Source of the DNA: Candidatus Bathyarchaeota archaeon
Lineage (GTDB): Archaea > Thermoproteota > Bathyarchaeia > TCS64
Direction of reading: 5' to 3'
DNA: 49,057 bases
NCBI GenBank assembly: GCA_016783485.1
Contig: JADHWM010000005.1
Location: 1-49,057 of the forward strand
Shown here: piece after piece, positions 1 to 49,057 of the stretch
Layout: each line of letters begins with the position of its first letter
How positions within the stretch are numbered: position 1 is the stretch's first letter
The notes under the pieces: model-generated
Told to the model about the DNA's origin: nothing
Database searches by the model: none
The model's input: the letters and a program-made list of their open reading frames with translations, nothing else
Position numbers and translations under genes: made by a program

Positions 1-354
1 TTCTCCAGTCTCCAAGTCCACGGCCTCTGCGTAGACCCGCACCGCCGAGCCCAGCGGTGGTGATGCTATGGTTAGGGTAGATGTTTGAGTGGATAAGGCA
101 TCGAACGTTGATTCCGAGGTTAGTACTGTGTCGCCGTCGACGTATAATGTGAGGCTGTATGTGCGGGGTTCGTCAGCTGTGTTTTTGATGTTCGCTCGTA
201 TTATGAATGGCTCGTTTTCTTTCTGTGTCCGGGGGAAGTGGGATAGGTTGAGGACATCGGAGGTCTGGTCGTGGGAGTTGAAGAGTATGATGATTAGGAA
301 TAAGACGACATATGCTTGAGCAATCGCTTTTACACCGTTATTGTGTTTCGTCAT
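1..354 (-). CDS. Secreted or membrane-anchored protein, 5' part only (cut by window edge)
   Basis: An open frame of 118 codons starts at an ATG at 354 and runs off base 1 without a stop. Residues about 8-26 (VKAIAQAYVVLFLIIILF) form one hydrophobic segment, a signal peptide or membrane anchor. The following part has a beta-rich, CARDB-like pattern: a stretch about extra-membrane 'NTADEPRTYSLTLYVDG' followed by Ser/Thr-rich strands. This resembles the domains in the large surface protein near 45.9-48.0 kb. It is transcribed away from the sensor gene at 512, and the two share an intergenic region rich in inverted repeats. I infer a cell-surface protein; the C-terminal domains and any anchor lie outside the window, so the function is unknown. 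Confidence 0.7.
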   Translation of the reverse strand, partial: MTKHNNGVKAIAQAYVVLFLIIILFNSHDQTSDVLNLSHFPRTQKENEPFIIRANIKNTADEPRTYSLTLYVDGDTVLTSESTFDALSTQTSTLTIASPPLGSAVRVYAEAVDLETGE

Positions 355-398
355 CTCAGTTTTCCCCGTTTGTGTTTCCCCGTCAACGTCCTTTGCCT

Positions 399-463
399 TG
401 CACAAGTGCATTGCATAGACGCATATAAGTCTATCCCTTTTGCATGGCATAAGTGCTATGCAA
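399..463. promoter_or_regulatory. Three consecutive inverted repeats between divergent genes
   Basis: Three dyads lie in a row: TGCAC-AA-GTGCA (399-410), ATAGAC-8 nt-GTCTAT (415-420 and 429-434), and an imperfect 10+10 bp dyad TTGCATGGCA-TAAG-TGCTATGCAA (440-463, one mismatch). They sit between the start of the minus-strand surface protein (354) and the TATA-like element before the sensor gene (512). The position suits operators for one or both genes, possibly bound by the HTH protein encoded at 512. This is inference; a terminator or RNA role for the strongest dyad cannot be excluded. Confidence 0.5.
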
Positions 464-471
464 AAAGGCTA

Positions 472-482
472 AGCATATATAT
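472..482 (+). promoter_or_regulatory. TATA-like promoter element for the sensor gene
   Basis: The sequence AGCATATATAT lies about 30 bp before the ATG at 512. This is the usual archaeal spacing for a leaderless transcript. No Shine-Dalgarno motif stands before the ATG, which agrees. Confidence 0.5.
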
Positions 483-511
483 GGGGACCTCCAGATTATC
501 CCCCGAAGGCA

Positions 512-1945
512 ATGAACGGCTACCAAGACGAGCTCAGCAAGATCAAGGAGATACTCAAAGTAAATCCACTGGGCTTGACAGTCACAGACATCTCCAGGAG
601 GATCAACATCAACAGGAACTCCGTGGCGAAATACATGGACGTTCTCCAGATCTCTGGCCAGGTGGAGATGAGGTCGATAGGGCCCGCGAAGGTCTACTCC
701 TCCTCTCAGAGGGTCCCCCTCTCGGCACTGTTGGATTACTCGTCGGATCACATTATCGTCTTCAACAGCGACCTCGTGGTGGTGCAGGTTAACGACAATT
801 TTCTCGGACTCGTCCATATTCCGCGGGAGGAGCTGATCAACATGACTATGGAAGATGCCCCTCCCATGATCAGCAGGAACCCGGAGTTAAAGAACCGGAT
901 ACTGGAGGGGATAGCCGGCAAGGACTCATCGATGGAGGTCAAGCTCCCCACGGGGGAAGCCGGGGTCTTCCTGAACACCAAGTTCATCCCCACGACCTTC
1001 GACGATGGTAGCCTCGGGGTTACTCTGGTCATCGAGGACATCACACAGGAGAGGGTGGCCAGCGAGGAGCTCGAGAGGCGAAGGACCCTCAACGAAATGC
1101 TGCTGAACTCGCTCCCCCATCCGGCGCTCCTCGTCGGGAGGGACAGAGTCATCCTGACCTCGAACCAGGTGGCTCGGGAGCTGGGGGCCGAGGTTGGAGG
1201 CCTATGCTGGCGGGATTTCATGCAGGGCGATCACATCTCCGAGGAGGCCAAGGGTTATTTGTCCAAGAACGACGACATTCCCCCCTGGGCCATCCACTGC
1301 GTTTTCTGTCTAGCTGATTCCGCCCTCGACTCCAATAAGCCGCAGAGGAATGCTCACATCGAGGCCTTGGGGAAGATGTGGGACACCTACTGGATCCCGC
1401 TGGGCGACGAAGTCTTCCTCCACTACGCGATAGACGTCTCCGATCATATGAAGATGGAGAAGTCTCTCGAGGCCCTCCACAGGAGTGCCATCACGCTATC
1501 CACCGCGAAAAGCAGGAACGAGGTGGGTGAGATGACCCTCGAGATCATTGAGCATGTCCTGGGATTCAACTGGGGCGGGATCCTCTGGGTGGACGAGGAC
1601 AAATTCAGAGCCGAACACTACATAGGATTCGACATTCCACCGGACTGGACTCTACCCCTAAGCGGCTCGGGTATCACCGTCAGGGCGGCCAAATCTGGGA
1701 CCACGCAGCTGGTAACCGATACCCGAGAGGATCCCGACTATGTCCCCCATCCGGAGCCAAACAGCATGGAGACGTTGTCGGAACTCGCCGTTCCGGTTGT
1801 GGTGGGGGACGAGGTCGTCTGCGTCCTTGACGTTCAGAGTTTCCAGACTGAGGACTTTGGCGATGATGAGAAGAGGCTGTTGGAGATTCTCGGTCAGCAC
1901 ATCGCCTCTTCACTGAGAAGGCTGAAGGACGAGAACGATCTCTAA
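512..1945 (+). CDS. HTH-PAS-PAS-GAF sensor/regulator
   Basis: A 477-residue soluble protein. Residues about 5-60 form a winged-helix DNA-binding domain (GLTVTDISRRININRNSVAK is a clear helix-turn-helix). A PAS domain follows at about 70-180 (LLDYSSDHIIVFNSDLVVVQ), a second PAS at about 190-315 and a GAF domain at about 325-470. There is no histidine-kinase or receiver domain, so it probably works as a one-component regulator that senses a ligand or redox state directly. The second PAS carries a Cys cluster (GLCWRDF and HCVFCLAD) that could bind a metal or react with oxidants. This architecture is common in archaea. The ligand and target genes are unknown; the divergent surface protein is the natural first candidate target. 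Confidence 0.85.
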   Translation: MNGYQDELSKIKEILKVNPLGLTVTDISRRININRNSVAKYMDVLQISGQVEMRSIGPAKVYSSSQRVPLSALLDYSSDHIIVFNSDLVVVQVNDNFLGLVHIPREELINMTMEDAPPMISRNPELKNRILEGIAGKDSSMEVKLPTGEAGVFLNTKFIPTTFDDGSLGVTLVIEDITQERVASEELERRRTLNEMLLNSLPHPALLVGRDRVILTSNQVARELGAEVGGLCWRDFMQGDHISEEAKGYLSKNDDIPPWAIHCVFCLADSALDSNKPQRNAHIEALGKMWDTYWIPLGDEVFLHYAIDVSDHMKMEKSLEALHRSAITLSTAKSRNEVGEMTLEIIEHVLGFNWGGILWVDEDKFRAEHYIGFDIPPDWTLPLSGSGITVRAAKSGTTQLVTDTREDPDYVPHPEPNSMETLSELAVPVVVGDEVVCVLDVQSFQTEDFGDDEKRLLEILGQHIASSLRRLKDENDL

Positions 1946-1971
1946 GTCTTTCCCACAATATTTCATACGGG

Positions 1972-4830
1972 CTACTTGTTATCCCAGTACTGACGGGTCT
2001 TCATGTACTGGATCTTCGCCTTCAGCAGGTCCGAGTAGAACGCCCTATCGTCCCAGTGCATCCGGGAGAGGACCTGGTAGGATGTGACGGGCCCGACGCC
2101 CCTGACCATGAGGGCCTCCACGGCCTTCCTCCCGTAGCTGAGGACCATGTCGGCGGATTTCCTGCCCTGGGTGAGGGTGTCCCTCTCCTCCTCTGGGAGC
2201 TCCTCTCCCCCCTTCCACCTCCTGTAGCTCTCCATGAACGCGTCCTTGTCGTGGTACCTCCGCAGGACGGCGAGGAGCCCTGAGCCGCAGTTGCCGCAGG
2301 TGGGCCTCTCGTCGATGTCACGGACCCGCTCCGATGTGCTCCACTCTCCGCAGCTCATGCATGCCAGCTTCACCTTCCTGGAGTGGACGCTCTTCTTCAT
2401 GTACTCGAGCTGATCCTCCCCGGTGACCGTGGTCTCCATGAACTCGGCGACATCAGCGTACTTTTCCAGGATGTGCCGGGCGAGGGGGCTGGGGCTCTCA
2501 GCGATCTTCGCGACGACCTCCACCTCTCCGGAGGCTACCCCTGCCAGGATCTCCTTCACCGAGGGGAGGTCGAGCTTCTCCTGGTGGACCTCCCTGAGGG
2601 TCTCCGTGTAGATGGGGGTGTCCCTGTACCGGACGTAGAGGTTCTCGAGGCTCTGGTAGTTCATGGTCTTCCCCCGGGGGATGACCCCGAAGCGCTCCGC
2701 GATGAACTTCATCCTGTAGCCGAAGGGGAACCGGCTCTCGATGAACTCGTCCATGAGCCTGTCGGCGTCCTCGGGGGCGATGGTGAACAGGGTGTCCCGG
2801 ATCTTGGCGAGGTCGAACTTGTCCAGCTTCCGGGGGGCCTCCACGAGGATGCGGTAGGGGTCGTTCCACCAGCCGTAGATGAGGTCGTGGTCGCTGAGGA
2901 GGGCGTCGAAGATGGCGCCCAGGGTCCGGTTGACCCGTTCCCCGTAGCCGCTGTGGATGACGAGGTACTTGTCGTGGGCCTCGAGGAGGATGCGGTTCTT
3001 GGTGGGGATGGGGAATCCGGCTTCGGTGTGGGCCTCGATCTCGTCTGCGGCGGCCTTCACCGTTGCAGGGTCAGTTCCAAGCCTGGAGGCGAGGGCTTCG
3101 ACTGCCTCCTCCTTGGAGCCCAGGCGTTCCATCTCGGCTGCAATCTCCTCCCTCAGGTCCCCCACCTCCTGGGCGACTTCCCGGGGCACAGGTATGAGCT
3201 CTCCGTCCCAGCCCGGCAGCGCCCCGAGGGGGTCCTCGGAGGGGAGGACGTGGAGGGCGCCCCGCTCCTCGTCGATCTGGATTATCCTCCAGACCCTGCC
3301 CCTCATGATGACGTTGAGGCCCCTCCTCGCCTTGAGGGTCCAGAACTCGTCTCCCACGGTGCCGATGACCTGGTCCGTGACGATGTTGATGAATGGATAG
3401 CGTCGTTCGTCGTTGATCATCCCCAGGTTCTCGAAGTAGTATCTCCTCCCCTTCTTGGTCATGCTCAATTCTTCTCCCCTCGTGATCAGCCCTATCTCCC
3501 CCAGGAAGCCCATGTGCTCCCCGAACTCCCCCGACGTGAGCCCCCTGAAGGGCCAGGCCCGGGTAACCATTCTGTAAGCCTCATCGAAGCTCGTCTCCTC
3601 CTCGTCGAGGCTCATCCCCACGATCTGGTGGGCCAGAACATCCCCGGCCCCGATGTGGAACTCTGTCCTCTCCAGCTCCCCCTTCCTAGCCTTCAGCGCC
3701 GTCACCAGGGACTCTAAGGCGTCCTCGCCGTACGCCGAGACGATGACTCCCTCAGAGGGCTCTTTGAGGGTGTGGCCCGCCCGGCCGACCCGCTGGATGA
3801 GGGTGGAGACCTGACGGGGGCTCAGATACTGGATGGTGAGGTCGACGTCCCCGATGTCGATGCCCAGCTGGAGGGTGCTGGTGCAGATGATCCCCTTGAG
3901 CTCCCCGGCCTTGAACCTGTCCTCGATGGCGTGGCGCTGCTCCCGGCTCAGGCTCCCGTGGTGCACCTCGATCAACGGCTCGATCCTCCCCAGCTTGTGG
4001 CCGAGGCTCTCCGCCTGGCCCCTCCCTTGGACGAAGACCAGCGTAGACTTCTTCCCCCCAATGAGATCCAGGATACGCCTCAGACGGGCGGCGGCCTCCG
4101 GCGAGGTGCTGAGGTCTGAGGCGAGGTCGAAGTCGTCGTCCCCCGCCTCGGGGAACTCGACGTCGTAGCTGTAGACCTTGTCCACCTCCACCTCGATGAC
4201 GTTGACGGGATGGGTGCCTCCAAGAAAGCCCGCGACCTCGTCCGGGTTCCCGACGGTGGCGGAGAGGCCGATGCGCTGGAGGGGCCCCTCCGCGAGCCTC
4301 TCGAGGCGCTCGAGGCCGATGGTGAGCTGGACCCCCCGTTTGGAGGCGGCGAGGTCGTGGATCTCGTCGACTATGACCCATCTCACTGCCTTGAGGTGGT
4401 CTCGCATCGCCTTGGTGGGGAGGATGGCCTGGAGGGTCTCGGGGGTGGTGATGAGGAACCGGGGGGGCTTCGCTGACTGCCTCCTCCTGTCCCGCTGGGA
4501 GGTGTCCCCGTGGCGGATCTGGACCGTGACGCCGAGGCGGTCGGCCCAGTACATCATCCGCTTGTGGATGTCCCTGTTGAGGGCCCTGAGGGGGGTGATA
4601 TAGACCACCTCGATGCCCCCGGGGGACTGCTGCTCCTCCATGAGGGCGCTGAAGACGGGGAGGAGGACTGCCTCGGTTTTCCCGCTGGCCGTGGGGGCGA
4701 TAAGGAGGACGTTCTTCCCCTCCATGATGGGTCCTATCGCCTTCTCCTGGGGGGGAGTGGGCTCTGTGATGCCCAGCTCCCGGAGCCCTTCCCGGATCCT
4801 CGGGTGGAGGCGGGAGAAGACGGCGCTCAT
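1972..4830 (-). CDS. lhr: Lhr-family DEAD/DEAH ATP-dependent helicase
   Basis: A 952-residue superfamily 2 helicase of the Lhr type, which unwinds nucleic acids and is linked to DNA repair in archaea. Motif I is APTASGKTEA (K51), motif II is DEIH (155-158), motif III is SAT (190-192), and motif VI is QRVGRAGH near residue 350. A long Lhr-type C-terminal region follows. Near residues 830-865 are two CxxC pairs (CMSCGEW and CGNCGSG), a probable zinc ribbon. The length fits archaeal Lhr proteins. The ATG at 4830 gives the usual short N-terminus before the Q-motif-like region (TPPQEKAI). It ends 26 bp from the convergent sensor gene. Family assignment is firm; whether the substrate is DNA, RNA or a hybrid is not readable from sequence. 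Confidence 0.92.
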   Translation of the reverse strand: MSAVFSRLHPRIREGLRELGITEPTPPQEKAIGPIMEGKNVLLIAPTASGKTEAVLLPVFSALMEEQQSPGGIEVVYITPLRALNRDIHKRMMYWADRLGVTVQIRHGDTSQRDRRRQSAKPPRFLITTPETLQAILPTKAMRDHLKAVRWVIVDEIHDLAASKRGVQLTIGLERLERLAEGPLQRIGLSATVGNPDEVAGFLGGTHPVNVIEVEVDKVYSYDVEFPEAGDDDFDLASDLSTSPEAAARLRRILDLIGGKKSTLVFVQGRGQAESLGHKLGRIEPLIEVHHGSLSREQRHAIEDRFKAGELKGIICTSTLQLGIDIGDVDLTIQYLSPRQVSTLIQRVGRAGHTLKEPSEGVIVSAYGEDALESLVTALKARKGELERTEFHIGAGDVLAHQIVGMSLDEEETSFDEAYRMVTRAWPFRGLTSGEFGEHMGFLGEIGLITRGEELSMTKKGRRYYFENLGMINDERRYPFINIVTDQVIGTVGDEFWTLKARRGLNVIMRGRVWRIIQIDEERGALHVLPSEDPLGALPGWDGELIPVPREVAQEVGDLREEIAAEMERLGSKEEAVEALASRLGTDPATVKAAADEIEAHTEAGFPIPTKNRILLEAHDKYLVIHSGYGERVNRTLGAIFDALLSDHDLIYGWWNDPYRILVEAPRKLDKFDLAKIRDTLFTIAPEDADRLMDEFIESRFPFGYRMKFIAERFGVIPRGKTMNYQSLENLYVRYRDTPIYTETLREVHQEKLDLPSVKEILAGVASGEVEVVAKIAESPSPLARHILEKYADVAEFMETTVTGEDQLEYMKKSVHSRKVKLACMSCGEWSTSERVRDIDERPTCGNCGSGLLAVLRRYHDKDAFMESYRRWKGGEELPEEERDTLTQGRKSADMVLSYGRKAVEALMVRGVGPVTSYQVLSRMHWDDRAFYSDLLKAKIQYMKTRQYWDNK

Positions 4831-4882
4831 CGGGTCATTCTCGGCTGGGGCGGGTTTAAAACCTATCCCGGGGGGATCGGGT

Positions 4883-6058
4883 TCACCCTAGTCTACTCTT
4901 CATGAACGCCTCGAGCTTGTCGAAGATCCTGTTGAGGGGGTCGATTCCCGGGAGGTAGGGGATCCTGAAGTGGTTGACGGAGTACTGCTCCCCGTAGAAG
5001 GAACCGGGGTTCACAGCGAGGCGGGTCTCGGCCTTCAGGTCCCGTGTGAACTCCAGGTCGTCCCTCCAGGGGCCTCCATCGTCGACCTTTGGAAAGATGA
5101 AGAATGCGGCCTGGGGCTTCGTGGCTGAGAGGCCCGGGATCTCGTTGAGGCGTCTGTGGGAGAGGTCCCGCCGCTCCTTGAGCCTCTCCACCATCCCCCG
5201 GATGTGGTCCGTGGGGCCGTCGTAGGCGGCCATGGCGCCGTAGACGAGGGGGGTGGGGATGGCCCCGGCGACAGCCCGATCGGCCCTTAGCTTCTCTTTG
5301 AGCTCCCCGATCATGTTCCCGGTGTCGTGGATGGAGATGTGGCCTATCCTCCAGCCGGTGGCGACGTAGTGCTTGGAGATGCTGTTCATTGTGATTACGG
5401 GTACGTCCCCGGCGACTGAAGCGAGGGGGTGGAACCGGGCTCCCTCGTATGTGAAGAGGCCGTAGATCTCGTCGCTGATTAGGGGGAATCCGTGTTCCCC
5501 GGCGACGTCTGCGATGGCCTTGAGGGTCTTCTCGTCGTAAAGGCAGCCCGTGGGATTCTGGGGGTGGATGATGACCAGGGCCTTGGTTTTGGGGGTGATC
5601 TTGCGGCGGAGGTCCTCGATGTCGGGGGTCCAGCCCTCCTCCTCGATGGTCCTGAAGAAAGTGGCCTTCCCTAGGGTGTTCCCGATCCTCTTGTAGGGGA
5701 TGTATGTGGGGTCTGTGAGGAGGAGCTCGTCCCCGGGCTCCATTATGTGGGGGAACGCGAGCCTTATCGCGCCTGCGACCCCCTGGGTGGGGATGATCTC
5801 CTCGGGGGCGTACTGGACGCCGTTCACCCGTCTCTCCCAGCTCAGGATGGACTCCGTGAGGCGGGTGTCGAGGCCCTCGAGCCTGTTGGGGTACATGTTG
5901 TAGCCATCCTCGATGGCCTTGACGACGGCGTCCTTCATGTGCCGGGGGGTGTCCCAGCCCCCCTCGTAGATGTTGGGGTCCCCGGATATGAGGCGGAATA
6001 TCTCGGCTCCATCCTCTTCGACGACGTTGACCCCCTTGTAGTCAGTGCTCCTTAACAT
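4883..6058 (-). CDS. PLP-dependent aminotransferase, class I/II
   Basis: A 391-residue fold-type I aminotransferase. It contains the expected PLP-site segments: IHPQNPTGCLYDEKTL (the N-P-x-G motif), SDEIYGLF, and SISKHYVATGWRIGH with the catalytic Lys and the phosphate-binding Arg. The frame stays open upstream to 6394, but that part is low in family character and overlaps the opposite-strand remnant at 6095-6352. The ATG at 6058 (MLRSTDYKG) is therefore the better start and gives a normal family length. The start lies a short way upstream of Lhr in the same direction, with 52 bp between them, so co-transcription is possible. The amino-acid substrate cannot be told from sequence (Ala, Asp or aromatic are all possible). 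Confidence 0.88.
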   Translation of the reverse strand: MLRSTDYKGVNVVEEDGAEIFRLISGDPNIYEGGWDTPRHMKDAVVKAIEDGYNMYPNRLEGLDTRLTESILSWERRVNGVQYAPEEIIPTQGVAGAIRLAFPHIMEPGDELLLTDPTYIPYKRIGNTLGKATFFRTIEEEGWTPDIEDLRRKITPKTKALVIIHPQNPTGCLYDEKTLKAIADVAGEHGFPLISDEIYGLFTYEGARFHPLASVAGDVPVITMNSISKHYVATGWRIGHISIHDTGNMIGELKEKLRADRAVAGAIPTPLVYGAMAAYDGPTDHIRGMVERLKERRDLSHRRLNEIPGLSATKPQAAFFIFPKVDDGGPWRDDLEFTRDLKAETRLAVNPGSFYGEQYSVNHFRIPYLPGIDPLNRIFDKLEAFMKSRLG

Positions 6059-6094
6059 TTCGTTCGTGATACGGGGGATCAGAATATAAGATGA

Positions 6095-6352
6095 ACGCAG
6101 GGTGCGCCGCGGCAGTACGCGGAAGCCTACGGCCATCACGGGGCGACCGGGGGCTTCATCGCCTTCGCGGGCTTCGTCAGGGAGTCTGACGCTGGGACGG
6201 TGGTCCTGATGAACAGGGGACCTCGGTTCCACGAGATGGTCAGCGGGGTATCCTCGACCGACGAGATCGGCTTCAGGTTCTTGAGTCTCTGTGCCCCACC
6301 GATTGAGCCTCCCGCGAGGAAGGCGATAACCCCCCTTGAAAAGGCAAGCTAG
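6095..6352 (+). pseudogene. C-terminal remnant of a serine beta-lactamase-like hydrolase
   Basis: The frame encodes YGHHGATGGFIAFAGFVRES and then GTVVLMNRG, which matches the family pattern in which a [H/K]xG motif is followed by a strand and 'vvLtN'. It is the C-terminal third of the beta-lactamase/CubicO family. The frame has no start codon, begins after a stop at 6092, and lacks the SxxK and YxN parts. It ends at TAG 6350-6352 and overlaps the stop of the convergent MFS gene through a shared CTAG. I read it as a dead fragment left by deletion; the match is from memory of the family pattern. Confidence 0.55.
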
Positions 6353-7542
6353 CTCTTCGGGATTGGAACGGTTGATCGTCCGAGTCTTCGCCACAATGTG
6401 GGGATAATCGTGCTGAGGCAGGTGACGCCTCCCAGTATGAAGACGGGGGCGAACCCTAAATTTTCAGCCATCGAGGAGGTCAGTATTTTCGTCATGTTGC
6501 CGGTTGATTGGCTCAGGTCGAGGAGGCTATTCGCTATTCCACGATTTTCTGGGACTGATTCATTCGCCGTGAGGGTGGTGCTGATAATTCTGAATGCACC
6601 ATAGCTCACGCCCGATAGGAATAGGATCAGCACAATCGAGATGTAGTTGGTGGCTAAGGGTGCGAGGAAGCCAGTCAATCCGCCTAAAACGAGAACCGAT
6701 ATCAAGAAGGGCGTCATCGGGACTCGTGTTAGGAATGTGGCGGATGAAAGGCGAATTAGCATGACCCCCAAATTTCTGTATGAATTGAAGGACACGACCT
6801 CAGAATCCGTGAGGTTCAGATCCAATCGACCGTATATAGGAGCATATGTCCGGAAAATCGAGTGGTAGAAGTTATAGAGGAAACCCACGATGAGCAGACC
6901 TTGGAAGCTCGGCTGACGTACCAACTGTTTGATGTGGGGCATGGACTTGGTTTTTTCGCTCCTCTCAATTGGTGGTTTTGTCTCTTTGATCGTCAGGATC
7001 AAGTAGATCAATATCCCGATTTGGGTGACAGCGGTTATCTGATAGATGTTTCGCATGTTGATCCGAGGGAGTAGCAGAAGGGATGCCGCAAGCGAGGGAC
7101 CGAGCACCATCCCGATGCTGGAGAACAGGAAAAGGGTACTAATTCCTTCTTGTCGTTCCTCTGGGGTTGAAATGTCAGCGATCATGGAGAGGAGTATGGG
7201 GAAATAGCTCCCTCCTGCGAAGCCCCCAACCAACGAGGCGATGATGAGGTGGTTCGGGCTTGTGGCAAAGGCCCGGATCACGGTTCCCAAGAAAATTATC
7301 GCTCTAGGATAGATGATCATCGGCTTTCGCCCATAGCGATCGGAGAGGATGCCGAAGGGTACCAGAAGTAGGATGCTCATTGTGCTACGCAGGGTATTAA
7401 TCAGGTTCACCTGGAAGATGTTGGCCCCGAGGTCGAGGGCGAAGAGAATGGAGATGGAGTCGGCCATGGAGCCCAGACTGTTTTGGATCAGCGGGATGCT
7501 ATAGATCTTCAGGAAAGATGGCTTTCGGAGAGTTCTGAACAT
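6349..7542 (-). CDS. MFS transporter
   Basis: A hydrophobic protein of about 397 residues with roughly 12 membrane segments and an MFS signature loop between TM2 and TM3 (GILSDRYGRKP). A weaker half-repeat follows a central charged loop (IKETKPPIERSEKTKSM). ATG 7542 (MFRTLRK) is preferred over the in-frame TTG at 7548. It is a drug or metabolite exporter by family; the substrate is unknown. Its base composition is more AT-rich than the neighbouring aminotransferase and thermosome genes, which may mean later acquisition. The stop codon overlaps the end of the opposite-strand beta-lactamase remnant. Confidence 0.88.
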   Translation of the reverse strand: MFRTLRKPSFLKIYSIPLIQNSLGSMADSISILFALDLGANIFQVNLINTLRSTMSILLLVPFGILSDRYGRKPMIIYPRAIIFLGTVIRAFATSPNHLIIASLVGGFAGGSYFPILLSMIADISTPEERQEGISTLFLFSSIGMVLGPSLAASLLLLPRINMRNIYQITAVTQIGILIYLILTIKETKPPIERSEKTKSMPHIKQLVRQPSFQGLLIVGFLYNFYHSIFRTYAPIYGRLDLNLTDSEVVSFNSYRNLGVMLIRLSSATFLTRVPMTPFLISVLVLGGLTGFLAPLATNYISIVLILFLSGVSYGAFRIISTTLTANESVPENRGIANSLLDLSQSTGNMTKILTSSMAENLGFAPVFILGGVTCLSTIIPTLWRRLGRSTVPIPKS

Positions 7543-7788
7543 GGGCAAGATGTTCAGACACGTTATCCTGCGGTCTATTAACTATTGTTCAGACAGCACC
7601 ACATTCTACCAATTTTGTGCAGGTCGCCTATCCGATGCATTCTAAATGAATCAATCATACACGCTTCATCCGTCCCTGTATCAGCCCCCCTCATCCTCAG
7701 ACAGCCAGCTCCATCCCCCAAAATTTCCATAGTCAATTCCACCTCCCGGGGGGGAAGAATTTTATGGGGAAAAGATTCAATCGGAATC

Positions 7789-8241
7789 ATGCTCTACTTC
7801 TCCTACGGCTCTTTCATGGACTCCGAGACTCTGAGGAGGCACGCCCCGGGCGCCCGATTCGTCATCAGGGCGGTCCTCCCCAACTACGAGGTCCAGTTCA
7901 ACTTCCTCTCCAAGACCTACTCCGGGGGAGTCACAGGGGTCGAGCCCGCCCCATGCAAGGTGGCCCGGGGGGTCGTCTACGACGTCTCCCAAGAGGATCT
8001 TCATCATCTGGACACCGTCGAGGGGGTCCACCAAGGGATCTACTACAGGCAGAGAATTCTCGTCGTGGACGAGAGCGGGGAACTCCTGGAAGCGGAGACA
8101 TACAGAACTACTGAGCCCAAGGGCCCCTTCATGACCACGAGGAGATACCTGGGGCTCATGCTGAAGGGGGCGAAGGAGCACGCCCTCGACCCCGGGTACA
8201 TCCAGGAGCTCGAGGAGCTCTATTACACCCTCGCTGAATAG
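7789..8241 (+). CDS. Gamma-glutamylcyclotransferase-like (GGCT/AIG2-fold) protein
   Basis: A 150-residue protein with the GGCT fold signature: YGSF near residues 6-9 for substrate binding, and the catalytic-type Glu in DTVEGVHQGIYYRQ (about E78). Family members open gamma-glutamyl-amino acids to 5-oxoproline, or act on gamma-glutamylamines. The open frame extends back to 7585, but the ATG at 7789 starts directly before the family's first strand (MLYFSYGSF). An AT-rich TATA-like stretch (AATTTTATGG) lies about 30 bp upstream, which fits a leaderless transcript. The exact substrate is not clear. Confidence 0.82.
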   Translation: MLYFSYGSFMDSETLRRHAPGARFVIRAVLPNYEVQFNFLSKTYSGGVTGVEPAPCKVARGVVYDVSQEDLHHLDTVEGVHQGIYYRQRILVVDESGELLEAETYRTTEPKGPFMTTRRYLGLMLKGAKEHALDPGYIQELEELYYTLAE

Positions 8242-8295
8242 GCCTCAGTTTCTCTCTTAAAGCCGGCGCTCAAGAACTCTGACGATGCCCTCGTC

Positions 8296-8400
8296 CTAGA
8301 AGGGGTTCCCCACGACGAGGCCCGATGGGGGGTCCAGAGACAGGATGTTGGTTCCGCTCTCGTTTGCAGCCTCGATAATCCCGGACACTTGTAGCCTCGG
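8296..8400 (-). pseudogene. Remnant resembling YjeF_N (NAD(P)HX epimerase) domain
   Basis: Read on the minus strand, the frame gives IIEAANESGTNILSLDPPSG and then LVVGNPF followed by a stop. This follows the YjeF_N pattern of an Asn/Ser-rich helix, then 'vlslDiPSGld...G'. No start codon and no other domain part is present, and the frame closes at 8296-8298. It is probably a small decayed fragment in the gap between the GGCT-like gene and the thermosome genes. The call rests on one motif only. Confidence 0.4.
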
Positions 8401-8418
8401 ATTAAATGTTAGAGTAGC

Positions 8419-8426
8419 TTTATATT
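8419..8426 (+). promoter_or_regulatory. TATA box of the thermosome operon
   Basis: TTTATATT lies about 26 bp before 8446-8450, so transcription should start close to the ATG at 8446 and just ahead of the GGAGG at 8455-8459. This supports a very short leader and initiation at the TTG at 8467. Confidence 0.5.
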
Positions 8427-8466
8427 CCAACTCTTTTTTGAATACATGGATACAGGAGGAAGAAAT

Positions 8467-10110
8467 TTGTCATATTTGACTGGTCAGCCAGTCATAATTC
8501 TGAGGGAAGGCACCGAGCGGAGCAGGGACAGAGACGCCCGGAGGTCCAACATGATGGCGGCCCAGATCATCGCCGAGGTCCTAAAGACCACCCTGGGCCC
8601 CAGGGGGATGGACAAGATGCTCATCGACAGCCTCGGGGACATTACCATCACAAGCGACGGCGCCACGGTGCTCAACGAGATCGACGTGCAGCACCCCGCC
8701 GCGAAGATGCTCATCGAGGTCGCGAAGACCCAGGACGACGAGGTCGGTGACGGAACCACCACCGCTGTGATCTTCGCGGGGGAGCTCCTGAAAAAAGCGG
8801 GAGACCTCCTGGAGGATAACATCCATCCCTCAGTGATCATCTCAGGCTACAGGAAAGCGGCCTCGAAGGCCCTGGAGGCCCTTGAGAAACAGTCCATGAA
8901 GGTGGACACGGACGACCTGGAGACCATGATGAAGCTCTCCAACACATCGATGAGGAGCAAGATCGTCTCCTCCGAGAGGGACCATCTCTCCAAGATCGCG
9001 ATCGAGGCCGTGGCCCAGATCGTGGAGGAGAGGGACGGCGGGGTCATCGCCGACGTGGATAACATCCAGATCGTGAAGAAGGAGGGGAAGAGCCTCGGGG
9101 AGACCCAGCTCATCAGGGGGATCATCATCGACAAGGAGGCGGTCCACGACGCGATGCCCAAGAAGGTCGAGGGGGCCAGGATCGCGCTGATCGATGTCGC
9201 CCTGGAGGTGGAGAAGACCGAGTTCGACGCCGAGATCCGGATCAGGAGCCCCGACGGCATCAAGGCGTTCCTCGACAAGGAGGCCGAGATGCTCCAGAAG
9301 ATGGTGGGCCAGGTGGTGGACAGCGGCGCCAACGTCCTCTTCGCCCAGAAGGGGATCGACGACGTCGCCCAGCACTACCTCGCGAAGCAGGGGATACTGG
9401 CGGCGAGGAGGGTCAAGAAATCCGACATGGAGAAGCTCGCCAAGGCCACGGGGGCCAGGATGGTCTCCAACCTCAGCGACCTCAAGGAGGCCGACCTGGG
9501 CTCCAGCGGGACCGTCGAGGAGCGAAAGATCGGTGACGATAAGATGATCTTCGTCGAGGATTGCAGCGACCCCAAGGCCGTCGCGATCTTCATCAGGGCG
9601 GGGCTGGAGCGGATGCTCGACGAGGCCGAGAGGAGCCTCAACGACGCCCTATGCGTCATCGCGGACGTCACCGAGACCCCGAAGATGGTCGCCGGGGGGG
9701 GATCCATCGAGATCGAGCTCTCCAAGGCTGCCCGGGCTTACGCGACTCAGGAGGGGGGCAGGGAGCAGCTCGCCATCGAGGCCTTCGCTGATGCGTTGGA
9801 GATCATCCCCAGGACCCTCGCCGAGAACGCGGGCCTCGATACCCTGGACACCATGGTCGCGATCAGGTCAGCCCACGACAAGAAAGGTGGATCGGCGATG
9901 GGAGTCAACGTATTCGACAAGGGGGTCATCGACATGCTCAAGGCAGGAGTCGTCGAGCCCACCGTGGTGAAGAAGCAGGCCATCGAGTCCGCAGTCGAGG
10001 TTGCCTCGATGCTGCTAAGGATAGACGACGTCCTCGCGGCCTCCGCTCCCGCCATGGGAGGCGGGCCCCCCGGCGGGGGCGGTATGCCCGACATGGACGA
10101 GGAGATGTAG
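8467..10110 (+). CDS. Thermosome (group II chaperonin) subunit
   Basis: A group II chaperonin subunit of about 547 residues that forms the archaeal folding chamber. It has the ATP-site segments [12 protein letters not shown], the motif VGDGTTTAV in the equatorial domain, and GGGSIEIEL near the second equatorial part. It ends in a short Gly/Met/Asp-rich tail ([14 protein letters not shown]). The start is uncertain: ATG at 8446 adds seven residues, while TTG 8467 has GGAGG seven bases upstream and gives an N-terminus ([14 protein letters not shown]) that lines up with the next subunit. It is followed after 3 bp by a second subunit gene, so the two probably co-assemble. Confidence 0.95.
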
Positions 10111-10113
10111 GCG

Positions 10114-11778
10114 ATGAGCGCAGGAGGACAGCCGATCATCATCCTGAGGGAGGGCACCGAGAGGGAGAAGGGCAGGGACGCGAGGCGGAACAACATCATG
10201 GCCGCCATGGTCGTCGCCAACGCCGTGAAGACCAGCCTAGGCCCCCGGGGGATGGACAAGATGCTTGTGGACAGCTTCGGGGACGTCACCATCACCAACG
10301 ACGGTGCCACGATGCTCCAGGAGATGGACGTCCAGCACCCCGCCGCGAAGATGATGGTGGAGATCTCCAAGACCCAGGACGACGAGGTCGGAGACGGCAC
10401 CACGAGCGTAGTGATACTCGCAGGGGAGCTCCTCGGTAAGGCCGTGGAGCTCATGGACAAGAAGGTCCACCCCACGGTGATCATCGACGGCTACAGAGAC
10501 GCCCAGGAACGGGCCATGGAGATCCTGGAGGAGATAGCTATAAGCGTCGACCCGAGGGACAAGGAGATGCTCGCGAAGGTCGCGACCACATCCATGGCGA
10601 GCAAGCTCATCTCGGGGAGCAGGGACTACATCGCGGGCCTCGCCATCGAGGCGGTGCTCCAGATCGCCGAGGAGTCCGACGGGGGCCACGAGGTGGACCT
10701 CGATATGATAAAACTCGAGAAGAAGCCCGGGGGCGCCGTCACGGACACCACCCTCATCAGGGGGCTCGCGGTTGACAAGGAGGTGGTCCACGAGGGGATG
10801 CCCAAGCGGGTCAAGGGAGCCACCATCGGGCTCCTCAACGCGGCCATGGAGATCGAGAAGACGGAGTTCGACGCCAAGATCCACATCGAGACCCCGGAGG
10901 AGATGCAGGCCTACCTGGACCGGGAGGAGCAGATGCTCCGGGAGATGGTCCAGAAGGTGAAGGACGCCGGGGTCACGGTGCTCCTCAGCCAGAAGGGGAT
11001 CGACGACATGATCCAGCACTTCCTGGCCCGGGAGGGGATCCTCGCCGCACGGCAGATCAGCAAGAGCGACGTCGAGGCCCTCGCCAAGGCGACGGGGGCC
11101 AAAGTGGTGAACAGCATCGACGAGCTCACCGCAGAGGACACCGGCTACGCCGAGAACGTGGAGGAGCGGAAGATCGGGGACGACAAAATGCTCTTCGTGG
11201 AGGGCTGCAGGAACCCCAAGGCGGTCAGCATCCTCATCAGGGGAGGCACCGAGAGGGTGGTGGACGAGGCCGAGAGGAGCCTCCACGACGCCCTCTGCGT
11301 CATCAGGGACGTCGTCGAGGACCCCAGGGTCGTCGCAGGCGGGGGCGCCCCGGAGATCGAGGTGGCCAGGAGGCTAAGGGAGTACGCCGAGACGGTGACG
11401 GGCCGGGAGAGGCTCGCGGTCAACAAGTACGCCGACGCCATCGAGGTGATCCCCATCACCCTGGCGGAGAACTCGGGGATGGACCCCATCGACGCCCTCA
11501 GCGAGATGCAGTCCAGGCACACCAAGGGGGAGCTCTGGGCCGGGGTCAACGGCCTCGAAGGGAAGGTCTCCGACATGGCCGAACTCGACGTCTACGAGCC
11601 CCTGGCCGTGAAGGTCCAGGCCCTGAAATCAGCCACAGAGTCATCCACGATGCTGCTCAAGATCGACGACATCATCGCCGCGGCGAAGATGAGCATGCCC
11701 CCGGGCGGGGACATGGGCGGCATGGGTGGAATGGGCGGGATGCCCCCCGGCATGGGCGGCATGCCCCCCATGATGTGA
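10114..11778 (+). CDS. Thermosome (group II chaperonin) subunit, second paralogue
   Basis: A 554-residue paralogue of the upstream subunit with the same landmarks: [21 protein letters not shown], and [10 protein letters not shown]. The C-terminus is a GGM-repeat tail ([15 protein letters not shown]), the mobile tail typical of group II chaperonins, unlike the acidic tail of the first subunit. The ATG follows the upstream stop by 3 bp, so translation is likely coupled. Two subunit types point to a hetero-oligomeric ring. Both genes are strongly biased to AGG, GGG, CTC and ATC codons, as expected for highly expressed genes in this genome. Confidence 0.96.
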
Positions 11779-11814
11779 CATTGAAAACGTTTCCCGGCGC
11801 CTGACCGCAGACCC

Positions 11815-11825
11815 TTTTTTCTTTT
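11815..11825 (+). terminator. T-rich terminator after the thermosome pair
   Basis: A run of TTTTTTCTTTT starts 36 bp after the stop of the second thermosome subunit. Archaeal RNA polymerase stops at such T tracts without needing a hairpin. Confidence 0.5.
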
Positions 11826-11928
11826 GTAGGATTCGAGTTCACATTATGAGGTTCAATCTACTCCGCTCTGGGATCAACACTCGAATTGGCGAACGCGCCC
11901 GATGCAGGAACTACCACGGTTAACTGGA

Positions 11929-12252
11929 TTAATCGAGGCGTTCCATGAGGAAGGAGACGGGGCGGATCCCGTCGGTGCAGCATGTGATCGCGACGCCTTT
12001 CTCCACCCAAGGGTGGAAGTCGCCGCCGAAGGCCAGCACCGCGACGTCCTTGTAGACGTCTCGCCAGGCCCAGCTGCAGAAGCCCTCAGGCATCACGCCG
12101 TTGCTCTCCACGATGAACTCGGAATCGTCCTGGTAGGCGGTGCAGACGGTGTACTTTTCATCGGTTCCCGGTCGGTTGGGAACATCCCCATCGAAGATTA
12201 CGGACGGGTCTACCCGTTTCAATACCTTGATCTTGACTCTTGATCTAGCCAT
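11929..12252 (-). CDS. TIGR04076-family protein
   Basis: A protein of about 107 residues with the family hallmarks PEGFCSWAWRDVYKDVAVLA, a Gly-Gly-Asp turn, and ITCCTDGIRPVSF at the end. The conserved Cys and Trp residues suggest metal or cofactor binding, but no function is established that I know of. ATG 12252 (MARSRVKIKV) is preferred over ATG 12261 because it starts just before the first conserved strand. It stands alone on its strand between the thermosome terminator and the MoaD pair. Confidence 0.75.
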   Translation of the reverse strand: MARSRVKIKVLKRVDPSVIFDGDVPNRPGTDEKYTVCTAYQDDSEFIVESNGVMPEGFCSWAWRDVYKDVAVLAFGGDFHPWVEKGVAITCCTDGIRPVSFLMERLD

Positions 12253-12355
12253 TACAATCAACTGAATGGTTATTCTCGGTGCGAGATAATAGGCTTTTCA
12301 AACACCGATACTGACGGCTCGAGATCTGGTTACCGTCCGGATCCCTTCTGCGCAT

Positions 12356-12598
12356 TCACCCTCCCGCGATGGGAGGAAAGAGTGCGACCCTGTCTCCGTC
12401 TGATATGGCGTGGCTTGGGCCCTTCGATAGTCCGTTCACGAAGGTCCTCTTCACCTCGTCGGGGGGCACTTTGAGCAGTCCGTAGAGCTCCGCCAGGGTG
12501 GTCCCGTCGGGGAGCTCCAGCTCCATCGCCTCTCCCAACTCGTACTCGGGAGCGTATTTCCTCAGCCCTGCGTAGAGCCTGCAATCGACCTTGATCAT
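12356..12598 (-). CDS. moaD: MoaD-like ubiquitin-fold sulfur carrier
   Basis: An 80-residue beta-grasp protein ending in PPIAGG, the C-terminal di-glycine that MoaD/SAMP proteins carry for adenylation and thiocarboxylate formation. It would donate sulfur to make the dithiolene of molybdopterin or tungstopterin, needed by the AOR encoded upstream. Its ATG overlaps the stop of the preceding gene (ATGA, 12595-12598), so translation is coupled. A longer reading frame reaches back to 12895, but it reads a shifted version of the upstream gene and is not real. Confidence 0.85.
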   Translation of the reverse strand: MIKVDCRLYAGLRKYAPEYELGEAMELELPDGTTLAELYGLLKVPPDEVKRTFVNGLSKGPSHAISDGDRVALFPPIAGG

Positions 12599-12882
12599 CC
12601 CTCGTCCCCGCCTCTCTTGGGGAAGTACTGCCTGTACAGGAGCTGCATGTCGTCGGGGAAGACGCCCAGGCGGTCGCCGTCTTTGACGGGGCGGTCCAGG
12701 GCCGAGACTTCGCCGTTCAGGAAGATGTTGCGCCCCAGCTCCTCCATGGGGATCCCGATGCGCCCGATGATGTCCGAGATGGTCTCCCCTCCCCTCGCCT
12801 CCATGGGCAGGACAGCCTCTCTCCTCGGGTTGGTGTCCCCCGTGAACCGCCTGAGCTTCCCGTAGAGGTGGACATCGATCAT
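12595..12882 (-). CDS. Second MoaD-like beta-grasp protein with residues after the di-glycine
   Basis: A 95-residue protein with a MoaD-type pattern (VHLYGKLRRFTGD at the start, FLNGEV in the middle, DGDRLGVFP near the end). The C-terminus is KRGGDEG, so the Gly-Gly is followed by three more residues instead of ending the chain. Either a protease must trim it, or it is not a sulfur carrier and plays a structural role. GGTGAG stands before the ATG at 12882. It lies between the AOR gene (55 bp upstream) and the canonical MoaD, which ties it to the tungsten cofactor pathway. MoaD-like identity is good; the role is inferred. Confidence 0.75.
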   Translation of the reverse strand: MIDVHLYGKLRRFTGDTNPRREAVLPMEARGGETISDIIGRIGIPMEELGRNIFLNGEVSALDRPVKDGDRLGVFPDDMQLLYRQYFPKRGGDEG

Positions 12883-12937
12883 CGCATCTCACCATATATA
12901 GATAGAAAAAAGGGGAATGTATGTTTCTCGGTCTCGA

Positions 12938-14710
12938 TCACTGGGGGTGGACCCTGTCCAGGTCCTCGTCGGGTACGTCGAAGACGTTGTTGTGGGGGGG
13001 AAGCTTCTCGTAGCTCATGAACTCGGGGAGCCTGTCGTGGGCCTTGGTGAACCCCGCCTTGGCGTTGAAGTCCAGCTCCAGCTTGAGGACCTCGCTCCCT
13101 ATCCTCCCGATGTCGTCGGTGGTCCATTTGGTCCCCAGGATGGCGTTGCAGCTCTCCACGGTGCCCTCCATTCCTTCGTCGTTGTCGAGGATGCCGAAGG
13201 TGATGAAGAGGCAGTAGCCCGTTGCGTCGATGAATCCCGTGGTCTCCTGGAAGCTCCTCGCGAGCTCAGCCTTATCTGCGTCCAGCGCCTCGACGTCCCC
13301 TCCGACCCCGAGGATCTCGGGGGAGATAGTGTACCCCGCGGTGTGGTCCGCCCCCATGGGGGAGGTGGCGTAGGTCACGCCGATGCCCTTCACGGCCCTG
13401 GGAGAGTATGCGGGCATGTTCTGGCCCTTGACCCCCGGGACTCGGACGACGCCGTAGACGCTCCCCGTGGTCGCGGCCCCGTTCCCCAGGACCCTCCCCA
13501 GGGGGGTGCCGCTCCCTATCTCCTTCATCAGCTCGAGGGCCTTCTCGGCGTCCCCGAACTCGGCGAGGCCGGCCTCCATCGCTACCGCGATGGTGCCACC
13601 CGCCTCGATGGTGTCCAGGCCATAGTCGTTGCACAGCCAGATGAGTTCCGCGATGGCGTCCAGGTCGTCGATTCCACAGTTGGCCCCGAAGGCCCAGTCG
13701 GACTCGTACTCGATGCAGGACACGTGCTCGGAGCCGTCGGGCCTCGCCCAGACGTTGGAGCACTTTATGATGCAGCCAGGATGGCAGGCGTGCCCGGTCG
13801 TGCCGGCGCCTCCCCTCTCCTCGATGGTCTCCCTGATGGTCTCCCCCGATGTCGCGGCGGCTCCCTCGAAGCGCCCGTCGCTGAAATTCCGAGTTGGCAG
13901 TCCCCCGGCCTCGTTCATCACGTCGATGAGGATGGCGGTCCCGTATTTGTTCAGGCCTCCCTCCGGCTTGGTGACGTCGTGGGACATCAGTGCGTCGATG
14001 AGCTTCCGGGTTCCCTTGTTGAAGAGGTCCCTGTCAGGGATCTCCACGGCGGGGGCTCCCTCGTCGTCCACCACTATGAACTTGAGCCCCTTGCTCCCCA
14101 GGACTGCGCCCAGGCCCCCTCTCCCGGCGTACCTGCTGGGGCGGTTGTCGATGTCGTTGAAGCAGACCCCGGCGCCGGCCATGAGCATCTCCCCTGCGAC
14201 GCCTATGGCCTCCAGGCCCACGTCTTCCCCGTACTTGGCCAGGATGGATGGATAGACCTCGTGGAGGCCCTTCCCCGCCCACTCGTCGGCGCTGTGGAGC
14301 TCGGCCCCGTCCTTGTCCAGTTTCAGGAGCCAGAACTTTCCCTTCTCCTTGGGCTGGCCCTCGATCACGAGGGCGTGGATCCCGAGCCTCGCCATCTTCT
14401 GGCTGAACTGCGTGCCGGCGTTGGCCTCTTTGATGCCCCCGGTGAGGGGAGACTTTCCCCCGACGGAGAGGCGCCCCGAGCTGGGGGCGGATGTGCCTGT
14501 GACGATTCCTGGGGCGAACACTATCTTGTTGTTGGGCCCCAGGGGGTGGCATAGGGGGTCCACCTCGTCGTAGACGATGCTGCTGGTGAGCCAGCGGCCC
14601 CCCATCTCCCTGTATTTCTCTGGTACTTTCTGTTCTGTTATCTTCAGATCCGTCATGTCGAGACGGATGATCTTCTTCTTGGATGACACTTTTAGTGCCT
14701 CATTATCCAT
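12938..14710 (-). CDS. Tungsten aldehyde:ferredoxin oxidoreductase (AOR family)
   Basis: A 590-residue AOR-family enzyme. Members oxidise aldehydes to carboxylic acids with ferredoxin, using tungsten-bispterin and one [4Fe-4S] cluster. Seen here: the N-terminal domain with GRWLTSSIVYDEVDPLCHP and GPNNKIVFAPGIVTGT, the glycine-rich SRYAGRGGLGAVLGSKGLK, the cluster region HACHPGCIIKCSN with closely spaced Cys, and a later Cys in DATGYCLF. The two MoaD-like genes follow on the same strand. A TTTATA element at about 14724-14731 could drive the operon. The aldehyde substrate is unknown. Confidence 0.92.
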   Translation of the reverse strand: MDNEALKVSSKKKIIRLDMTDLKITEQKVPEKYREMGGRWLTSSIVYDEVDPLCHPLGPNNKIVFAPGIVTGTSAPSSGRLSVGGKSPLTGGIKEANAGTQFSQKMARLGIHALVIEGQPKEKGKFWLLKLDKDGAELHSADEWAGKGLHEVYPSILAKYGEDVGLEAIGVAGEMLMAGAGVCFNDIDNRPSRYAGRGGLGAVLGSKGLKFIVVDDEGAPAVEIPDRDLFNKGTRKLIDALMSHDVTKPEGGLNKYGTAILIDVMNEAGGLPTRNFSDGRFEGAAATSGETIRETIEERGGAGTTGHACHPGCIIKCSNVWARPDGSEHVSCIEYESDWAFGANCGIDDLDAIAELIWLCNDYGLDTIEAGGTIAVAMEAGLAEFGDAEKALELMKEIGSGTPLGRVLGNGAATTGSVYGVVRVPGVKGQNMPAYSPRAVKGIGVTYATSPMGADHTAGYTISPEILGVGGDVEALDADKAELARSFQETTGFIDATGYCLFITFGILDNDEGMEGTVESCNAILGTKWTTDDIGRIGSEVLKLELDFNAKAGFTKAHDRLPEFMSYEKLPPHNNVFDVPDEDLDRVHPQ

Positions 14711-14755
14711 AAGGTTCAGACGGGTATAAAGACTTCAAGGTCGCCGCGAGATAAG

Positions 14756-14845
14756 TCACTCGTCGGGAGCGTCCCTGATGGCCTTTCTGGCGTGGTAGGC
14801 GATGGAGGCGAGGAAGTGGCGGAGCATGCCTCGTTTCTGATCCAT
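14756..14845 (-). pseudogene. N-terminal remnant of a DinB-like protein
   Basis: A 29-codon frame reads MLRHFLASIAYHARKAIRDA and then PDE and stop. It matches the N-terminal helix of DinB-superfamily proteins as I recall the pattern ('LrH..a.lAyra.kalrdaPdeF'). The rest of the four-helix bundle is missing, so this is probably a truncated fossil. It could alternatively be a tiny gene of its own. Confidence 0.35.
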
Positions 14846-15011
14846 AGTGTAATCAATCACCTGGGTTCAGACGGGGCTTTCCTGGGGCTCCCGCCCTTCG
14901 TGGCAGCAGTCACCATCCAACTGTAATGGTGATGTTCCCAGTCGAAGTCCAGATAAACGAGCGCGTGAAACGTCTCAAGCCATAAGTACAGCATCACGAC
15001 AGGTTTCATCC

Positions 15012-16223
15012 ATGAGCATCCGGACAAAGTTCTTCAATAGAATCGACGCCCTGACGCCCGAACTCATCGAGCTGACCCAAGAGCTAGTGAAAACACCCAG
15101 CGAGAACCCCCCGGGGGACGAGAGGGGGGTCTCCGGGGTGGTCTCTGAGCGCCTCGAGGCCCTCGGCTTCAAAGTTGAGCTCGTGGAGTCTGAGCCCCGG
15201 AGGGTGAACACCCTCGGCAGGCTGGAGGGATCAGGGAGAGGCAGGAAATTCCTGTTCAACGGCCACTACGACACGGTTCCCGTGGGGGACCTCGACTTCT
15301 GGTCGGTGGACCCCTTCGGGGGCCTCGTTAAGGAGGGCAGGATCTACGGGAGGGGCTCCGGGGACATGAAGGGCGCCATCGCATCGGCCATCATCGCAGC
15401 AAAGGCCCTGGACGAGGCGGGGATAAGACTCAAAGGAGATTTCATGATCCACGGGGTCGCCGACGAGGAGACCTTCGGGAGGTACGGCACGCGATTCCTC
15501 GCGGAGAAGGGCTACGTGAGCCCCAGGAATGTGGACATGGCGGTGGTGGGGGAGGGATCCATGAAGGACGGGAGGATCCACGCCCGGACCGCCGTGCGGG
15601 GCCGTGTCCTGGTGAATCTGAAGGTCAGGGGGAAATCGGCTCACAGCAGCAGGCCCCAGGACGGTGTCAACGCGGTGCTCAAGATGAGCAAGGTGCTCCT
15701 CGCCATCGACGCCCACGGATTCGATTTCCCGCCCCACAGCCTCCTCCCCGCCCCCACCATCGCCCCGGGGACCGTGATCAAGGGGGGGACCAAGGGGAAC
15801 GTGATTCCCGAGCTCTGCGAGGCCATCTCCGACGTCAGGATCGTCCCCGGGATGACGGTGGAGGGGGTGCTCGGGGAGATCCAGGGTATCGTTGACGGGC
15901 TCAAGGAGGAGGACCCGGAGCTGGACGTCGAGGTCTCCTCCCCCCTGAACAAGCCCCCCAGCGAGATACCCGCCTCCCACGAGCTGTTCCAGGTCGCCGA
16001 CGAGGCTGTGAGGGCCACCGTGGGCTACGAGCTGAAGCCCGTGGGGACCTCGGGATCCAACGACACCTCCTGGCTCACCACGGTCGCCGGCATCCCCGCC
16101 ATGGCTTTCGGACCGGGCGGAGGGAACGCCCACGGGGCCGACGAGTGGACATCCATTGAGATGCTCGTGGATTTCGCCAAGATCTATGGGCTCATGGCCA
16201 TGGATATCTGCGGCGTGGAATAG
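15012..16223 (+). CDS. M20-family metallopeptidase (ArgE/DapE-like deacylase)
   Basis: A 403-residue M20 peptidase. Metal-site motifs are present in order: NGHYDTVPVGD, the catalytic/bridging GRGSGDMKGA, DEETFGRYGT with the catalytic Glu pair, and the distal His in GNAHGADEW. A dimerisation domain is inserted near residues 195-310 (SAHSSRPQDGVNAV). Family members cleave N-acyl groups from amino acids (acetylornithine, succinyl-diaminopimelate) or act as di-/carboxypeptidases. No biosynthetic partner is adjacent, so the substrate is open. The start at 15012 follows a gap with no clear Shine-Dalgarno motif. Confidence 0.9.
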   Translation: MSIRTKFFNRIDALTPELIELTQELVKTPSENPPGDERGVSGVVSERLEALGFKVELVESEPRRVNTLGRLEGSGRGRKFLFNGHYDTVPVGDLDFWSVDPFGGLVKEGRIYGRGSGDMKGAIASAIIAAKALDEAGIRLKGDFMIHGVADEETFGRYGTRFLAEKGYVSPRNVDMAVVGEGSMKDGRIHARTAVRGRVLVNLKVRGKSAHSSRPQDGVNAVLKMSKVLLAIDAHGFDFPPHSLLPAPTIAPGTVIKGGTKGNVIPELCEAISDVRIVPGMTVEGVLGEIQGIVDGLKEEDPELDVEVSSPLNKPPSEIPASHELFQVADEAVRATVGYELKPVGTSGSNDTSWLTTVAGIPAMAFGPGGGNAHGADEWTSIEMLVDFAKIYGLMAMDICGVE

Positions 16224-16245
16224 GAGAACTCACGCGCCGACGATG

Positions 16246-17151
16246 CTATGCGGAATCGGCTTCGCCACTGGCCTCGAGCGCGTTGAGTCTCTTCACTTCT
16301 TCCAGGGCCTTCACGGCGACCTCGATCATGTCGGGATCCGGCTCCTGGGTGGTGAGGCGCTGCATCGCGAGGCCCGGGATTATGACCAGCTTCATGATGG
16401 GGGAGTCACTGTACTTGGCGCTGAGCTTCAGTATCTCGTAGGAGATGGCCCCCAGGACGGGGATGAGGATGACCCTGTAGGCGACCCTCATCGCGAAGGT
16501 GGACCGGGGGAGGATGGAGAACAGTATGATGCTGATGATCACCACGATGAACAGGAAGCTGGTCCCGCAACGAGGGTTCAACCTCGAGAACCCGGCGACG
16601 GTCTCGGTGTCCATGCTGGCCCCCGCCTCGTGGGCGTTGATGGCCTTGTGCTCCGCCCCGTGGTACTGGAGAACCCTCCTGAACTCCCCCCACCGGGAGA
16701 CCAGGTAGAGGTAGAGGACGAAGAGGGTGAGGCGCACCGCGGACTCGGCGACGTTGAGGAGGAACCCGGTGAGCCCGAGGTAGGTGGCGAGGAGGAAGGG
16801 GACCACCATGAAGAAGCCGCTCATCACCGTGACGCCGACGATGACCAGGAGGTACTCCTTCCATGTGAACTCCTCGTCCTCCCCCTCCATGGCGATGTTC
16901 GCGGAGTGGAATATCCCCTTGACGCCATAGTACATGGTCTCGAAGAGGAGGATTATCCCCCGTATGAAGGGGAGCCCCAGCACCCGGTTCCGCCTCACCA
17001 GGGAGCTTATCTCCTGGCAGTGGGTGGAGATTCCGTCGTCGGGCTGCCTGACGCAGAGCACCATGTGGGAGCCGGAGCGCATCATCACCCCCTCGATGAG
17101 GGCCTGGCCTCCGAAAGCGAGGGACTGCTCCTCCTTCTTGGAGTCCGCCAT
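16246..17151 (-). CDS. DUF1385 family membrane protein
   Basis: A 301-residue membrane protein of the DUF1385 (YqhQ-type) family. Conserved segments are FGGQALIEGVMMRSG near the N-terminus, VLQYHGAEHKAINAHEAG in the middle, and LNPRCGTSFLFIV before the last membrane helices. About four membrane segments are visible. The His/Cys-containing loop may bind a metal. Function is not established to my knowledge. It converges with the M20 peptidase (22 bp between stops). Confidence 0.85.
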   Translation of the reverse strand: MADSKKEEQSLAFGGQALIEGVMMRSGSHMVLCVRQPDDGISTHCQEISSLVRRNRVLGLPFIRGIILLFETMYYGVKGIFHSANIAMEGEDEEFTWKEYLLVIVGVTVMSGFFMVVPFLLATYLGLTGFLLNVAESAVRLTLFVLYLYLVSRWGEFRRVLQYHGAEHKAINAHEAGASMDTETVAGFSRLNPRCGTSFLFIVVIISIILFSILPRSTFAMRVAYRVILIPVLGAISYEILKLSAKYSDSPIMKLVIIPGLAMQRLTTQEPDPDMIEVAVKALEEVKRLNALEASGEADSA

Positions 17152-17270
17152 AGGTGGTTCATGAACCCCCGGGGGTAAATAAAAGGTATCTCGGAGGATT
17201 GACCAGTTTCAGTGGATAGACGTTCGACTCCCTGACTCGGAGTGATGCTCTGTTCCAGGGTTCGCGCGTT

Positions 17271-17633
17271 CTAGGGTACCACGGATTTTTCTCTGCCGGG
17301 TGCCACGAAGAAGCAGATGATCAATCTGTCTTCCCCGGTATTCTCGACTCCATGTATCTGCCCCGGGGGGATGTATATCGCCGTGTCAGGGTCTATGGGG
17401 AGGGAGTCCTTTTCATCTCCGAGGTGGACGATTCCTTCCCCCCTCACAACGTAGTAGACTTCTTCCGACTCTGGGTGTATGTGAAGCTTTAGGCCTTCAC
17501 CGGGGGCGAAGTATCCCATCGTGAAGGTCAGGTGTTGGGTTCCTGCGGTCTCCGGGTTGAACATCCGTTTCAGCGTCCCTCCTAGAGCCTTCGTTGTTTC
17601 GACTTCTCCTAGTTTGAGAACCTTGACGCTCAT
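17271..17633 (-). CDS. Cupin-domain protein
   Basis: A small single-domain cupin of about 120 residues. The two cupin motifs are visible: LKLHIHPESEEVYYVVRGEG (motif 1, His/His/Glu metal ligands) and IPPGQIHGVENTGED (motif 2, His). The C-terminus is basic. ATG 17633 (MSVKVLK) is taken; an in-frame GTG at 17642 would add three residues. Cupins of this size are metal-binding isomerases, dioxygenases or sensors, and the exact role is not readable. No functional partner is adjacent. Confidence 0.8.
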   Translation of the reverse strand: MSVKVLKLGEVETTKALGGTLKRMFNPETAGTQHLTFTMGYFAPGEGLKLHIHPESEEVYYVVRGEGIVHLGDEKDSLPIDPDTAIYIPPGQIHGVENTGEDRLIICFFVAPGREKSVVP

Positions 17634-17791
17634 CTTTTCCACACAACATATTTCTTCATTGGGGGTAATACTGTTTTGGCGCGTTCATGCCGTGAAGGTC
17701 ATCCCCTCCTCGAGGAGGTTCGTATATCGCGCCAACGGGGCGATGGAAATCTTTAATTGAGCAAAACCCAGTTTGAGAGAGTCTGATCTCC

Positions 17792-18739
17792 ATGGGAGCA
17801 CACATCGCGATTGTGGGAAACGGGCGCATAGGGCGCCCCACCGCGTACACGCTCTTCAGCGAGCGCCTCGGAGACGAGTTCAGCCTCGTCGACGTGAAGC
17901 CCGGCCAGGCCTGGGCCTTCGGGGAGGAGCTGAGGCACGTGGCTGCGAGCCTGAGGTACGACGTCAAGATCAACACCTACGAGGAGGACGAGGGCGTGGA
18001 GGGGGCCGACCTCGTCGTGGTCTGCCCGGGGAAGCCCCGGATACCCGGGGTCCAGATGGACCGGAGGGAGCTGGTGGGCGCTAACGCCGAGATCGTCAAC
18101 CACATAGCCGAGGTGATGCCCGGGAACAACCCGGATGCGAGATGGGTAATAGTCACCAACCCCGTGGACGCCATGGCGACCCTCTTCAAGAAGGTCTCGG
18201 GGGCCGACTATGTTATCGGGACCGGGGACCACCCCGACACCCTCAGGATGCGGACCAAGGTCTCCCTGGAGCTGGGGGTCCCCGTCTCCAGGATCGAGGG
18301 CTTCGTCGGGGGGGAGCACGGCTCAGCGGCCTACCCCCTCTGGTCCACCATCAAGGTGGGTGGGAAACCCCTGGAGGAGTACCTCTCGGAATCCGGGAAG
18401 AAGCTGGACAGGGAGGCGGTGACCGGCTACGTGCGGGGGGTCTCCAAGAAGGTGGTGGACATCATCGGGGGCACCGAGGTGGGGCCCGCCGCGGGGTTCA
18501 GGGACATCGTGCGCTCCATCCTGGAGGACAGGGGGGAGACCTACAGCGTGGCCCAGAGCCTGGACCTCCTGGGGATACCGGAGCCCGTGAACGTCAACGT
18601 CCCCACGAGGGTCGGCAAAGTACTCGGCCCCAACATCTGGGACGAGCTAAGCGAGGAGGACAGGGTCAACATCGCCGAGGCCGCCAAGGCCATCTACGCC
18701 AACTACCAGACCGGTATGAAGGCAGTGGGCAAGGCCTAG
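17792..18739 (+). CDS. mdh: Malate dehydrogenase (LDH/MDH superfamily)
   Basis: A 315-residue NAD(P)-dependent enzyme that interconverts malate and oxaloacetate. The Rossmann motif is IVGNGRIGRP. An Arg in MDRRELVGANAEI fits malate over lactate specificity; VTNPVDAMATL and the catalytic His in GGEHGSAAYPLW follow. The usual substrate Arg lies in DTLRMRTKVSLELGV. TTTAATT at about 17752-17758 could be its TATA box, giving a short leader. The glycine-rich loop GNGRIG differs a little from the classical GxGxxG but keeps all three glycines. Malate is the best guess; other 2-hydroxy acids are possible. Confidence 0.87.
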   Translation: MGAHIAIVGNGRIGRPTAYTLFSERLGDEFSLVDVKPGQAWAFGEELRHVAASLRYDVKINTYEEDEGVEGADLVVVCPGKPRIPGVQMDRRELVGANAEIVNHIAEVMPGNNPDARWVIVTNPVDAMATLFKKVSGADYVIGTGDHPDTLRMRTKVSLELGVPVSRIEGFVGGEHGSAAYPLWSTIKVGGKPLEEYLSESGKKLDREAVTGYVRGVSKKVVDIIGGTEVGPAAGFRDIVRSILEDRGETYSVAQSLDLLGIPEPVNVNVPTRVGKVLGPNIWDELSEEDRVNIAEAAKAIYANYQTGMKAVGKA

Positions 18740-18770
18740 GCGCCCCCCCACGGGCTGACCCTGACCGGGG

Positions 18771-18900
18771 TCACTGCACCTTTCTCTGGAATAGCATCAC
18801 CAGCTTAGAGGCGTCGATGTTCCCCCCGGACACTATGCAGACCAACTTGTCATCCCCGGCTTTCCCCGCGAGGGCGGCTGCAGCCGAGCTGCCCCGGCGA
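18771..18900 (-). pseudogene. C-terminal remnant of a threonine/serine dehydratase
   Basis: The minus-strand frame ends AALAGKAGDDKLVCIVSGGN then IDASKLVMLFQRKVQ and stop. The segment V-x-SGGNID is the characteristic end of the PLP domain of threonine ammonia-lyase, preceded by the usual Ala-rich helix. No catalytic Lys domain lies upstream, where the kinase gene at 18943 begins on the other strand. So only the last 40 or so codons survive. Confidence 0.6.
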
Positions 18901-18942
18901 GGATTCAGATCGCTTAAAGTCCCAGTCCCCGTTTGTTACCCG

Positions 18943-19476
18943 ATGCAGCGTATCAACGTTGTCGGGACCTCCGGTTCGGGGAAGACTACGGTGGCGAGGA
19001 GGATCGCCGAGGCGCTGAGGTTCCCCCACGTCGAGCTCGATGCGCTGCACTGGGAACCCGGCTGGGAAGAGGCCCCCATCGATGTGTTCAGGGAGCGGGT
19101 GTCGGAGTCGACTAGGGGGAGCCAGTGGGTGGTGGACGGGAACTACGGCAAGGTCCGGGACATAGTCTGGGGCCGGGCCGACACCGTCGTCTGGCTCGAC
19201 TATGGGTTCCCGAGGATATTTCTGAGGCTGCTTTGGCGTACCCTGCGGAGGGGGGTCCTGAGGGAACGGCTCTGGAACGACAACCGGGAGAGCCTGACCC
19301 TGGCCCTCAGCAAGGACTCCATACTGCTCTGGGCGATCAAAAGCTACCCGAAAAATAAAGAGGAATACCCCAAATGGATGTCCTCCCTGGAGTACGCTCA
19401 CATCCGGTTCCTCCGTCAGGATTCGCCCAGGGAGACCGAGGCGTGGCTGAAGTCTCTGGGAAGCGGTTCTGATTGA
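18943..19476 (+). CDS. Small P-loop kinase (adenylate-kinase-like, FlaR/topology-modulation family)
   Basis: A 177-residue P-loop protein. The Walker A motif is GTSGSGKTT (residues 8-16). Family landmarks are VELDALHWEPGWEEAP, WVVDGNYGKVRDIVWGRAD, and LWNDNRESL. The frame is open to 18142 but upstream sequence only shadows malate dehydrogenase; ATG 18943 gives the normal length. Members are annotated as DNA topology modulation proteins or adenylate-kinase-related, and are probably small-molecule kinases; the substrate is unknown. It converges with the ATC-hydrolase-like gene, 6 bp between the stops. Confidence 0.83.
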   Translation: MQRINVVGTSGSGKTTVARRIAEALRFPHVELDALHWEPGWEEAPIDVFRERVSESTRGSQWVVDGNYGKVRDIVWGRADTVVWLDYGFPRIFLRLLWRTLRRGVLRERLWNDNRESLTLALSKDSILLWAIKSYPKNKEEYPKWMSSLEYAHIRFLRQDSPRETEAWLKSLGSGSD

Positions 19477-19482
19477 GCCTGC

Positions 19483-19911
19483 TCACTCCAGCTCGAAGAT
19501 GAAGTGGCAGCACTCGTCGCCGTCCATAAGGGTCTTGGGTCTCCTGAACCTGATGTCCGGGTTGAACCCCTCGACGACGGCGTAGTCCCCCATGCAGATC
19601 ATCTTCATCCCCACGTCGGCGGCGTTGAACCTCTGAAAGTTCTCGGCGTGGGCGCACCGGGTGACGATGACCTCCAGGGCCTCCCGGCTCTTCCTCACCA
19701 CCCGGTACTCGTGGACCCGGTCGGTGAAGAGCCTGAAGAGGTACTCGGGATCGCTCCTCCCGGTCTCCTCGGCGATCTCTTTCCACCGCTCCCTGTTCCG
19801 TGCGTTCTTGTATTCCGCCAGCGCCTCGAGGGCTCCCTCGCCGTACTCCTCCTCGAGGAATCGGGCCGCGGAGACGAGGAGCATGTCCCGATTGAAGATG
19901 TCCTTCGACAT
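19483..19911 (-). CDS. L-2-amino-thiazoline-4-carboxylic acid hydrolase-like protein
   Basis: A 142-residue protein with the pattern of the ATC hydrolase family: an N-terminal helical part, VTRCAHAENFQRFNA, CMGDYAVVEGFNPDIRFRR, and TLMDGDECCHFIFEL at the end. In bacteria the family name comes from an enzyme of L-cysteine formation from ATC; many archaeal members are of unknown role. ATG 19911 is chosen over an upstream TTG at 19920. It lies 30 bp behind the flavodoxin gene on the same strand, suggesting an operon. Confidence 0.72.
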   Translation of the reverse strand: MSKDIFNRDMLLVSAARFLEEEYGEGALEALAEYKNARNRERWKEIAEETGRSDPEYLFRLFTDRVHEYRVVRKSREALEVIVTRCAHAENFQRFNAADVGMKMICMGDYAVVEGFNPDIRFRRPKTLMDGDECCHFIFELE

Positions 19912-19941
19912 GGGGTTCAAACCTCCAGTGCGTGCATGGAC

Positions 19942-20388
19942 CTAGGGGACGCTCCCGAGGACCTCTCCAGCCCATCTGGCCGCCCGCTCGAGCTCCCCCT
20001 CCTTCAGGGGCCCCTTGGTGGCCTCCACGAAGAACCCCTCGGGCTCCACGACGAGGCCCCCGCCCTTCCTCTTCAGTGCGTTGGCGATCCTCCCCGCAGC
20101 GTAGCCGAAGACCTTCGCGAACCTCGACGAGAACCGGGTGTCGAACGCGGCCACGTTGATGCCCTCGATAGCGCTCGCCGGGGCTTTGCTGAGGAAGGTC
20201 TGGACCGCGCCCATCGGTCTGCCTCCGTGGGTGGGGGAGCCGACGATGAGGAGGCCGACGGATTCAAGCTCCGACGTGTCCGCCTCGCTCGCGTGGAGCA
20301 CCCTCGCCCCGGGGATGGCGTCCCCGATGGCTCTGGCGATCTTCTCGGTGTTTCCGTATTGCGAGTCGTAGACTATGAGAGCATTCAT
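19942..20388 (-). CDS. Flavodoxin-like protein
   Basis: A 148-residue flavodoxin-fold protein. The FMN phosphate loop is YDSQYGNTEKIA near residues 7-18, and a second flavin loop appears at VGSPTHGGRPM. It is an electron carrier or a small NAD(P)H-linked flavoprotein. An open frame extends to 20520, but ATG 20388 (MNALIVYDSQYGN) starts directly before the first strand. It precedes the ATC-hydrolase-like gene and could supply it or a partner with electrons; that link is inference. Confidence 0.88.
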   Translation of the reverse strand: MNALIVYDSQYGNTEKIARAIGDAIPGARVLHASEADTSELESVGLLIVGSPTHGGRPMGAVQTFLSKAPASAIEGINVAAFDTRFSSRFAKVFGYAAGRIANALKRKGGGLVVEPEGFFVEATKGPLKEGELERAARWAGEVLGSVP

Positions 20389-20552
20389 CGCATGCCTCAG
20401 ATATGGGGTATCATCATTCAGCAATAAACCCTGAGGATCATCGCCGCGGCTCGTGGCGTCCGATATCACGCTAAAAGAGATTTCATTTAATGATATCGAG
20501 TCGTAGAATTGAACGGTCAACCTCGGTGTACGCGGGCCGAATCGTTTATCAG

Positions 20553-20565
20553 GAGAATATATTTA
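20553..20565 (+). promoter_or_regulatory. TATA box before the MFS gene
   Basis: The stretch AATATATTTAATT lies about 25 bp before ATG 20584, the usual archaeal spacing for a leaderless transcript. Confidence 0.5.
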
Positions 20566-20583
20566 ATTAACGTCTCCTAGTGC

Positions 20584-21795
20584 ATGGGGGCGCTCATCGG
20601 AGGGCTGAATCGGCGCATGAAATGGGATAAGATGACCCTCATCGCGGCGGGTCTTCTCTTCGTTGAGGTTCTAGCCGGAGTCGTCTGGGGCATCCAGAGG
20701 GGGCTCTCCTCTTTGTTCGCGAAGGAGATCCTGATGATAACCTCCTATACCCAGATAGGCATGGTGACCTCGATCTTCGGCATCACCAAGTCCATCACCA
20801 ACCTGGGGATGGGCGCCCTCTCAGACCGCGTCGGGAGGAAGCCCATCATAGTCGTCGGCGGCATCGTCTCCGCCCTCGGCGGGATGGTGATCGCGTCGGC
20901 GGACCACTTCGCCGGCATGCTCCTGGGAACCGCCCTCATAGGGCTCGGAGGGGGAAGCACCTTCGTGGGGATCATGGTCGCGATGACCGAGGTGATCCCC
21001 TCCCGGATCGGCCTCGCGATGGGTCTCTTCCAGCTCGCGGCGTACGGCGGCTCCACGCTGGGTACATCCCTCGCCGGGTACCTGGCCGTGTCCCAAGGCC
21101 TGAGGCAGCCTTTCACCGTCCTCATGGTCATCTCCGCTGTGGGGGCTGTCGCCAGCTTCCTATTCGTGCCGGAGACCGGGGGGCTCCAAGAGGAGGGCGC
21201 CAGACCCGGGAAGAGGGTTGGGGTCACTTTCTACGTAGAGAAGCTGTGGCCCATGTACTTCGCAGGGTTCAGCAGCAAGATCATGGACAGCCTCGTCATA
21301 TCCTTCCTCCCCCTCTACCTGACGGGGCTCGGGATGGACATCGGGAGGGTCACCGCGGTCATGTCCGCTTTCACGTTGTCCTGGGCCCTCCTCCAGCCTC
21401 TGACGGGCCACACCTCGGACAGGCTCGGGCGGAAGAGGATCATAGTCGTGGGCCTCGCGGGCTCCGTGATCAGCGTCGTCTCCTTCACTCTGACGGGCGA
21501 CTTCACGATCCTCGTCGCCTGCTCCCTCCTCCTCGGCGTCGAGGCCGCCCTCTTCTACACCCCCCTCGTCGCCATGGTCAGCGACATCGCCCCCTCCGAG
21601 CTCGAGGGCACCCTCATAGGGAGCTACCGCTTCTTCAGGGACATGGGATACTTCGTCGGCCCCCTCCTGCTGGGAGCCTTAGCCGACAGCATGGGGCTCA
21701 CCACCGCGTTTTACACGACCTCGCTGGTATTGCTCGCAGCGACGTTCTCCATCCAGATCTTCGCGAAGGAGACCGTCGGGGTAGCCAATGCGTGA
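20584..21795 (+). CDS. MFS transporter
   Basis: A 403-residue permease with about 12 membrane helices. The MFS loop appears twice, once per half: GALSDRVGRKPIIV after TM2 and GHTSDRLGRKRIIVVG in the second half. ATG 20584 (MGALIGG) is taken with the TATA box at 20553-20565; ATG 20617 (MKWDKMTL) is a possible shorter start. It is an exporter-like member of unknown substrate. Codon use matches the GC-rich backbone. Confidence 0.9.
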   Translation: MGALIGGLNRRMKWDKMTLIAAGLLFVEVLAGVVWGIQRGLSSLFAKEILMITSYTQIGMVTSIFGITKSITNLGMGALSDRVGRKPIIVVGGIVSALGGMVIASADHFAGMLLGTALIGLGGGSTFVGIMVAMTEVIPSRIGLAMGLFQLAAYGGSTLGTSLAGYLAVSQGLRQPFTVLMVISAVGAVASFLFVPETGGLQEEGARPGKRVGVTFYVEKLWPMYFAGFSSKIMDSLVISFLPLYLTGLGMDIGRVTAVMSAFTLSWALLQPLTGHTSDRLGRKRIIVVGLAGSVISVVSFTLTGDFTILVACSLLLGVEAALFYTPLVAMVSDIAPSELEGTLIGSYRFFRDMGYFVGPLLLGALADSMGLTTAFYTTSLVLLAATFSIQIFAKETVGVANA

Positions 21796-21817
21796 AGGAG
21801 GCTCAGCCCCGAGGGGT

Positions 21818-21843
21818 CGGGGGGTAGATCAGAACTGCAGACC
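21818..21843 (-). repeat. Possible degraded tRNA-iMet 3' fragment (copy 1)
   Basis: The plus strand reads GGGGGGTAGATCAGAACTGC, close to the T-arm/acceptor part of the initiator tRNA at 38247 (GGGGGGTAGATTTGAACTAC). It lies just after the MFS gene and in the same orientation as the other copies. It is the most divergent and leftmost of the set. Confidence 0.4.
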
Positions 21844-21892
21844 ACAGAGTCTGCTATTTATTTGCGTCTCCCCTCATTATAATGGAGCCTCG

Positions 21893-22450
21893 ATGATCGA
21901 TCTCACAGAATGGTCTCTGGAAGACCCCGATGGATCATTGACCGTTCATGGTGGTCGGGTCAGCTGGGTGAAGGCTGACAGGAGCGCCGTGAGGTACGTC
22001 TGCAGGGAGGCCCAGGTAAAAGAGGGCTTCCATCACAGTTTCACGGTCTGCATGGAGGAGGGCCACGTCGAGGACGAGCTGAACCGGGGGCTCCTCAGGC
22101 TCTGGGAGCTCCGCCGGGACTGGGAGAACCGCATCTGGATCTACGCCCGGAAGACCACCGGGGGATGGACGGTCCACTTCGAGCAGCGGCACCAAGGTCA
22201 GGACCTCTGGGCTTATCACGGCGCGGAGACCCTCAATTGGAGACAGAGATACACGGTCGAACTCAGTAGAACGGAAAACCAGCACAGACTCAGAGTGATG
22301 AACGAAGAAACGAACGCTCTGCACGTCGATACAGGGGATATTCGAGGCGTGAACCAACCCTTCGACTGGATCTGGATCGCATCCACACTCAAATCCCGAA
22401 GGAACAACGGGAACTGGAGCACGGGCTACATCGAGAAACTGTCATTGTAG
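21893..22450 (+). CDS. Conserved-looking hypothetical protein, beta-rich
   Basis: A 185-residue soluble protein. I do not recognise the family. The pattern is rich in beta strands and aromatic residues (EWSLEDPDGSLTVHGGRVSW, WENRIWIYARKTTGGWTVHF, FDWIWIASTLKSRR), which recalls concanavalin/LamG-type jelly rolls. No signal peptide or membrane helix is seen. The ATG at 21893 fits a TATA-like TATTTATT at about 21855-21862. It is the first cargo gene to the right of the putative leftmost tRNA fragment. Confidence 0.6.
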   Translation: MIDLTEWSLEDPDGSLTVHGGRVSWVKADRSAVRYVCREAQVKEGFHHSFTVCMEEGHVEDELNRGLLRLWELRRDWENRIWIYARKTTGGWTVHFEQRHQGQDLWAYHGAETLNWRQRYTVELSRTENQHRLRVMNEETNALHVDTGDIRGVNQPFDWIWIASTLKSRRNNGNWSTGYIEKLSL

Positions 22451-22541
22451 CCGGATCTCCGCGACAGATCTAGACGAGGGGGTATTGATGGTTTCGCGCA
22501 CGGCGGGGTTTATTACTATCAGTAAGGAAGGAAGGGGTGGC

Positions 22542-23216
22542 ATGCAATACGAGATCAAAACCATATATCAAAAATACCTGATGACCGTAAACTGCTACCT
22601 TCTAAAAACACCATCCGGCTTCATCCTGATCGACACGGGCCTCCCGAAAAGACGCAGCGACCTCGTGAGAGAACTGGAGACCGCGGGCTGCAAGCCTGGA
22701 GACCTCAAGCTCATCGTAATAACCCACGGACACCTCGATCACAACGGCAACACCGCCTACCTCCGCGAAAAATACGATGCCAAGGTAGCCATGCACGGCG
22801 GCGACTCGGCGATGGTTGAGAGCGGAGACATGTTCAGGGGCGTGAAGGGGCTCACCGTGGCGATCGTCAGGATTATGCTCCCGCTGGTCGGAATGAGCAG
22901 ATACGACTGCTTCAAACCGGACATAGCTCTCGAGGATGGGCGCGACCTCTCCGAGTACGGATTCGATGCCAGAGTGGTCCACGTCCCGGGGCACTCCAAG
23001 GGCTCGATAGGCGTCCTGACGGCCGAGGGTGACCTGTTCTGCGGCGACATTCTCGGGAACACTGACAAACCAGCTAAGACTACAATCGTGGACGACTCGG
23101 TTGAATTGGATGCGAGCGTCGAGAGACTGAAGACTTTGGGGATAAGGACGGTCTACCCCGGGCACGGTAAGCCGTTCCGGATGGATCAATACGCGGGTGG
23201 ACTAGGGGTTCAATAA
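22542..23216 (+). CDS. Metallo-beta-lactamase-fold hydrolase
   Basis: A 224-residue MBL-fold enzyme. The zinc motif is ITHGHLDHNGN (HxHxDH), the next His/Asp ligands lie in HVPGHSKGSIGVL and FCGDILGNT, and the last His is in TVYPGHGKPF. The strand TPSGFILIDTGLPK at the N-terminus is typical. ATG 22542 follows a purine-rich AAGGAAGGGGTGG, and longer frames from 22485 add no family sequence. Members hydrolyse thioesters, lactones or nucleic acids; this one is not assignable further. Confidence 0.87.
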   Translation: MQYEIKTIYQKYLMTVNCYLLKTPSGFILIDTGLPKRRSDLVRELETAGCKPGDLKLIVITHGHLDHNGNTAYLREKYDAKVAMHGGDSAMVESGDMFRGVKGLTVAIVRIMLPLVGMSRYDCFKPDIALEDGRDLSEYGFDARVVHVPGHSKGSIGVLTAEGDLFCGDILGNTDKPAKTTIVDDSVELDASVERLKTLGIRTVYPGHGKPFRMDQYAGGLGVQ

Positions 23217-23316
23217 CGGTTTCCTATTCTGTTTGCTCATACAGAGAAGGGCGGGTAATAGTCCCAGCCGTCGATTATCTCACTCCCCTCGGGATCATGG
23301 ATTCTGCGAGAATTTC

Positions 23317-23395
23317 TATTGGTGAAATATTTTAGCTATAGAGGCGGTATTTGGTGAAATGTTTAAATTTGGTGATTTCCAGCTATTTGGTGGAG
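23317..23395. promoter_or_regulatory. Four direct repeats before vapBC (putative operator array)
   Basis: A TATTTGGTGAAAT-like repeat occurs four times: 23317-23328, 23348-23360, 23365-23378 and 23384-23395. The GGTG cores start at 23321, 23353, 23371 and 23389, so the last three are spaced exactly 18 bp. A TATA-like TTTAAATTT (23362-23370) lies between copies. Antitoxins of the AbrB type autoregulate their operons, so an operator for the VapB-like protein is likely. Confidence 0.5.
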
Positions 23396-23416
23396 AGAGT
23401 CTGATTGGAGGAAAGC

Positions 23417-23647
23417 GTGGTTAAAAGGGTGGATTCTCAGGGGCGGGTCTCCATCCCAGTGGGGTGGAGGAGGGGCTGGAAATCCGACAACGTGGTGCTG
23501 AGGCGCATCGGGGACAGGATCGAGGTGACCCCCATCGAGCCCGTCCCCCCCTCCAGCCTCTTCGACTCCATCGAGGTGGGGGACGACGTGGACTTCACGG
23601 ACCCCCACTCCCTGAAAAAGTCCCTCGTGGAGCCGGGGGAGCCTTGA
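23417..23647 (+). CDS. vapB: AbrB/VapB-type antitoxin
   Basis: A small swapped-hairpin AbrB-like antitoxin (about 76 residues). The DNA-binding strand pair is VVKRVDSQGRVSIPVGWRR, the usual N-terminus of VapB. A C-terminal acidic tail (DDVDFTDPHSLKKSL) probably wraps the toxin. GGAGG at 23407-23411 suits a GTG start at 23417; TTG 23405 is an alternative. The stop overlaps the start of vapC (TTGA). The four repeats upstream are likely its operator. Confidence 0.82.
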   Translation: MVKRVDSQGRVSIPVGWRRGWKSDNVVLRRIGDRIEVTPIEPVPPSSLFDSIEVGDDVDFTDPHSLKKSLVEPGEP

Positions 23648-24072
23648 GGTTCGTCGACTCCAACGTCTTCCTCCACGCCCTCCTGACGCCCCGCCGGAAA
23701 CTCACCGGGGAGGAGCTCAGGGTCAAGGAGAGCGCCAAGGGGATCATAACGGGGATCGAGGGGGGCGAGGAGGTGGCCACCTCCACGGTCCACCTCTCGG
23801 AGGTGATCAACATCGTCGAGTCCGGGCTCGGGCTCCAGAGGTCCCTGGGGCTCCTGGCCTGGGCCATCACGACGCCCAATATGGTTGTGTACCCCACGAG
23901 CCTCAGGGATTACGAGGGGGCCCTCGTGGTGGCGAGGGAGGAGAACGTGAGCGTCAACGACGCCCTGGCCTACCAGTTGATGAGGGAGCACGGGCTAGAC
24001 GAGGTCTATTCCTTCGACAGGCACTTCAACCGGCTGAGGGGCATAACGAGATTACCTCTCAGTCAGGACTAA
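23644..24072 (+). CDS. vapC: PIN-domain toxin (VapC-like RNase)
   Basis: A 142-residue PIN-domain ribonuclease. The acidic triad positions are visible: LRFVDSNVFLHAL (Asp5), HLSEVINIV (Glu), VNDALAYQLM (Asp), and YSFDRHFNRL (Asp). The TTG start at 23644 overlaps the antitoxin stop by four bases. Toxins of this kind cut tRNA or rRNA; this array of initiator-tRNA fragments makes tRNA-iMet a tempting but unproved target. It stands next to a tRNA-derived repeat at 24165. Confidence 0.85.
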   Translation: MRFVDSNVFLHALLTPRRKLTGEELRVKESAKGIITGIEGGEEVATSTVHLSEVINIVESGLGLQRSLGLLAWAITTPNMVVYPTSLRDYEGALVVAREENVSVNDALAYQLMREHGLDEVYSFDRHFNRLRGITRLPLSQD

Positions 24073-24110
24073 GGAAACTGGAGAAAACATCGCCGGGTCT
24101 ACAAGACTCG

Positions 24111-24195
24111 CACGGAACCGTGAACATCCGAAATCCCTTATCATATGCCACCACTCACAACGACGGGCAGCGTTGGGTAGATTTGAGCCGTCGAC
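24111..24195 (-). repeat. tRNA-iMet 3' fragment with its flank (copy 2)
   Basis: 24165-24195 contains GGGTAGATTTGAGCCGTCGA, matching the T-arm and acceptor of the initiator tRNA. 24111-24162 resembles 38157-38207, the flank on the 3' side of the intact tRNA (for example CACCACTCACAA occurs in both). So the copy carries both tRNA and flank sequence. Confidence 0.6.
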
Positions 24196-24225
24196 ACTGA
24201 TGTCGTGAGCGCGAGTAGGCCGGCA

Positions 24226-25448
24226 TCAGATGTTTCGGGTCATCTCTCCTATTATCTGCAGTGTGCGGTCGATCTCGCGCTCGCTGTTGTAGATGTGGGT
24301 GCTGTATCTGACGCCCCTGTCCTCACGGAGCGCCCGGGGCTGTATCTTTCCCTTCCTCCAAAGCTCGTCCTGGAGCGCCTTGCCCTCGATCCCGTCTACC
24401 TTGAACGTGGTGAGCCCCGAGCTCATCTGCGGGTGCAATGGCGTGACCATCTCGACACTCTCCATCAGGCTCAGGCCCCGGCGTAGGCGGTCCCCCAGCT
24501 CCTTGATCCTCCCGTAGACTCTCTCCGGGCCGATCTCGAAGTGGAGGTCCAGGGCCGCCTCGAATCCCTTGAGCAGGGCGGGGTTCCCCGTTGTCCCAGC
24601 CGGTACCCGTTGTCCTCGTGGTTGTTCCACTGGGTGCTGGCCAGGGTGGTCCAGACCTCGTCGATGAGGGTCTCCTTCACGTATAGGAAGCCGTTCCCCG
24701 CCGGCGCCATCAGCCATTTGTGGGGGCTAGAGTAGTAGGCGTCGCAGCCTATCTCCCTCACGTCTATGGGGATGTGGCCCGTCGCCTGGGCTCCGTCGAT
24801 CACGGAGAGTATGCCGTTTTCTCTGGCAAGGCTGCATAGCTCCTTGACTGGGAGGATCATGCCCTGTTCCGATGAGATGTGGGGGAAGGACATGACGCGG
24901 GTCTCCGGCCTGATCGCCTTCTCGAAGGCCTCGACTATCCGTCCGGGGTCCTCCACGGGTATGGGTATCTCCGCCTTGCACAGCGTCGTCCCCCTCCGCT
25001 CGGCGAGGAGCTCCCAGCCGCATCGGCCCCCCGGGTGTTCGATGTCCGTGATCAGCACCTCCGAACCCGCGGGCAGGTCCAGGCCGTTGGCGAGGAGGTT
25101 CATGCCCATCGTCGCGTTCTGCGTGAGGGCGACGAGGGAGTGGTGGGCGTTGATCAGTTCGCCTATCTTCGTCCTCAGCTCCGTGTCAGGGGAGTATCCC
25201 GAGAGGAGGCTCATCCCTCCTCCGCTCCAGTCCACGTGGGCGACCTCGACCATGGATCTCACCGTGTGGCCGACCACGACGTGGAGCACCCGGAGGGGTG
25301 AAGCCCCGATGGTCCCGGTGTTGCAGTACGCCTCGTCGGGGGGCATCGGGAACTGCTCCCGGATCTTCCTCCAGTAGTCGGGGTCGTCGTGTGCGGGTAG
25401 CGGGGGGATTCTTCGATGAAGGGCTTCCCAAGGGAGTTCGTCAGGCAT
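24226..25448 (-). pseudogene. Class V aminotransferase (isopenicillin-N-epimerase-like), frameshifted
   Basis: Two overlapping frames together form a full-length class V PLP enzyme of about 407 residues. The first (ATG 25448) covers the N-terminal and PLP parts: TQNATMGMNLLANGL, ITDIEHPGGRCGW, VIDGAQATGHIPIDV, and SSPHKWLMAPAGNGFLYV with the Schiff-base Lys. At about 24583-24597, within NGYRLGQRGT, the frame changes, and the C-terminal part (GNPALLKGFEAALDLHFE) continues in another frame to the stop at 24226. The shift lies in a G/C run, so it may be real decay, programmed, or a sequence error. The promoter TATATAA at 25478-25484 would give a leaderless mRNA. Confidence 0.75.
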
Positions 25449-25477
25449 GTCGATCCGTTTCGAACCGTGAAGAGATT

Positions 25478-25484
25478 ATATAAA
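25478..25484 (-). promoter_or_regulatory. TATA box of the class V aminotransferase gene
   Basis: TTATATA on the minus strand lies about 30 bp before ATG 25448, the spacing expected for a leaderless archaeal transcript. Confidence 0.5.
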
Positions 25485-25584
25485 ATGTGTGTGGTTGTGT
25501 CTCCAATGTGTCTCTGGTTTTCATTTCCAAAACGTGTGTTGAGACCTGATTTCTAAATCATTATTCAAGGATAACAATTCTGTA

Positions 25585-25608
25585 TGGGGGGTAGATTTGA
25601 ACCACCCA
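25585..25608 (-). repeat. tRNA-iMet 3' fragment (copy 3)
   Basis: GGGGGGTAGATTTGAACCAC on the plus strand matches the acceptor/T-arm of the initiator tRNA. Similarity ends right after the T-stem. It lies between the class V aminotransferase and the M29-like gene. Confidence 0.6.
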
Positions 25609-25631
25609 TAAAGAGGCCTGGAATCGATGCC

Positions 25632-26669
25632 TTAGATCAGGAGCTTCCCCTTGTCGATGATGGGCACACCGTCGATCTCCACCCTCGGCTTCCTCAGCAC
25701 GATGTCCAGGTGAATGTTGCAGGGGACGGCGGGAGTGCACCCCCTGCCGTAGGCCACGTGGACGTTGCCGAGGCGTTTCTTCTCCTCCGAGAACTCCCCT
25801 GTCTCCCGGCAGAGGGGGTTGGTGCCCATGGCGAACTCCCCGAAGTTGTCGGCGTTGGGTATGTTCTCGATGAGCCAGCGGAACTTGTCCGCGTCCCCTC
25901 CCAGGCCGATGGTCTCCACATACTTGCCATCCTCCAGGATCAGCTTCAGCGGCTCCTTGTAGGCGTCCCAGGGGTAGTTGCCGTAGACCCCGGTGCTCTC
26001 CCGGACGTGGTTCATGGGCCCATCCACGACTATGACGCCGTTGGCGGAGCCCAGGACGGGGTAGATCTCGAACTCTCCGTCGGGGGTGCACCCCGATGTG
26101 CCCGGCTTGTCCGCCATGCCGGTGTAGTTGATGTTTCTCGCGCCTTTGACGCTGCATCGGAGGTCTGTGCCCAGCGGGCTGGTGCAGTGGACCTCTCCTT
26201 CGCCGTCCTCCACGTAGGGCCTCATCCGTTCCCCTATGTCGTGGAAGACCTTTGGGTCGCAGTCTGCGCCTCCCCCGGTCATGCTCCTCAGCGTCCTGCA
26301 CTCCAGGGTCATCCGCCGGGTCTTCTTGTCCTCCATCATCTGGGTGTACTCGGGGGGGACATCGGGGTAGAGGGAGTAACCCACGTCGATGAAGAGGTCG
26401 GTGGCTAACAGGGCTCTCTTGGCTATGTCGGTGAGGATTCTGGGGCTGGATTCGTCCATCCAGGCGTCCTGGACGAGGAGGTTCCATCGTGCGCCGGCCG
26501 CTGCGGCCGCCTGGGCGAGGGTCATGGACATCTCGAGCTCCGTCTTGGTGTCGGTGAGGATGAGCACTTCCTCGCCGGGTTTCACCGCGCACCGCTCGTT
26601 GATGATCTTGTGGGCGTACTTGGCCGCCTCGATCTTCGACCAGAATGGGGTTCCGCCCGCCATTGACAT
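25632..26669 (-). CDS. M29-like metallopeptidase/dioxygenase family protein
   Basis: A 345-residue protein of the M29 aminopeptidase (thermophilic leucyl aminopeptidase) superfamily. Seen segments are VKPGEEVLILTDTKTELEMS at the N-terminus, GGGADCDPKVF, EGEVHCTSPLGTDLRCSVKG, GLGGDADKFRWLIENIPNAD, NFGEFAMGTNP, and a His-containing VHVAYGRGCTPAVPCNIHLD. The same fold includes 2,5-dihydroxypyridine dioxygenase, so peptidase or dioxygenase activity is possible. ATG 26669 (MSMAGG) or ATG 26663 can start it. It lies alone between two tRNA fragments. Confidence 0.8.
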   Translation of the reverse strand: MSMAGGTPFWSKIEAAKYAHKIINERCAVKPGEEVLILTDTKTELEMSMTLAQAAAAAGARWNLLVQDAWMDESSPRILTDIAKRALLATDLFIDVGYSLYPDVPPEYTQMMEDKKTRRMTLECRTLRSMTGGGADCDPKVFHDIGERMRPYVEDGEGEVHCTSPLGTDLRCSVKGARNINYTGMADKPGTSGCTPDGEFEIYPVLGSANGVIVVDGPMNHVRESTGVYGNYPWDAYKEPLKLILEDGKYVETIGLGGDADKFRWLIENIPNADNFGEFAMGTNPLCRETGEFSEEKKRLGNVHVAYGRGCTPAVPCNIHLDIVLRKPRVEIDGVPIIDKGKLLI

Positions 26670-26990
26670 GGTGTTCAGTTAGTTATCTTCGATCGAGATA
26701 TAAGGCATGAAGGCGCCCCGAGGGCCAGTTTCAGGCACCGGAGACTAGGAACCGCCCCAACGTGAAAAACGAGGCATTCACGCATCATTATGCGGGCAAA
26801 AGTAGCCGGTGTAGATTTTAACCACCGACCTACAGGGATTTTGAAGCGTTTTTATAGGTTTTTTCCGACATTTGGCTTTTCTCATAGATAAGCTTCAATT
26901 GTGCGAGCATATTTGATGATCACCGTTTTCGATTTCTTCTTATCTGAGTAGCCATCTTGTATCGGGATTACCCTGAGTCTACTTGAGGGG
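26670..26990. other. Intergenic stretch between M29-like and MFS genes
   Basis: Apart from tRNA fragment copy 4 (26803-26831) I see no gene or hairpin here. The right half is AT-rich, with several possible TATA elements (for example TTTTTATAGG near 26849), any of which could serve the MFS gene. Confidence 0.5.
26803..26831 (-). repeat. tRNA-iMet 3' fragment (copy 4)
   Basis: The plus strand reads GTGTAGATTTTAACCACCGA then CCT, matching the T-arm and variable loop of the initiator tRNA with a few changes. The acceptor part (TAGCCGGT) is damaged. Confidence 0.55.
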
Positions 26991-28232
26991 ATGAGGGAGT
27001 TCTGGCGTACCCAGAAAACAAATTACAGGCTCATGATCGCCAGGGACAGCCTCACCATGTTCAGCGGCAGGCGCCCCATGGAGAGGGGCATGGGCGGCTA
27101 CGAGGGCATATTCCTCAGCCGCCTCGGCGCATCCGCATTGCAGATCGGTTACGTCAACGGCATCATAGGTCTCCTAAACGTGTTACTGGCAGTTCCAAGC
27201 GGCTGGCTCATAGACAGATCTAGCGATATCAGGCGGATCTACTTCGCCAGCTTTGCGCTGAGTCTCCCAGCCCTTCTAGCCCTGTACTTCACCACGGACT
27301 GGCGGATGTACTTGGGGGTGATGCTGCTTTACGCTGTGAGCATCAGCATCCAGCATCCGTCTCAACTCATCATGGACATAGACTCGATGGAGGACTCTTC
27401 GAGGGTCTCAGGGCTCGGGTTCCACAGGACGATTACGGCCATCGCGGGCGTCGCGTCTCCCATAGTTATAGCATACGCTGTCAACTTCTTCGGTGGACTG
27501 GATTCCGCTGACAGCATCAGACCGTTGTTTCTAGTCTTCTTCGCTGTGGACATCGTGATTCTATGCATCGTGACCCGCTACGCTGAGCGCGTTCACATCA
27601 AGAGGGAGGAGAAGAGCACTAACATCCTCGATGGCGTGAAGGCGGTCATCAATGGTCCGGCGCCTCTCAAGCTGCTTCTCATCAGTGAGGTCACCACTGT
27701 TTTCGCCATGCTCATGGTGACGCCGTTCAGGGGCATCTATCAGATCGACATAAAGATGGCGAGCATCTTCATCTTTGGCTGGATCGGCGTAGCTGAGCCC
27801 GCCATTGACATCTTCTTCAGCATGCCGTTGGCCAACCTCGTGGAGAGGTACGGAAGGAAGAAGACAGCGTACGTGGGACACGTATTCGGTATCCTCGCGA
27901 GGCTCGTCCTCGTCATCACGCCTGTGACCTTTCCCCAGATGCTCATCATGGTGAGCGTCCTCGGAAGCTTCGAGGGATGCCTCTACGTTGGCATGGACGC
28001 CTATAGCCAGGAAGCCATCCCCCAGAGAGTCAGGGGCAGCTACACGGGGCTCAAGAACCTCATCGTGGGTGTCACGGGCGTGCTCAGCCCGATAGTCGGC
28101 GGCTACATCTGGGAGCTGAACCCCGACCTGCTCTTCTGGGTTCCTGTCGCCCAGTGGAGCCTCATCGCCTTCCCTATACTGGTCGTCCTCATGAAGAGGT
28201 ACAGTGTAGACGGATACGTGTTGCCCCAGTAG
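26991..28232 (+). CDS. MFS transporter
   Basis: A 413-residue membrane protein with about 12 helices. The first half has a weaker MFS loop (SGWLIDRSSDIRRIY) and the second half NLVERYGRKKTAYVG. The N-terminus is basic (REFWRTQKTNYRLMIARD). An unusual feature is the stretch MFSGRRPMERGMGGYEGIFL in the first helix region. Substrate unknown. It lies alone between tRNA fragments 4 and 5, which suggests it is one cassette. Confidence 0.86.
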   Translation: MREFWRTQKTNYRLMIARDSLTMFSGRRPMERGMGGYEGIFLSRLGASALQIGYVNGIIGLLNVLLAVPSGWLIDRSSDIRRIYFASFALSLPALLALYFTTDWRMYLGVMLLYAVSISIQHPSQLIMDIDSMEDSSRVSGLGFHRTITAIAGVASPIVIAYAVNFFGGLDSADSIRPLFLVFFAVDIVILCIVTRYAERVHIKREEKSTNILDGVKAVINGPAPLKLLLISEVTTVFAMLMVTPFRGIYQIDIKMASIFIFGWIGVAEPAIDIFFSMPLANLVERYGRKKTAYVGHVFGILARLVLVITPVTFPQMLIMVSVLGSFEGCLYVGMDAYSQEAIPQRVRGSYTGLKNLIVGVTGVLSPIVGGYIWELNPDLLFWVPVAQWSLIAFPILVVLMKRYSVDGYVLPQ

Positions 28233-28280
28233 GGATTTCATCCGATGCACGTGCGCGATTATAATGGGTGTTCAAAACAA

Positions 28281-28322
28281 GGCAGATACATTTGAACCAG
28301 CCGACCTCGGGGTTATGAGCCC
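28281..28322 (-). repeat. tRNA-iMet 3' half, including anticodon arm (copy 5)
   Basis: The plus strand holds CCGACCTCGGGGTTATGAGC, which on the minus strand reads GCTCATAACCCC, the anticodon loop (CAT) and 3' stem of the initiator tRNA. The T-arm follows with point changes. Here homology runs from the acceptor to the anticodon stem, farther than in copies 2-4. Confidence 0.65.
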
Positions 28323-28417
28323 TAAAAAACGTGCATGGAAAAAGGGCGATGACGAAGTCGAGAAGAACTCTTTATCTTGAAGAACTTCTAGTCACCATGG
28401 AAGGTGAAAGGAAGAAG

Positions 28418-28588
28418 ATGAGATACCGAGTTTATCGATTCGATATAAAGATGACGAGGGACCAGGACAGGCTGGAGCGGTTCCTGAACAACCTGGAGGG
28501 CGAGGTCGTGACGATCATCCCCAACGTCACCCCCATGCCCGCCACATACGTGGACTTTTTGCTCATCGTAGAGAAAATAAAGGAATGA
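28418..28588 (+). CDS. Small conserved hypothetical protein
   Basis: A 56-residue protein with a compact alpha/beta look: YRVYRFDIKMTRDQDRLERF, LEGEVVTIIPN, and VDFLLIVEKIKE. I recall similar short archaeal proteins with the pattern 'LE.FLN.LeGEV..IiPNV', but no function. GGTGA at 28403-28407 suits ATG 28418; ATG 28397 and longer starts (28331) are possible. A TATA-like CTTTATCT at about 28367 agrees with a start in this area. It follows tRNA fragment 5 and precedes the ArsP cassette. Confidence 0.6.
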   Translation: MRYRVYRFDIKMTRDQDRLERFLNNLEGEVVTIIPNVTPMPATYVDFLLIVEKIKE

Positions 28589-28941
28589 TGCCAGAAGACA
28601 CCGCCAATCCTCGACGCCTCTCACCCAGTCCGTTTACACCGACAGAAAACACGAGTGCACGGAAACTATACGCCATTACCTCTGAAAAGCAGGCGTTTAC
28701 AAGGCACATTCCTAATTAAATCTCCATTATATTGTTCCGCTCACAAGAAGGATGGCATCGGGGGATATTGGGAAGGGGATTTGTGAAAGGAGACGATCCC
28801 GCTTCATTCGGGTCAATAATGAGCTATGTGAATATTTATATATTAGAATAATAGAATACATGAGATGTCCGCGATAATCCCGAAGGCACACCGAACTCAC
28901 CCCGGGGGCAAACGTGAACAAATCCACAGTAGGCCAAACAA
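28589..28941. other. Promoter region before the ArsP gene, otherwise empty
   Basis: No coding frame with family character is seen. The stretch is AT-rich and carries the operator-like element 28831-28848 with a TATA box. The ArsP leader would be roughly 70 nt long. Confidence 0.5.
28831..28848. promoter_or_regulatory. AT-rich operator/TATA before ArsP
   Basis: AATATTTATATATTAGAA includes the TATA box. Nearly the same sequence (AATATTTAAATATTTAGA) lies in the promoter of the ArsR-like gene (30628-30645, minus strand). Shared elements suggest both promoters are controlled by the ArsR-like repressor. Confidence 0.5.
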
Positions 28942-30012
28942 ATGACGGCAACGCTGATCAACGAGATGCTGGCGTCGGGGTTCGACACTCTGGTCGACTA
29001 CCTCACAGCCCACGTGCTCCTTTGCCTGATTCCCGCGTTCTTCCTATCCGGGGCGTTCAACGCGCTGATACCGACCCAAACAATACTCAGGTACATGGGA
29101 GAGGGAAAAGGAGCGGTCAAGAAGGGCGTAGCCTACATCTTCGCATCCACGAGCGGCCTCATAATCGAGGTCTGCTCGTGCACGATACTGCCCCTCTTCG
29201 CAGGGATCTGGAAGAAGGGGGCGGGGTTCGGGCCTGCGATCGCTTTCCTCTTCGCGGGTCCGGGGATCACCCTGCTGTCAACTCCGCTGACCGCGTCGAT
29301 ACTCGGCCCGGGGTTCGCAGTGATCAAACTGGGGATCTCGATAGTCATGGCTATCGCGATCGGCTTGGCGATGGAGCTAACGTTCAGGGAGGTGGCGGAC
29401 CCTGAGGCCAGGAAGGGGTTCGCAACAGTTGAGGCCGGAGAGTCGGCGGGGAGGAAGAACCACGAGTCCGCACTCTTCTTCGGGGCGCTCACACTCATCA
29501 TGGTCGCCGGCACTGCGCCCATAGATCTGACCTTGAAGCTCGTACTGGTGGGCTCCTTTTCCCTCGTCACGGCGTTCTTCGCCTTCAGGTATTATGCCAG
29601 GGGGGAGATCGATGCGTGGATGCGGGAGACCTACGAGTTCATGAAGATGATCTTCCCCGTGCTGCTGCTGGGGGTCTTCGCGTCGGGGGTCCTGAAGCCC
29701 CTGATTCCCCAGGAGCTGGTGGCTAACCTTACGGGCCGGAACACCCTCGTCGCCAATGCGATTGCCGCGCTCTTCGGGACGGTGGCGTATTTCCCGACCC
29801 TCGTGGAGGTCCCCGTCGCCAAGATGTTCCTCGAGATGGGGATGCACAGCGGACCCCTGATGAGCTACCTCCTGGTGGACCCGGGGGTGTCGCTGCAGAC
29901 GCTGCTGGTGGTGAACACCATCATCGGGCCGAGGAGGACCCTCATGTACGCCGTCTACATGCTGGGCTTCGGGATCATCGCTGGATATATGTATGGAATG
30001 TTCCTTGTGTGA
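28942..30012 (+). CDS. ArsP-type permease (PF03773 family)
   Basis: A 356-residue permease with about eight or more membrane helices. The signature EVCSCTILPLFAGI holds the paired Cys found in the ArsP/PF03773 family. A second-half repeat is seen near GTVAYFPTLVEVPVAKM. Known ArsP proteins export trivalent methylated or aromatic arsenicals; others in this family are uncharacterised. It is followed by a thioredoxin-like gene overlapping the stop and then by a convergent ArsR-type repressor, which supports a metalloid-response cassette. The exact substrate is inferred. Confidence 0.85.
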   Translation: MTATLINEMLASGFDTLVDYLTAHVLLCLIPAFFLSGAFNALIPTQTILRYMGEGKGAVKKGVAYIFASTSGLIIEVCSCTILPLFAGIWKKGAGFGPAIAFLFAGPGITLLSTPLTASILGPGFAVIKLGISIVMAIAIGLAMELTFREVADPEARKGFATVEAGESAGRKNHESALFFGALTLIMVAGTAPIDLTLKLVLVGSFSLVTAFFAFRYYARGEIDAWMRETYEFMKMIFPVLLLGVFASGVLKPLIPQELVANLTGRNTLVANAIAALFGTVAYFPTLVEVPVAKMFLEMGMHSGPLMSYLLVDPGVSLQTLLVVNTIIGPRRTLMYAVYMLGFGIIAGYMYGMFLV

Positions 30013-30020
30013 GGATGAAG

Positions 30021-30254
30021 ATGATGAAGATAGAGGTACTCGGATCAGGCTGCCCCAAATGCCGCAAGCTGGAGGCCATGGTGAGAGAAGCCGTGGCGAA
30101 GCACGGATTAGAGGCAGAGGTCACCCACGTCTACGACATGGCCAAGATATTGAAGTACGGAGTCATGTTGACGCCCGCCCTCGTCGTGGACGGGGAGCTG
30201 AAGACCTCGGGCAAGCTACCGTCAGAGGCGGAGCTGCTCAAGGCCCTCGGATAG
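30021..30254 (+). CDS. Small redox-active thioredoxin-like protein
   Basis: A protein of about 77 residues with a thioredoxin/glutaredoxin fold and the active site GSGCPKCRKLE (CxxC), followed by TPALVVDGELKTSGKLP containing the cis-Pro. It belongs to the redox-active disulfide protein 2 type. GAGG at 30011-30014 suits ATG 30021, but GTG 30009, ATG 30015 and ATG 30024 are also in frame. It follows the permease gene directly and is a common partner of PF03773 permeases, perhaps keeping their Cys reduced. Confidence 0.85.
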   Translation: MMKIEVLGSGCPKCRKLEAMVREAVAKHGLEAEVTHVYDMAKILKYGVMLTPALVVDGELKTSGKLPSEAELLKALG

Positions 30255-30265
30255 ACAGCTGAGAG

Positions 30266-30613
30266 CTAGCTCAACCCATATTTTTTCGCGATCTCCCTGC
30301 CCACCAGTTCGATCATGTTCTCGTCGATGGCGTCGATCATGTTGTAGATGTGGGGATCGACCGTCGTGTAGAATATCTTGGTGCCTTCCTTGGAGGAGAC
30401 GATCAGCCCCGACTCCTCCAGGAGCCGGAGGTGTCTGGAGACCGTGGGTTGGCTTTGGCCGATGAGGGGTATGATCTCGCACTGGCATCTGTCCCCCGCC
30501 CTCAGTATCTCGAGTATCTTGAGGCGGTTGGGGTCGCCGACGACCTTGAAGAGCCTCGCCTTGAACTCTAGGTCCTTCTCGTCGGGCAGGACTGTACTCG
30601 TGTTCAACGTCAT
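30266..30613 (-). CDS. ArsR-family winged-helix repressor
   Basis: A 115-residue repressor. The winged helix is clear: ARLFKVVGDPNRLKILEILR and then QSQPTVSRHLRLLEESGLIV as recognition helix. A CxC pair (DRCQCEI) lies in the helix before it, in the place where arsenic-type ArsR proteins bind metalloid. ATG 30613 with AGAGGTC upstream is the likely start; the frame runs to 30670. It converges with the thioredoxin gene and shares an operator-like sequence with the ArsP promoter, so it probably represses both itself and the permease until metalloid is present. Confidence 0.87.
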   Translation of the reverse strand: MTLNTSTVLPDEKDLEFKARLFKVVGDPNRLKILEILRAGDRCQCEIIPLIGQSQPTVSRHLRLLEESGLIVSSKEGTKIFYTTVDPHIYNMIDAIDENMIELVGREIAKKYGLS

Positions 30614-30627
30614 GACCTCTGGAACAT

Positions 30628-30645
30628 CTAAATATTTAAATATTA
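30628..30645 (-). promoter_or_regulatory. AT-rich operator/TATA of the ArsR-like gene
   Basis: The minus strand reads AATATTTAAATATTTAGA, close to the ArsP promoter element at 28831. It overlaps the TATA box and lies 15-32 bp before ATG 30613. Confidence 0.5.
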
Positions 30646-30744
30646 ATTTATCTTCTTCGGGAGAATACAAGCGGGTTTCTGAAAAAGAGACATAGATTCA
30701 CGTAGGTTTTAATCGCACGTCCTATGACGGTGACCTTGACAGCC

Positions 30745-30864
30745 CTCGTCCTCACCCTCATACGGCGCCACTGGTTCCGGTTGGTCGGGGCTAACAATCC
30801 ATGTTTTTATCCACATTTCACCGGTTCTGGGTCAAACCCATCATACGAATGGTGCCGGGGGGGT
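30745..30864. repeat. Direct repeat, left copy, bordering the HTH-nucleotidyltransferase block
   Basis: About 120 bp that recur at 31987-32107. The last 47 or so bases, ending in ATGGTGCCGGGGGGG, are identical by eye; the rest differs at scattered bases. A T-arm-like element (GGGTCAAACCC) is inside. The two copies enclose the block 30865-31986. Confidence 0.75.
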
Positions 30865-30888
30865 AGATTTGAACTACCGACCTTGGTT
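30861..30888 (-). repeat. tRNA-iMet 3' fragment (copy 6, least diverged)
   Basis: This stretch is identical by eye over 28 bases to the intact tRNA (GGGTAGATTTGAACTACCGA and on to CCTTGG). The identity suggests this copy is the youngest or was recently homogenised. It continues the left direct repeat. Confidence 0.75.
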
Positions 30889-30911
30889 TTTTGGACTCAG
30901 GCTTCAACTAT

Positions 30912-31451
30912 CTATACGTTTCTTATCATATGGAGTTGAGCCCAGACGCCGGCTCTCCCCGCGCGCTCCCTCAGATAGGGCCAGTCCAATGTGACGTCTT
31001 CTCTCTCGAGGACGCTCTTGACGTCCTGCTCATCGATGACGCCCCGGTCGGACCTAGCCAGCTTGGTGACGATATAGTCCTCGGGGGATACCATCCACAC
31101 CTCGACCCCCGCCAGGGTCGCTTTTCGGCGTCTCCTCAGGGTCTCATCGTCCCAGACCACACCGTCGGGTTGCCTCCAGATCTCTATCTCGTAGTCGGTG
31201 AGTCTGTCGTGGAGGAGGCACACGGGGTTCTGGAACGATCCGAGTGATACTCCATAGTCCGCCCGCTCAGTCCCCTCGAGGAACCGGGTGAAGCTCTCCT
31301 CCGTAGTTAAAGCGGCGGCGACGTCTATGTCCAGGGTCGTCCTTATCCTGCCGTACATGGGGAGGACGTATCCCCCGATGAGCATGTAGTCGATTCCCTG
31401 ATCCTCTAAGAAGGATACCAATCTGTCAAGGGTCTCTGCGATCTCCGACAA
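30912..31451 (-). CDS. Nucleotidyltransferase-fold protein (DUF6036/MNT-like)
   Basis: A 179-residue protein with the nucleotidyltransferase signature LIGGYVLPMYGRIRTTLDID: a Gly-Gly followed by a D-x-D pair. A third acidic position may lie in YEIEIW. Proteins of this type occur as toxins in toxin-antitoxin and abortive infection systems, where they transfer nucleotides to tRNA or protein. The start is TTG 31451, inside the upstream HTH gene, which it overlaps by 26 bp. The pair is enclosed by direct repeats and tRNA fragments. The toxin role is inference. Confidence 0.75.
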   Translation of the reverse strand: MSEIAETLDRLVSFLEDQGIDYMLIGGYVLPMYGRIRTTLDIDVAAALTTEESFTRFLEGTERADYGVSLGSFQNPVCLLHDRLTDYEIEIWRQPDGVVWDDETLRRRRKATLAGVEVWMVSPEDYIVTKLARSDRGVIDEQDVKSVLEREDVTLDWPYLRERAGRAGVWAQLHMIRNV

Positions 31452-31827
31452 TTCCGTTCAACTCCAGAAACGCCCGATAGGGGTCCCGTCCCCGGGCGAT
31501 GAGCCGGTTCACATACTCCGCGTCAGCCCTGGCCCTGAGGAGGTCGTTCCTGCTGCTCCTCAGGGGCATTCTCCTCAGCCGGTGGAACGCCTCCAGGTAG
31601 CCCTCGCCGAGGATTGAAGCCGAGACGATCCGCGCCGGCCTGCCCCTTCCAGCCCCTCTTTCCAGCGTCACATCTACGAGACCCCCGGCCTCCATCCTCT
31701 TGATCAACGAGACCACAACTTGGGTCCGCCTCCGCATGGCCCTTGATAGCTCCGTCACACCTAGGGATCTCTCTTTGACCGCGCTGAGCAGCTGCGCCTC
31801 CACCTCGACGGACAATATATTTCCCAT
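31426..31827 (-). CDS. Winged-helix DNA-binding protein, partner of the nucleotidyltransferase
   Basis: A 133-residue protein. The N-terminal winged helix is AVKERSLGVTELSRAMRRRT followed by QVVVSLIKRMEAGGLVDV. A basic tail (LRRMPLRSSRNDLLRARAD) follows. It overlaps the nucleotidyltransferase by 26 bp. ATG 31827 lies about 35 bp after a TATA-like element (GTTTAAATATGG, minus strand, near 31861-31872). It is probably an autoregulating antitoxin or regulator of the pair; no family name is certain. Confidence 0.7.
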   Translation of the reverse strand: MGNILSVEVEAQLLSAVKERSLGVTELSRAMRRRTQVVVSLIKRMEAGGLVDVTLERGAGRGRPARIVSASILGEGYLEAFHRLRRMPLRSSRNDLLRARADAEYVNRLIARGRDPYRAFLELNGIVGDRRDP

Positions 31828-31899
31828 CCGGAAACTTAATCACAAGGAACAGAGCAGGAACCATATTTAAACATTTTCAACGCAAAAACGGCGAGAAAT

Positions 31900-31990
31900 C
31901 ACACCGAACAGAAAACAACCGGGAACCCTTATCCTACGCTACCACTCACATCAAATGGTAAATAGGGGTAGATTTGAGCCACCGACCTCG
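31900..31990 (-). repeat. tRNA-iMet 3' fragment with its flank (copy 7)
   Basis: 31924-31988 aligns without large gaps to 38212-38276, that is the intact tRNA's T-arm/acceptor plus its 3' flank (shared AACCCTTATCCTA, AATGGTA and GGGGTAGATTTGA). Because flank and tRNA travel together, this copy arose by integration or duplication including the tRNA's downstream DNA. Confidence 0.7.
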
Positions 31991-32107
31991 TCCTCACCCT
32001 CATCCGGCGCCACAGGTTCGGGTTGGTCGGGACCAACAAGTCATAGTTTACTCCACAATTCACCGGTTCTGGGTCAAACCCATCATACGAATGGTGCCGG
32101 GGGGGGG
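31987..32107. repeat. Direct repeat, right copy, bordering the HTH-nucleotidyltransferase block
   Basis: Partner of 30745-30864. It joins directly to tRNA fragment copy 7, so the block boundary falls in the T-arm/variable-loop part of the tRNA sequence (CCGACCTCG). Confidence 0.75.
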
Positions 32108-32150
32108 TGGAGTTCGAACCCAATATCAGGCGGTGATGTCGCCGTTTCGT
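32094..32150 (-). repeat. Second type of T-arm-like repeat (copy a)
   Basis: Minus strand: GGCGACATCACCGCC, then GGGTTCGAACTCCACCC and a C run. It pairs a near-palindrome with a TTCGAA T-loop-like motif. Copies b (33456-33500) and c (33950-33995) share the layout. The source is not identified. Confidence 0.5.
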
Positions 32151-32167
32151 GACGTTCGTCTACGGGT

Positions 32168-33232
32168 CTAGTATCCTTGCTCGGTCTTCATGAACTCCCT
32201 GAGCAGGGTCGTGGCGAAACCGCCCTTGTGAAGCATGAACGAGAGCTGGACCCCCCGGGGAGCCTCGGTCACCTCGATCCTGGGCGTCAGCCTGCCGAAA
32301 CGACGGGTGCCGGTGACCCTCATGCGCCTGAACGTCTCCAGGGATATCTCGGATTCCTCGAGTATCTCGGCTTCGAGGGCGGCTGCCTCGCCCAGAGCCT
32401 GGGACATCTTGTGCCCGTATATGGGGGCCGTGAAGCTGATCTCCTGGGCTTCGTACCGGGGCTGCTCGGTCAAGGGGTCGTTCACCCAGAATAAGCCGCC
32501 CGTCTCATGCTTCTTAGCTATGTCACCCAGCAGCAGCCTGTCGAAGAGGCCGCGCCCCATCCTCTCGGCCAGGTACCTGTTGCAGAGGTAGCTCCTGTAC
32601 ACCGAGACCAGGAGCTTGCTGAGCCACCTGTCGGTGAACGTCTTCCGCCCTTGAAGAATCGCCCAACCATCCCGCACTTTCTCGCCGTCGTTCCCAATTC
32701 TCTGCTCGCCGTAATAGTTGGGCAGCCCTTTCAGGTGAATCGTTTCGGCTATCCTCCTCGACCTCTCCGCGGCCTGGCTCGGGGGCATGCGTGTGTCAGT
32801 GATCGTTATTTTGAACCTGTTGCCTATGAGGTGCCCCGCCCTGAGCTTGTTGCCGTGGAGCTTGGCCCAGTTCACATCGACGTTCAGGCTGCCCTCGATG
32901 AGCGCAGATGCGTCGTCGGGGCGCACGTCGTTCTTCTCGAAGAGTATGCTGAACGTCTGCGTGGTCACGGCGTGCTTGTCTTTGAGCCCCGCGGTGCCTA
33001 TGCTCTGGGGTCCGAGGTTGAAGAGGTCCGCCAGCTGGAGCTGCACGTCCCGGGTGGTCTGATTCCTCTTGGTTATGTTGACGTAGAGGTGACTCCCGGA
33101 GCCCGAGGGCTCGTAGAGGGCGACCTCTTCGACCATGAAATCCTCGGGGCGTGCCCTGATCCTGCCCCCTATGCCCTCCAGGTCCGCGGTGAGGTATGGG
33201 AGAGACAGGTCGAGGAGCGGCGGCTTGATCAT
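32168..33232 (-). CDS. truD: tRNA pseudouridine synthase TruD
   Basis: A 354-residue TruD enzyme that makes pseudouridine 13 in tRNA. The catalytic motif is GTAGLKDKHAVTTQ with Asp85. Other TruD segments are IRARPEDFMVEEV at the N-terminus, LPNYYGEQRIGNDG, and GHKMSQALGEAA near the inserted TRUD domain. The archaeal length fits. ATG 33232 is the natural start (MIKPPLLDLSLPY). It is the one clear housekeeping gene inside the tRNA-fragment array, which is unexpected, and lies between type-2 T-arm repeats. Confidence 0.93.
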   Translation of the reverse strand: MIKPPLLDLSLPYLTADLEGIGGRIRARPEDFMVEEVALYEPSGSGSHLYVNITKRNQTTRDVQLQLADLFNLGPQSIGTAGLKDKHAVTTQTFSILFEKNDVRPDDASALIEGSLNVDVNWAKLHGNKLRAGHLIGNRFKITITDTRMPPSQAAERSRRIAETIHLKGLPNYYGEQRIGNDGEKVRDGWAILQGRKTFTDRWLSKLLVSVYRSYLCNRYLAERMGRGLFDRLLLGDIAKKHETGGLFWVNDPLTEQPRYEAQEISFTAPIYGHKMSQALGEAAALEAEILEESEISLETFRRMRVTGTRRFGRLTPRIEVTEAPRGVQLSFMLHKGGFATTLLREFMKTEQGY

Positions 33233-33233
33233 T

Positions 33234-33658
33234 CTGTGATGGTTCCCGCCTGGGTTCTTGAAGGGTTCTCTTTCGCTGATTAATTGGGTGAGGGTAGGGG
33301 AAAAAGCGGGGAAAATAACCCCAAAACCCCTTCCTCGGGATATAGTGCTGTGGGGTGGGTTAAATGGGTTGCGAATAAAGTTGGGAAGGGCATGGATGCA
33401 CGTGCCTCATAGACACTGGTTTTGAGAGCCATAATCATCCAATGGTTGTCTGAGAATGCGGGGGTTTGGTTCGAACCCTACCGCTAGTGGTAATGTCACC
33501 ATCTCTATTTTTCAATCTAATATTTTATCCTCACTTCATCGCAATAGTAACATGGACTAAAGATGGTTGGACACCATCTGATGCGATGAGCGTCATCATC
33601 GATTGATAGATTTATCAGTTATCAACTTCGATCAGTCTATGAGGCGATTGAATTGGGT
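33234..33658. other. Intergenic stretch upstream of TruD
   Basis: It holds the type-2 T-arm-like repeat b (33456-33500) and a TATA-like TAGATTTATC near 33606, which could drive the small basic ORF at 33659. I see no other gene. Confidence 0.45.
33456..33500 (-). repeat. Second type of T-arm-like repeat (copy b)
   Basis: Minus strand: GGTGACATTACCAC, then GCGGTAGGGTTCGAACC and AAACCCCCGCA. It resembles copy c closely and also faintly the iMet T-arm. Confidence 0.5.
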
Positions 33659-33733
33659 ATGCGTAGTGCTAAGAAGAAACCTTTGACCAAGAAGGAAAGG
33701 GCAGAAAAAAGAAAAAAGCGTAAAGAGAAATGA
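33659..33733 (+). CDS. Very small Lys/Arg-rich protein
   Basis: A 24-residue frame, MRSAKKKPLTKKERAEKRKK then RKEK and stop. More than half of the residues are basic, which recalls nucleic-acid-binding tails. A TATA-like TAGATTTATC lies about 50 bp upstream, but there is no strong Shine-Dalgarno motif. It may be a real short protein or a chance A-rich frame. Confidence 0.35.
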   Translation: MRSAKKKPLTKKERAEKRKKRKEK

Positions 33734-33949
33734 GCGGTGAAGTGAAATGCCCCCTTGCGGTCACTCAGCGCATCAACGCGAGAAGCCTGCTTTTTGTTCT
33801 CAGAATTCATGGACATTGGGGGAGGTCTGGCCGCGTTTGTTATCGTCGAGGCGTTCCGCGCTCGGCTCGACGAAGGACGCTTTCCATCGAGTAGAGACTG
33901 CGGTTATACTTGAAAAATCGGGGTTATAGGTTGAACCCCGCTGGTCTCC

Positions 33950-33995
33950 TGACCGGGGATTGGGTCGAACCCTGCTGCCGGTGGTGATGTCACCT
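33950..33995 (-). repeat. Second type of T-arm-like repeat (copy c)
   Basis: Minus strand: GGTGACATCACCACC, GGCAGCAGGGTTCGACCC, then AATCCCCGG. The 12-base element GGTGACATCACC is a perfect palindrome except for its central CA. Confidence 0.5.
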
Positions 33996-34100
33996 GACAA
34001 TTCCCTTTTGTTATCCATCTTTTTCGTGTTGCATGCGTTTCATAGTAAATTTATTTATTCAGGTAAATTCGCTGGTTCAAACCTAGAAGTGAAGGCAAGG

Positions 34101-34141
34101 AGGCGGGGGGGTAGATTTGAACCACCGACCTCGAGGATATG
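34101..34141 (-). repeat. tRNA-iMet 3' half (copy 8)
   Basis: GGGGGGTAGATTTGAACCAC, then CGACCTCGAGGATATGA on the plus strand. The first part is the acceptor and T-arm; the second corresponds to the anticodon stem and loop with changes (ATATGA for TTATGA). Confidence 0.65.
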
Positions 34142-34295
34142 ATCTTTACGGTTGGATTGATTCATGTTGTTTTCCAGTTCTATCATTGGGAAGGCCAGCA
34201 TTACATACGATATTATGTGATCTGGACTTTGTCAGATCCCATTCCATAACATTGTCCAAGGATACAAATACCGAGAAAACATACTTTGGATCATC

Positions 34296-35048
34296 ATGAG
34301 AAACCTGCTCAAAGAAAAACTCCGCAAAGGAGGAAACGCCGTAGGAACCTTCATCGAACTCGGGCACCCTGACGTGGCCGAGATTCTCAGCCACAGTGGG
34401 TTCGACTGGCTGCTGATCGATGGGGAGCACAGCCCCATGGGGTTCGAGACCATGGAGCGTATGCTTCAAGCCATGGCGGGTACGGACTGCACGCCGATCA
34501 TCCGGCCCCAATGGAACGATCCCGTCATCATCAAACGTGTGCTGGACCTCGGGGCGCATGGGATCGTCGTGCCCTGGGTGAACACGGAGGAGGAAGCGGA
34601 GGCGGCGGTTAGTGCGGCGAGGTATCCGCCGGAGGGCATCAGGGGCTGGGGTCCGAGGAGGGCGTCGAGATGGGACCCCGATTACAGGGACACCGCCAAC
34701 GAGGAGATTCTCGTGGCCGTTCAGGTCGAGACGCAGATGAGCCTGGATAACCTCGATGCCATCATGGGGGTCGATGGAGTTGATGCCTGTTACGTCGGTC
34801 CCTGGGACCTGAGCAACAATCTCGGGTTCAGCGTTCCCCCTGACTACGATAACAAGGCTTTCACCGATGCCATCGAGTACGTGCTCGGAGTGGCTGCTGA
34901 TCACGGCAAGCCTGCGGGTATGTGGTGTAACCTCGATAATGTGGGCTGGGCCGTGGGGAAGGGGTTCAGGTTCAACACGGTCATCGACGCGGATACGATG
35001 CTGGCGTATGGCGCCGCTGAGGCCGTGAAACGGGGAAGGGGAGACTGA
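34296..35048 (+). CDS. HpcH/HpaI-family aldolase
   Basis: A 250-residue TIM-barrel class II aldolase of the HpcH/HpaI family, which cleaves 2-keto-4-hydroxy acids to pyruvate and an aldehyde using a divalent metal. Seen segments: VGTFIELGHPDVAEIL, DWLLIDGEHSPMGFE (His near the substrate), GAHGIVVPWVNTEEEAE, GIRGWGPRRASRW, VAVQVETQMSLDNLD with the metal Glu, and VDACYVGPWDLSNNLG with the metal Asp. ATG 34296 is close to the predicted transcription start. It lies between tRNA fragment 8 and repeat R1. Confidence 0.88.
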   Translation: MRNLLKEKLRKGGNAVGTFIELGHPDVAEILSHSGFDWLLIDGEHSPMGFETMERMLQAMAGTDCTPIIRPQWNDPVIIKRVLDLGAHGIVVPWVNTEEEAEAAVSAARYPPEGIRGWGPRRASRWDPDYRDTANEEILVAVQVETQMSLDNLDAIMGVDGVDACYVGPWDLSNNLGFSVPPDYDNKAFTDAIEYVLGVAADHGKPAGMWCNLDNVGWAVGKGFRFNTVIDADTMLAYGAAEAVKRGRGD

Positions 35049-35096
35049 TCCTCCCTCATATGTGAGGGCCCCCCAGTTTTCCCCGTGTCTTCCTCG

Positions 35097-35215
35097 TGCG
35101 CAGCTATCAGTGAATGAGGCGCGTGCACAGTTGGTTTTTTATACGCGTTTTATTTGCCCCTCAATAATTCAAGGGAGCCCGTTACGGAACCAGATAACAC
35201 TGAAACCAGATATGC
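35097..35215. repeat. Direct repeat R1, left copy, bordering the Trx-CcdA cassette
   Basis: GTGCGCAGCTATCAGTGAAT, then GAGGCGCGTGCACAG, a T-rich stretch with TATACGCGTTTTATTTGCCC, and TTCAAGGGAGCC. The same order recurs at 36892-37012 with few differences. GTGCGC and GCGTGCAC near the left end form an imperfect dyad. Confidence 0.8.
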
Positions 35216-35288
35216 ATCCACACGGACAGATTGGAACCTTATCCAACAAACCCAGAATATTTAATAAACTAAATATATTGATAGAGTA

Positions 35289-35561
35289 ATGCTTCAGGGG
35301 TCAACGAGAGTGAACCAGTCAAATAGAATATATACACAGAAACTAAACAAAATACTCGCGCGGCGTGCGCGCGAACCCGTATTATTGAGAGCTTCACCTG
35401 CGTATGGAATACTGTCGGCTTGTAAGAATAATGACCCTGATCTTCTAATTCTGGATAGAGGTAACAGAAGGTTCACTGTGTTTGGCTTAGGTAGTGATGT
35501 TTGGTCTCAGGTTCGAAGAGGATGCCATAAGCCATTACTAGAATTAAAGAAGGTTAACTAA
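35289..35561 (+). CDS. Hypothetical protein in the Trx-CcdA cassette
   Basis: A 90-residue frame with no recognised domain. Notable segments are ILARRAREPVLLRASPAYGI and DLLILDRGNRRFTVFGLGSD. It ends one base before the GTG of the thioredoxin-like gene, which supports co-translation. Composition is AT-rich like the next two genes. A TATA-like AATATTTAATAAACTAAATA lies just upstream (near 35255-35275). Confidence 0.5.
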   Translation: MLQGSTRVNQSNRIYTQKLNKILARRAREPVLLRASPAYGILSACKNNDPDLLILDRGNRRFTVFGLGSDVWSQVRRGCHKPLLELKKVN

Positions 35562-35562
35562 T

Positions 35563-36135
35563 GTGAATAACAAATACTTACTCCTAGGTATCGGCATTAT
35601 AGCTATACTCTTAGCCAGTTTTGTATTCATAAACGGAAATAACCAAAACAAAGGGGCTGACTCAGACTCAAATAATGTGAATGATGACTCTTTCGCCAGT
35701 CCCGTGTTTAAGTTAGTAGACCTTCGAGGCGTCGAGTATCGTTTAACAGATTATAAAGGAACCCCAGTATTAGTGCATTTTATGGCGGTATCATGCGGAG
35801 GCGAATACTCTGACCTGAATGATAACCAGCTTAAACAGATGAAAATACTATGCGATACTCTCTGCAATGAAGATAAAATAACCATGTTTACCGTTCTTGT
35901 ATCAACCTGTGAAACAACTGATCTGTCTCAACTCTATAACATGTATAATATTACCTGGATTATGGGAAATGATTATCAGGATAACAAGCTTGACGTGATA
36001 GAGATATTCAGCGAATATGAGCCAGAGGATGGGCTGATAATCCTAATGGATCAAGAGCATGTGGTTAAAGACGTCATAAAGGGAAGTATCTCAGCCAAGA
36101 CGCTTGTTGATGAAATATTTCAATTAGGGGGCTAA
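35563..36135 (+). CDS. Membrane-anchored thioredoxin-like (TlpA/SCO-type) protein
   Basis: A 190-residue protein with an N-terminal membrane helix (YLLLGIGIIAILLASFVFI) and an outward-facing thioredoxin-like domain: PVFKLVDLRGVEYRLTDYKG, then TPVLVHFMAVSCGGEYSDLN where TlpA/SCO proteins have their CxxC or CxxxC. Here only one Cys is at that place (SCGGE), while other Cys occur later (LCDTLCNED, VSTCETTD). The partner Cys may therefore be elsewhere, or the protein may not be a standard oxidoreductase. GTG start at 35563. It directly precedes a CcdA-like gene, the usual electron donor of such proteins. Confidence 0.75.
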   Translation: MNNKYLLLGIGIIAILLASFVFINGNNQNKGADSDSNNVNDDSFASPVFKLVDLRGVEYRLTDYKGTPVLVHFMAVSCGGEYSDLNDNQLKQMKILCDTLCNEDKITMFTVLVSTCETTDLSQLYNMYNITWIMGNDYQDNKLDVIEIFSEYEPEDGLIILMDQEHVVKDVIKGSISAKTLVDEIFQLGG

Positions 36136-36139
36136 CAGG

Positions 36140-36826
36140 ATTCTCTACCTAAGTTTATTCATTTATGGTCTAACGACATTCATCTCGCCATGCTCTATAG
36201 GATTAGTCACGGCTTATCTGACCTACACAGTTAAAGACGCATCCACTAGAAGTCATGCGCTCCTCGTCGGGTTATGCTATATGTCAGCCATGGGCCTTGT
36301 GTTTTTTATCTTTGGGTACGCTTTATCCTCCCTCATACCCGTAAATCTTGCTTCGGGTAAACTGTTTTACGGCTTGGCGGGTATTTTGATGATAATTCTC
36401 GGGGGGAATACCCTTGGATTGTTGGAAAAGTTTGAACCCCTACAAGCATTAATCTTCAAAATATCTGATGGCTCAGACAGCATTAGATCTGGTTTAATGT
36501 CTAGAGTTGGTGGAGGTAATGTTTTCATTAGCGCATTTGTTTTCGGGGTTGTCATATCTATTGCTCTCGGTCCCTGTTCTCTGGCACTGGTCTTGCCCGC
36601 CGTTATGATGACATTATTTAATGCTCCTTCTGCGGTTCACGGTGGGTTACAACTGTTTGCTTTTGGCATCGGGCATGGCGTACCTGTTTTATTGTTGAGC
36701 GTGCTCGTTTCCGAGACAAGATTTCTGCTCAGTAAAAAGCTCGTAAAAATCGGAGGAGCGTTAAATTACCTCGTTGGATCAGGGTTAATTTTACTGGGTC
36801 TATGGTTAATCTTAGAGGCTTTATAA
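36140..36826 (+). CDS. ccdA: CcdA/DsbD-type thiol-disulfide transmembrane protein, unusual start
   Basis: A 229-residue membrane protein with about six helices and the two CcdA Cys motifs: LTTFISPCSIGLVTAY in the first helix and SIALGPCSLALVLPAV in the fourth. It moves electrons from the cytoplasm to outward-facing thioredoxins such as the one just upstream. The first canonical start is ATG 36281, which would remove the first SPC motif. The frame is open back to 36128 without ATG, GTG or TTG, so translation must begin at ATT 36140 (AGGGGG lies 8 bases upstream), or arise by a +1 frameshift from the preceding gene at AGGGGGC. Confidence 0.75.
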   Translation: MLYLSLFIYGLTTFISPCSIGLVTAYLTYTVKDASTRSHALLVGLCYMSAMGLVFFIFGYALSSLIPVNLASGKLFYGLAGILMIILGGNTLGLLEKFEPLQALIFKISDGSDSIRSGLMSRVGGGNVFISAFVFGVVISIALGPCSLALVLPAVMMTLFNAPSAVHGGLQLFAFGIGHGVPVLLLSVLVSETRFLLSKKLVKIGGALNYLVGSGLILLGLWLILEAL

Positions 36827-36891
36827 TTAGGGGGGTACTAGGTGCATTTTTGTTATCTTATTTTTTAGAAATGATTTCTTTTTTACTCGCA

Positions 36892-37012
36892 CGTGCGCAG
36901 CTATCAGTGAATGAGGCGCGTGCACAGTCGGTTTTTTATACGCGTTTTATTTGCCCCTCAAATATTCAAGGGAGCCTGTTACGGAACCACAGAACAATGA
37001 AACCATCCACAA
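36892..37012. repeat. Direct repeat R1, right copy
   Basis: Partner of 35097-35215, running into sequence that also resembles 37970-38030 next to tRNA copy 10 (shared AACCATCC and AACAACTGGTAGCGG further on). So R1 is the normal 3' flank of the tRNA fragments. Confidence 0.8.
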
Positions 37013-37046
37013 ACATCCCACTAACATACAGGGGGAGAGCAACAAC

Positions 37047-37090
37047 TGGTAGCGGGAAGTAGATGTTTATTACCGTCCTTGGGGCGCGCG
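37047..37090 (-). repeat. tRNA-iMet 3' fragment (copy 9, degraded)
   Basis: TGGTAGCGGGAAGTAGATGT then TTATTACCGTCCTTGGGG. It keeps the encoded CCA (TGG), the acceptor start and parts of the T-arm. It shares the preceding flank AGAGCAACAAC with copy 10. Confidence 0.6.
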
Positions 37091-37107
37091 CCTTGAACCA
37101 AGAGGGT

Positions 37108-37878
37108 TTAAAGGAAATCTCTTCGTCCGCCGTCGACCAGGAGGATTTTTCCGGTGATGTATCTCGATTCATCGCTTGCGAAGAATAGCACAGCGTTGGC
37201 GATGTCTTCGGGGGTGCCGGTCATCCCCAGAGACGACGCGTCTCTCCTTCCCTCGAGCACCTTCTCGTATTCATCATCGCTCCGGTTCCCCCTCAGCATG
37301 ACCGTGTCAACTGCTCCAGGTGCGACGCAATTGACGTTGATGTTATGTCTTCCGAGCTCGAAGGCTGAGCTTTTGGTGAGCTGTATCACGCCTGCTTTCG
37401 AGACGGCGTAGCTGTTATCGCCGGGCATGGCTATGCCGAACCCGGAGTTGGAGGAGATGTTCACTATCTTCCCGTAATTCCTCTCTATCATGTGCCTCGC
37501 GGCTATCTGGGTGCAGAGGAAGACGCCCTTGAGGTTGATCTCCATGTGCTTATCCCATATCTCGTCGGTGGTCTCGAGCAACGAGGCTCCAATCGCTATC
37601 CCCGCATTGTTGACGAGAATATCGACCTTGTCGAACTCGTCTACCGTGGCGGTGAACATGTTCTCCACCTCCTCCCTTTTCGAGACGTCGCATCTGACGG
37701 CGATAGCCTTCCCGCCCATCTGCCTGATGGAGTTAACGACCTCCTCCGCTTCGTCTCGGCTCTTACTATAATTGATGGTTACTGCGCATCCGCATCTCGC
37801 GAGAGCTAATGCGATAGATCTCCCAATACTACGGGAAGACCCAGTTACGACCGCTACCTTATTCGTGAAATCAAACAC
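37108..37878 (-). CDS. Short-chain dehydrogenase/reductase (FabG-like)
   Basis: A 256-residue SDR. The cofactor loop is TGSSRSIGRSIA, the NNAG motif is ILVNNAGIAIG, and the catalytic Ser-Tyr-Lys are in VNISSNSGFGIAMPG and NSYAVSKAGV. A C-terminal YITGKILLVDGG is typical of the FabG type. The substrate is not readable. It is the only gene between tRNA copies 9 and 10, which makes it a one-gene cassette. The sequence upstream of ATG 37878 is AT-rich and suits a promoter. Confidence 0.9.
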   Translation of the reverse strand: MFDFTNKVAVVTGSSRSIGRSIALALARCGCAVTINYSKSRDEAEEVVNSIRQMGGKAIAVRCDVSKREEVENMFTATVDEFDKVDILVNNAGIAIGASLLETTDEIWDKHMEINLKGVFLCTQIAARHMIERNYGKIVNISSNSGFGIAMPGDNSYAVSKAGVIQLTKSSAFELGRHNINVNCVAPGAVDTVMLRGNRSDDEYEKVLEGRRDASSLGMTGTPEDIANAVLFFASDESRYITGKILLVDGGRRDFL

Positions 37879-38034
37879 TCCAAATCACTTTTCCTAAAGA
37901 GATAATTGGTTATTAAATAAGTTATATTGGCTTTCTCTAAGAGCGCGCGCGAATAGAATAAGTCTATACAGAGCCAGATAACGATAAAACCATCCCAAAA
38001 CACCCCAACAACAAACAAAGGGGAGGGCAACAAC

Positions 38035-38093
38035 TGGTAGCGGGGGGTAGATTTTAACCATCGACCTCGGATATGAGCCCCACGGGTCAACCC
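38035..38093 (-). repeat. Degraded tRNA-iMet copy, longest (copy 10)
   Basis: It runs from the encoded CCA (TGG) through acceptor, T-arm, variable loop and anticodon arm (GGATATGAGCCCCACGGG on the plus strand) into part of the D-arm, with mutations in the T-loop (TTTTAAC) and anticodon stem. The 5' acceptor strand is absent, so it is a pseudo-tRNA. Confidence 0.75.
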
Positions 38094-38246
38094 ATCATTA
38101 AACCATCAGAAAACACGGAACAGAGAACCCCACGACCCACAAACCACAGACATTCACACGGAACACTGAACACCAGAAAACCCTCATCATACACCACCAC
38201 TCACAAGCCCCAGAACCCTTATCCTAAGCCAGCCGCACGAGAATGG
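38094..38246. repeat. 3' flank of the intact tRNA, with internal duplication
   Basis: No gene seen. 38157-38207 and 38212-38243 look like two successive versions of one flank (AACCCTCATCATAC and AACCCTTATCCTAA). Related sequence stands next to tRNA copies 2 and 7. Confidence 0.55.
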
Positions 38247-38321
38247 TAGCGGGGGGTAGATTTGAACTACCGACCTTGGGGTTATGAGCCCCACGGGCTA
38301 ACCTGGCTGCCCTACCCCGCT
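38247..38321 (-). tRNA. Initiator tRNA-Met (CAT), CCA encoded next to it
   Basis: A complete cloverleaf of 75 nt. Acceptor AGCGGGG pairs with CCCCGCT. The D-stem is GGGC/GCCC with loop AGCCAGGTTA. The anticodon stem is TGGGG/CCCCA with loop CTCATAA (anticodon CAT). The T-arm is GGTAG-TTCAAAT-CTACC and the discriminator is A. The A1-T72 pair and the GGG/CCC pairs next to the anticodon loop are marks of archaeal initiator tRNA. The plus-strand TGG at 38244-38246 encodes CCA directly after it. It is the intact reference for the ten or so degraded copies to its left, and it lies at the right end of the array, facing away from the rnp4-dphB-ribL operon. Confidence 0.93.
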
Positions 38322-38397
38322 CCAACACACCAAACACCCACCATACTCTTATAAACTCTATCCCCGAACCCCAAACCCAGCAAAAAGGCAACCCACG

Positions 38398-38709
38398 ATG
38401 CCCAAAGAGACCACCAAGATCGCCCTGGAACGGATCCACACCCTATTCCAGCAGGCACAATCCACGTTCCCCCATAACCCCCAACGCGCCCAGCGCCACG
38501 TCGACCTCGCCCGCAGGATCGCCCAGCGCACCCGCACCCACCTGCCCCCCCACCTCCGCCGCCAGGTCTGCCGCAAATGCGACGCCTACCTCGTCCCCGG
38601 AGCCACCAGCCGCACCCGCATCCGCCAGCGCAGGGAGCCCCACGTCGCCACCACCTGCCTCAAATGCGGCAACATCCAGCGCCACTCCCTCAAGGAGAAG
38701 AAAACGTGA
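38398..38709 (+). CDS. rnp4: RNase P protein component 4 (Rpp21/Rpr2)
   Basis: A 103-residue archaeal Rpp21 protein, part of the RNase P complex that trims tRNA 5' ends. The zinc-ribbon Cys are CRKC (58-61) and CLKC (87-90). A helical N-terminal part (IALERIHTLFQQAQSTFPHN) and the ARRIAQRTR segment bind the partner Rpp29. Its stop overlaps the GTG start of dphB by four bases. It begins 77 bp from the divergent initiator tRNA. Location of tRNA-processing and tRNA genes side by side may be chance. Confidence 0.92.
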   Translation: MPKETTKIALERIHTLFQQAQSTFPHNPQRAQRHVDLARRIAQRTRTHLPPHLRRQVCRKCDAYLVPGATSRTRIRQRREPHVATTCLKCGNIQRHSLKEKKT

Positions 38710-39743
38710 CCCTCACCCTCATCAGCATCGGCCTCACAGACCACAACGACATGAGCCGACGCGCCCTCCAGGCGGCCCGGGGCTGCGACACCCTATACGC
38801 CGAGCTCTACACCATGATCCTGGACACCGACCCCCGGAGCCTCTCCGAGGCCATCGGCAAGCCCGTCCAAGAGCTCCCCCGGGGCCGACTGGAGGAAGAC
38901 TCCCCCCCCCTCATCGAGGAAGCCCGGCACGCGAACATCGGGATCCTCGTAGGCGGTGACGCCCTCACAGCCACCACCCACATCAGCCTCCTCCTCGAGG
39001 CCGCCAAGAAAGGGGTCAAGACCCGGGTCATCCACGGCTCCTCCATCCTCACCGCGGTCGCCGAGACGGGGCTCAGCCCCTACAAGTTCGGGCGCACGGT
39101 CACCCTCCCCCTCCCCGGGAAGGCCCCCCCCGACACCGTCCTCGCCACCCTCCGGGAGAACCGGGAGCACGGCCTCCACACCCTCGTCCTCCTGGATCTG
39201 GACATCGTGAACCGGGAAGCCCACACCATCAACAGGGCGATCAGGATCCTCCTGGACGCCGACCAGCCCGAATCCTACAACGGGGACACCCTCACCGTCG
39301 GCGTCGCCCGCCTCGGCTGGGAAGACCAGGAGATCAAGGCCGACTCCGCCGAGAACCTCGCCGGCCACGACCTCGGGGACCCTCCCCATGTCTTAATCGT
39401 CCCCGGGAGGCTCCACTTCCACGAGACGGAGGCCCTCAGGACCCTCGCAGGCTGCCCCGACGAAGCCCTGGAAGGCCACGAACCCGTCGGGGAGCTGGAC
39501 ACGCTCATCGAGAAGTACTCCGCGGGGTGCAGGAGGGTGATCGAGGGGCTCGACGTCAGGGACCTCCCCAAATCCGTCACCCTGGAAGACGTAAAGGCTT
39601 TAACCGGACACGTAGCCAACTACCTCGACGACGGGGAGTACTACCAGGCGGAGCGGAAGGCCACGGCCCTCGCCTCGGTGAGCTACGCCGAGGGGATACT
39701 GGACGCCCTCAGGCTGCTGGGCCTCGTCGAGTTCGAGTGGTAG
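38706..39743 (+). CDS. dphB: Diphthine synthase fused to a DUF357-like domain
   Basis: A 345-residue protein. The first 260 or so residues are DphB, the SAM-dependent methyltransferase of diphthamide formation on elongation factor 2: LTLISIGLTDHNDMSRRAL at the start, GDALTATTHISLLLEA, and IHGSSILTAVAETGLSPYKFG. The last 80 residues (YLDDGEYYQAERKATALASV and SYAEGILDALRLLG) match the DUF357 pattern, a small archaeal helical domain usually encoded separately. GTG 38706 is the start since it overlaps the rnp4 stop (GTGA); an upstream frame to 38577 shadows rnp4. It is followed after 2 bp by ribL. Confidence 0.88.
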   Translation: MTLTLISIGLTDHNDMSRRALQAARGCDTLYAELYTMILDTDPRSLSEAIGKPVQELPRGRLEEDSPPLIEEARHANIGILVGGDALTATTHISLLLEAAKKGVKTRVIHGSSILTAVAETGLSPYKFGRTVTLPLPGKAPPDTVLATLRENREHGLHTLVLLDLDIVNREAHTINRAIRILLDADQPESYNGDTLTVGVARLGWEDQEIKADSAENLAGHDLGDPPHVLIVPGRLHFHETEALRTLAGCPDEALEGHEPVGELDTLIEKYSAGCRRVIEGLDVRDLPKSVTLEDVKALTGHVANYLDDGEYYQAERKATALASVSYAEGILDALRLLGLVEFEW

Positions 39744-39745
39744 AA

Positions 39746-40192
39746 ATGAAGACGGTCCTCACATCGGGAGCCTTCGACCTCATCCACTATGGGCACATCA
39801 GACTCCTCGAGGAGGCGAAGCGCCTCGGGGGGCCGGACGCCAGGCTCGTGGTCATAGTGGCCCGGGACGAGACCATCCGGAGGCTCAAGGGGCGCCTCCC
39901 GGTCATCCCCGAGGACCAGAGGAGGGCCGTCGTGGAGTCCCTCAGGGTCGTGGACGAGGCCCTCCTGGGATACGAGGACCTCGACATGGCCACCGTGATA
40001 GACCTGGTCCAGCCCGACATAATCGCCGTGGGCTACGATCAGGACAACATCGAGGCGTTGGCCCTGAAGGCCATCGAGGAGCGGGGGCTCAAGATCGAGG
40101 TGAAGCGCATCAGCAGGTTCGGCCGGACGGACCTGGACAGCAGCTCCAAGATCAAGAGGAAGATAGTGGAGGACCTGGGGTCCGCCTGCTGA
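39746..40192 (+). CDS. ribL: Archaeal FAD synthase (RibL)
   Basis: A 148-residue nucleotidyltransferase that makes FAD from FMN. The HxGH motif is in GAFDLIHYGHIRLLEEAKRL and the second nucleotide-binding part is RFGRTDLDSSSKIKRKIVED (an ISSSxIK-like site). ATG 39746 lies 2 bp after the dphB stop. The longer frame from 39527 shadows dphB. The RibL-DUF357 neighbourhood is known in archaea and supports the DUF357 call in the preceding gene. Confidence 0.9.
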   Translation: MKTVLTSGAFDLIHYGHIRLLEEAKRLGGPDARLVVIVARDETIRRLKGRLPVIPEDQRRAVVESLRVVDEALLGYEDLDMATVIDLVQPDIIAVGYDQDNIEALALKAIEERGLKIEVKRISRFGRTDLDSSSKIKRKIVEDLGSAC

Positions 40193-40259
40193 CCGCTCTG
40201 GAGCCGGGCATCCCCCGGAAGTGTTCTTGAACGGGGTCAGGGAGCCGGTTTATCCGAGT

Positions 40260-41111
40260 TTAAGAGTAGGAGGGCATCACTTCATCGGCGAATCTCCGCA
40301 TGGACCCCCGCAGGTCATCCCGGGGGAAGGACGCCATGTAGATGCCCGCACCGGACTCCTCCGCTGCCGCTACTTGTCTGGAGAGCTCTCCTCCGTCGTA
40401 TGGCCCCCTGCTCCCCATGTCCCCCGCCATAAACTCGATCTCCGCGGCTCGACCCGCCTCCTCGGCGGCCGCGAGGACCTTCGCCTTCATGGAGCCGGAC
40501 CGCTCCCCGGCCCACGGAGGGATGAAGCAGATGTTGCCGTACCTCCCGGTGAGCCCGAGCATCCTGTCCCCCTGGCTTCCGAAAAGCATCCTTGGATAGG
40601 GCTTCTGGACGGGCTTGGGGTCGAGGACAGCGTTCTTCGCCTCGTAGAACTCCCCCTTGAAGTCGACCACGTCATGGGTCCAGAGCTCCACCATGAGCTT
40701 GAGGCCCTCGATGGTCTTGTCGACCCTGTACTTGTCGCCGCCCCAGGTGCTGTACGCCTGGAACTCGTCCTGGGACCATCCCGCGCCGACGCCGAGGATC
40801 ACCCGTCCCCCTGAGAGGACGTCGAGGGTGGAGAGCATCTTCGCGAGCATCGCCGGGGGGCGGAAGGGGAGGGGGGTGACGAGGGTCCCGAGGCTGATGT
40901 TCTCGGTCTTCCCCGCCAGGTAGGTCAGGGTCACCCAGGTCTCCAGGGTGGAGTAGGCGTTGGGCATCCTGTGCCCCCTCATCTCTCCCCACATGTAGTG
41001 GTCGGGCATGAGGGCGCCTTGGAACCCGAGCCTGTCGGCCTCTATTACTGCCTCGGTTATCGTCTCCATGTTGGCGTAGAGGTTCCCGAGGCCTCCTAGG
41101 AAGAACTTCAT
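40260..41111 (-). CDS. LLM-class (F420-type) flavin-dependent oxidoreductase
   Basis: A 283-residue luciferase-like monooxygenase fold protein. Typical segments: EADRLGFQGALMPDHYMWGE, AGKTENISLGTLVTPLPFRP, AKMLSTLDVLSGGRVILGVG, AGWSQDEFQAYS, and GLTGRYGNICFIP. In archaea such proteins often use coenzyme F420. GGTGA stands seven bases before ATG 41111; an in-frame GTG at 41120 is less likely. The start segment MKFFLGGLGNLYANM is a little unusual. Substrate unknown. Confidence 0.88.
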   Translation of the reverse strand: MKFFLGGLGNLYANMETITEAVIEADRLGFQGALMPDHYMWGEMRGHRMPNAYSTLETWVTLTYLAGKTENISLGTLVTPLPFRPPAMLAKMLSTLDVLSGGRVILGVGAGWSQDEFQAYSTWGGDKYRVDKTIEGLKLMVELWTHDVVDFKGEFYEAKNAVLDPKPVQKPYPRMLFGSQGDRMLGLTGRYGNICFIPPWAGERSGSMKAKVLAAAEEAGRAAEIEFMAGDMGSRGPYDGGELSRQVAAAEESGAGIYMASFPRDDLRGSMRRFADEVMPSYS

Positions 41112-41120
41112 AAGAATCAC

Positions 41121-41543
41121 CTGAATGATCTCGATGGTCGTTTAAATCGATTGTTCGTTCCATGGAAGTTATTCAATGGGAGAAGGGGGAGTCGTAGCCC
41201 TCGAGGTTCCCTCATCGAGGGACAGGACATAGCTCTCCGCAGATCCGCCATTGGATGGCATACAGTAACCCCCGTTTACCTGAGGAAGCCTTTCGAACGC
41301 GTAATAAGTGGCGCGAGTCGTCACTGAGAAGGGTGAAGTGAAGAAAAGAGTATGGGAATACGTGCTTCACCCACGGAGCTATCGAAGGTCGGAATGCACG
41401 CGCCAATCGTGAGAACCCCGCCAAACACCGGAAGAAACCCGAAGAACACCCTTTAACCTCGCTCCGTTCAGCTAACGCATATTTAGTTTATAGTAAAAAA
41501 AGATTTATTTCGAGACGAGCTATTGATTTTCGAGGGCGGGGTT
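41121..41543. other. Intergenic stretch with parts of two repeat families
   Basis: No gene seen. 41338-41354 (GTGAAGAAAAGAGTATG) recurs at 43995 and 45748 next to the R3 hairpins. 41421-41452 (CCAAACACCGGAAG...) recurs at 48052 and 48799 (R2). A dyad GGTGAAG...CTTCACC spans about 41332-41371. Confidence 0.5.
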
Positions 41544-42269
41544 ATGTTGAATAATAAAGAAGAGAGAGAGGAGAGCCTGTTAAAGGAGTTATGCGGAGAC
41601 GACGCAAAATTATATGATCTCCTCAGTAAGCGCCTGTATTTTGATCCTATAGCGGCGATACCCAAAGCGGGCCTCGAGAGTCTCATCGAGGAGGCAGAGA
41701 AAAGTGTCGAGGATGAAAAATATCGAGAAGCGATGCAGAGATATCGTACGGCGTTGGATAAGGCCCTTTTCGAGGCCACTCAAAACCCGGGGGAAAGGGC
41801 TAGGTATATCGAGGTCATCCAAGACCTCGTGTCGAGCGCTGCAAAAGTCAGAGATAAAGTGGGAGAGAAGGGAGGTTTCGCTTCCTCTTCCCTTGAAGGG
41901 AGAATTAAATATAATGAGTTTATGAGCGAAAGAATTGAAGATGTGATTAAAATAGCTTCTCTCTTTTACAACGAGAGATTAGAAGTGCTGGGAGTAGTAG
42001 GAAGACGAGTTGCAAGAAGAGAAGAGAGAGATAAAGCTGAGATGGTGGAGGAAAGAGCAGAAAGGGAAGCAAAGAAGGGGCGTGAAGCAAGAAGAAGAGA
42101 GATGGGGAGAGGAGAGAGAAGAGAGGCTGAGAAAGAAGATAAAATAGAAGAGAAAATAGAAAAGGAGAGAAAAGAGGCAAGAAGAGAAGAAGCAATAGAA
42201 GCTGAGAGAGAAGAGAATAGAATAGATGAGAGAGAAAAGGAGAGACGGGAAGCAAGAAGAAAAGAGTAG
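41544..42269 (+). CDS. Helical protein with long charged coiled coil
   Basis: A 241-residue protein of unknown function. Residues about 1-150 are helical (GLESLIEEAEKSVEDEKYRE followed by AMQRYRTALDKALFEA recalls TPR or MIT helices). From about residue 155 to the end it is almost only Arg, Glu, Lys, Ala and Met (KGREARRREMGRGERREAEK), a long alpha-helix or coiled coil. No signal peptide. ATG 41544 is taken; GAGGGCGGGG upstream may be a ribosome site. Base use (AGA and GAG repeats, AT-rich N-terminal part) differs from the backbone, consistent with acquisition. Confidence 0.65.
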   Translation: MLNNKEEREESLLKELCGDDAKLYDLLSKRLYFDPIAAIPKAGLESLIEEAEKSVEDEKYREAMQRYRTALDKALFEATQNPGERARYIEVIQDLVSSAAKVRDKVGEKGGFASSSLEGRIKYNEFMSERIEDVIKIASLFYNERLEVLGVVGRRVARREERDKAEMVEERAEREAKKGREARRREMGRGERREAEKEDKIEEKIEKERKEARREEAIEAEREENRIDEREKERREARRKE

Positions 42270-42374
42270 GGAGGGATGCTTTCTTCAGAGTTCACCCCGA
42301 AACCCGCATCAGAAACGCTTTTCCTGGTTTTTCGTCAATCCAGGCAAGCATGCTTGGAGCGCGCGATCTGGATC

Positions 42375-42656
42375 TCAGTACATGTGGGGGATGAGTCTCC
42401 ATGTCGCCTTCTTGTACTCTATGTACTCGTCGCCGAATTCGTTGATCAGCATCTCCTTTTCGACTCCCATCCTGTAAATGAACAGGGGTATCGCCATCAG
42501 GGCTAATAGGAAACCTAGGGGGCTCGTCGCGTGTATTGGGATGGCTAGGGCGCTCAGGAGCACGCCCGAGTAGACCGGGTGTCGGGCGTACTTGTAGATG
42601 CCATGCGTGATGAGTTGATGGCCTTCCCTTGTTCTCAGCGTCGAGGAATAGTTCAT
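42375..42656 (-). pseudogene. Truncated isoprenylcysteine-type methyltransferase
   Basis: The 93-residue frame is the C-terminal half of a membrane methyltransferase of the ICMT/PEMT type: THGIYKYARHPVYSGVLLSA (the RHPxYxG SAM-binding site) and a final EYIEYKKATWRLIP. The N-terminal helices of the family are missing. The ATG at 42656 directly touches the R3 hairpin repeat (42658-42682), so insertion or recombination at R3 probably cut the gene. Confidence 0.7.
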
Positions 42657-42657
42657 T

Positions 42658-42682
42658 TTCAGAGTTCTTTGTCAACACTGAA
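42658..42682. repeat. R3 hairpin repeat, copy 1
   Basis: TTCAGAGTT-CTTTGTC-AACACTGAA: a 9-bp stem with one mismatch and a 7-base loop, CTTTGTC. The same loop and stem occur at 44064 and 45722. Confidence 0.75.
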
Positions 42683-42832
42683 GGGTGAAAAAAAACGTTG
42701 AAGTGTTTTCCTTGTCGTTGGGCAATTCTCATGTTTCACGAAGAAACACGAACCTCATCTTTTAACATGAAAACGGAGTCTCGTCATTGAGGGAGAACTC
42801 TGAATTGAGTGATTTCATTAAAAAAGGGGATA

Positions 42833-43828
42833 TTAAATCGAAATAATTCCTTTTTTCAAAGTGTAGAATGCTAATCCAAGGAGCATCATCAATGCTGCTG
42901 TGAAGTTACCAAATGGAGTTTCTGGAATTACTTGTATAGGCAAGTACGGATTGTAGGATAACACAGCTGTGTAAACGAAATATCCGTCATAATTAGCATA
43001 AAAGCTCGCAGAATGTGCACCTGCTCCCATGTATGGTTGAACGTTAAAGCTATCGACATCGAAAAGAAAGCCATTCGAGGAGTCGAAAGCACCGGTAGCT
43101 AACAGATAGCCGTCGAAATAAACTTCATCATCGTCAAAAGGGAAACCAGGGTTTCCACCTCCCACCATTGTGTAAAGTGTCGAAGAACCACCCCCTGGTG
43201 GTTGACCCAAATTTTTGAAATCGGTAGATGTAGTGACATTACCTAAAAGAAACTCACACCCATCATTAATCCATATACAGACAAGTGGTAACGAGGGATG
43301 CGAGTAGACGACTACAATTCCCACGCCATAAACTCTATCACTGTTCGAACCAGAAACATGTTTAACATCTAAAGTATAAAGTCCATTAACACTTAGTCCC
43401 AGAGTAGGCAAAATTGCTGTAACATCGTAACGGAACAGTTCATAGGCAACGTCTTGATCATAGGGAGTTGTTTTATTCAAGTAAGAAACAGTAATCCCTC
43501 CATGTGTGAGGTTAAAATTCCAAGAGGTCGTGTCAGTAGATTTAGAATCATATATTCCTATGTAAAGCCATGCCTGCTCTATTTTCCCTTGGACGCCTAA
43601 TAAAGTAAATGTCCAAGAATCTGTACTACCAACATTAATGGAAGCTGAGTCTTCCGATGATCCTGTAACAGCAACTGCTCCAGTTCCGAAAAAATCAAAA
43701 CGAGGTAATATTTTACTATCATCACCACCGCTGCTGGGTGTATTCCCTGTAGAGTCGGCGAATACGGATATTACTCCAGAAAAGAAAAGGATGGCAAATA
43801 CTAATGGTGCAAGTCTTTTTCTTTTCAT
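42833..43828 (-). CDS. Secreted surface protein, DUF3344-like, with C-terminal membrane anchor
   Basis: A 331-residue protein. It starts with a signal peptide (MKRKRLAPLVFAILFFSGVI, then SVFA), using ATG 43828; the longer frame to 43894 is less likely. The body resembles DUF3344-type beta domains: EQAWLYIGIYDSK, FRYDVTAILPTLG, GVGIVVVYSHPSLPLV, and CIWINDGCEFL. The C-terminus is VIPETPFGNFTAALMMLLGL, then AFYTLKKG: a Pro-rich motif, a membrane helix and a basic tail, like archaeal VPxxxP/PGF-type sorting signals. Strongly AT-rich. The function is unknown; a cell-surface role is likely. Confidence 0.75.
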   Translation of the reverse strand: MKRKRLAPLVFAILFFSGVISVFADSTGNTPSSGGDDSKILPRFDFFGTGAVAVTGSSEDSASINVGSTDSWTFTLLGVQGKIEQAWLYIGIYDSKSTDTTSWNFNLTHGGITVSYLNKTTPYDQDVAYELFRYDVTAILPTLGLSVNGLYTLDVKHVSGSNSDRVYGVGIVVVYSHPSLPLVCIWINDGCEFLLGNVTTSTDFKNLGQPPGGGSSTLYTMVGGGNPGFPFDDDEVYFDGYLLATGAFDSSNGFLFDVDSFNVQPYMGAGAHSASFYANYDGYFVYTAVLSYNPYLPIQVIPETPFGNFTAALMMLLGLAFYTLKKGIISI

Positions 43829-43994
43829 AATCTCCAAATATATAATTAGTAAGTTAATACTTAACACTTTCCTACAGATAAAATATAATGACATTTAATA
43901 TATATATTCATTTCAATCAATTAAAATGATCAAATTACCTACTTCCCATTTACGTTCAGAAAGACAGTAACCTACCACTCAGATGCTGATTCCA

Positions 43995-44088
43995 GTGAGG
44001 AAAAGAGTATGAGCAGAGATTCCTTCGTCATTCACTACGAAACACGCATAAGCTTCTGATGGATTCAGAGTTCTTTGTCAACTCTGAT
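43995..44088. repeat. R3 repeat, copy 2, with its leader element
   Basis: GTGAGGAAAAGAGTATG at 43995-44011 is followed at 44064-44088 by TTCAGAGTT-CTTTGTC-AACTCTGA, an 8-bp perfect stem. Between them lies a His-less AT-rich segment (ACGAAACACGCATAAGC) that has relatives near 42300 and 42735. Confidence 0.7.
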
Positions 44089-44164
44089 CGCGTTCAAGGT
44101 CGCTCAAACGCGTGCTGATTTACCGGGGGGCGCATCACCACTTAAGAATAACTATCGATCACAC

Positions 44165-44269
44165 TCATTCACTAGAGGATTTGCGATGTCTATAGGATGC
44201 TCCTAAAAGGAGGACCATTCCTATGATGAAGCCGACGTAGAGTCGCAGGGATTCCCAGTCAAACTCCAT
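44165..44269 (-). CDS. Small single-membrane-helix protein
   Basis: A 34-residue frame: MEFDWESLRLYVGFIIGMVL, then LLGASYRHRKSSSE. One membrane helix (about 11-24) with acidic residues before and basic residues after it, which places the N-terminus outside or the tail in the cytoplasm. A strong GAGGGTGA is located six bases before ATG 44269, the best ribosome site in this region. ATG 44275 is an alternative. It precedes no gene on its strand closely and follows the glycosyltransferase at 50 bp (stop 44320), so the two may share an mRNA. Confidence 0.6.
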   Translation of the reverse strand: MEFDWESLRLYVGFIIGMVLLLGASYRHRKSSSE

Positions 44270-44319
44270 CTGCATTCACCCTCTTAGAATTTTAGTGTAC
44301 TCCACCCCAACCTCCGAGT

Positions 44320-45453
44320 TTACGCACGCAGCGTTGATTTCATTTCAGCTGCACTGATAGCATCCATGCAAATGCTTTCCCTGAGGTCTCTATCATTTAC
44401 TTTTCGATTAAAGTAGACGTATCTGTTATTCTCTATGATCTCATCCTTCACGCGCTCTTTGAACCTTCGCCTGCATGAATCGTTGCCCCTGTAGATCATT
44501 GATCTACCAAACACGTAAGAATACATGCCCTTCTCGACAGTGACAGCATTTCCTGTGCATTCCCTCACAATCCTGCTCTCATCGACCATCTCTTTTAACG
44601 ACAGTGGAAACTCCACCGCATTATGATGCAACGGTCCGAGCGACACGACAGGCTCTTTGTCTACCCGGCCATATTTGAAATGGAGTAAGGCAGACTTGGG
44701 ATCCGGAGCAAAGAAGAGCTTGTAACCGCTCCTAGTCAACCTTTGCGCCAGTTCGTGCTCCTCGCCAAGGGCGGGTGCGAGAAAATAGTCTGAGAACCCG
44801 CCGACATCGAGGTAAACTTCTTTCTTGCACAAGAAGACACCTGCAAGATTGTTAACCTCCAAGGGCTTGAGTATGTGTGTGCCCTTGAAATAGTCGGCTT
44901 CCTTCAACTCGGCCCGTTCCTTCGGGAAGGAGCTGGAGCTGCAACGGATGCGGGCGTTCTCATAGTCTATGCCCAATATCTCTTTCACGGGCCGGACATC
45001 CTTGAATCTGTTTGACCTGTAATACACGGGCAGATGCATCGCCCCGATGTCGTTTCCCTCTCTCTCCGTCTCCTTGAATGAATGCACCGCTGCGGCCACC
45101 GCGTTCTTGCTCATGAAGATGCAGTCATCGTCAAGAAAGAGAACCAGCTCGTTGCTTGCCATGCTTGCACCGATATTCCTGCTTGTGGATGAGCCTTTTC
45201 TCTCCTCGTTTCGCAAGTATTTTAGATCTATTCCGTTTAGGTCTTCGCCGCATTTTTGTGTCATATTCGTGTGTGTCTTATCAGTTGAGGCGTCGTCCAC
45301 GACGATTATCTCTATACTTTCATACGTCTGTTGCTTGAGGGAAGAGATGCACCACATAAGGGGATTCCTTTCGTCATTTGGATGCAGACAGCGGTTGAAT
45401 GTGGGTATCACTATGCTCACGTCATCCACGTATTCGGATATGATTCCGTCCAT
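44320..45453 (-). CDS. GT2-family glycosyltransferase
   Basis: A 377-residue GT-A fold glycosyltransferase. The nucleotide-sugar site is VSIVIPTFNRC, then IEIIVVDDASTDKT, SRNIGASMASNELVLFLDDD (the DxD metal site), and GGFSDYFLAPALGEEHELAQ with the catalytic ED-like pair. It probably builds cell-surface glycans or glycosylates surface proteins such as the two anchored proteins around it. ATG 45453 (MDGIISEYVDD) is preferred; the open frame goes on to 45510. A pair of hairpins lies in the leader (45557-45589). Confidence 0.87.
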   Translation of the reverse strand: MDGIISEYVDDVSIVIPTFNRCLHPNDERNPLMWCISSLKQQTYESIEIIVVDDASTDKTHTNMTQKCGEDLNGIDLKYLRNEERKGSSTSRNIGASMASNELVLFLDDDCIFMSKNAVAAAVHSFKETEREGNDIGAMHLPVYYRSNRFKDVRPVKEILGIDYENARIRCSSSSFPKERAELKEADYFKGTHILKPLEVNNLAGVFLCKKEVYLDVGGFSDYFLAPALGEEHELAQRLTRSGYKLFFAPDPKSALLHFKYGRVDKEPVVSLGPLHHNAVEFPLSLKEMVDESRIVRECTGNAVTVEKGMYSYVFGRSMIYRGNDSCRRRFKERVKDEIIENNRYVYFNRKVNDRDLRESICMDAISAAEMKSTLRA

Positions 45454-45556
45454 TATTCTACACAGATCCCTTGTTTCGCGTGTGCCCAAGGGGCACCAAG
45501 TCGATTTCAATCAACTTTTGAGCATTTTGGGTCTGGACGAGCTTTTTGGTGATCTG

Positions 45557-45589
45557 GTGACCAGAATGGTCACGGTGCCACCTGGCACC
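45557..45589 (-). promoter_or_regulatory. Two back-to-back hairpins in the glycosyltransferase leader
   Basis: GTGACCA-GAA-TGGTCAC (45557-45573) and GGTGCCA-CC-TGGCACC (45574-45589) are both perfect 7-bp stems and adjoin without spacing. A TATA-like TTTTATAAGAG (minus strand, near 45640) lies upstream, so both hairpins would be in the 5' leader of the mRNA. They could form an RNA control element or bind a dimeric protein twice. Confidence 0.5.
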
Positions 45590-45721
45590 CCAGCTCGGAC
45601 CTATACTGCTCCGCAGGCATATATGAAAAAACTCTCTTATAAAAGGATACGAACGGTAAACCATTGAATCAGAAAAACGGAATGATGTCAAAAAACTCGA
45701 AATGCGCTCCATTCGAGAGAA

Positions 45722-45764
45722 TTTCAGGGTTCTTTGTCAACTCTGAAATGAAGAAAAGAGTATA
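45722..45764. repeat. R3 repeat, copy 3
   Basis: TTTCAGGGTT-CTTTGTC-AACTCTGAAA (one mismatch), followed directly by TGAAGAAAAGAGTAT. Here the hairpin precedes the AAGAAAAGAGTAT element, while in copy 2 it follows it. Confidence 0.75.
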
Positions 45765-45866
45765 GGGCTGCCAGCAAACCCGTTGACCAACTGTTCCCTG
45801 TCAGTAAAACATTAAATATCCGGTAGAATAGATTGATTTACACATTTTACTGAAGGATTGTGGCGT

Positions 45867-47954
45867 ATGAAGGGACAATACGTTAAACTCGGATTCCTAG
45901 TGTTGCTTTTTTTCTGCATATACTCACGTTTCATTGCTGTTCAAGCTGAGGTTGTATGGTCTGATGATTTCGACGATGGAGACTATGATGGATGGGAGGT
46001 AAAACGAGGAAACTGGTCTGCAGAAAATGGCTTCCTGAGAATCTCAGATCCAGGCGACATCTATCGTCCTAGTACTACATCTGTGGGAACATGGAGCTTT
46101 GACGTATATGTAACCCCTGTTAGCGATTATCACTTCAGTTTCCTCTTTATGTCCGACACCCCAGTTTCCTATATTCCGTTAGATCTGCTAAATTTCAACG
46201 GCTATTTACTTGTGATATACGCATTCCCTGATGGTCGTTCGAGTACGATTGATCTTCACTCATCTTCTGGTTCTTGGATTGTTACTCGTGAGCTTCTTGA
46301 TGAATATGTTGTTGGGCGGGATCTTTCCTATCGTTGGCATCATATAGATATAACTCGCGATGATGAGGGACGCATTTGCGTTTACCTGAATAGAGAACTA
46401 GTGATAGACCTTGTTGATAGAAATAGTAATTCATCCAGTTTCTTTCAATTTCTATCTCAAGCAGGTCCAGCCATTGATAATATTGTAGTTAAGGACTATG
46501 TTGATCCTCCGCAGATTCAGGAATGGTCGGGAGACTTCGATGATGGAGTCGTAACTGATCGTGGAATCAGATTTAACAGTACTATAGCCTATGGGACTTG
46601 GAGTTATGACGTCTATCTGACGCCTACAATTAATGTGCTTAACCCATTCATTGTTATCAATGGGTCATGGCTGGGAATCTCTTACGATTACCAGATTGAA
46701 ATAAAACCCTTGAGAGGGGTTACCGAGTTTATCTTTATGAAAGAGACTGGCCAATATCCGGAGTATCTTTTTCGATTAGACGACCATTACATTTACGCCG
46801 AGCTTACTGAGCGCTGGCATCACATAGACATAACACGGGACATCCAGGGAAAGTTCTACGTTTATTTCAACGGAGAGCTGATAATGCACGCCCTTGACAA
46901 CTCATTGAAAACCTCAGTACGCTTTTCGATAATGTCCATACCTCATGGCTATTTATCGGTCGAGAATATGACAGTGAGAAACGTCGTTGACATTTTCCCA
47001 TCGCTTCCTTTTGATGTAACAGTTGAGATCTCTGATGAAGAGGTGATTCAAGGAGAAGATGTGCTGGTATCAATACAGGCTAGGGATGAATATGGGTTTA
47101 CTATTCCGATAGTATCTGTCGATGTATCCTTAGAGGGAAAGAAAGTCGATGTCAATGCGTTAGGGTGGGGTGTATATGAGGCATTACTTGATACATCAGA
47201 GCTTACAGGTATGGTGGAGCTGGTCGTTACTGCTGAGAAGGCTGGATTCATATCATCAGAGAGCACACAAAGTTTTGAGGTAGTTTCTCCTGCTTCCTTC
47301 GTTACTAGTGGTCTCTCCATTGAGCCGGGCATCGCAGAGAAAGGAAGACAGGTATCCGTCACAGCCGAAGTATCAAACGTTGGAGGGCAAAGAGGATCAT
47401 ACACGCTCACCATCGACATCGAAGGGGTCACCAGCGAAGAGATCACCGTTACGATGGATCCAGAAACCTCTGAGACGGTTTTCTTCGAGTTCCTAGCCGC
47501 AGAGTCCGGCACCTTCACAGTGGATCTGGATGGAATGACTGAAACCTTCACAGTCGTTGACCCCGCCTCCTTTGAGATAAGCAACCTGATCATAGAACCA
47601 GACTCCGTGAAGGAGGGCGAATCCGTCACGATCTCCGTTGAATGCAGCAATGTAGGCGGTGTCTCAGGATCATATGATGTTGTGCTGATGATCGATGGAG
47701 AGACAGAGGATACATCAACCGTGACCGTAGACGCTGCTGAATCAACCACAGCCAGCTTCGTTGTTACCGCATCTCAATCTGGCTCCCATTCGGTTGAGGT
47801 CATTGGGTTAACCGGGAGCTACACCGTAATTGAACAGAAGCAGGGAATACCGGGATATCAGCCTGAATCGGTCTTCATCGGACTGATATCGGGAGCTCTG
47901 ATTCTCTGGATTCTCCGGAGAAATCGGCCTTCATCCCTCTCCCCTGAGCGTTAA
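45867..47954 (+). CDS. Large surface protein: two LamG-like domains, Ig-like, two CARDB-like repeats, C-terminal anchor
   Basis: A 695-residue exported protein. Signal peptide: YVKLGFLVLLFFCIYSRFIA. Two related beta-sandwich domains follow (WSDDFDDGDYDGWEVKRGNW and, later, GTWSYDVYLTPTINVLNPF), each ending with a repeated RWHHIDITRD. Next comes an Ig-like segment (VEISDEEVIQGEDVLVSIQA), then two CARDB-like repeats (SIEPGIAEKGRQVSVTAEVS; IEPDSVKEGESVTISVECSN). The end, IPGYQPESVFIGLISGALIL, then WILRRNRP, is the archaeal PGF/PGY-like anchor with helix and Arg tail. ATG 45867 is chosen. A glycan-binding or adhesion role is inferred. Confidence 0.85.
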   Translation: MKGQYVKLGFLVLLFFCIYSRFIAVQAEVVWSDDFDDGDYDGWEVKRGNWSAENGFLRISDPGDIYRPSTTSVGTWSFDVYVTPVSDYHFSFLFMSDTPVSYIPLDLLNFNGYLLVIYAFPDGRSSTIDLHSSSGSWIVTRELLDEYVVGRDLSYRWHHIDITRDDEGRICVYLNRELVIDLVDRNSNSSSFFQFLSQAGPAIDNIVVKDYVDPPQIQEWSGDFDDGVVTDRGIRFNSTIAYGTWSYDVYLTPTINVLNPFIVINGSWLGISYDYQIEIKPLRGVTEFIFMKETGQYPEYLFRLDDHYIYAELTERWHHIDITRDIQGKFYVYFNGELIMHALDNSLKTSVRFSIMSIPHGYLSVENMTVRNVVDIFPSLPFDVTVEISDEEVIQGEDVLVSIQARDEYGFTIPIVSVDVSLEGKKVDVNALGWGVYEALLDTSELTGMVELVVTAEKAGFISSESTQSFEVVSPASFVTSGLSIEPGIAEKGRQVSVTAEVSNVGGQRGSYTLTIDIEGVTSEEITVTMDPETSETVFFEFLAAESGTFTVDLDGMTETFTVVDPASFEISNLIIEPDSVKEGESVTISVECSNVGGVSGSYDVVLMIDGETEDTSTVTVDAAESTTASFVVTASQSGSHSVEVIGLTGSYTVIEQKQGIPGYQPESVFIGLISGALILWILRRNRPSSLSPER

Positions 47955-48263
47955 TCCATCGACAAAGATTCGTGGATCACTATTCACGAGGAGGACCGAA
48001 GAACCCGCCCCTCGGAAAAATAGGATCGAGCATCCACACACGAAAACACAACCAAACACCGGAAGGAACCCGAAAAACACCCGGAAACACCCTCCATCAA
48101 CCCCTCAAGCAAGACAGTGACTATTCAGTAGTAAAACTAGCAATACAACTCCAAAAGAAGACAGAAAACCCCCCCTTCATCACATATGCGGAGTCCTCGC
48201 CACCCCAAGCCCTCTAATACCCCCACCACACCCTAGAACAACGAACCAGACGAGGAGAAGAAC
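47955..48263. other. Intergenic stretch holding repeat R2, left copy
   Basis: Apart from R2 (48052-48136) I see nothing. An 81-codon frame at 47972 has no family character and reads through the repeat. Confidence 0.5.
48052..48136. repeat. Direct repeat R2, left copy, bordering the VOC gene
   Basis: CCAAACACCGGAAGGAACCC, then CCTCAAGCAAGACAGTGACT and ATTCAGTAGTAAAAC. It recurs at 48799-48884 with few changes; the first 32 bases recur at 41421-41452. Confidence 0.8.
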
Positions 48264-48680
48264 ATGCCCGGAACAAACAAGAAGATCAAAGGATGCGGAT
48301 TCCACCACCTCTCCATGAGAGTCCGAGACCTCAACGCATCAATAAAATTCTACACCGAAGCCCTCGGCTTCACCGAACGATTCTCCTGGGGAGAGACCCC
48401 GAAGAGAACCGTACTCCTGGACACGGGCGACGGAAACTACTTCGAACTCTCCCAGGGAGACCCCGAGAAGGCCCACGGCGACGGCGTATTCCACCACATC
48501 GCGCTGAGGGCCGACGACTGCGCCGCCGCCCTCGAGGCCGCCCGGGCCGCCGGCGCCGAGGTCACCGTGGAGACCAAGGACGTCACACTATCCACGGAGC
48601 CACCGACACCGATACGGATCGCATTCCTCAAGGGACCCGACGGCGAACTGATCGAACTATTCCAGGACGAACGGACATAA
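48264..48680 (+). CDS. VOC-superfamily (glyoxalase/dioxygenase) protein
   Basis: A 138-residue vicinal-oxygen-chelate protein. Two beta-alpha-beta modules are visible: GFHHLSMRVRDLNASIKFYT with the first metal His, then GDGVFHHIALRADDCAAALE with the second His, and metal Glu in ELSQGDP and GELIELFQDE. GAGGAGAAG stands before ATG 48264. Members include glyoxalase I, methylmalonyl-CoA epimerase and fosfomycin resistance proteins; the first is a fair guess. GC-rich codons contrast with the AT-rich genes to the left. It is flanked by R2. Confidence 0.87.
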   Translation: MPGTNKKIKGCGFHHLSMRVRDLNASIKFYTEALGFTERFSWGETPKRTVLLDTGDGNYFELSQGDPEKAHGDGVFHHIALRADDCAAALEAARAAGAEVTVETKDVTLSTEPPTPIRIAFLKGPDGELIELFQDERT

Positions 48681-49057
48681 ACCCCCACGCGACCAAATTC
48701 CGTAACCCGAAGAGGCCGGCCGGCTCCGCCCCCGTCCCACCCTCACATACGACACCCAACCAAAGAGAGAAGGACACCAACCACACACCAAAACCCCGCC
48801 AAACACCGGAAGGAGCCCGAAAAACACCCGGAAACCACCCCCGCCAACCCCTCAAGCAAAACAGTAACTATTCAGTAGCAAAACACCACACAACACAAAC
48901 TCTGATAGAAGGGGGAGGGGGGGGGGTCATGCATCGGAACCTGAACAAACCGCCCCACGACGAAAAGAACCTGAAACCCCTCCCGATCACCATCGAATCA
49001 TGTCAAAAGGAGCACTTATTCATACCCAAAATACGCCCCACCAGGAGTGTACTCCAC
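48681..49057. other. Right end of the window, no gene seen
   Basis: It holds R2, right copy (48799-48884), and a G-run at about 48909-48926 that might be a boundary or an assembly-prone spot. I see no coding frame with family character. Confidence 0.5.
48799..48884. repeat. Direct repeat R2, right copy
   Basis: Partner of 48052-48136. The core CCCTCAAGCAAAACAGTAAC, then TATTCAGTAGCAAAAC, matches with a few changes. Confidence 0.8.

Follow-up and report, generated by a model that had tools for sequence, protein, structure and literature searches.

An Array of Initiator tRNA 3' Fragments in a Bathyarchaeota Genome with the Features of an Additive tRNA-Anchored Genomic Island

Introduction

Bacteria are known to carry additive flexible genomic islands anchored at tRNA genes, among them fGI1 of Alteromonas (PMC4119200) and fGI-2 of the Methylophilaceae, in which the terminal 20 nt of tRNA-Lys are repeated (PMC10872708). 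The locus described here shares with these islands a conserved tRNA as insertion target, direct repeats of the 3' end of that tRNA, cassettes present in some close relatives and absent from others, and accessory metabolic and resistance cargo. An initial annotation of the locus, made from the sequence alone, named no described system with an initiator tRNA fragment as serial cassette border, a view that the repeated tRNA 3' ends of the Alteromonas and Methylophilaceae islands do not support.

The Bathyarchaeota are uncultured archaea that abound in sediments, and little is known of their gene acquisition. We analyzed a 49,057-nt stretch of a Bathyarchaeota metagenome-assembled genome (MAG), hereafter the window, that holds an array of tRNA fragments and accessory genes. 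We read the array as an archaeal variant of additive islands anchored at tRNA genes, a kind already known; it does not qualify as an integron, and such integration is not restricted to the initiator tRNA.

Results

ARAGORN identified an intact initiator tRNA-Met(CAT) gene, the attB, at 38244-38321 on the minus strand (Rfam score 66.3 bits). Its sequence has the initiator features A1-U72 and a GGG/CCC anticodon stem, its 3' end faces into the array, and it is the single full tRNA-iMet copy in the 2.13-Mb MAG. Blastn with the intact tRNA identified ten partial copies of its 3' part between 21818 and 38092, all in one orientation, in agreement with the copies listed in the initial annotation. With this query, there were ten plus-strand matches of at least 27 bits in the window and none on the minus strand; the rest of the window outside the array and 100 dinucleotide shuffles each gave no match at this threshold. 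None of the ten copies overlapped a gene, though just 26% of the array is intergenic. Comparison with a 60-tRNA library assigned all ten to the initiator tRNA and none to another tRNA, and an Rfam scan for other RNA within the fragments returned tRNA alone. The partial copies were clustered at this locus: the only off-contig matches in the whole MAG at E<=1 were two of 17 bases, in a MAG of just 70% completeness and with genome-wide tests run on extracted regions.

Outward from the tRNA, a gene-free leader (38093-38243), which is kept in the same-genus genome QDN_3 (L031 19281-19399), was followed by the closest fragment (38035-38092, minus strand; 57 nt, 84%). The QDN_3 counterpart of this fragment had the same right part, and its left part was that of the MFS unit described below. 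Next were an SDR unit (37108-37878, minus) and a fragment (37047-37084, minus) at the right end of an AT-rich Trx-like/CcdA unit (35127-37085, plus). The latter unit is absent from QDN_3 and its ends carry 114-bp direct repeats (35095-35208 and 36892-37005, 94%). An HpcH/HpaI aldolase gene (34296-35048, plus) had a fragment to its left (34101-34151, minus; blastn). Beyond it lay a TruD-like pseudouridine synthase gene (32168-33232, minus), with two T-arm-like repeats on one side (33955-33994 and 33455-33500, both minus; the former 82.5% to 33461-33500) and a tRNA-Leu-like T-arm fragment (32095-32146, minus) on the other, at which QDN_3 homology switches from contig C24 to contig C1. The 60-tRNA library gave no match to the repeats at 33455 and 33955, so they are labeled T-arm-like. 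Two copies of the 33455-type repeat flank a histidine-phosphatase gene in QDN_3, where the window has the empty site with one copy at 33455. The TruD gene is unlikely to be a displaced core gene, given its patchy distribution across the family and a second copy in genome G000.

An HTH-nucleotidyltransferase unit (DUF2204 nucleotidyltransferase and winged-helix protein; 30912-31827, minus) had a tRNA-iMet fragment to its right (31954-31988, minus) and a hybrid fragment with a tRNA-Leu-type flank to its left (30848-30893, minus). Such hybrids change tRNA type within the T-loop. A pair of 125-bp repeats (30739-30863 and 31981-32105, 88.8%), homologous to sequence adjoining the tRNA-Leu attachment copy in QDN_3, flanks the same unit. 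The unit adjoins iMet fragments in four genomes; its homologues in G005 and G016 showed no tRNA fragment within the short flanks covered. Further out were an ArsP permease (plus), a small thioredoxin (plus) and ArsR (minus) at 28942-30613, all 95-98% identical in QDN_3, and a 63-aa ORF with no Pfam family (28397-28588, plus). The MFS unit (26991-28232, plus), assigned by Pfam as were the aminotransferase, VapBC-type and MFS1 genes below, is bordered by fragments on the right (28287-28322, minus), a junction also present in QDN_3 and G017, and on the left (26798-26844, minus). An M29-like protein gene (25632-26663, minus; under the Pfam cut-off), a 21-nt fragment (25586-25606, minus; 95%) and a class V aminotransferase unit (24471-25448, minus) followed, and the QDN_3 loci had no segment homologous to either gene. 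A fragment at 24163-24210 (minus; 71%) lies right of a VapBC-type pair (MazE-like/PIN; 23417-24072, plus; 92% in QDN_3), and the outermost clear fragment is at 21818-21843 (minus; 26 nt, 85%). Just left of the array, an MFS1 transporter unit absent from QDN_3 (20584-21795, plus) is flanked by the 21818 fragment and by a doubtful further one (20491-20526, minus; E 0.5, alone not significant).

The initial annotation had placed one gene or small gene set in almost every interval. The count is corrected here: five intervals have exactly one gene (aminotransferase, M29-like, MFS, TruD and SDR), four have two to four, and the interval 38092-38242 is empty; the initial inventory had also overlooked TruD, MFS1 and the T-arm-like repeats at 32095, 33455 and 33955. 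Units common to the window and QDN_3 had dN/dS values of 0.04-0.36. Pfam searches found no viral or plasmid hallmark genes in the window array, and a search of a plasmid collection gave no matches. Fragment bit scores in the window array dropped as distance from the tRNA grew (Spearman -0.85, p=0.002); the corresponding gradient in QDN_3 was not significant. Some copies in relatives extended beyond 3' fragments to approximately full-length tRNAs (positions 3-77 of 80).

In the window, QDN_3 and other family genomes, tRNA-iMet lies beside Rnp4/DphB. QDN_3 retains a collinear backbone of VapBC, the ArsP set, HTH-nucleotidyltransferase, TruD, aldolase and SDR, and the other units were gained or lost between the two genomes. 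Comparison of relatives showed fragments there too, with differences of single intervals; neither relatives with the same gene order but no fragments nor an even genome-wide spread of fragments, either of which the initial annotation regarded as fatal to its reading, was found. The MFS unit was observed at differing places (window 26798-28322, QDN_3 L031 17746-19268; 93%), bounded by fragments in both; each genome has one copy, the two being 94% identical, with dS similar to that of its neighbors. An MFS end plus fragment also adjoins the tRNA in G017. Eight of 20 breakpoints were 10 bp or less from a fragment (p=0.02 versus intergenic positions), and the idea that fragments form every unit border thus held only in part. 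In G013, which has tight single-gene intervals, a 513-aa gene has two near-intact fragments no more than 76 bp away. Contigs ended less than 500 bp from tRNA-iMet on its 3' side in 7/15 family genomes and on its 5' side in 0/15; outside the family, such ends were seen in 0/11 genomes. In QDN_3, a 35.8-kb element occupies tRNA-Leu(TAG), and its two attachment copies are both present. We rejected a 44-kb gap in QDN_3 as an insertion at the iMet site, as it includes this element.

No PF00589 match was found on the window contig, in line with the reported absence of an integrase, and hence there is no tyrosine recombinase or IntI in the array. In G021, G023, G025 and G006, tyrosine-recombinase frames extend directly from the 3' end of tRNA-iMet, and G011 has a 71% integrase homologue after DphB-Rnp4 and an assembly gap of Ns. 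The integrases at tRNA-iMet in G021 and G011 have the R...YxxR...Y motif of the pNOB8 type, and the best PDB match of the integrase was XerA (5hxy, 3.8e-13); on this motif and sequence search, the integrases at this tRNA are classed as putatively pNOB8-like/XerA-like. An integrase remnant beside tRNA-iMet in G009 is on the 5' side and was left out of the evidence. In G014, an intact integrase homologue of 315 aa begins inside tRNA-Gln. In the window's own genome, an intact integrase gene lies 48 bp beyond the 3' end of tRNA-Arg(CCT), and genes resembling Cdc6/Orc and ParB come after it. A survey of 67 tRNA genes in two genomes placed 21 degenerate copies on the 3' side and same strand, two on the 5' side, and none on the opposite strand. 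In the same genus, tRNA-Gln(TTG) has an array too, and lone 3' copies adjoin other tRNAs; with tRNA-Gln, tRNA-Leu, tRNA-Pro and others showing the same pattern, the initiator tRNA was rejected as sole target, and with it the specificity first proposed. Viral contigs had no exact attP (31-mer, 20-mer) and no match to the G014 integrase.

Discussion

The array is probably an additive tRNA-anchored island produced by repeated pNOB8-like integration, backbone loss and later shuffling. Mobile elements with a pNOB8-like/XerA-like tyrosine integrase would have recombined serially at the 3' part of the lone tRNA-iMet gene, each integration rebuilding the intact tRNA on the tRNA side and pushing the displaced 3' copy and older cargo outward. 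Element backbones, integrases included, would have been lost, and purifying selection would have retained individual genes for metabolism, transport, resistance or toxin-antitoxin functions. Units may then have been added, removed and in one case moved when fragments, or the repeats of ~110-125 bp, recombined with one another. We infer that one fragment was left per integration, that backbones were lost, and which type of enzyme did the shuffling. Repeated integration at the 3' end of the initiator tRNA, as initially suggested, is supported by the integrases at this site in relatives and the tRNA-targeting integrases in the window's own genome. Further support comes from the clustered, same-strand and intergenic fragments, their score gradient, the 3'-side polarity over 67 tRNA genes, the contig ends on that side of tRNA-iMet, the gains and losses of units relative to QDN_3, and the tRNA-integrated elements of the genus. 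Several observations count against this explanation: the array has no integrase or hallmark genes, and the decay of many large elements might have left some; the very tight intervals, such as that of the 513-aa gene in G013, fit large-element decay poorly; a fragment is as close as 10 bp at only 8/20 breakpoints; the QDN_3 gradient is not significant; and no free attP element was found.

The same tight intervals speak for small non-autonomous units, each consisting of a gene and a tRNA 3' end, that a tRNA-targeting integrase acting in trans would excise and insert singly, with preferred entry beside the tRNA. The relocated MFS unit (single copy, dS like its neighbors), its fragment-associated end beside the tRNA in G017, the leader-proximal fragment whose left part varies with the adjoining unit while its right part is constant, and the lone histidine-phosphatase gene between two T-arm repeats in QDN_3 opposite an empty site in the window are all consistent with such units. 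However, neither a circular unit nor active excision was seen, half of the breakpoints are not at fragments, most fragments have decayed too far to serve well as substrates, and several units have two to four genes; we consider this integron-like movement of single units unlikely. A true archaeal gene-cassette system, with tRNA 3' ends (iMet here; Gln, Leu and others elsewhere) in the role of attC, is likewise unlikely. In it, a single gene plus tRNA end would be mobilized in trans by a pNOB8-like integrase, enter beside the tRNA and be open to relocation, and units could move from one tRNA locus to another, since the common T-loop would be tolerated in recombination.

Direct repeats of 114 and 125 bp flank two units, Int-pTN3 acts on ~100-bp homologous segments (PMC5495485), and hybrid fragments switch tRNA type in the T-loop. 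These features would suit tandem duplication or unequal homologous recombination, by RadA or a low-specificity Int-pTN3-like integrase, as the processes that amplified the tRNA 3' end and relocated genes, with integration minor. The units, however, are unrelated accessory genes without duplicates, and strict 3'-side polarity at many tRNAs together with integrases at the site is expected from integration and not from tandem duplication, which makes this origin quite improbable. Least credible is a chimeric assembly join at short repeats in part of the array. The join at 32106, in the tRNA-Leu-like fragment, does link blocks from two QDN_3 contigs, and the MAG is incomplete. Nevertheless, fragments and units are found again, independently, on the two QDN_3 contigs and in G013, G003 and G017, the 125-bp repeats at just 89% alike would be a bad assembler bridge, and a false join at 32106 would still leave two halves that are arrays.

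As an additive island, the array, layered and for the most part polar, keeps a countable record of integration and unit turnover beside an essential single-copy tRNA, with accessory genes entering there operon by operon. It also makes the handling of single-gene cassettes in trans by archaeal tyrosine integrases directly testable.

Among known systems, integrons also have an array of gene units, a repeated border and unit-wise variation. The term integron-like, used initially, is apt for the architecture (units, repeated border, insertions and deletions, one relocation and the score gradient). The array does not belong to the integrons, since its borders match tRNA-iMet 3' ends rather than attC and it has no IntI; gene orientation is also mixed. 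Tycheposons, as described in PMC10872708, are similarly tRNA-anchored, with a tyrosine recombinase, metabolic cargo and tRNA-Met among their targets, but are transposon-like elements of 4-200 kb with their own recombinase, which the array lacks. Recombinase element arrays of Thaumarchaeota and Thermococcales (PMC6563490, PMC5495485) likewise re-use a site and rearrange via ~100-bp homology; theirs are multi-gene elements, whereas here there are single genes without backbone. Archaeal pNOB8-type tRNA elements (PMC8371274, PMC3293823) encode an R...YxxR...Y recombinase on the strand of the rebuilt tRNA, directly beside or overlapping it, and have a displaced 3' copy. This arrangement was found in relatives (G021 and G011; at tRNA-Gln in G014) and not in the window, where there is no integrase and ten displaced copies rather than one. 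The closest likeness is to the bacterial islands: the array has a conserved tRNA border, 3' repeats between cassettes, and cassettes present or absent among relatives. It differs from them in its archaeal host, its initiator tRNA, its mostly single-gene or single-operon units that are each bordered, its mixed tRNA types, its one relocated unit, and copies of up to approximately the whole tRNA. Such islands are known in bacteria, and one so fine-grained and reshuffled appears to be new in an archaeon.

Initiator tRNA Fragments and the Units Between Them

The window is the entire contig C90 of a 2.13-Mb MAG (116 contigs, 70% complete) and carries an intact tRNA-Met(CAT) gene with initiator features (tRNA-iMet) at 38244–38321 on the minus strand. 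The initial annotation had described an array of same-orientation 3' copies of this tRNA, and our searches bore this out: ten incomplete copies of the tRNA's 3' portion scored at least 27 bits, all on its 3' side (21818–38092) and oriented as the tRNA, and none overlapped a gene. No match at this threshold was found elsewhere in the window, on the opposite strand or in 100 shuffles. Genome-wide the copies were likewise clustered at the array, with just two 17-base chance matches in the remaining MAG. The initiator tRNA was the best source for 10/10 fragments against a library of 60 tRNAs from both genomes (this MAG and its relative QDN_3), and fragment bit scores dropped with growing distance from it (rho -0.85).

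The units comprise an MFS gene, a metallo-hydrolase, a VapBC-type pair, a class V aminotransferase, an M29-like protein, a second MFS gene, ArsP/Trx/ArsR, nucleotidyltransferase/HTH, TruD, an HpcH/HpaI aldolase, Trx-like/CcdA and an SDR. The expectation that intervals mostly hold one gene or a small set held in part, as five contained one gene and four contained two to four, with one being empty; small ORFs are uncertain because gene calling relied on a simple codon-score script. Among the array units, searches found no gene of viral, plasmid or recombinase type. The DUF2204 nucleotidyltransferase/winged-helix pair (window 30912–31827; loci L034, L036 and L038 of relatives) is found next to fragments of the initiator tRNA in four genomes, which represent two genera, and its winged-helix protein was present in only 6 of the 31 genomes searched. 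TATA-binding-protein (TBP) genes lie in or close to tRNA-fragment arrays in two genera (L031 11371–11955, L036 12096–12668).

Comparison with Related Genomes

The neighboring DphB gene was used to retrieve related Candidatus Bathyarchaeota MAGs, including QDN_3 (same genus) and bin16 (same family). QDN_3 differed by single units with the backbone order kept. Its flanks are conserved (left, 4883–20388; right, from DphB on), its contig C24 carries VapBC, the ArsP set and HTH-nucleotidyltransferase in the window's order, and its contig C1 does so for TruD, the aldolase and the SDR. Shared units are under purifying selection (dN/dS 0.04–0.36). MFS1 (20584–21795), the aminotransferase, M29-like and Trx/CcdA units are found in the window only, and units found in QDN_3 only include histidine phosphatase, TBP, FmdE-like, LarA-like, M20 and ADH.

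The second MFS unit aligned fragment to fragment (window 26798–28322, QDN_3 locus L031 17746–19268, 93%), lying between the M29-like gene and a 63-aa ORF in the window and adjoining the tRNA in QDN_3. As it is single-copy in both MAGs, with a dS (0.17) similar to its neighbors, it was probably moved within the locus rather than gained twice. In G017, which is from a different genus, the 3' end of the MFS gene and the associated fragment likewise adjoin the tRNA.

Between the window and QDN_3, 8 of 20 breakpoints were within 10 bp of a fragment, compared with 19% of intergenic positions (p = 0.02), an excess that was not significant at wider distance thresholds; fragments thus mark many, though not all, of the recombination points. 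Further breakpoints were at 114- and 125-bp direct repeats or next to GCGCGC runs. With 7 occurrences this hexamer is rare in the window, yet runs occur at several unit breakpoints (window 37084–37091 and 37943–37950; QDN_3 L031 10899 and 13734, L034 8946; L035 10471), where they may represent another type of junction. In hybrid fragments (30848; TruD border) the tRNA type changes within the T-loop, which, together with the repeats of ~110–125 bp, suggests later recombination. A Thermococcus integrase recombines tRNA sites and also homologous segments of ~100 bp (PMC5495485). One junction, at 32106 within a tRNA-Leu-like fragment, unites blocks found on two QDN_3 contigs and may be a false assembly join, although each half of the window on either side is an array in its own right.

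Other tRNA Genes and Integrases

Within 6 kb of 67 tRNA genes from this MAG and QDN_3, degenerate copies numbered 21 on the 3' side, same strand, two on the 5' side and none on the opposite strand. QDN_3 has a second array 3' of tRNA-Gln(TTG), with six same-strand fragments in 6 kb (L133 8072–13734). In 7 of the 15 family genomes (0/11 outside the family) the contig broke off less than 500 bp from tRNA-iMet on its 3' side, and in none of the 15 on its 5' side, which indirectly matches the expectation for a 3' side variable in the population. In three genomes of one genus (G009, L070 9784–9890; G014; G018) tRNA-iMet has an intron-like insert in the T-loop, within the attachment region, and no iMet fragments were seen in them; this fits the idea that tRNA introns shield from integration.

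A PF00589 search of the window contig gave no match, in agreement with the initial annotation; tyrosine recombinases were found elsewhere in this MAG and, at the tRNA-iMet 3' end, in relatives. In G021 an open, frameshifted frame runs from that end directly into tyrosine-recombinase sequence, G023 and G025 have N-terminal parts in the same arrangement, and in bin16 such a frame is broken by Ns. G011 has a 71% integrase homologue beyond DphB-Rnp4, the tRNA position being lost in Ns, and an intact homologue in G014 starts within tRNA-Gln(TTG). Their motif, R...YxxR...Y, is the pNOB8 consensus (PMC8371274); pNOB8-type integrase genes are intact, on the same strand and directly adjoin the rebuilt tRNA (PMC3293823). 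The window's own MAG has an intact tyrosine recombinase 48 bp 3' of tRNA-Arg(CCT) in a plasmid-like element (contig C81, 13170–19664), followed by genes that, on inspection of the sequence, resemble Cdc6/Orc and ParB. A 35.8-kb element in tRNA-Leu(TAG) of QDN_3 (C24:112965–148774) retains a tyrosine integrase and both attachment copies, and on inspection seems to carry a Topo VI-like pair as well as primase-helicase and ParB-methylase genes.

Origin of the Array and Related Systems

An element integrating at a tRNA 3' end would rebuild the tRNA, and the 3' copy that it displaces would come to lie beyond the insert, away from the tRNA. Repeated integration would give X-F1-E1-F2-E2-...-tRNA, in which every fragment faces the same way, as is observed, and the element backbones would subsequently have been lost. 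The flanks past the tRNA end of the fragments are conserved in two classes, which fit element ends. Alternatively, single genes may be mobile by themselves, as the relocated MFS unit, the histidine-phosphatase gene (between two T-arm-like repeats in QDN_3, with one repeat at that place in the window) and the tight one-gene intervals of the relative G013 would favor; against this are the degraded condition of most fragments and the breakpoints lying off fragments.

The locus is not an integron. Genomic islands of the additive type, built at a tRNA target and containing repeats of tRNA 3' ends, have been reported from Alteromonas (PMC4119200) and Methylophilaceae (PMC10872708), and archaeal tyrosine-recombinase elements are known to re-use a site (PMC6563490). 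The window locus shares this target and these repeats and belongs to the additive, tRNA-anchored kind of island. Judged by the literature searched, the novel features are the archaeal lineage, the ten borders at an initiator tRNA, units of one gene to one operon in size, the mixed tRNA types in the array and the relocated unit.

Follow-up and report, generated by a model that had tools for sequence, protein, structure and literature searches.

A probable horizontally acquired thioredoxin–CcdA cassette framed by a 114-bp direct repeat in the tRNA-Met fragment array of a bathyarchaeon

Integrons and tycheposons are cassette platforms in which short gene units accrete at one anchored place, and ResA/TlpA and CcdA constitute thiol-redox pairs, which function in cytochrome c maturation in Bacillus. 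Archaeal and bacterial elements integrate at the 3′ ends of tRNA genes, including as arrays at one site; in archaea, these tRNA-gene-targeted elements have tyrosine-recombinase att sites (PMC8371274; PMC6563490). For Bathyarchaeia, published work on genomic islands reports regions of lateral origin as well as a provirus, and the text consulted contains nothing on an array of tRNA-Met fragments.

The locus described here has features of each of these systems. It lies in a 49,057-nt stretch of Candidatus Bathyarchaeota archaeon DNA (contig JADHWM010000005.1, here C90; hereafter, the window), from an assembly of 2.13 Mb in 116 contigs that is about 70% complete. In the window, an AT-rich gene pair for a membrane-anchored thioredoxin-like protein (Trx) and CcdA is located between two copies of a direct repeat, R1, within an array of tRNA-Met fragments (Table 1). 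Like the archaeal tRNA-gene-targeted elements, the array displays tRNA 3′ fragment scars, re-use of one site and unoccupied sites in relatives; unlike them, it consists of units of one to three ordinary genes with no recombinase found, and the Trx–CcdA block, which has no att copy on its left, is bordered by a non-tRNA repeat of 114 bp (PMC8371274; PMC6563490). The accretion of short gene units at one anchored place also resembles integrons and tycheposons, whereas here the anchor is the tRNA-Met fragment array and no integron integrase was found beside it on contig C90. The general kind of locus is already known; the repeat arrangement and the CcdA partner lacking CxxC are variants.

The explanation considered probable here is that a redox cassette was acquired horizontally and inserted, with a local duplication of 114 bp, into a tRNA-Met accretion island. 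This is supported by the composition of the cassette, its absence from a congener, the occurrence of R1 only twice, the patchy distribution of the pair and the near-identity of the ccdA stretch in two relatives, the array itself, the ResA-like predicted fold of Trx and the DsbD_TM assignment of CcdA. Counting against it are the lack of any recombinase found, the left end without a tRNA fragment, and the search of catalogued plasmids, phages and IMG/VR, in which R1 and the Trx–CcdA pair had no match except for one IMG/VR contig with a ccdA relative.

Table 1. Positions in the window of the cassette, its repeats and the neighbouring features (G001, a congener)
Feature	Position	Strand	Remark
HpcH/HpaI aldolase gene, left neighbour	34296..35048	+	adjoins SDR in G001
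R1, left copy (R1L)	35095..35208	+	initial 32 bp are the HpaI gene 3′ flank, common to G001
Block missing at the orthologous G001 site	35127..37085	.	82 bp of R1L, cassette, R1R, linker, tRNA fragment
ORF1, 90 aa	35289..35561	+	resembles C-terminal part of USP-type proteins; probable remnant (weak)
Membrane-anchored thioredoxin-like gene, 190 aa	35563..36135	+	ResA-like predicted fold; C-G-G-E for CxxC
ccdA-like gene (DsbD_TM)	36134..36826	+	SPCS and GPCS motifs intact; expected start site without canonical codon
R1, right copy (R1R)	36892..37005	+	self-match
Linker, R1R to tRNA fragment, 41 bp	37006..37046	+	homologous to flank of next tRNA fragment (37967–38034)
tRNA-Met 3′ fragment, 38 nt, 82%	37047..37084	-	right block end
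Short-chain dehydrogenase (SDR) gene, right neighbour	37108..37878	-	adjoins HpaI in G001
Intact tRNA-Met(CAT), array anchor	38244..38321	-	one intact copy

The block between the R1 copies (35209–36891; 1683 bp) has a GC content of 40.5%. Its genes have a GC3 of 0.38–0.44, compared with 0.70–0.89 in the nearby HpaI, SDR, TruD and RNase P genes, and none of 113 sliding windows of 1.68 kb along the contig is lower in GC or farther in tetranucleotide use than the cassette, in agreement with the preliminary description, which had stressed a composition sharply unlike that of the neighbours. As the region at 42–47 kb of the contig is nearly as AT-rich, AT-richness by itself is not unique to the cassette. 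A donor of lower GC, probably a bathyarchaeon, would have supplied the AT-rich pair by horizontal transfer; proteins of the window are about 30–46% identical to known relatives, which counts against naming that donor.

R1 is a direct repeat of 114 bp, corrected from the previous estimate of about 120 bp, and its copies are identical at 107 of 114 positions (94%; seven mismatches) with a self-match E-value of about 1e-45, far outside chance. Nearly identical repeats around an AT-rich block of about 1.7 kb had been recognized from the outset. R1L and R1R are the only copies in the whole assembly, and a search of 60 related genomes returned just weak, chance-level matches of 18–29 bp. The full-length RNA fold on either strand is no better than that of shuffled sequences (z −0.1 to −0.6). 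Because of the two assembly copies and the fold at the shuffled level, R1 is neither a dispersed repeat or promoter nor a structured RNA, the two alternatives against which the preliminary description had set its own proposal. R1 could also be a regulatory element such as a terminator or promoter whose double occurrence is incidental, as both copies sit downstream of a plus-strand gene and each has a short stem followed by a T-run; this is most improbable, since the fold and the copy number in 2.1 Mb also argue against it and the similarity over 114 bp far exceeds a short motif. Other repeated features noted in the window include two adjacent paralogues of 554 aa each at 8446–11775, with DNA up to 79% identical, and direct repeats of 107 bp at 48031–48137 and 48778–48884, which share 87% identity and to which a piece at 41414 is related.

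Comparison with G001, a congener about 90% identical to the window genome (G000), reveals how the cassette is placed. Window positions 34193–35126 align to 12803–13735 of G001 locus L089, and 37086–37943 to 13734–14596; the window flanks thus abut at L089 13734–13735, where HpaI and SDR are immediate neighbours. The HpaI–SDR junction of G001 is therefore an unoccupied site, and is not itself a tRNA site. We infer that the block was gained in G000 rather than lost in G001, although a deletion between GCGCG tracts could also yield the G001 state. In that alternative, the G000–G001 ancestor already had the block, which was deleted in G001 between short GCGCG tracts; these tracts are found at the G001 junction as well as at the two junctions in the window, and a single deletion would explain the missing tRNA fragment too. 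Such a loss is unlikely, as none of the three congeners has homologues of the pair (whose occurrence in 60 relatives is patchy) and the pair keeps its foreign composition; an earlier horizontal gain would be compatible with it.

The G001 comparison also bears on the origin of R1. The initial 32 bp of R1, together with the preceding bases, are the HpaI 3′ flank that is also present in G001. R1 thus spans an older junction and R1R starts with a copy of local sequence. This speaks against R1 being an end peculiar to an imported element, and favours either a duplicated target segment or recombination by crossover at R1. In the preferred explanation, insertion between the HpaI and SDR genes, in an island grown beside tRNA-Met by repeated integration, would have duplicated the 114-bp R1 segment spanning the older array junction. 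The preferred route would be homologous recombination at R1, for example single-crossover integration of a putative 1797-bp circle with one R1.

The array contains about 10 partial tRNA-Met 3′ copies, all on one strand, at 21818–38092, alongside one intact tRNA-Met gene. No tRNA-Met fragments were found on the other contigs of the assembly, and similar fragments surround tRNA-Met in G001, G003, G013 and others. Genes among the fragments include those for TruD, permeases, hydrolases, an aldolase and a nucleotidyltransferase. The array regions of G000 and G001 are mostly collinear, with insertions or deletions at many tRNA fragments. An MFS transporter unit at 26798–28322, with tRNA-Met fragments on both sides, is placed in G001 adjoining tRNA-Met itself (L089 17746–19268). 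These features fit repeated integration at the tRNA 3′ end. Also within the array, a cluster of genes for a permease (ArsP_1), a small thioredoxin and an ArsR-type regulator (28942–30670) is kept in G001, and a second pair of direct repeats of about 120 bp, termed D6 (30739–30863 and 31981–32105; 90%), encloses a nucleotidyltransferase and HTH gene pair, each repeat running into a tRNA 3′ end. Alternating CG-type tracts are seen at several module junctions (35116, 36888, 37084 and 37943); these are not claimed as junction markers, as relatives have such tracts in ordinary AT-rich intergenic DNA too. Several tRNA genes are followed by a conserved sequence around GTGCGGCTGGCTTAGGATAAGGGTT (38205–38240), which also lies dispersed over the genome (contigs C32, C42, C65, C30, C60 and C25).

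At the right end of the block, R1R is followed by the linker and then by the tRNA-Met 3′ fragment, and 36980–37067 matches 37967–38055 at 80%; the continuation of the right R1 copy into a tRNA copy, and the resemblance of its outer part to the flank of the next one, thereby hold as originally described. At the left end, no tRNA fragment comes after R1L, so matching att copies at both ends are lacking. The sequence to the right of R1L was considered as a degenerate tRNA flank; the similarity is suggestive and is not claimed, being equalled by 18–69 of 1000 shuffles in comparison with the better flanks and by 232–460 with the others. The proposal that the cassette belongs to the tRNA-linked array therefore stands as to its location inside the array, the linkage through R1R and the absence from G001; a tRNA fragment at the right end alone does not establish tRNA-directed recombination as the route of entry.

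Recombinase genes were found neither between the R1 copies nor among the scanned array ORFs; Phage_integrase has no match on contig C90, a single match in the assembly (contig C81) and three in G001. These results are relevant to the possibility that a specific integrative element carries Trx–CcdA and inserts site-specifically near the tRNA, R1 being its attachment or terminal repeat. Such an element would account for 114-bp direct repeats at both ends, for R1R adjoining a tRNA-Met fragment and for the nearby D6 repeats likewise running into tRNA 3′ ends. It is nevertheless quite unlikely, given that R1 begins with the HpaI 3′ flank common to G001, that no recombinase was found, that R1 is in none of the other genomes searched, and that other loci of the pair have neither R1 nor a tRNA-Met fragment (see below).

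The preliminary description had counted three genes in the cassette, the first hypothetical; the membrane Trx-like protein and CcdA are upheld, whereas the first ORF falls outside the conserved set. ORF1 weakly resembles the C-terminal part of USP-type proteins of 155–163 aa, and its match to Pfam Usp covers the C-terminal part only (14.2 bits), below the cut-off of 24 over the full domain. Judged from this resemblance, it is probably a truncated USP remnant.

The Trx and CcdA proteins are comparable with ResA/TlpA–CcdA pairs in that the genes are adjacent, a membrane anchor is combined with a thioredoxin fold, and CcdA has two conserved cysteines. The predicted model of Trx (mean pLDDT 72.5, pTM 0.70; N-terminal 42 residues poor) has a helix at residues 5–21 as an N-terminal membrane anchor and a thioredoxin fold, for which ResA gives the best Foldseek matches (E about 1e-9, TM by target about 0.8); its NCBIfam ResA score of 25 bits is below the cut-off of 170. 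Unlike in ResA/TlpA, the active site is not CxxC: the expected site reads CxG(Q/E), without the second cysteine, in all 11 aligned Trx family members, in which Cys78 and three further cysteines, forming CxxxC (Cys97, Cys101) and a later Cys116, are invariant. CcdA scores 35.3 bits against the DsbD_TM profile, above the cut-off of 27.1, and its conserved cysteines, in SPC and GPC motifs, are present in alignment A1. CcdA might thus send electrons across the membrane to the anchored ResA-like thioredoxin, and Trx would act in extracytoplasmic thiol transfer, supplied by CcdA and using a different arrangement of cysteines. The ccdA open frame begins AAC AGG ATT (36134–36142), the ATT being 8 nt past GGGGG, and the first ATG, GTG or TTG is at codon 50 of the frame, whereas all 10 complete relatives have one of these codons at the matching start place. 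The missing canonical start may reflect a non-canonical start, a lesion or an assembly error.

Several lines of comparative evidence point to mobility of the pair. With an alignment as query, CcdA was found in 11 Bathyarchaeota MAGs, and Trx is directly upstream in all 10 whose contig extends far enough. The GC content of the pair is 42–46% in every MAG, even in G017, where the remaining contig has 61%. Between G013 and G017, which belong to the family of the window genome, identity reaches 97.3% over the 732 bp of the ccdA stretch, whereas it is 68–75% at other shared loci; the match stops about 40 bp past the ccdA stop codon, the right end alone being seen because the G017 contig begins inside ccdA. 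Such an identity, ending just past ccdA, indicates that the pair moves horizontally. Whether R1 travels with the gene set had been raised as a check, and it does not do so elsewhere: none of the 11 other pair loci has R1 or a tRNA-Met fragment, and ORF1 is likewise missing. The Trx–CcdA pair thus moves among lineages independently of the tRNA-Met island.

The surroundings of the pair vary among the loci. In G013, the pair flanks (L134 3393–4121 and 5763–5852) are sequences repeated at many places of that genome, and a 69-bp repeat around the pair forms part of repeats dispersed there. G055 carries this pair, clustered with DGC-domain, GcvH-like and small thioredoxin-like genes (L086 6198–10501), and a separate conventional CxxC Trx–CcdA pair. 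The IMG/VR contig (L140 1–3890) begins inside a ccdA relative, which is followed by a small thioredoxin gene, and has a terminase-like gene on the opposite strand.

A broader and more doubtful idea, put forward tentatively, is that an island anchored at tRNA-Met serves Bathyarchaeia of this family for gene capture. Its units, each of one to three genes with tRNA-Met fragments and short flank repeats at the borders, would be gained, lost and moved by a recombinase acting in trans; the island would be an archaeal counterpart of cassette arrays, Trx–CcdA being one captured cargo. For an uncultured archaeal class, the locus is a concrete example of gene capture for which a congener has an unoccupied site, and the G013–G017 comparison adds a second, independent transfer of the pair between distant relatives. 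The pair also represents a CcdA-linked thioredoxin family without CxxC, in which one cysteine at the nucleophile position, a CxxxC motif and a further cysteine make up a chemistry that is open to direct testing.
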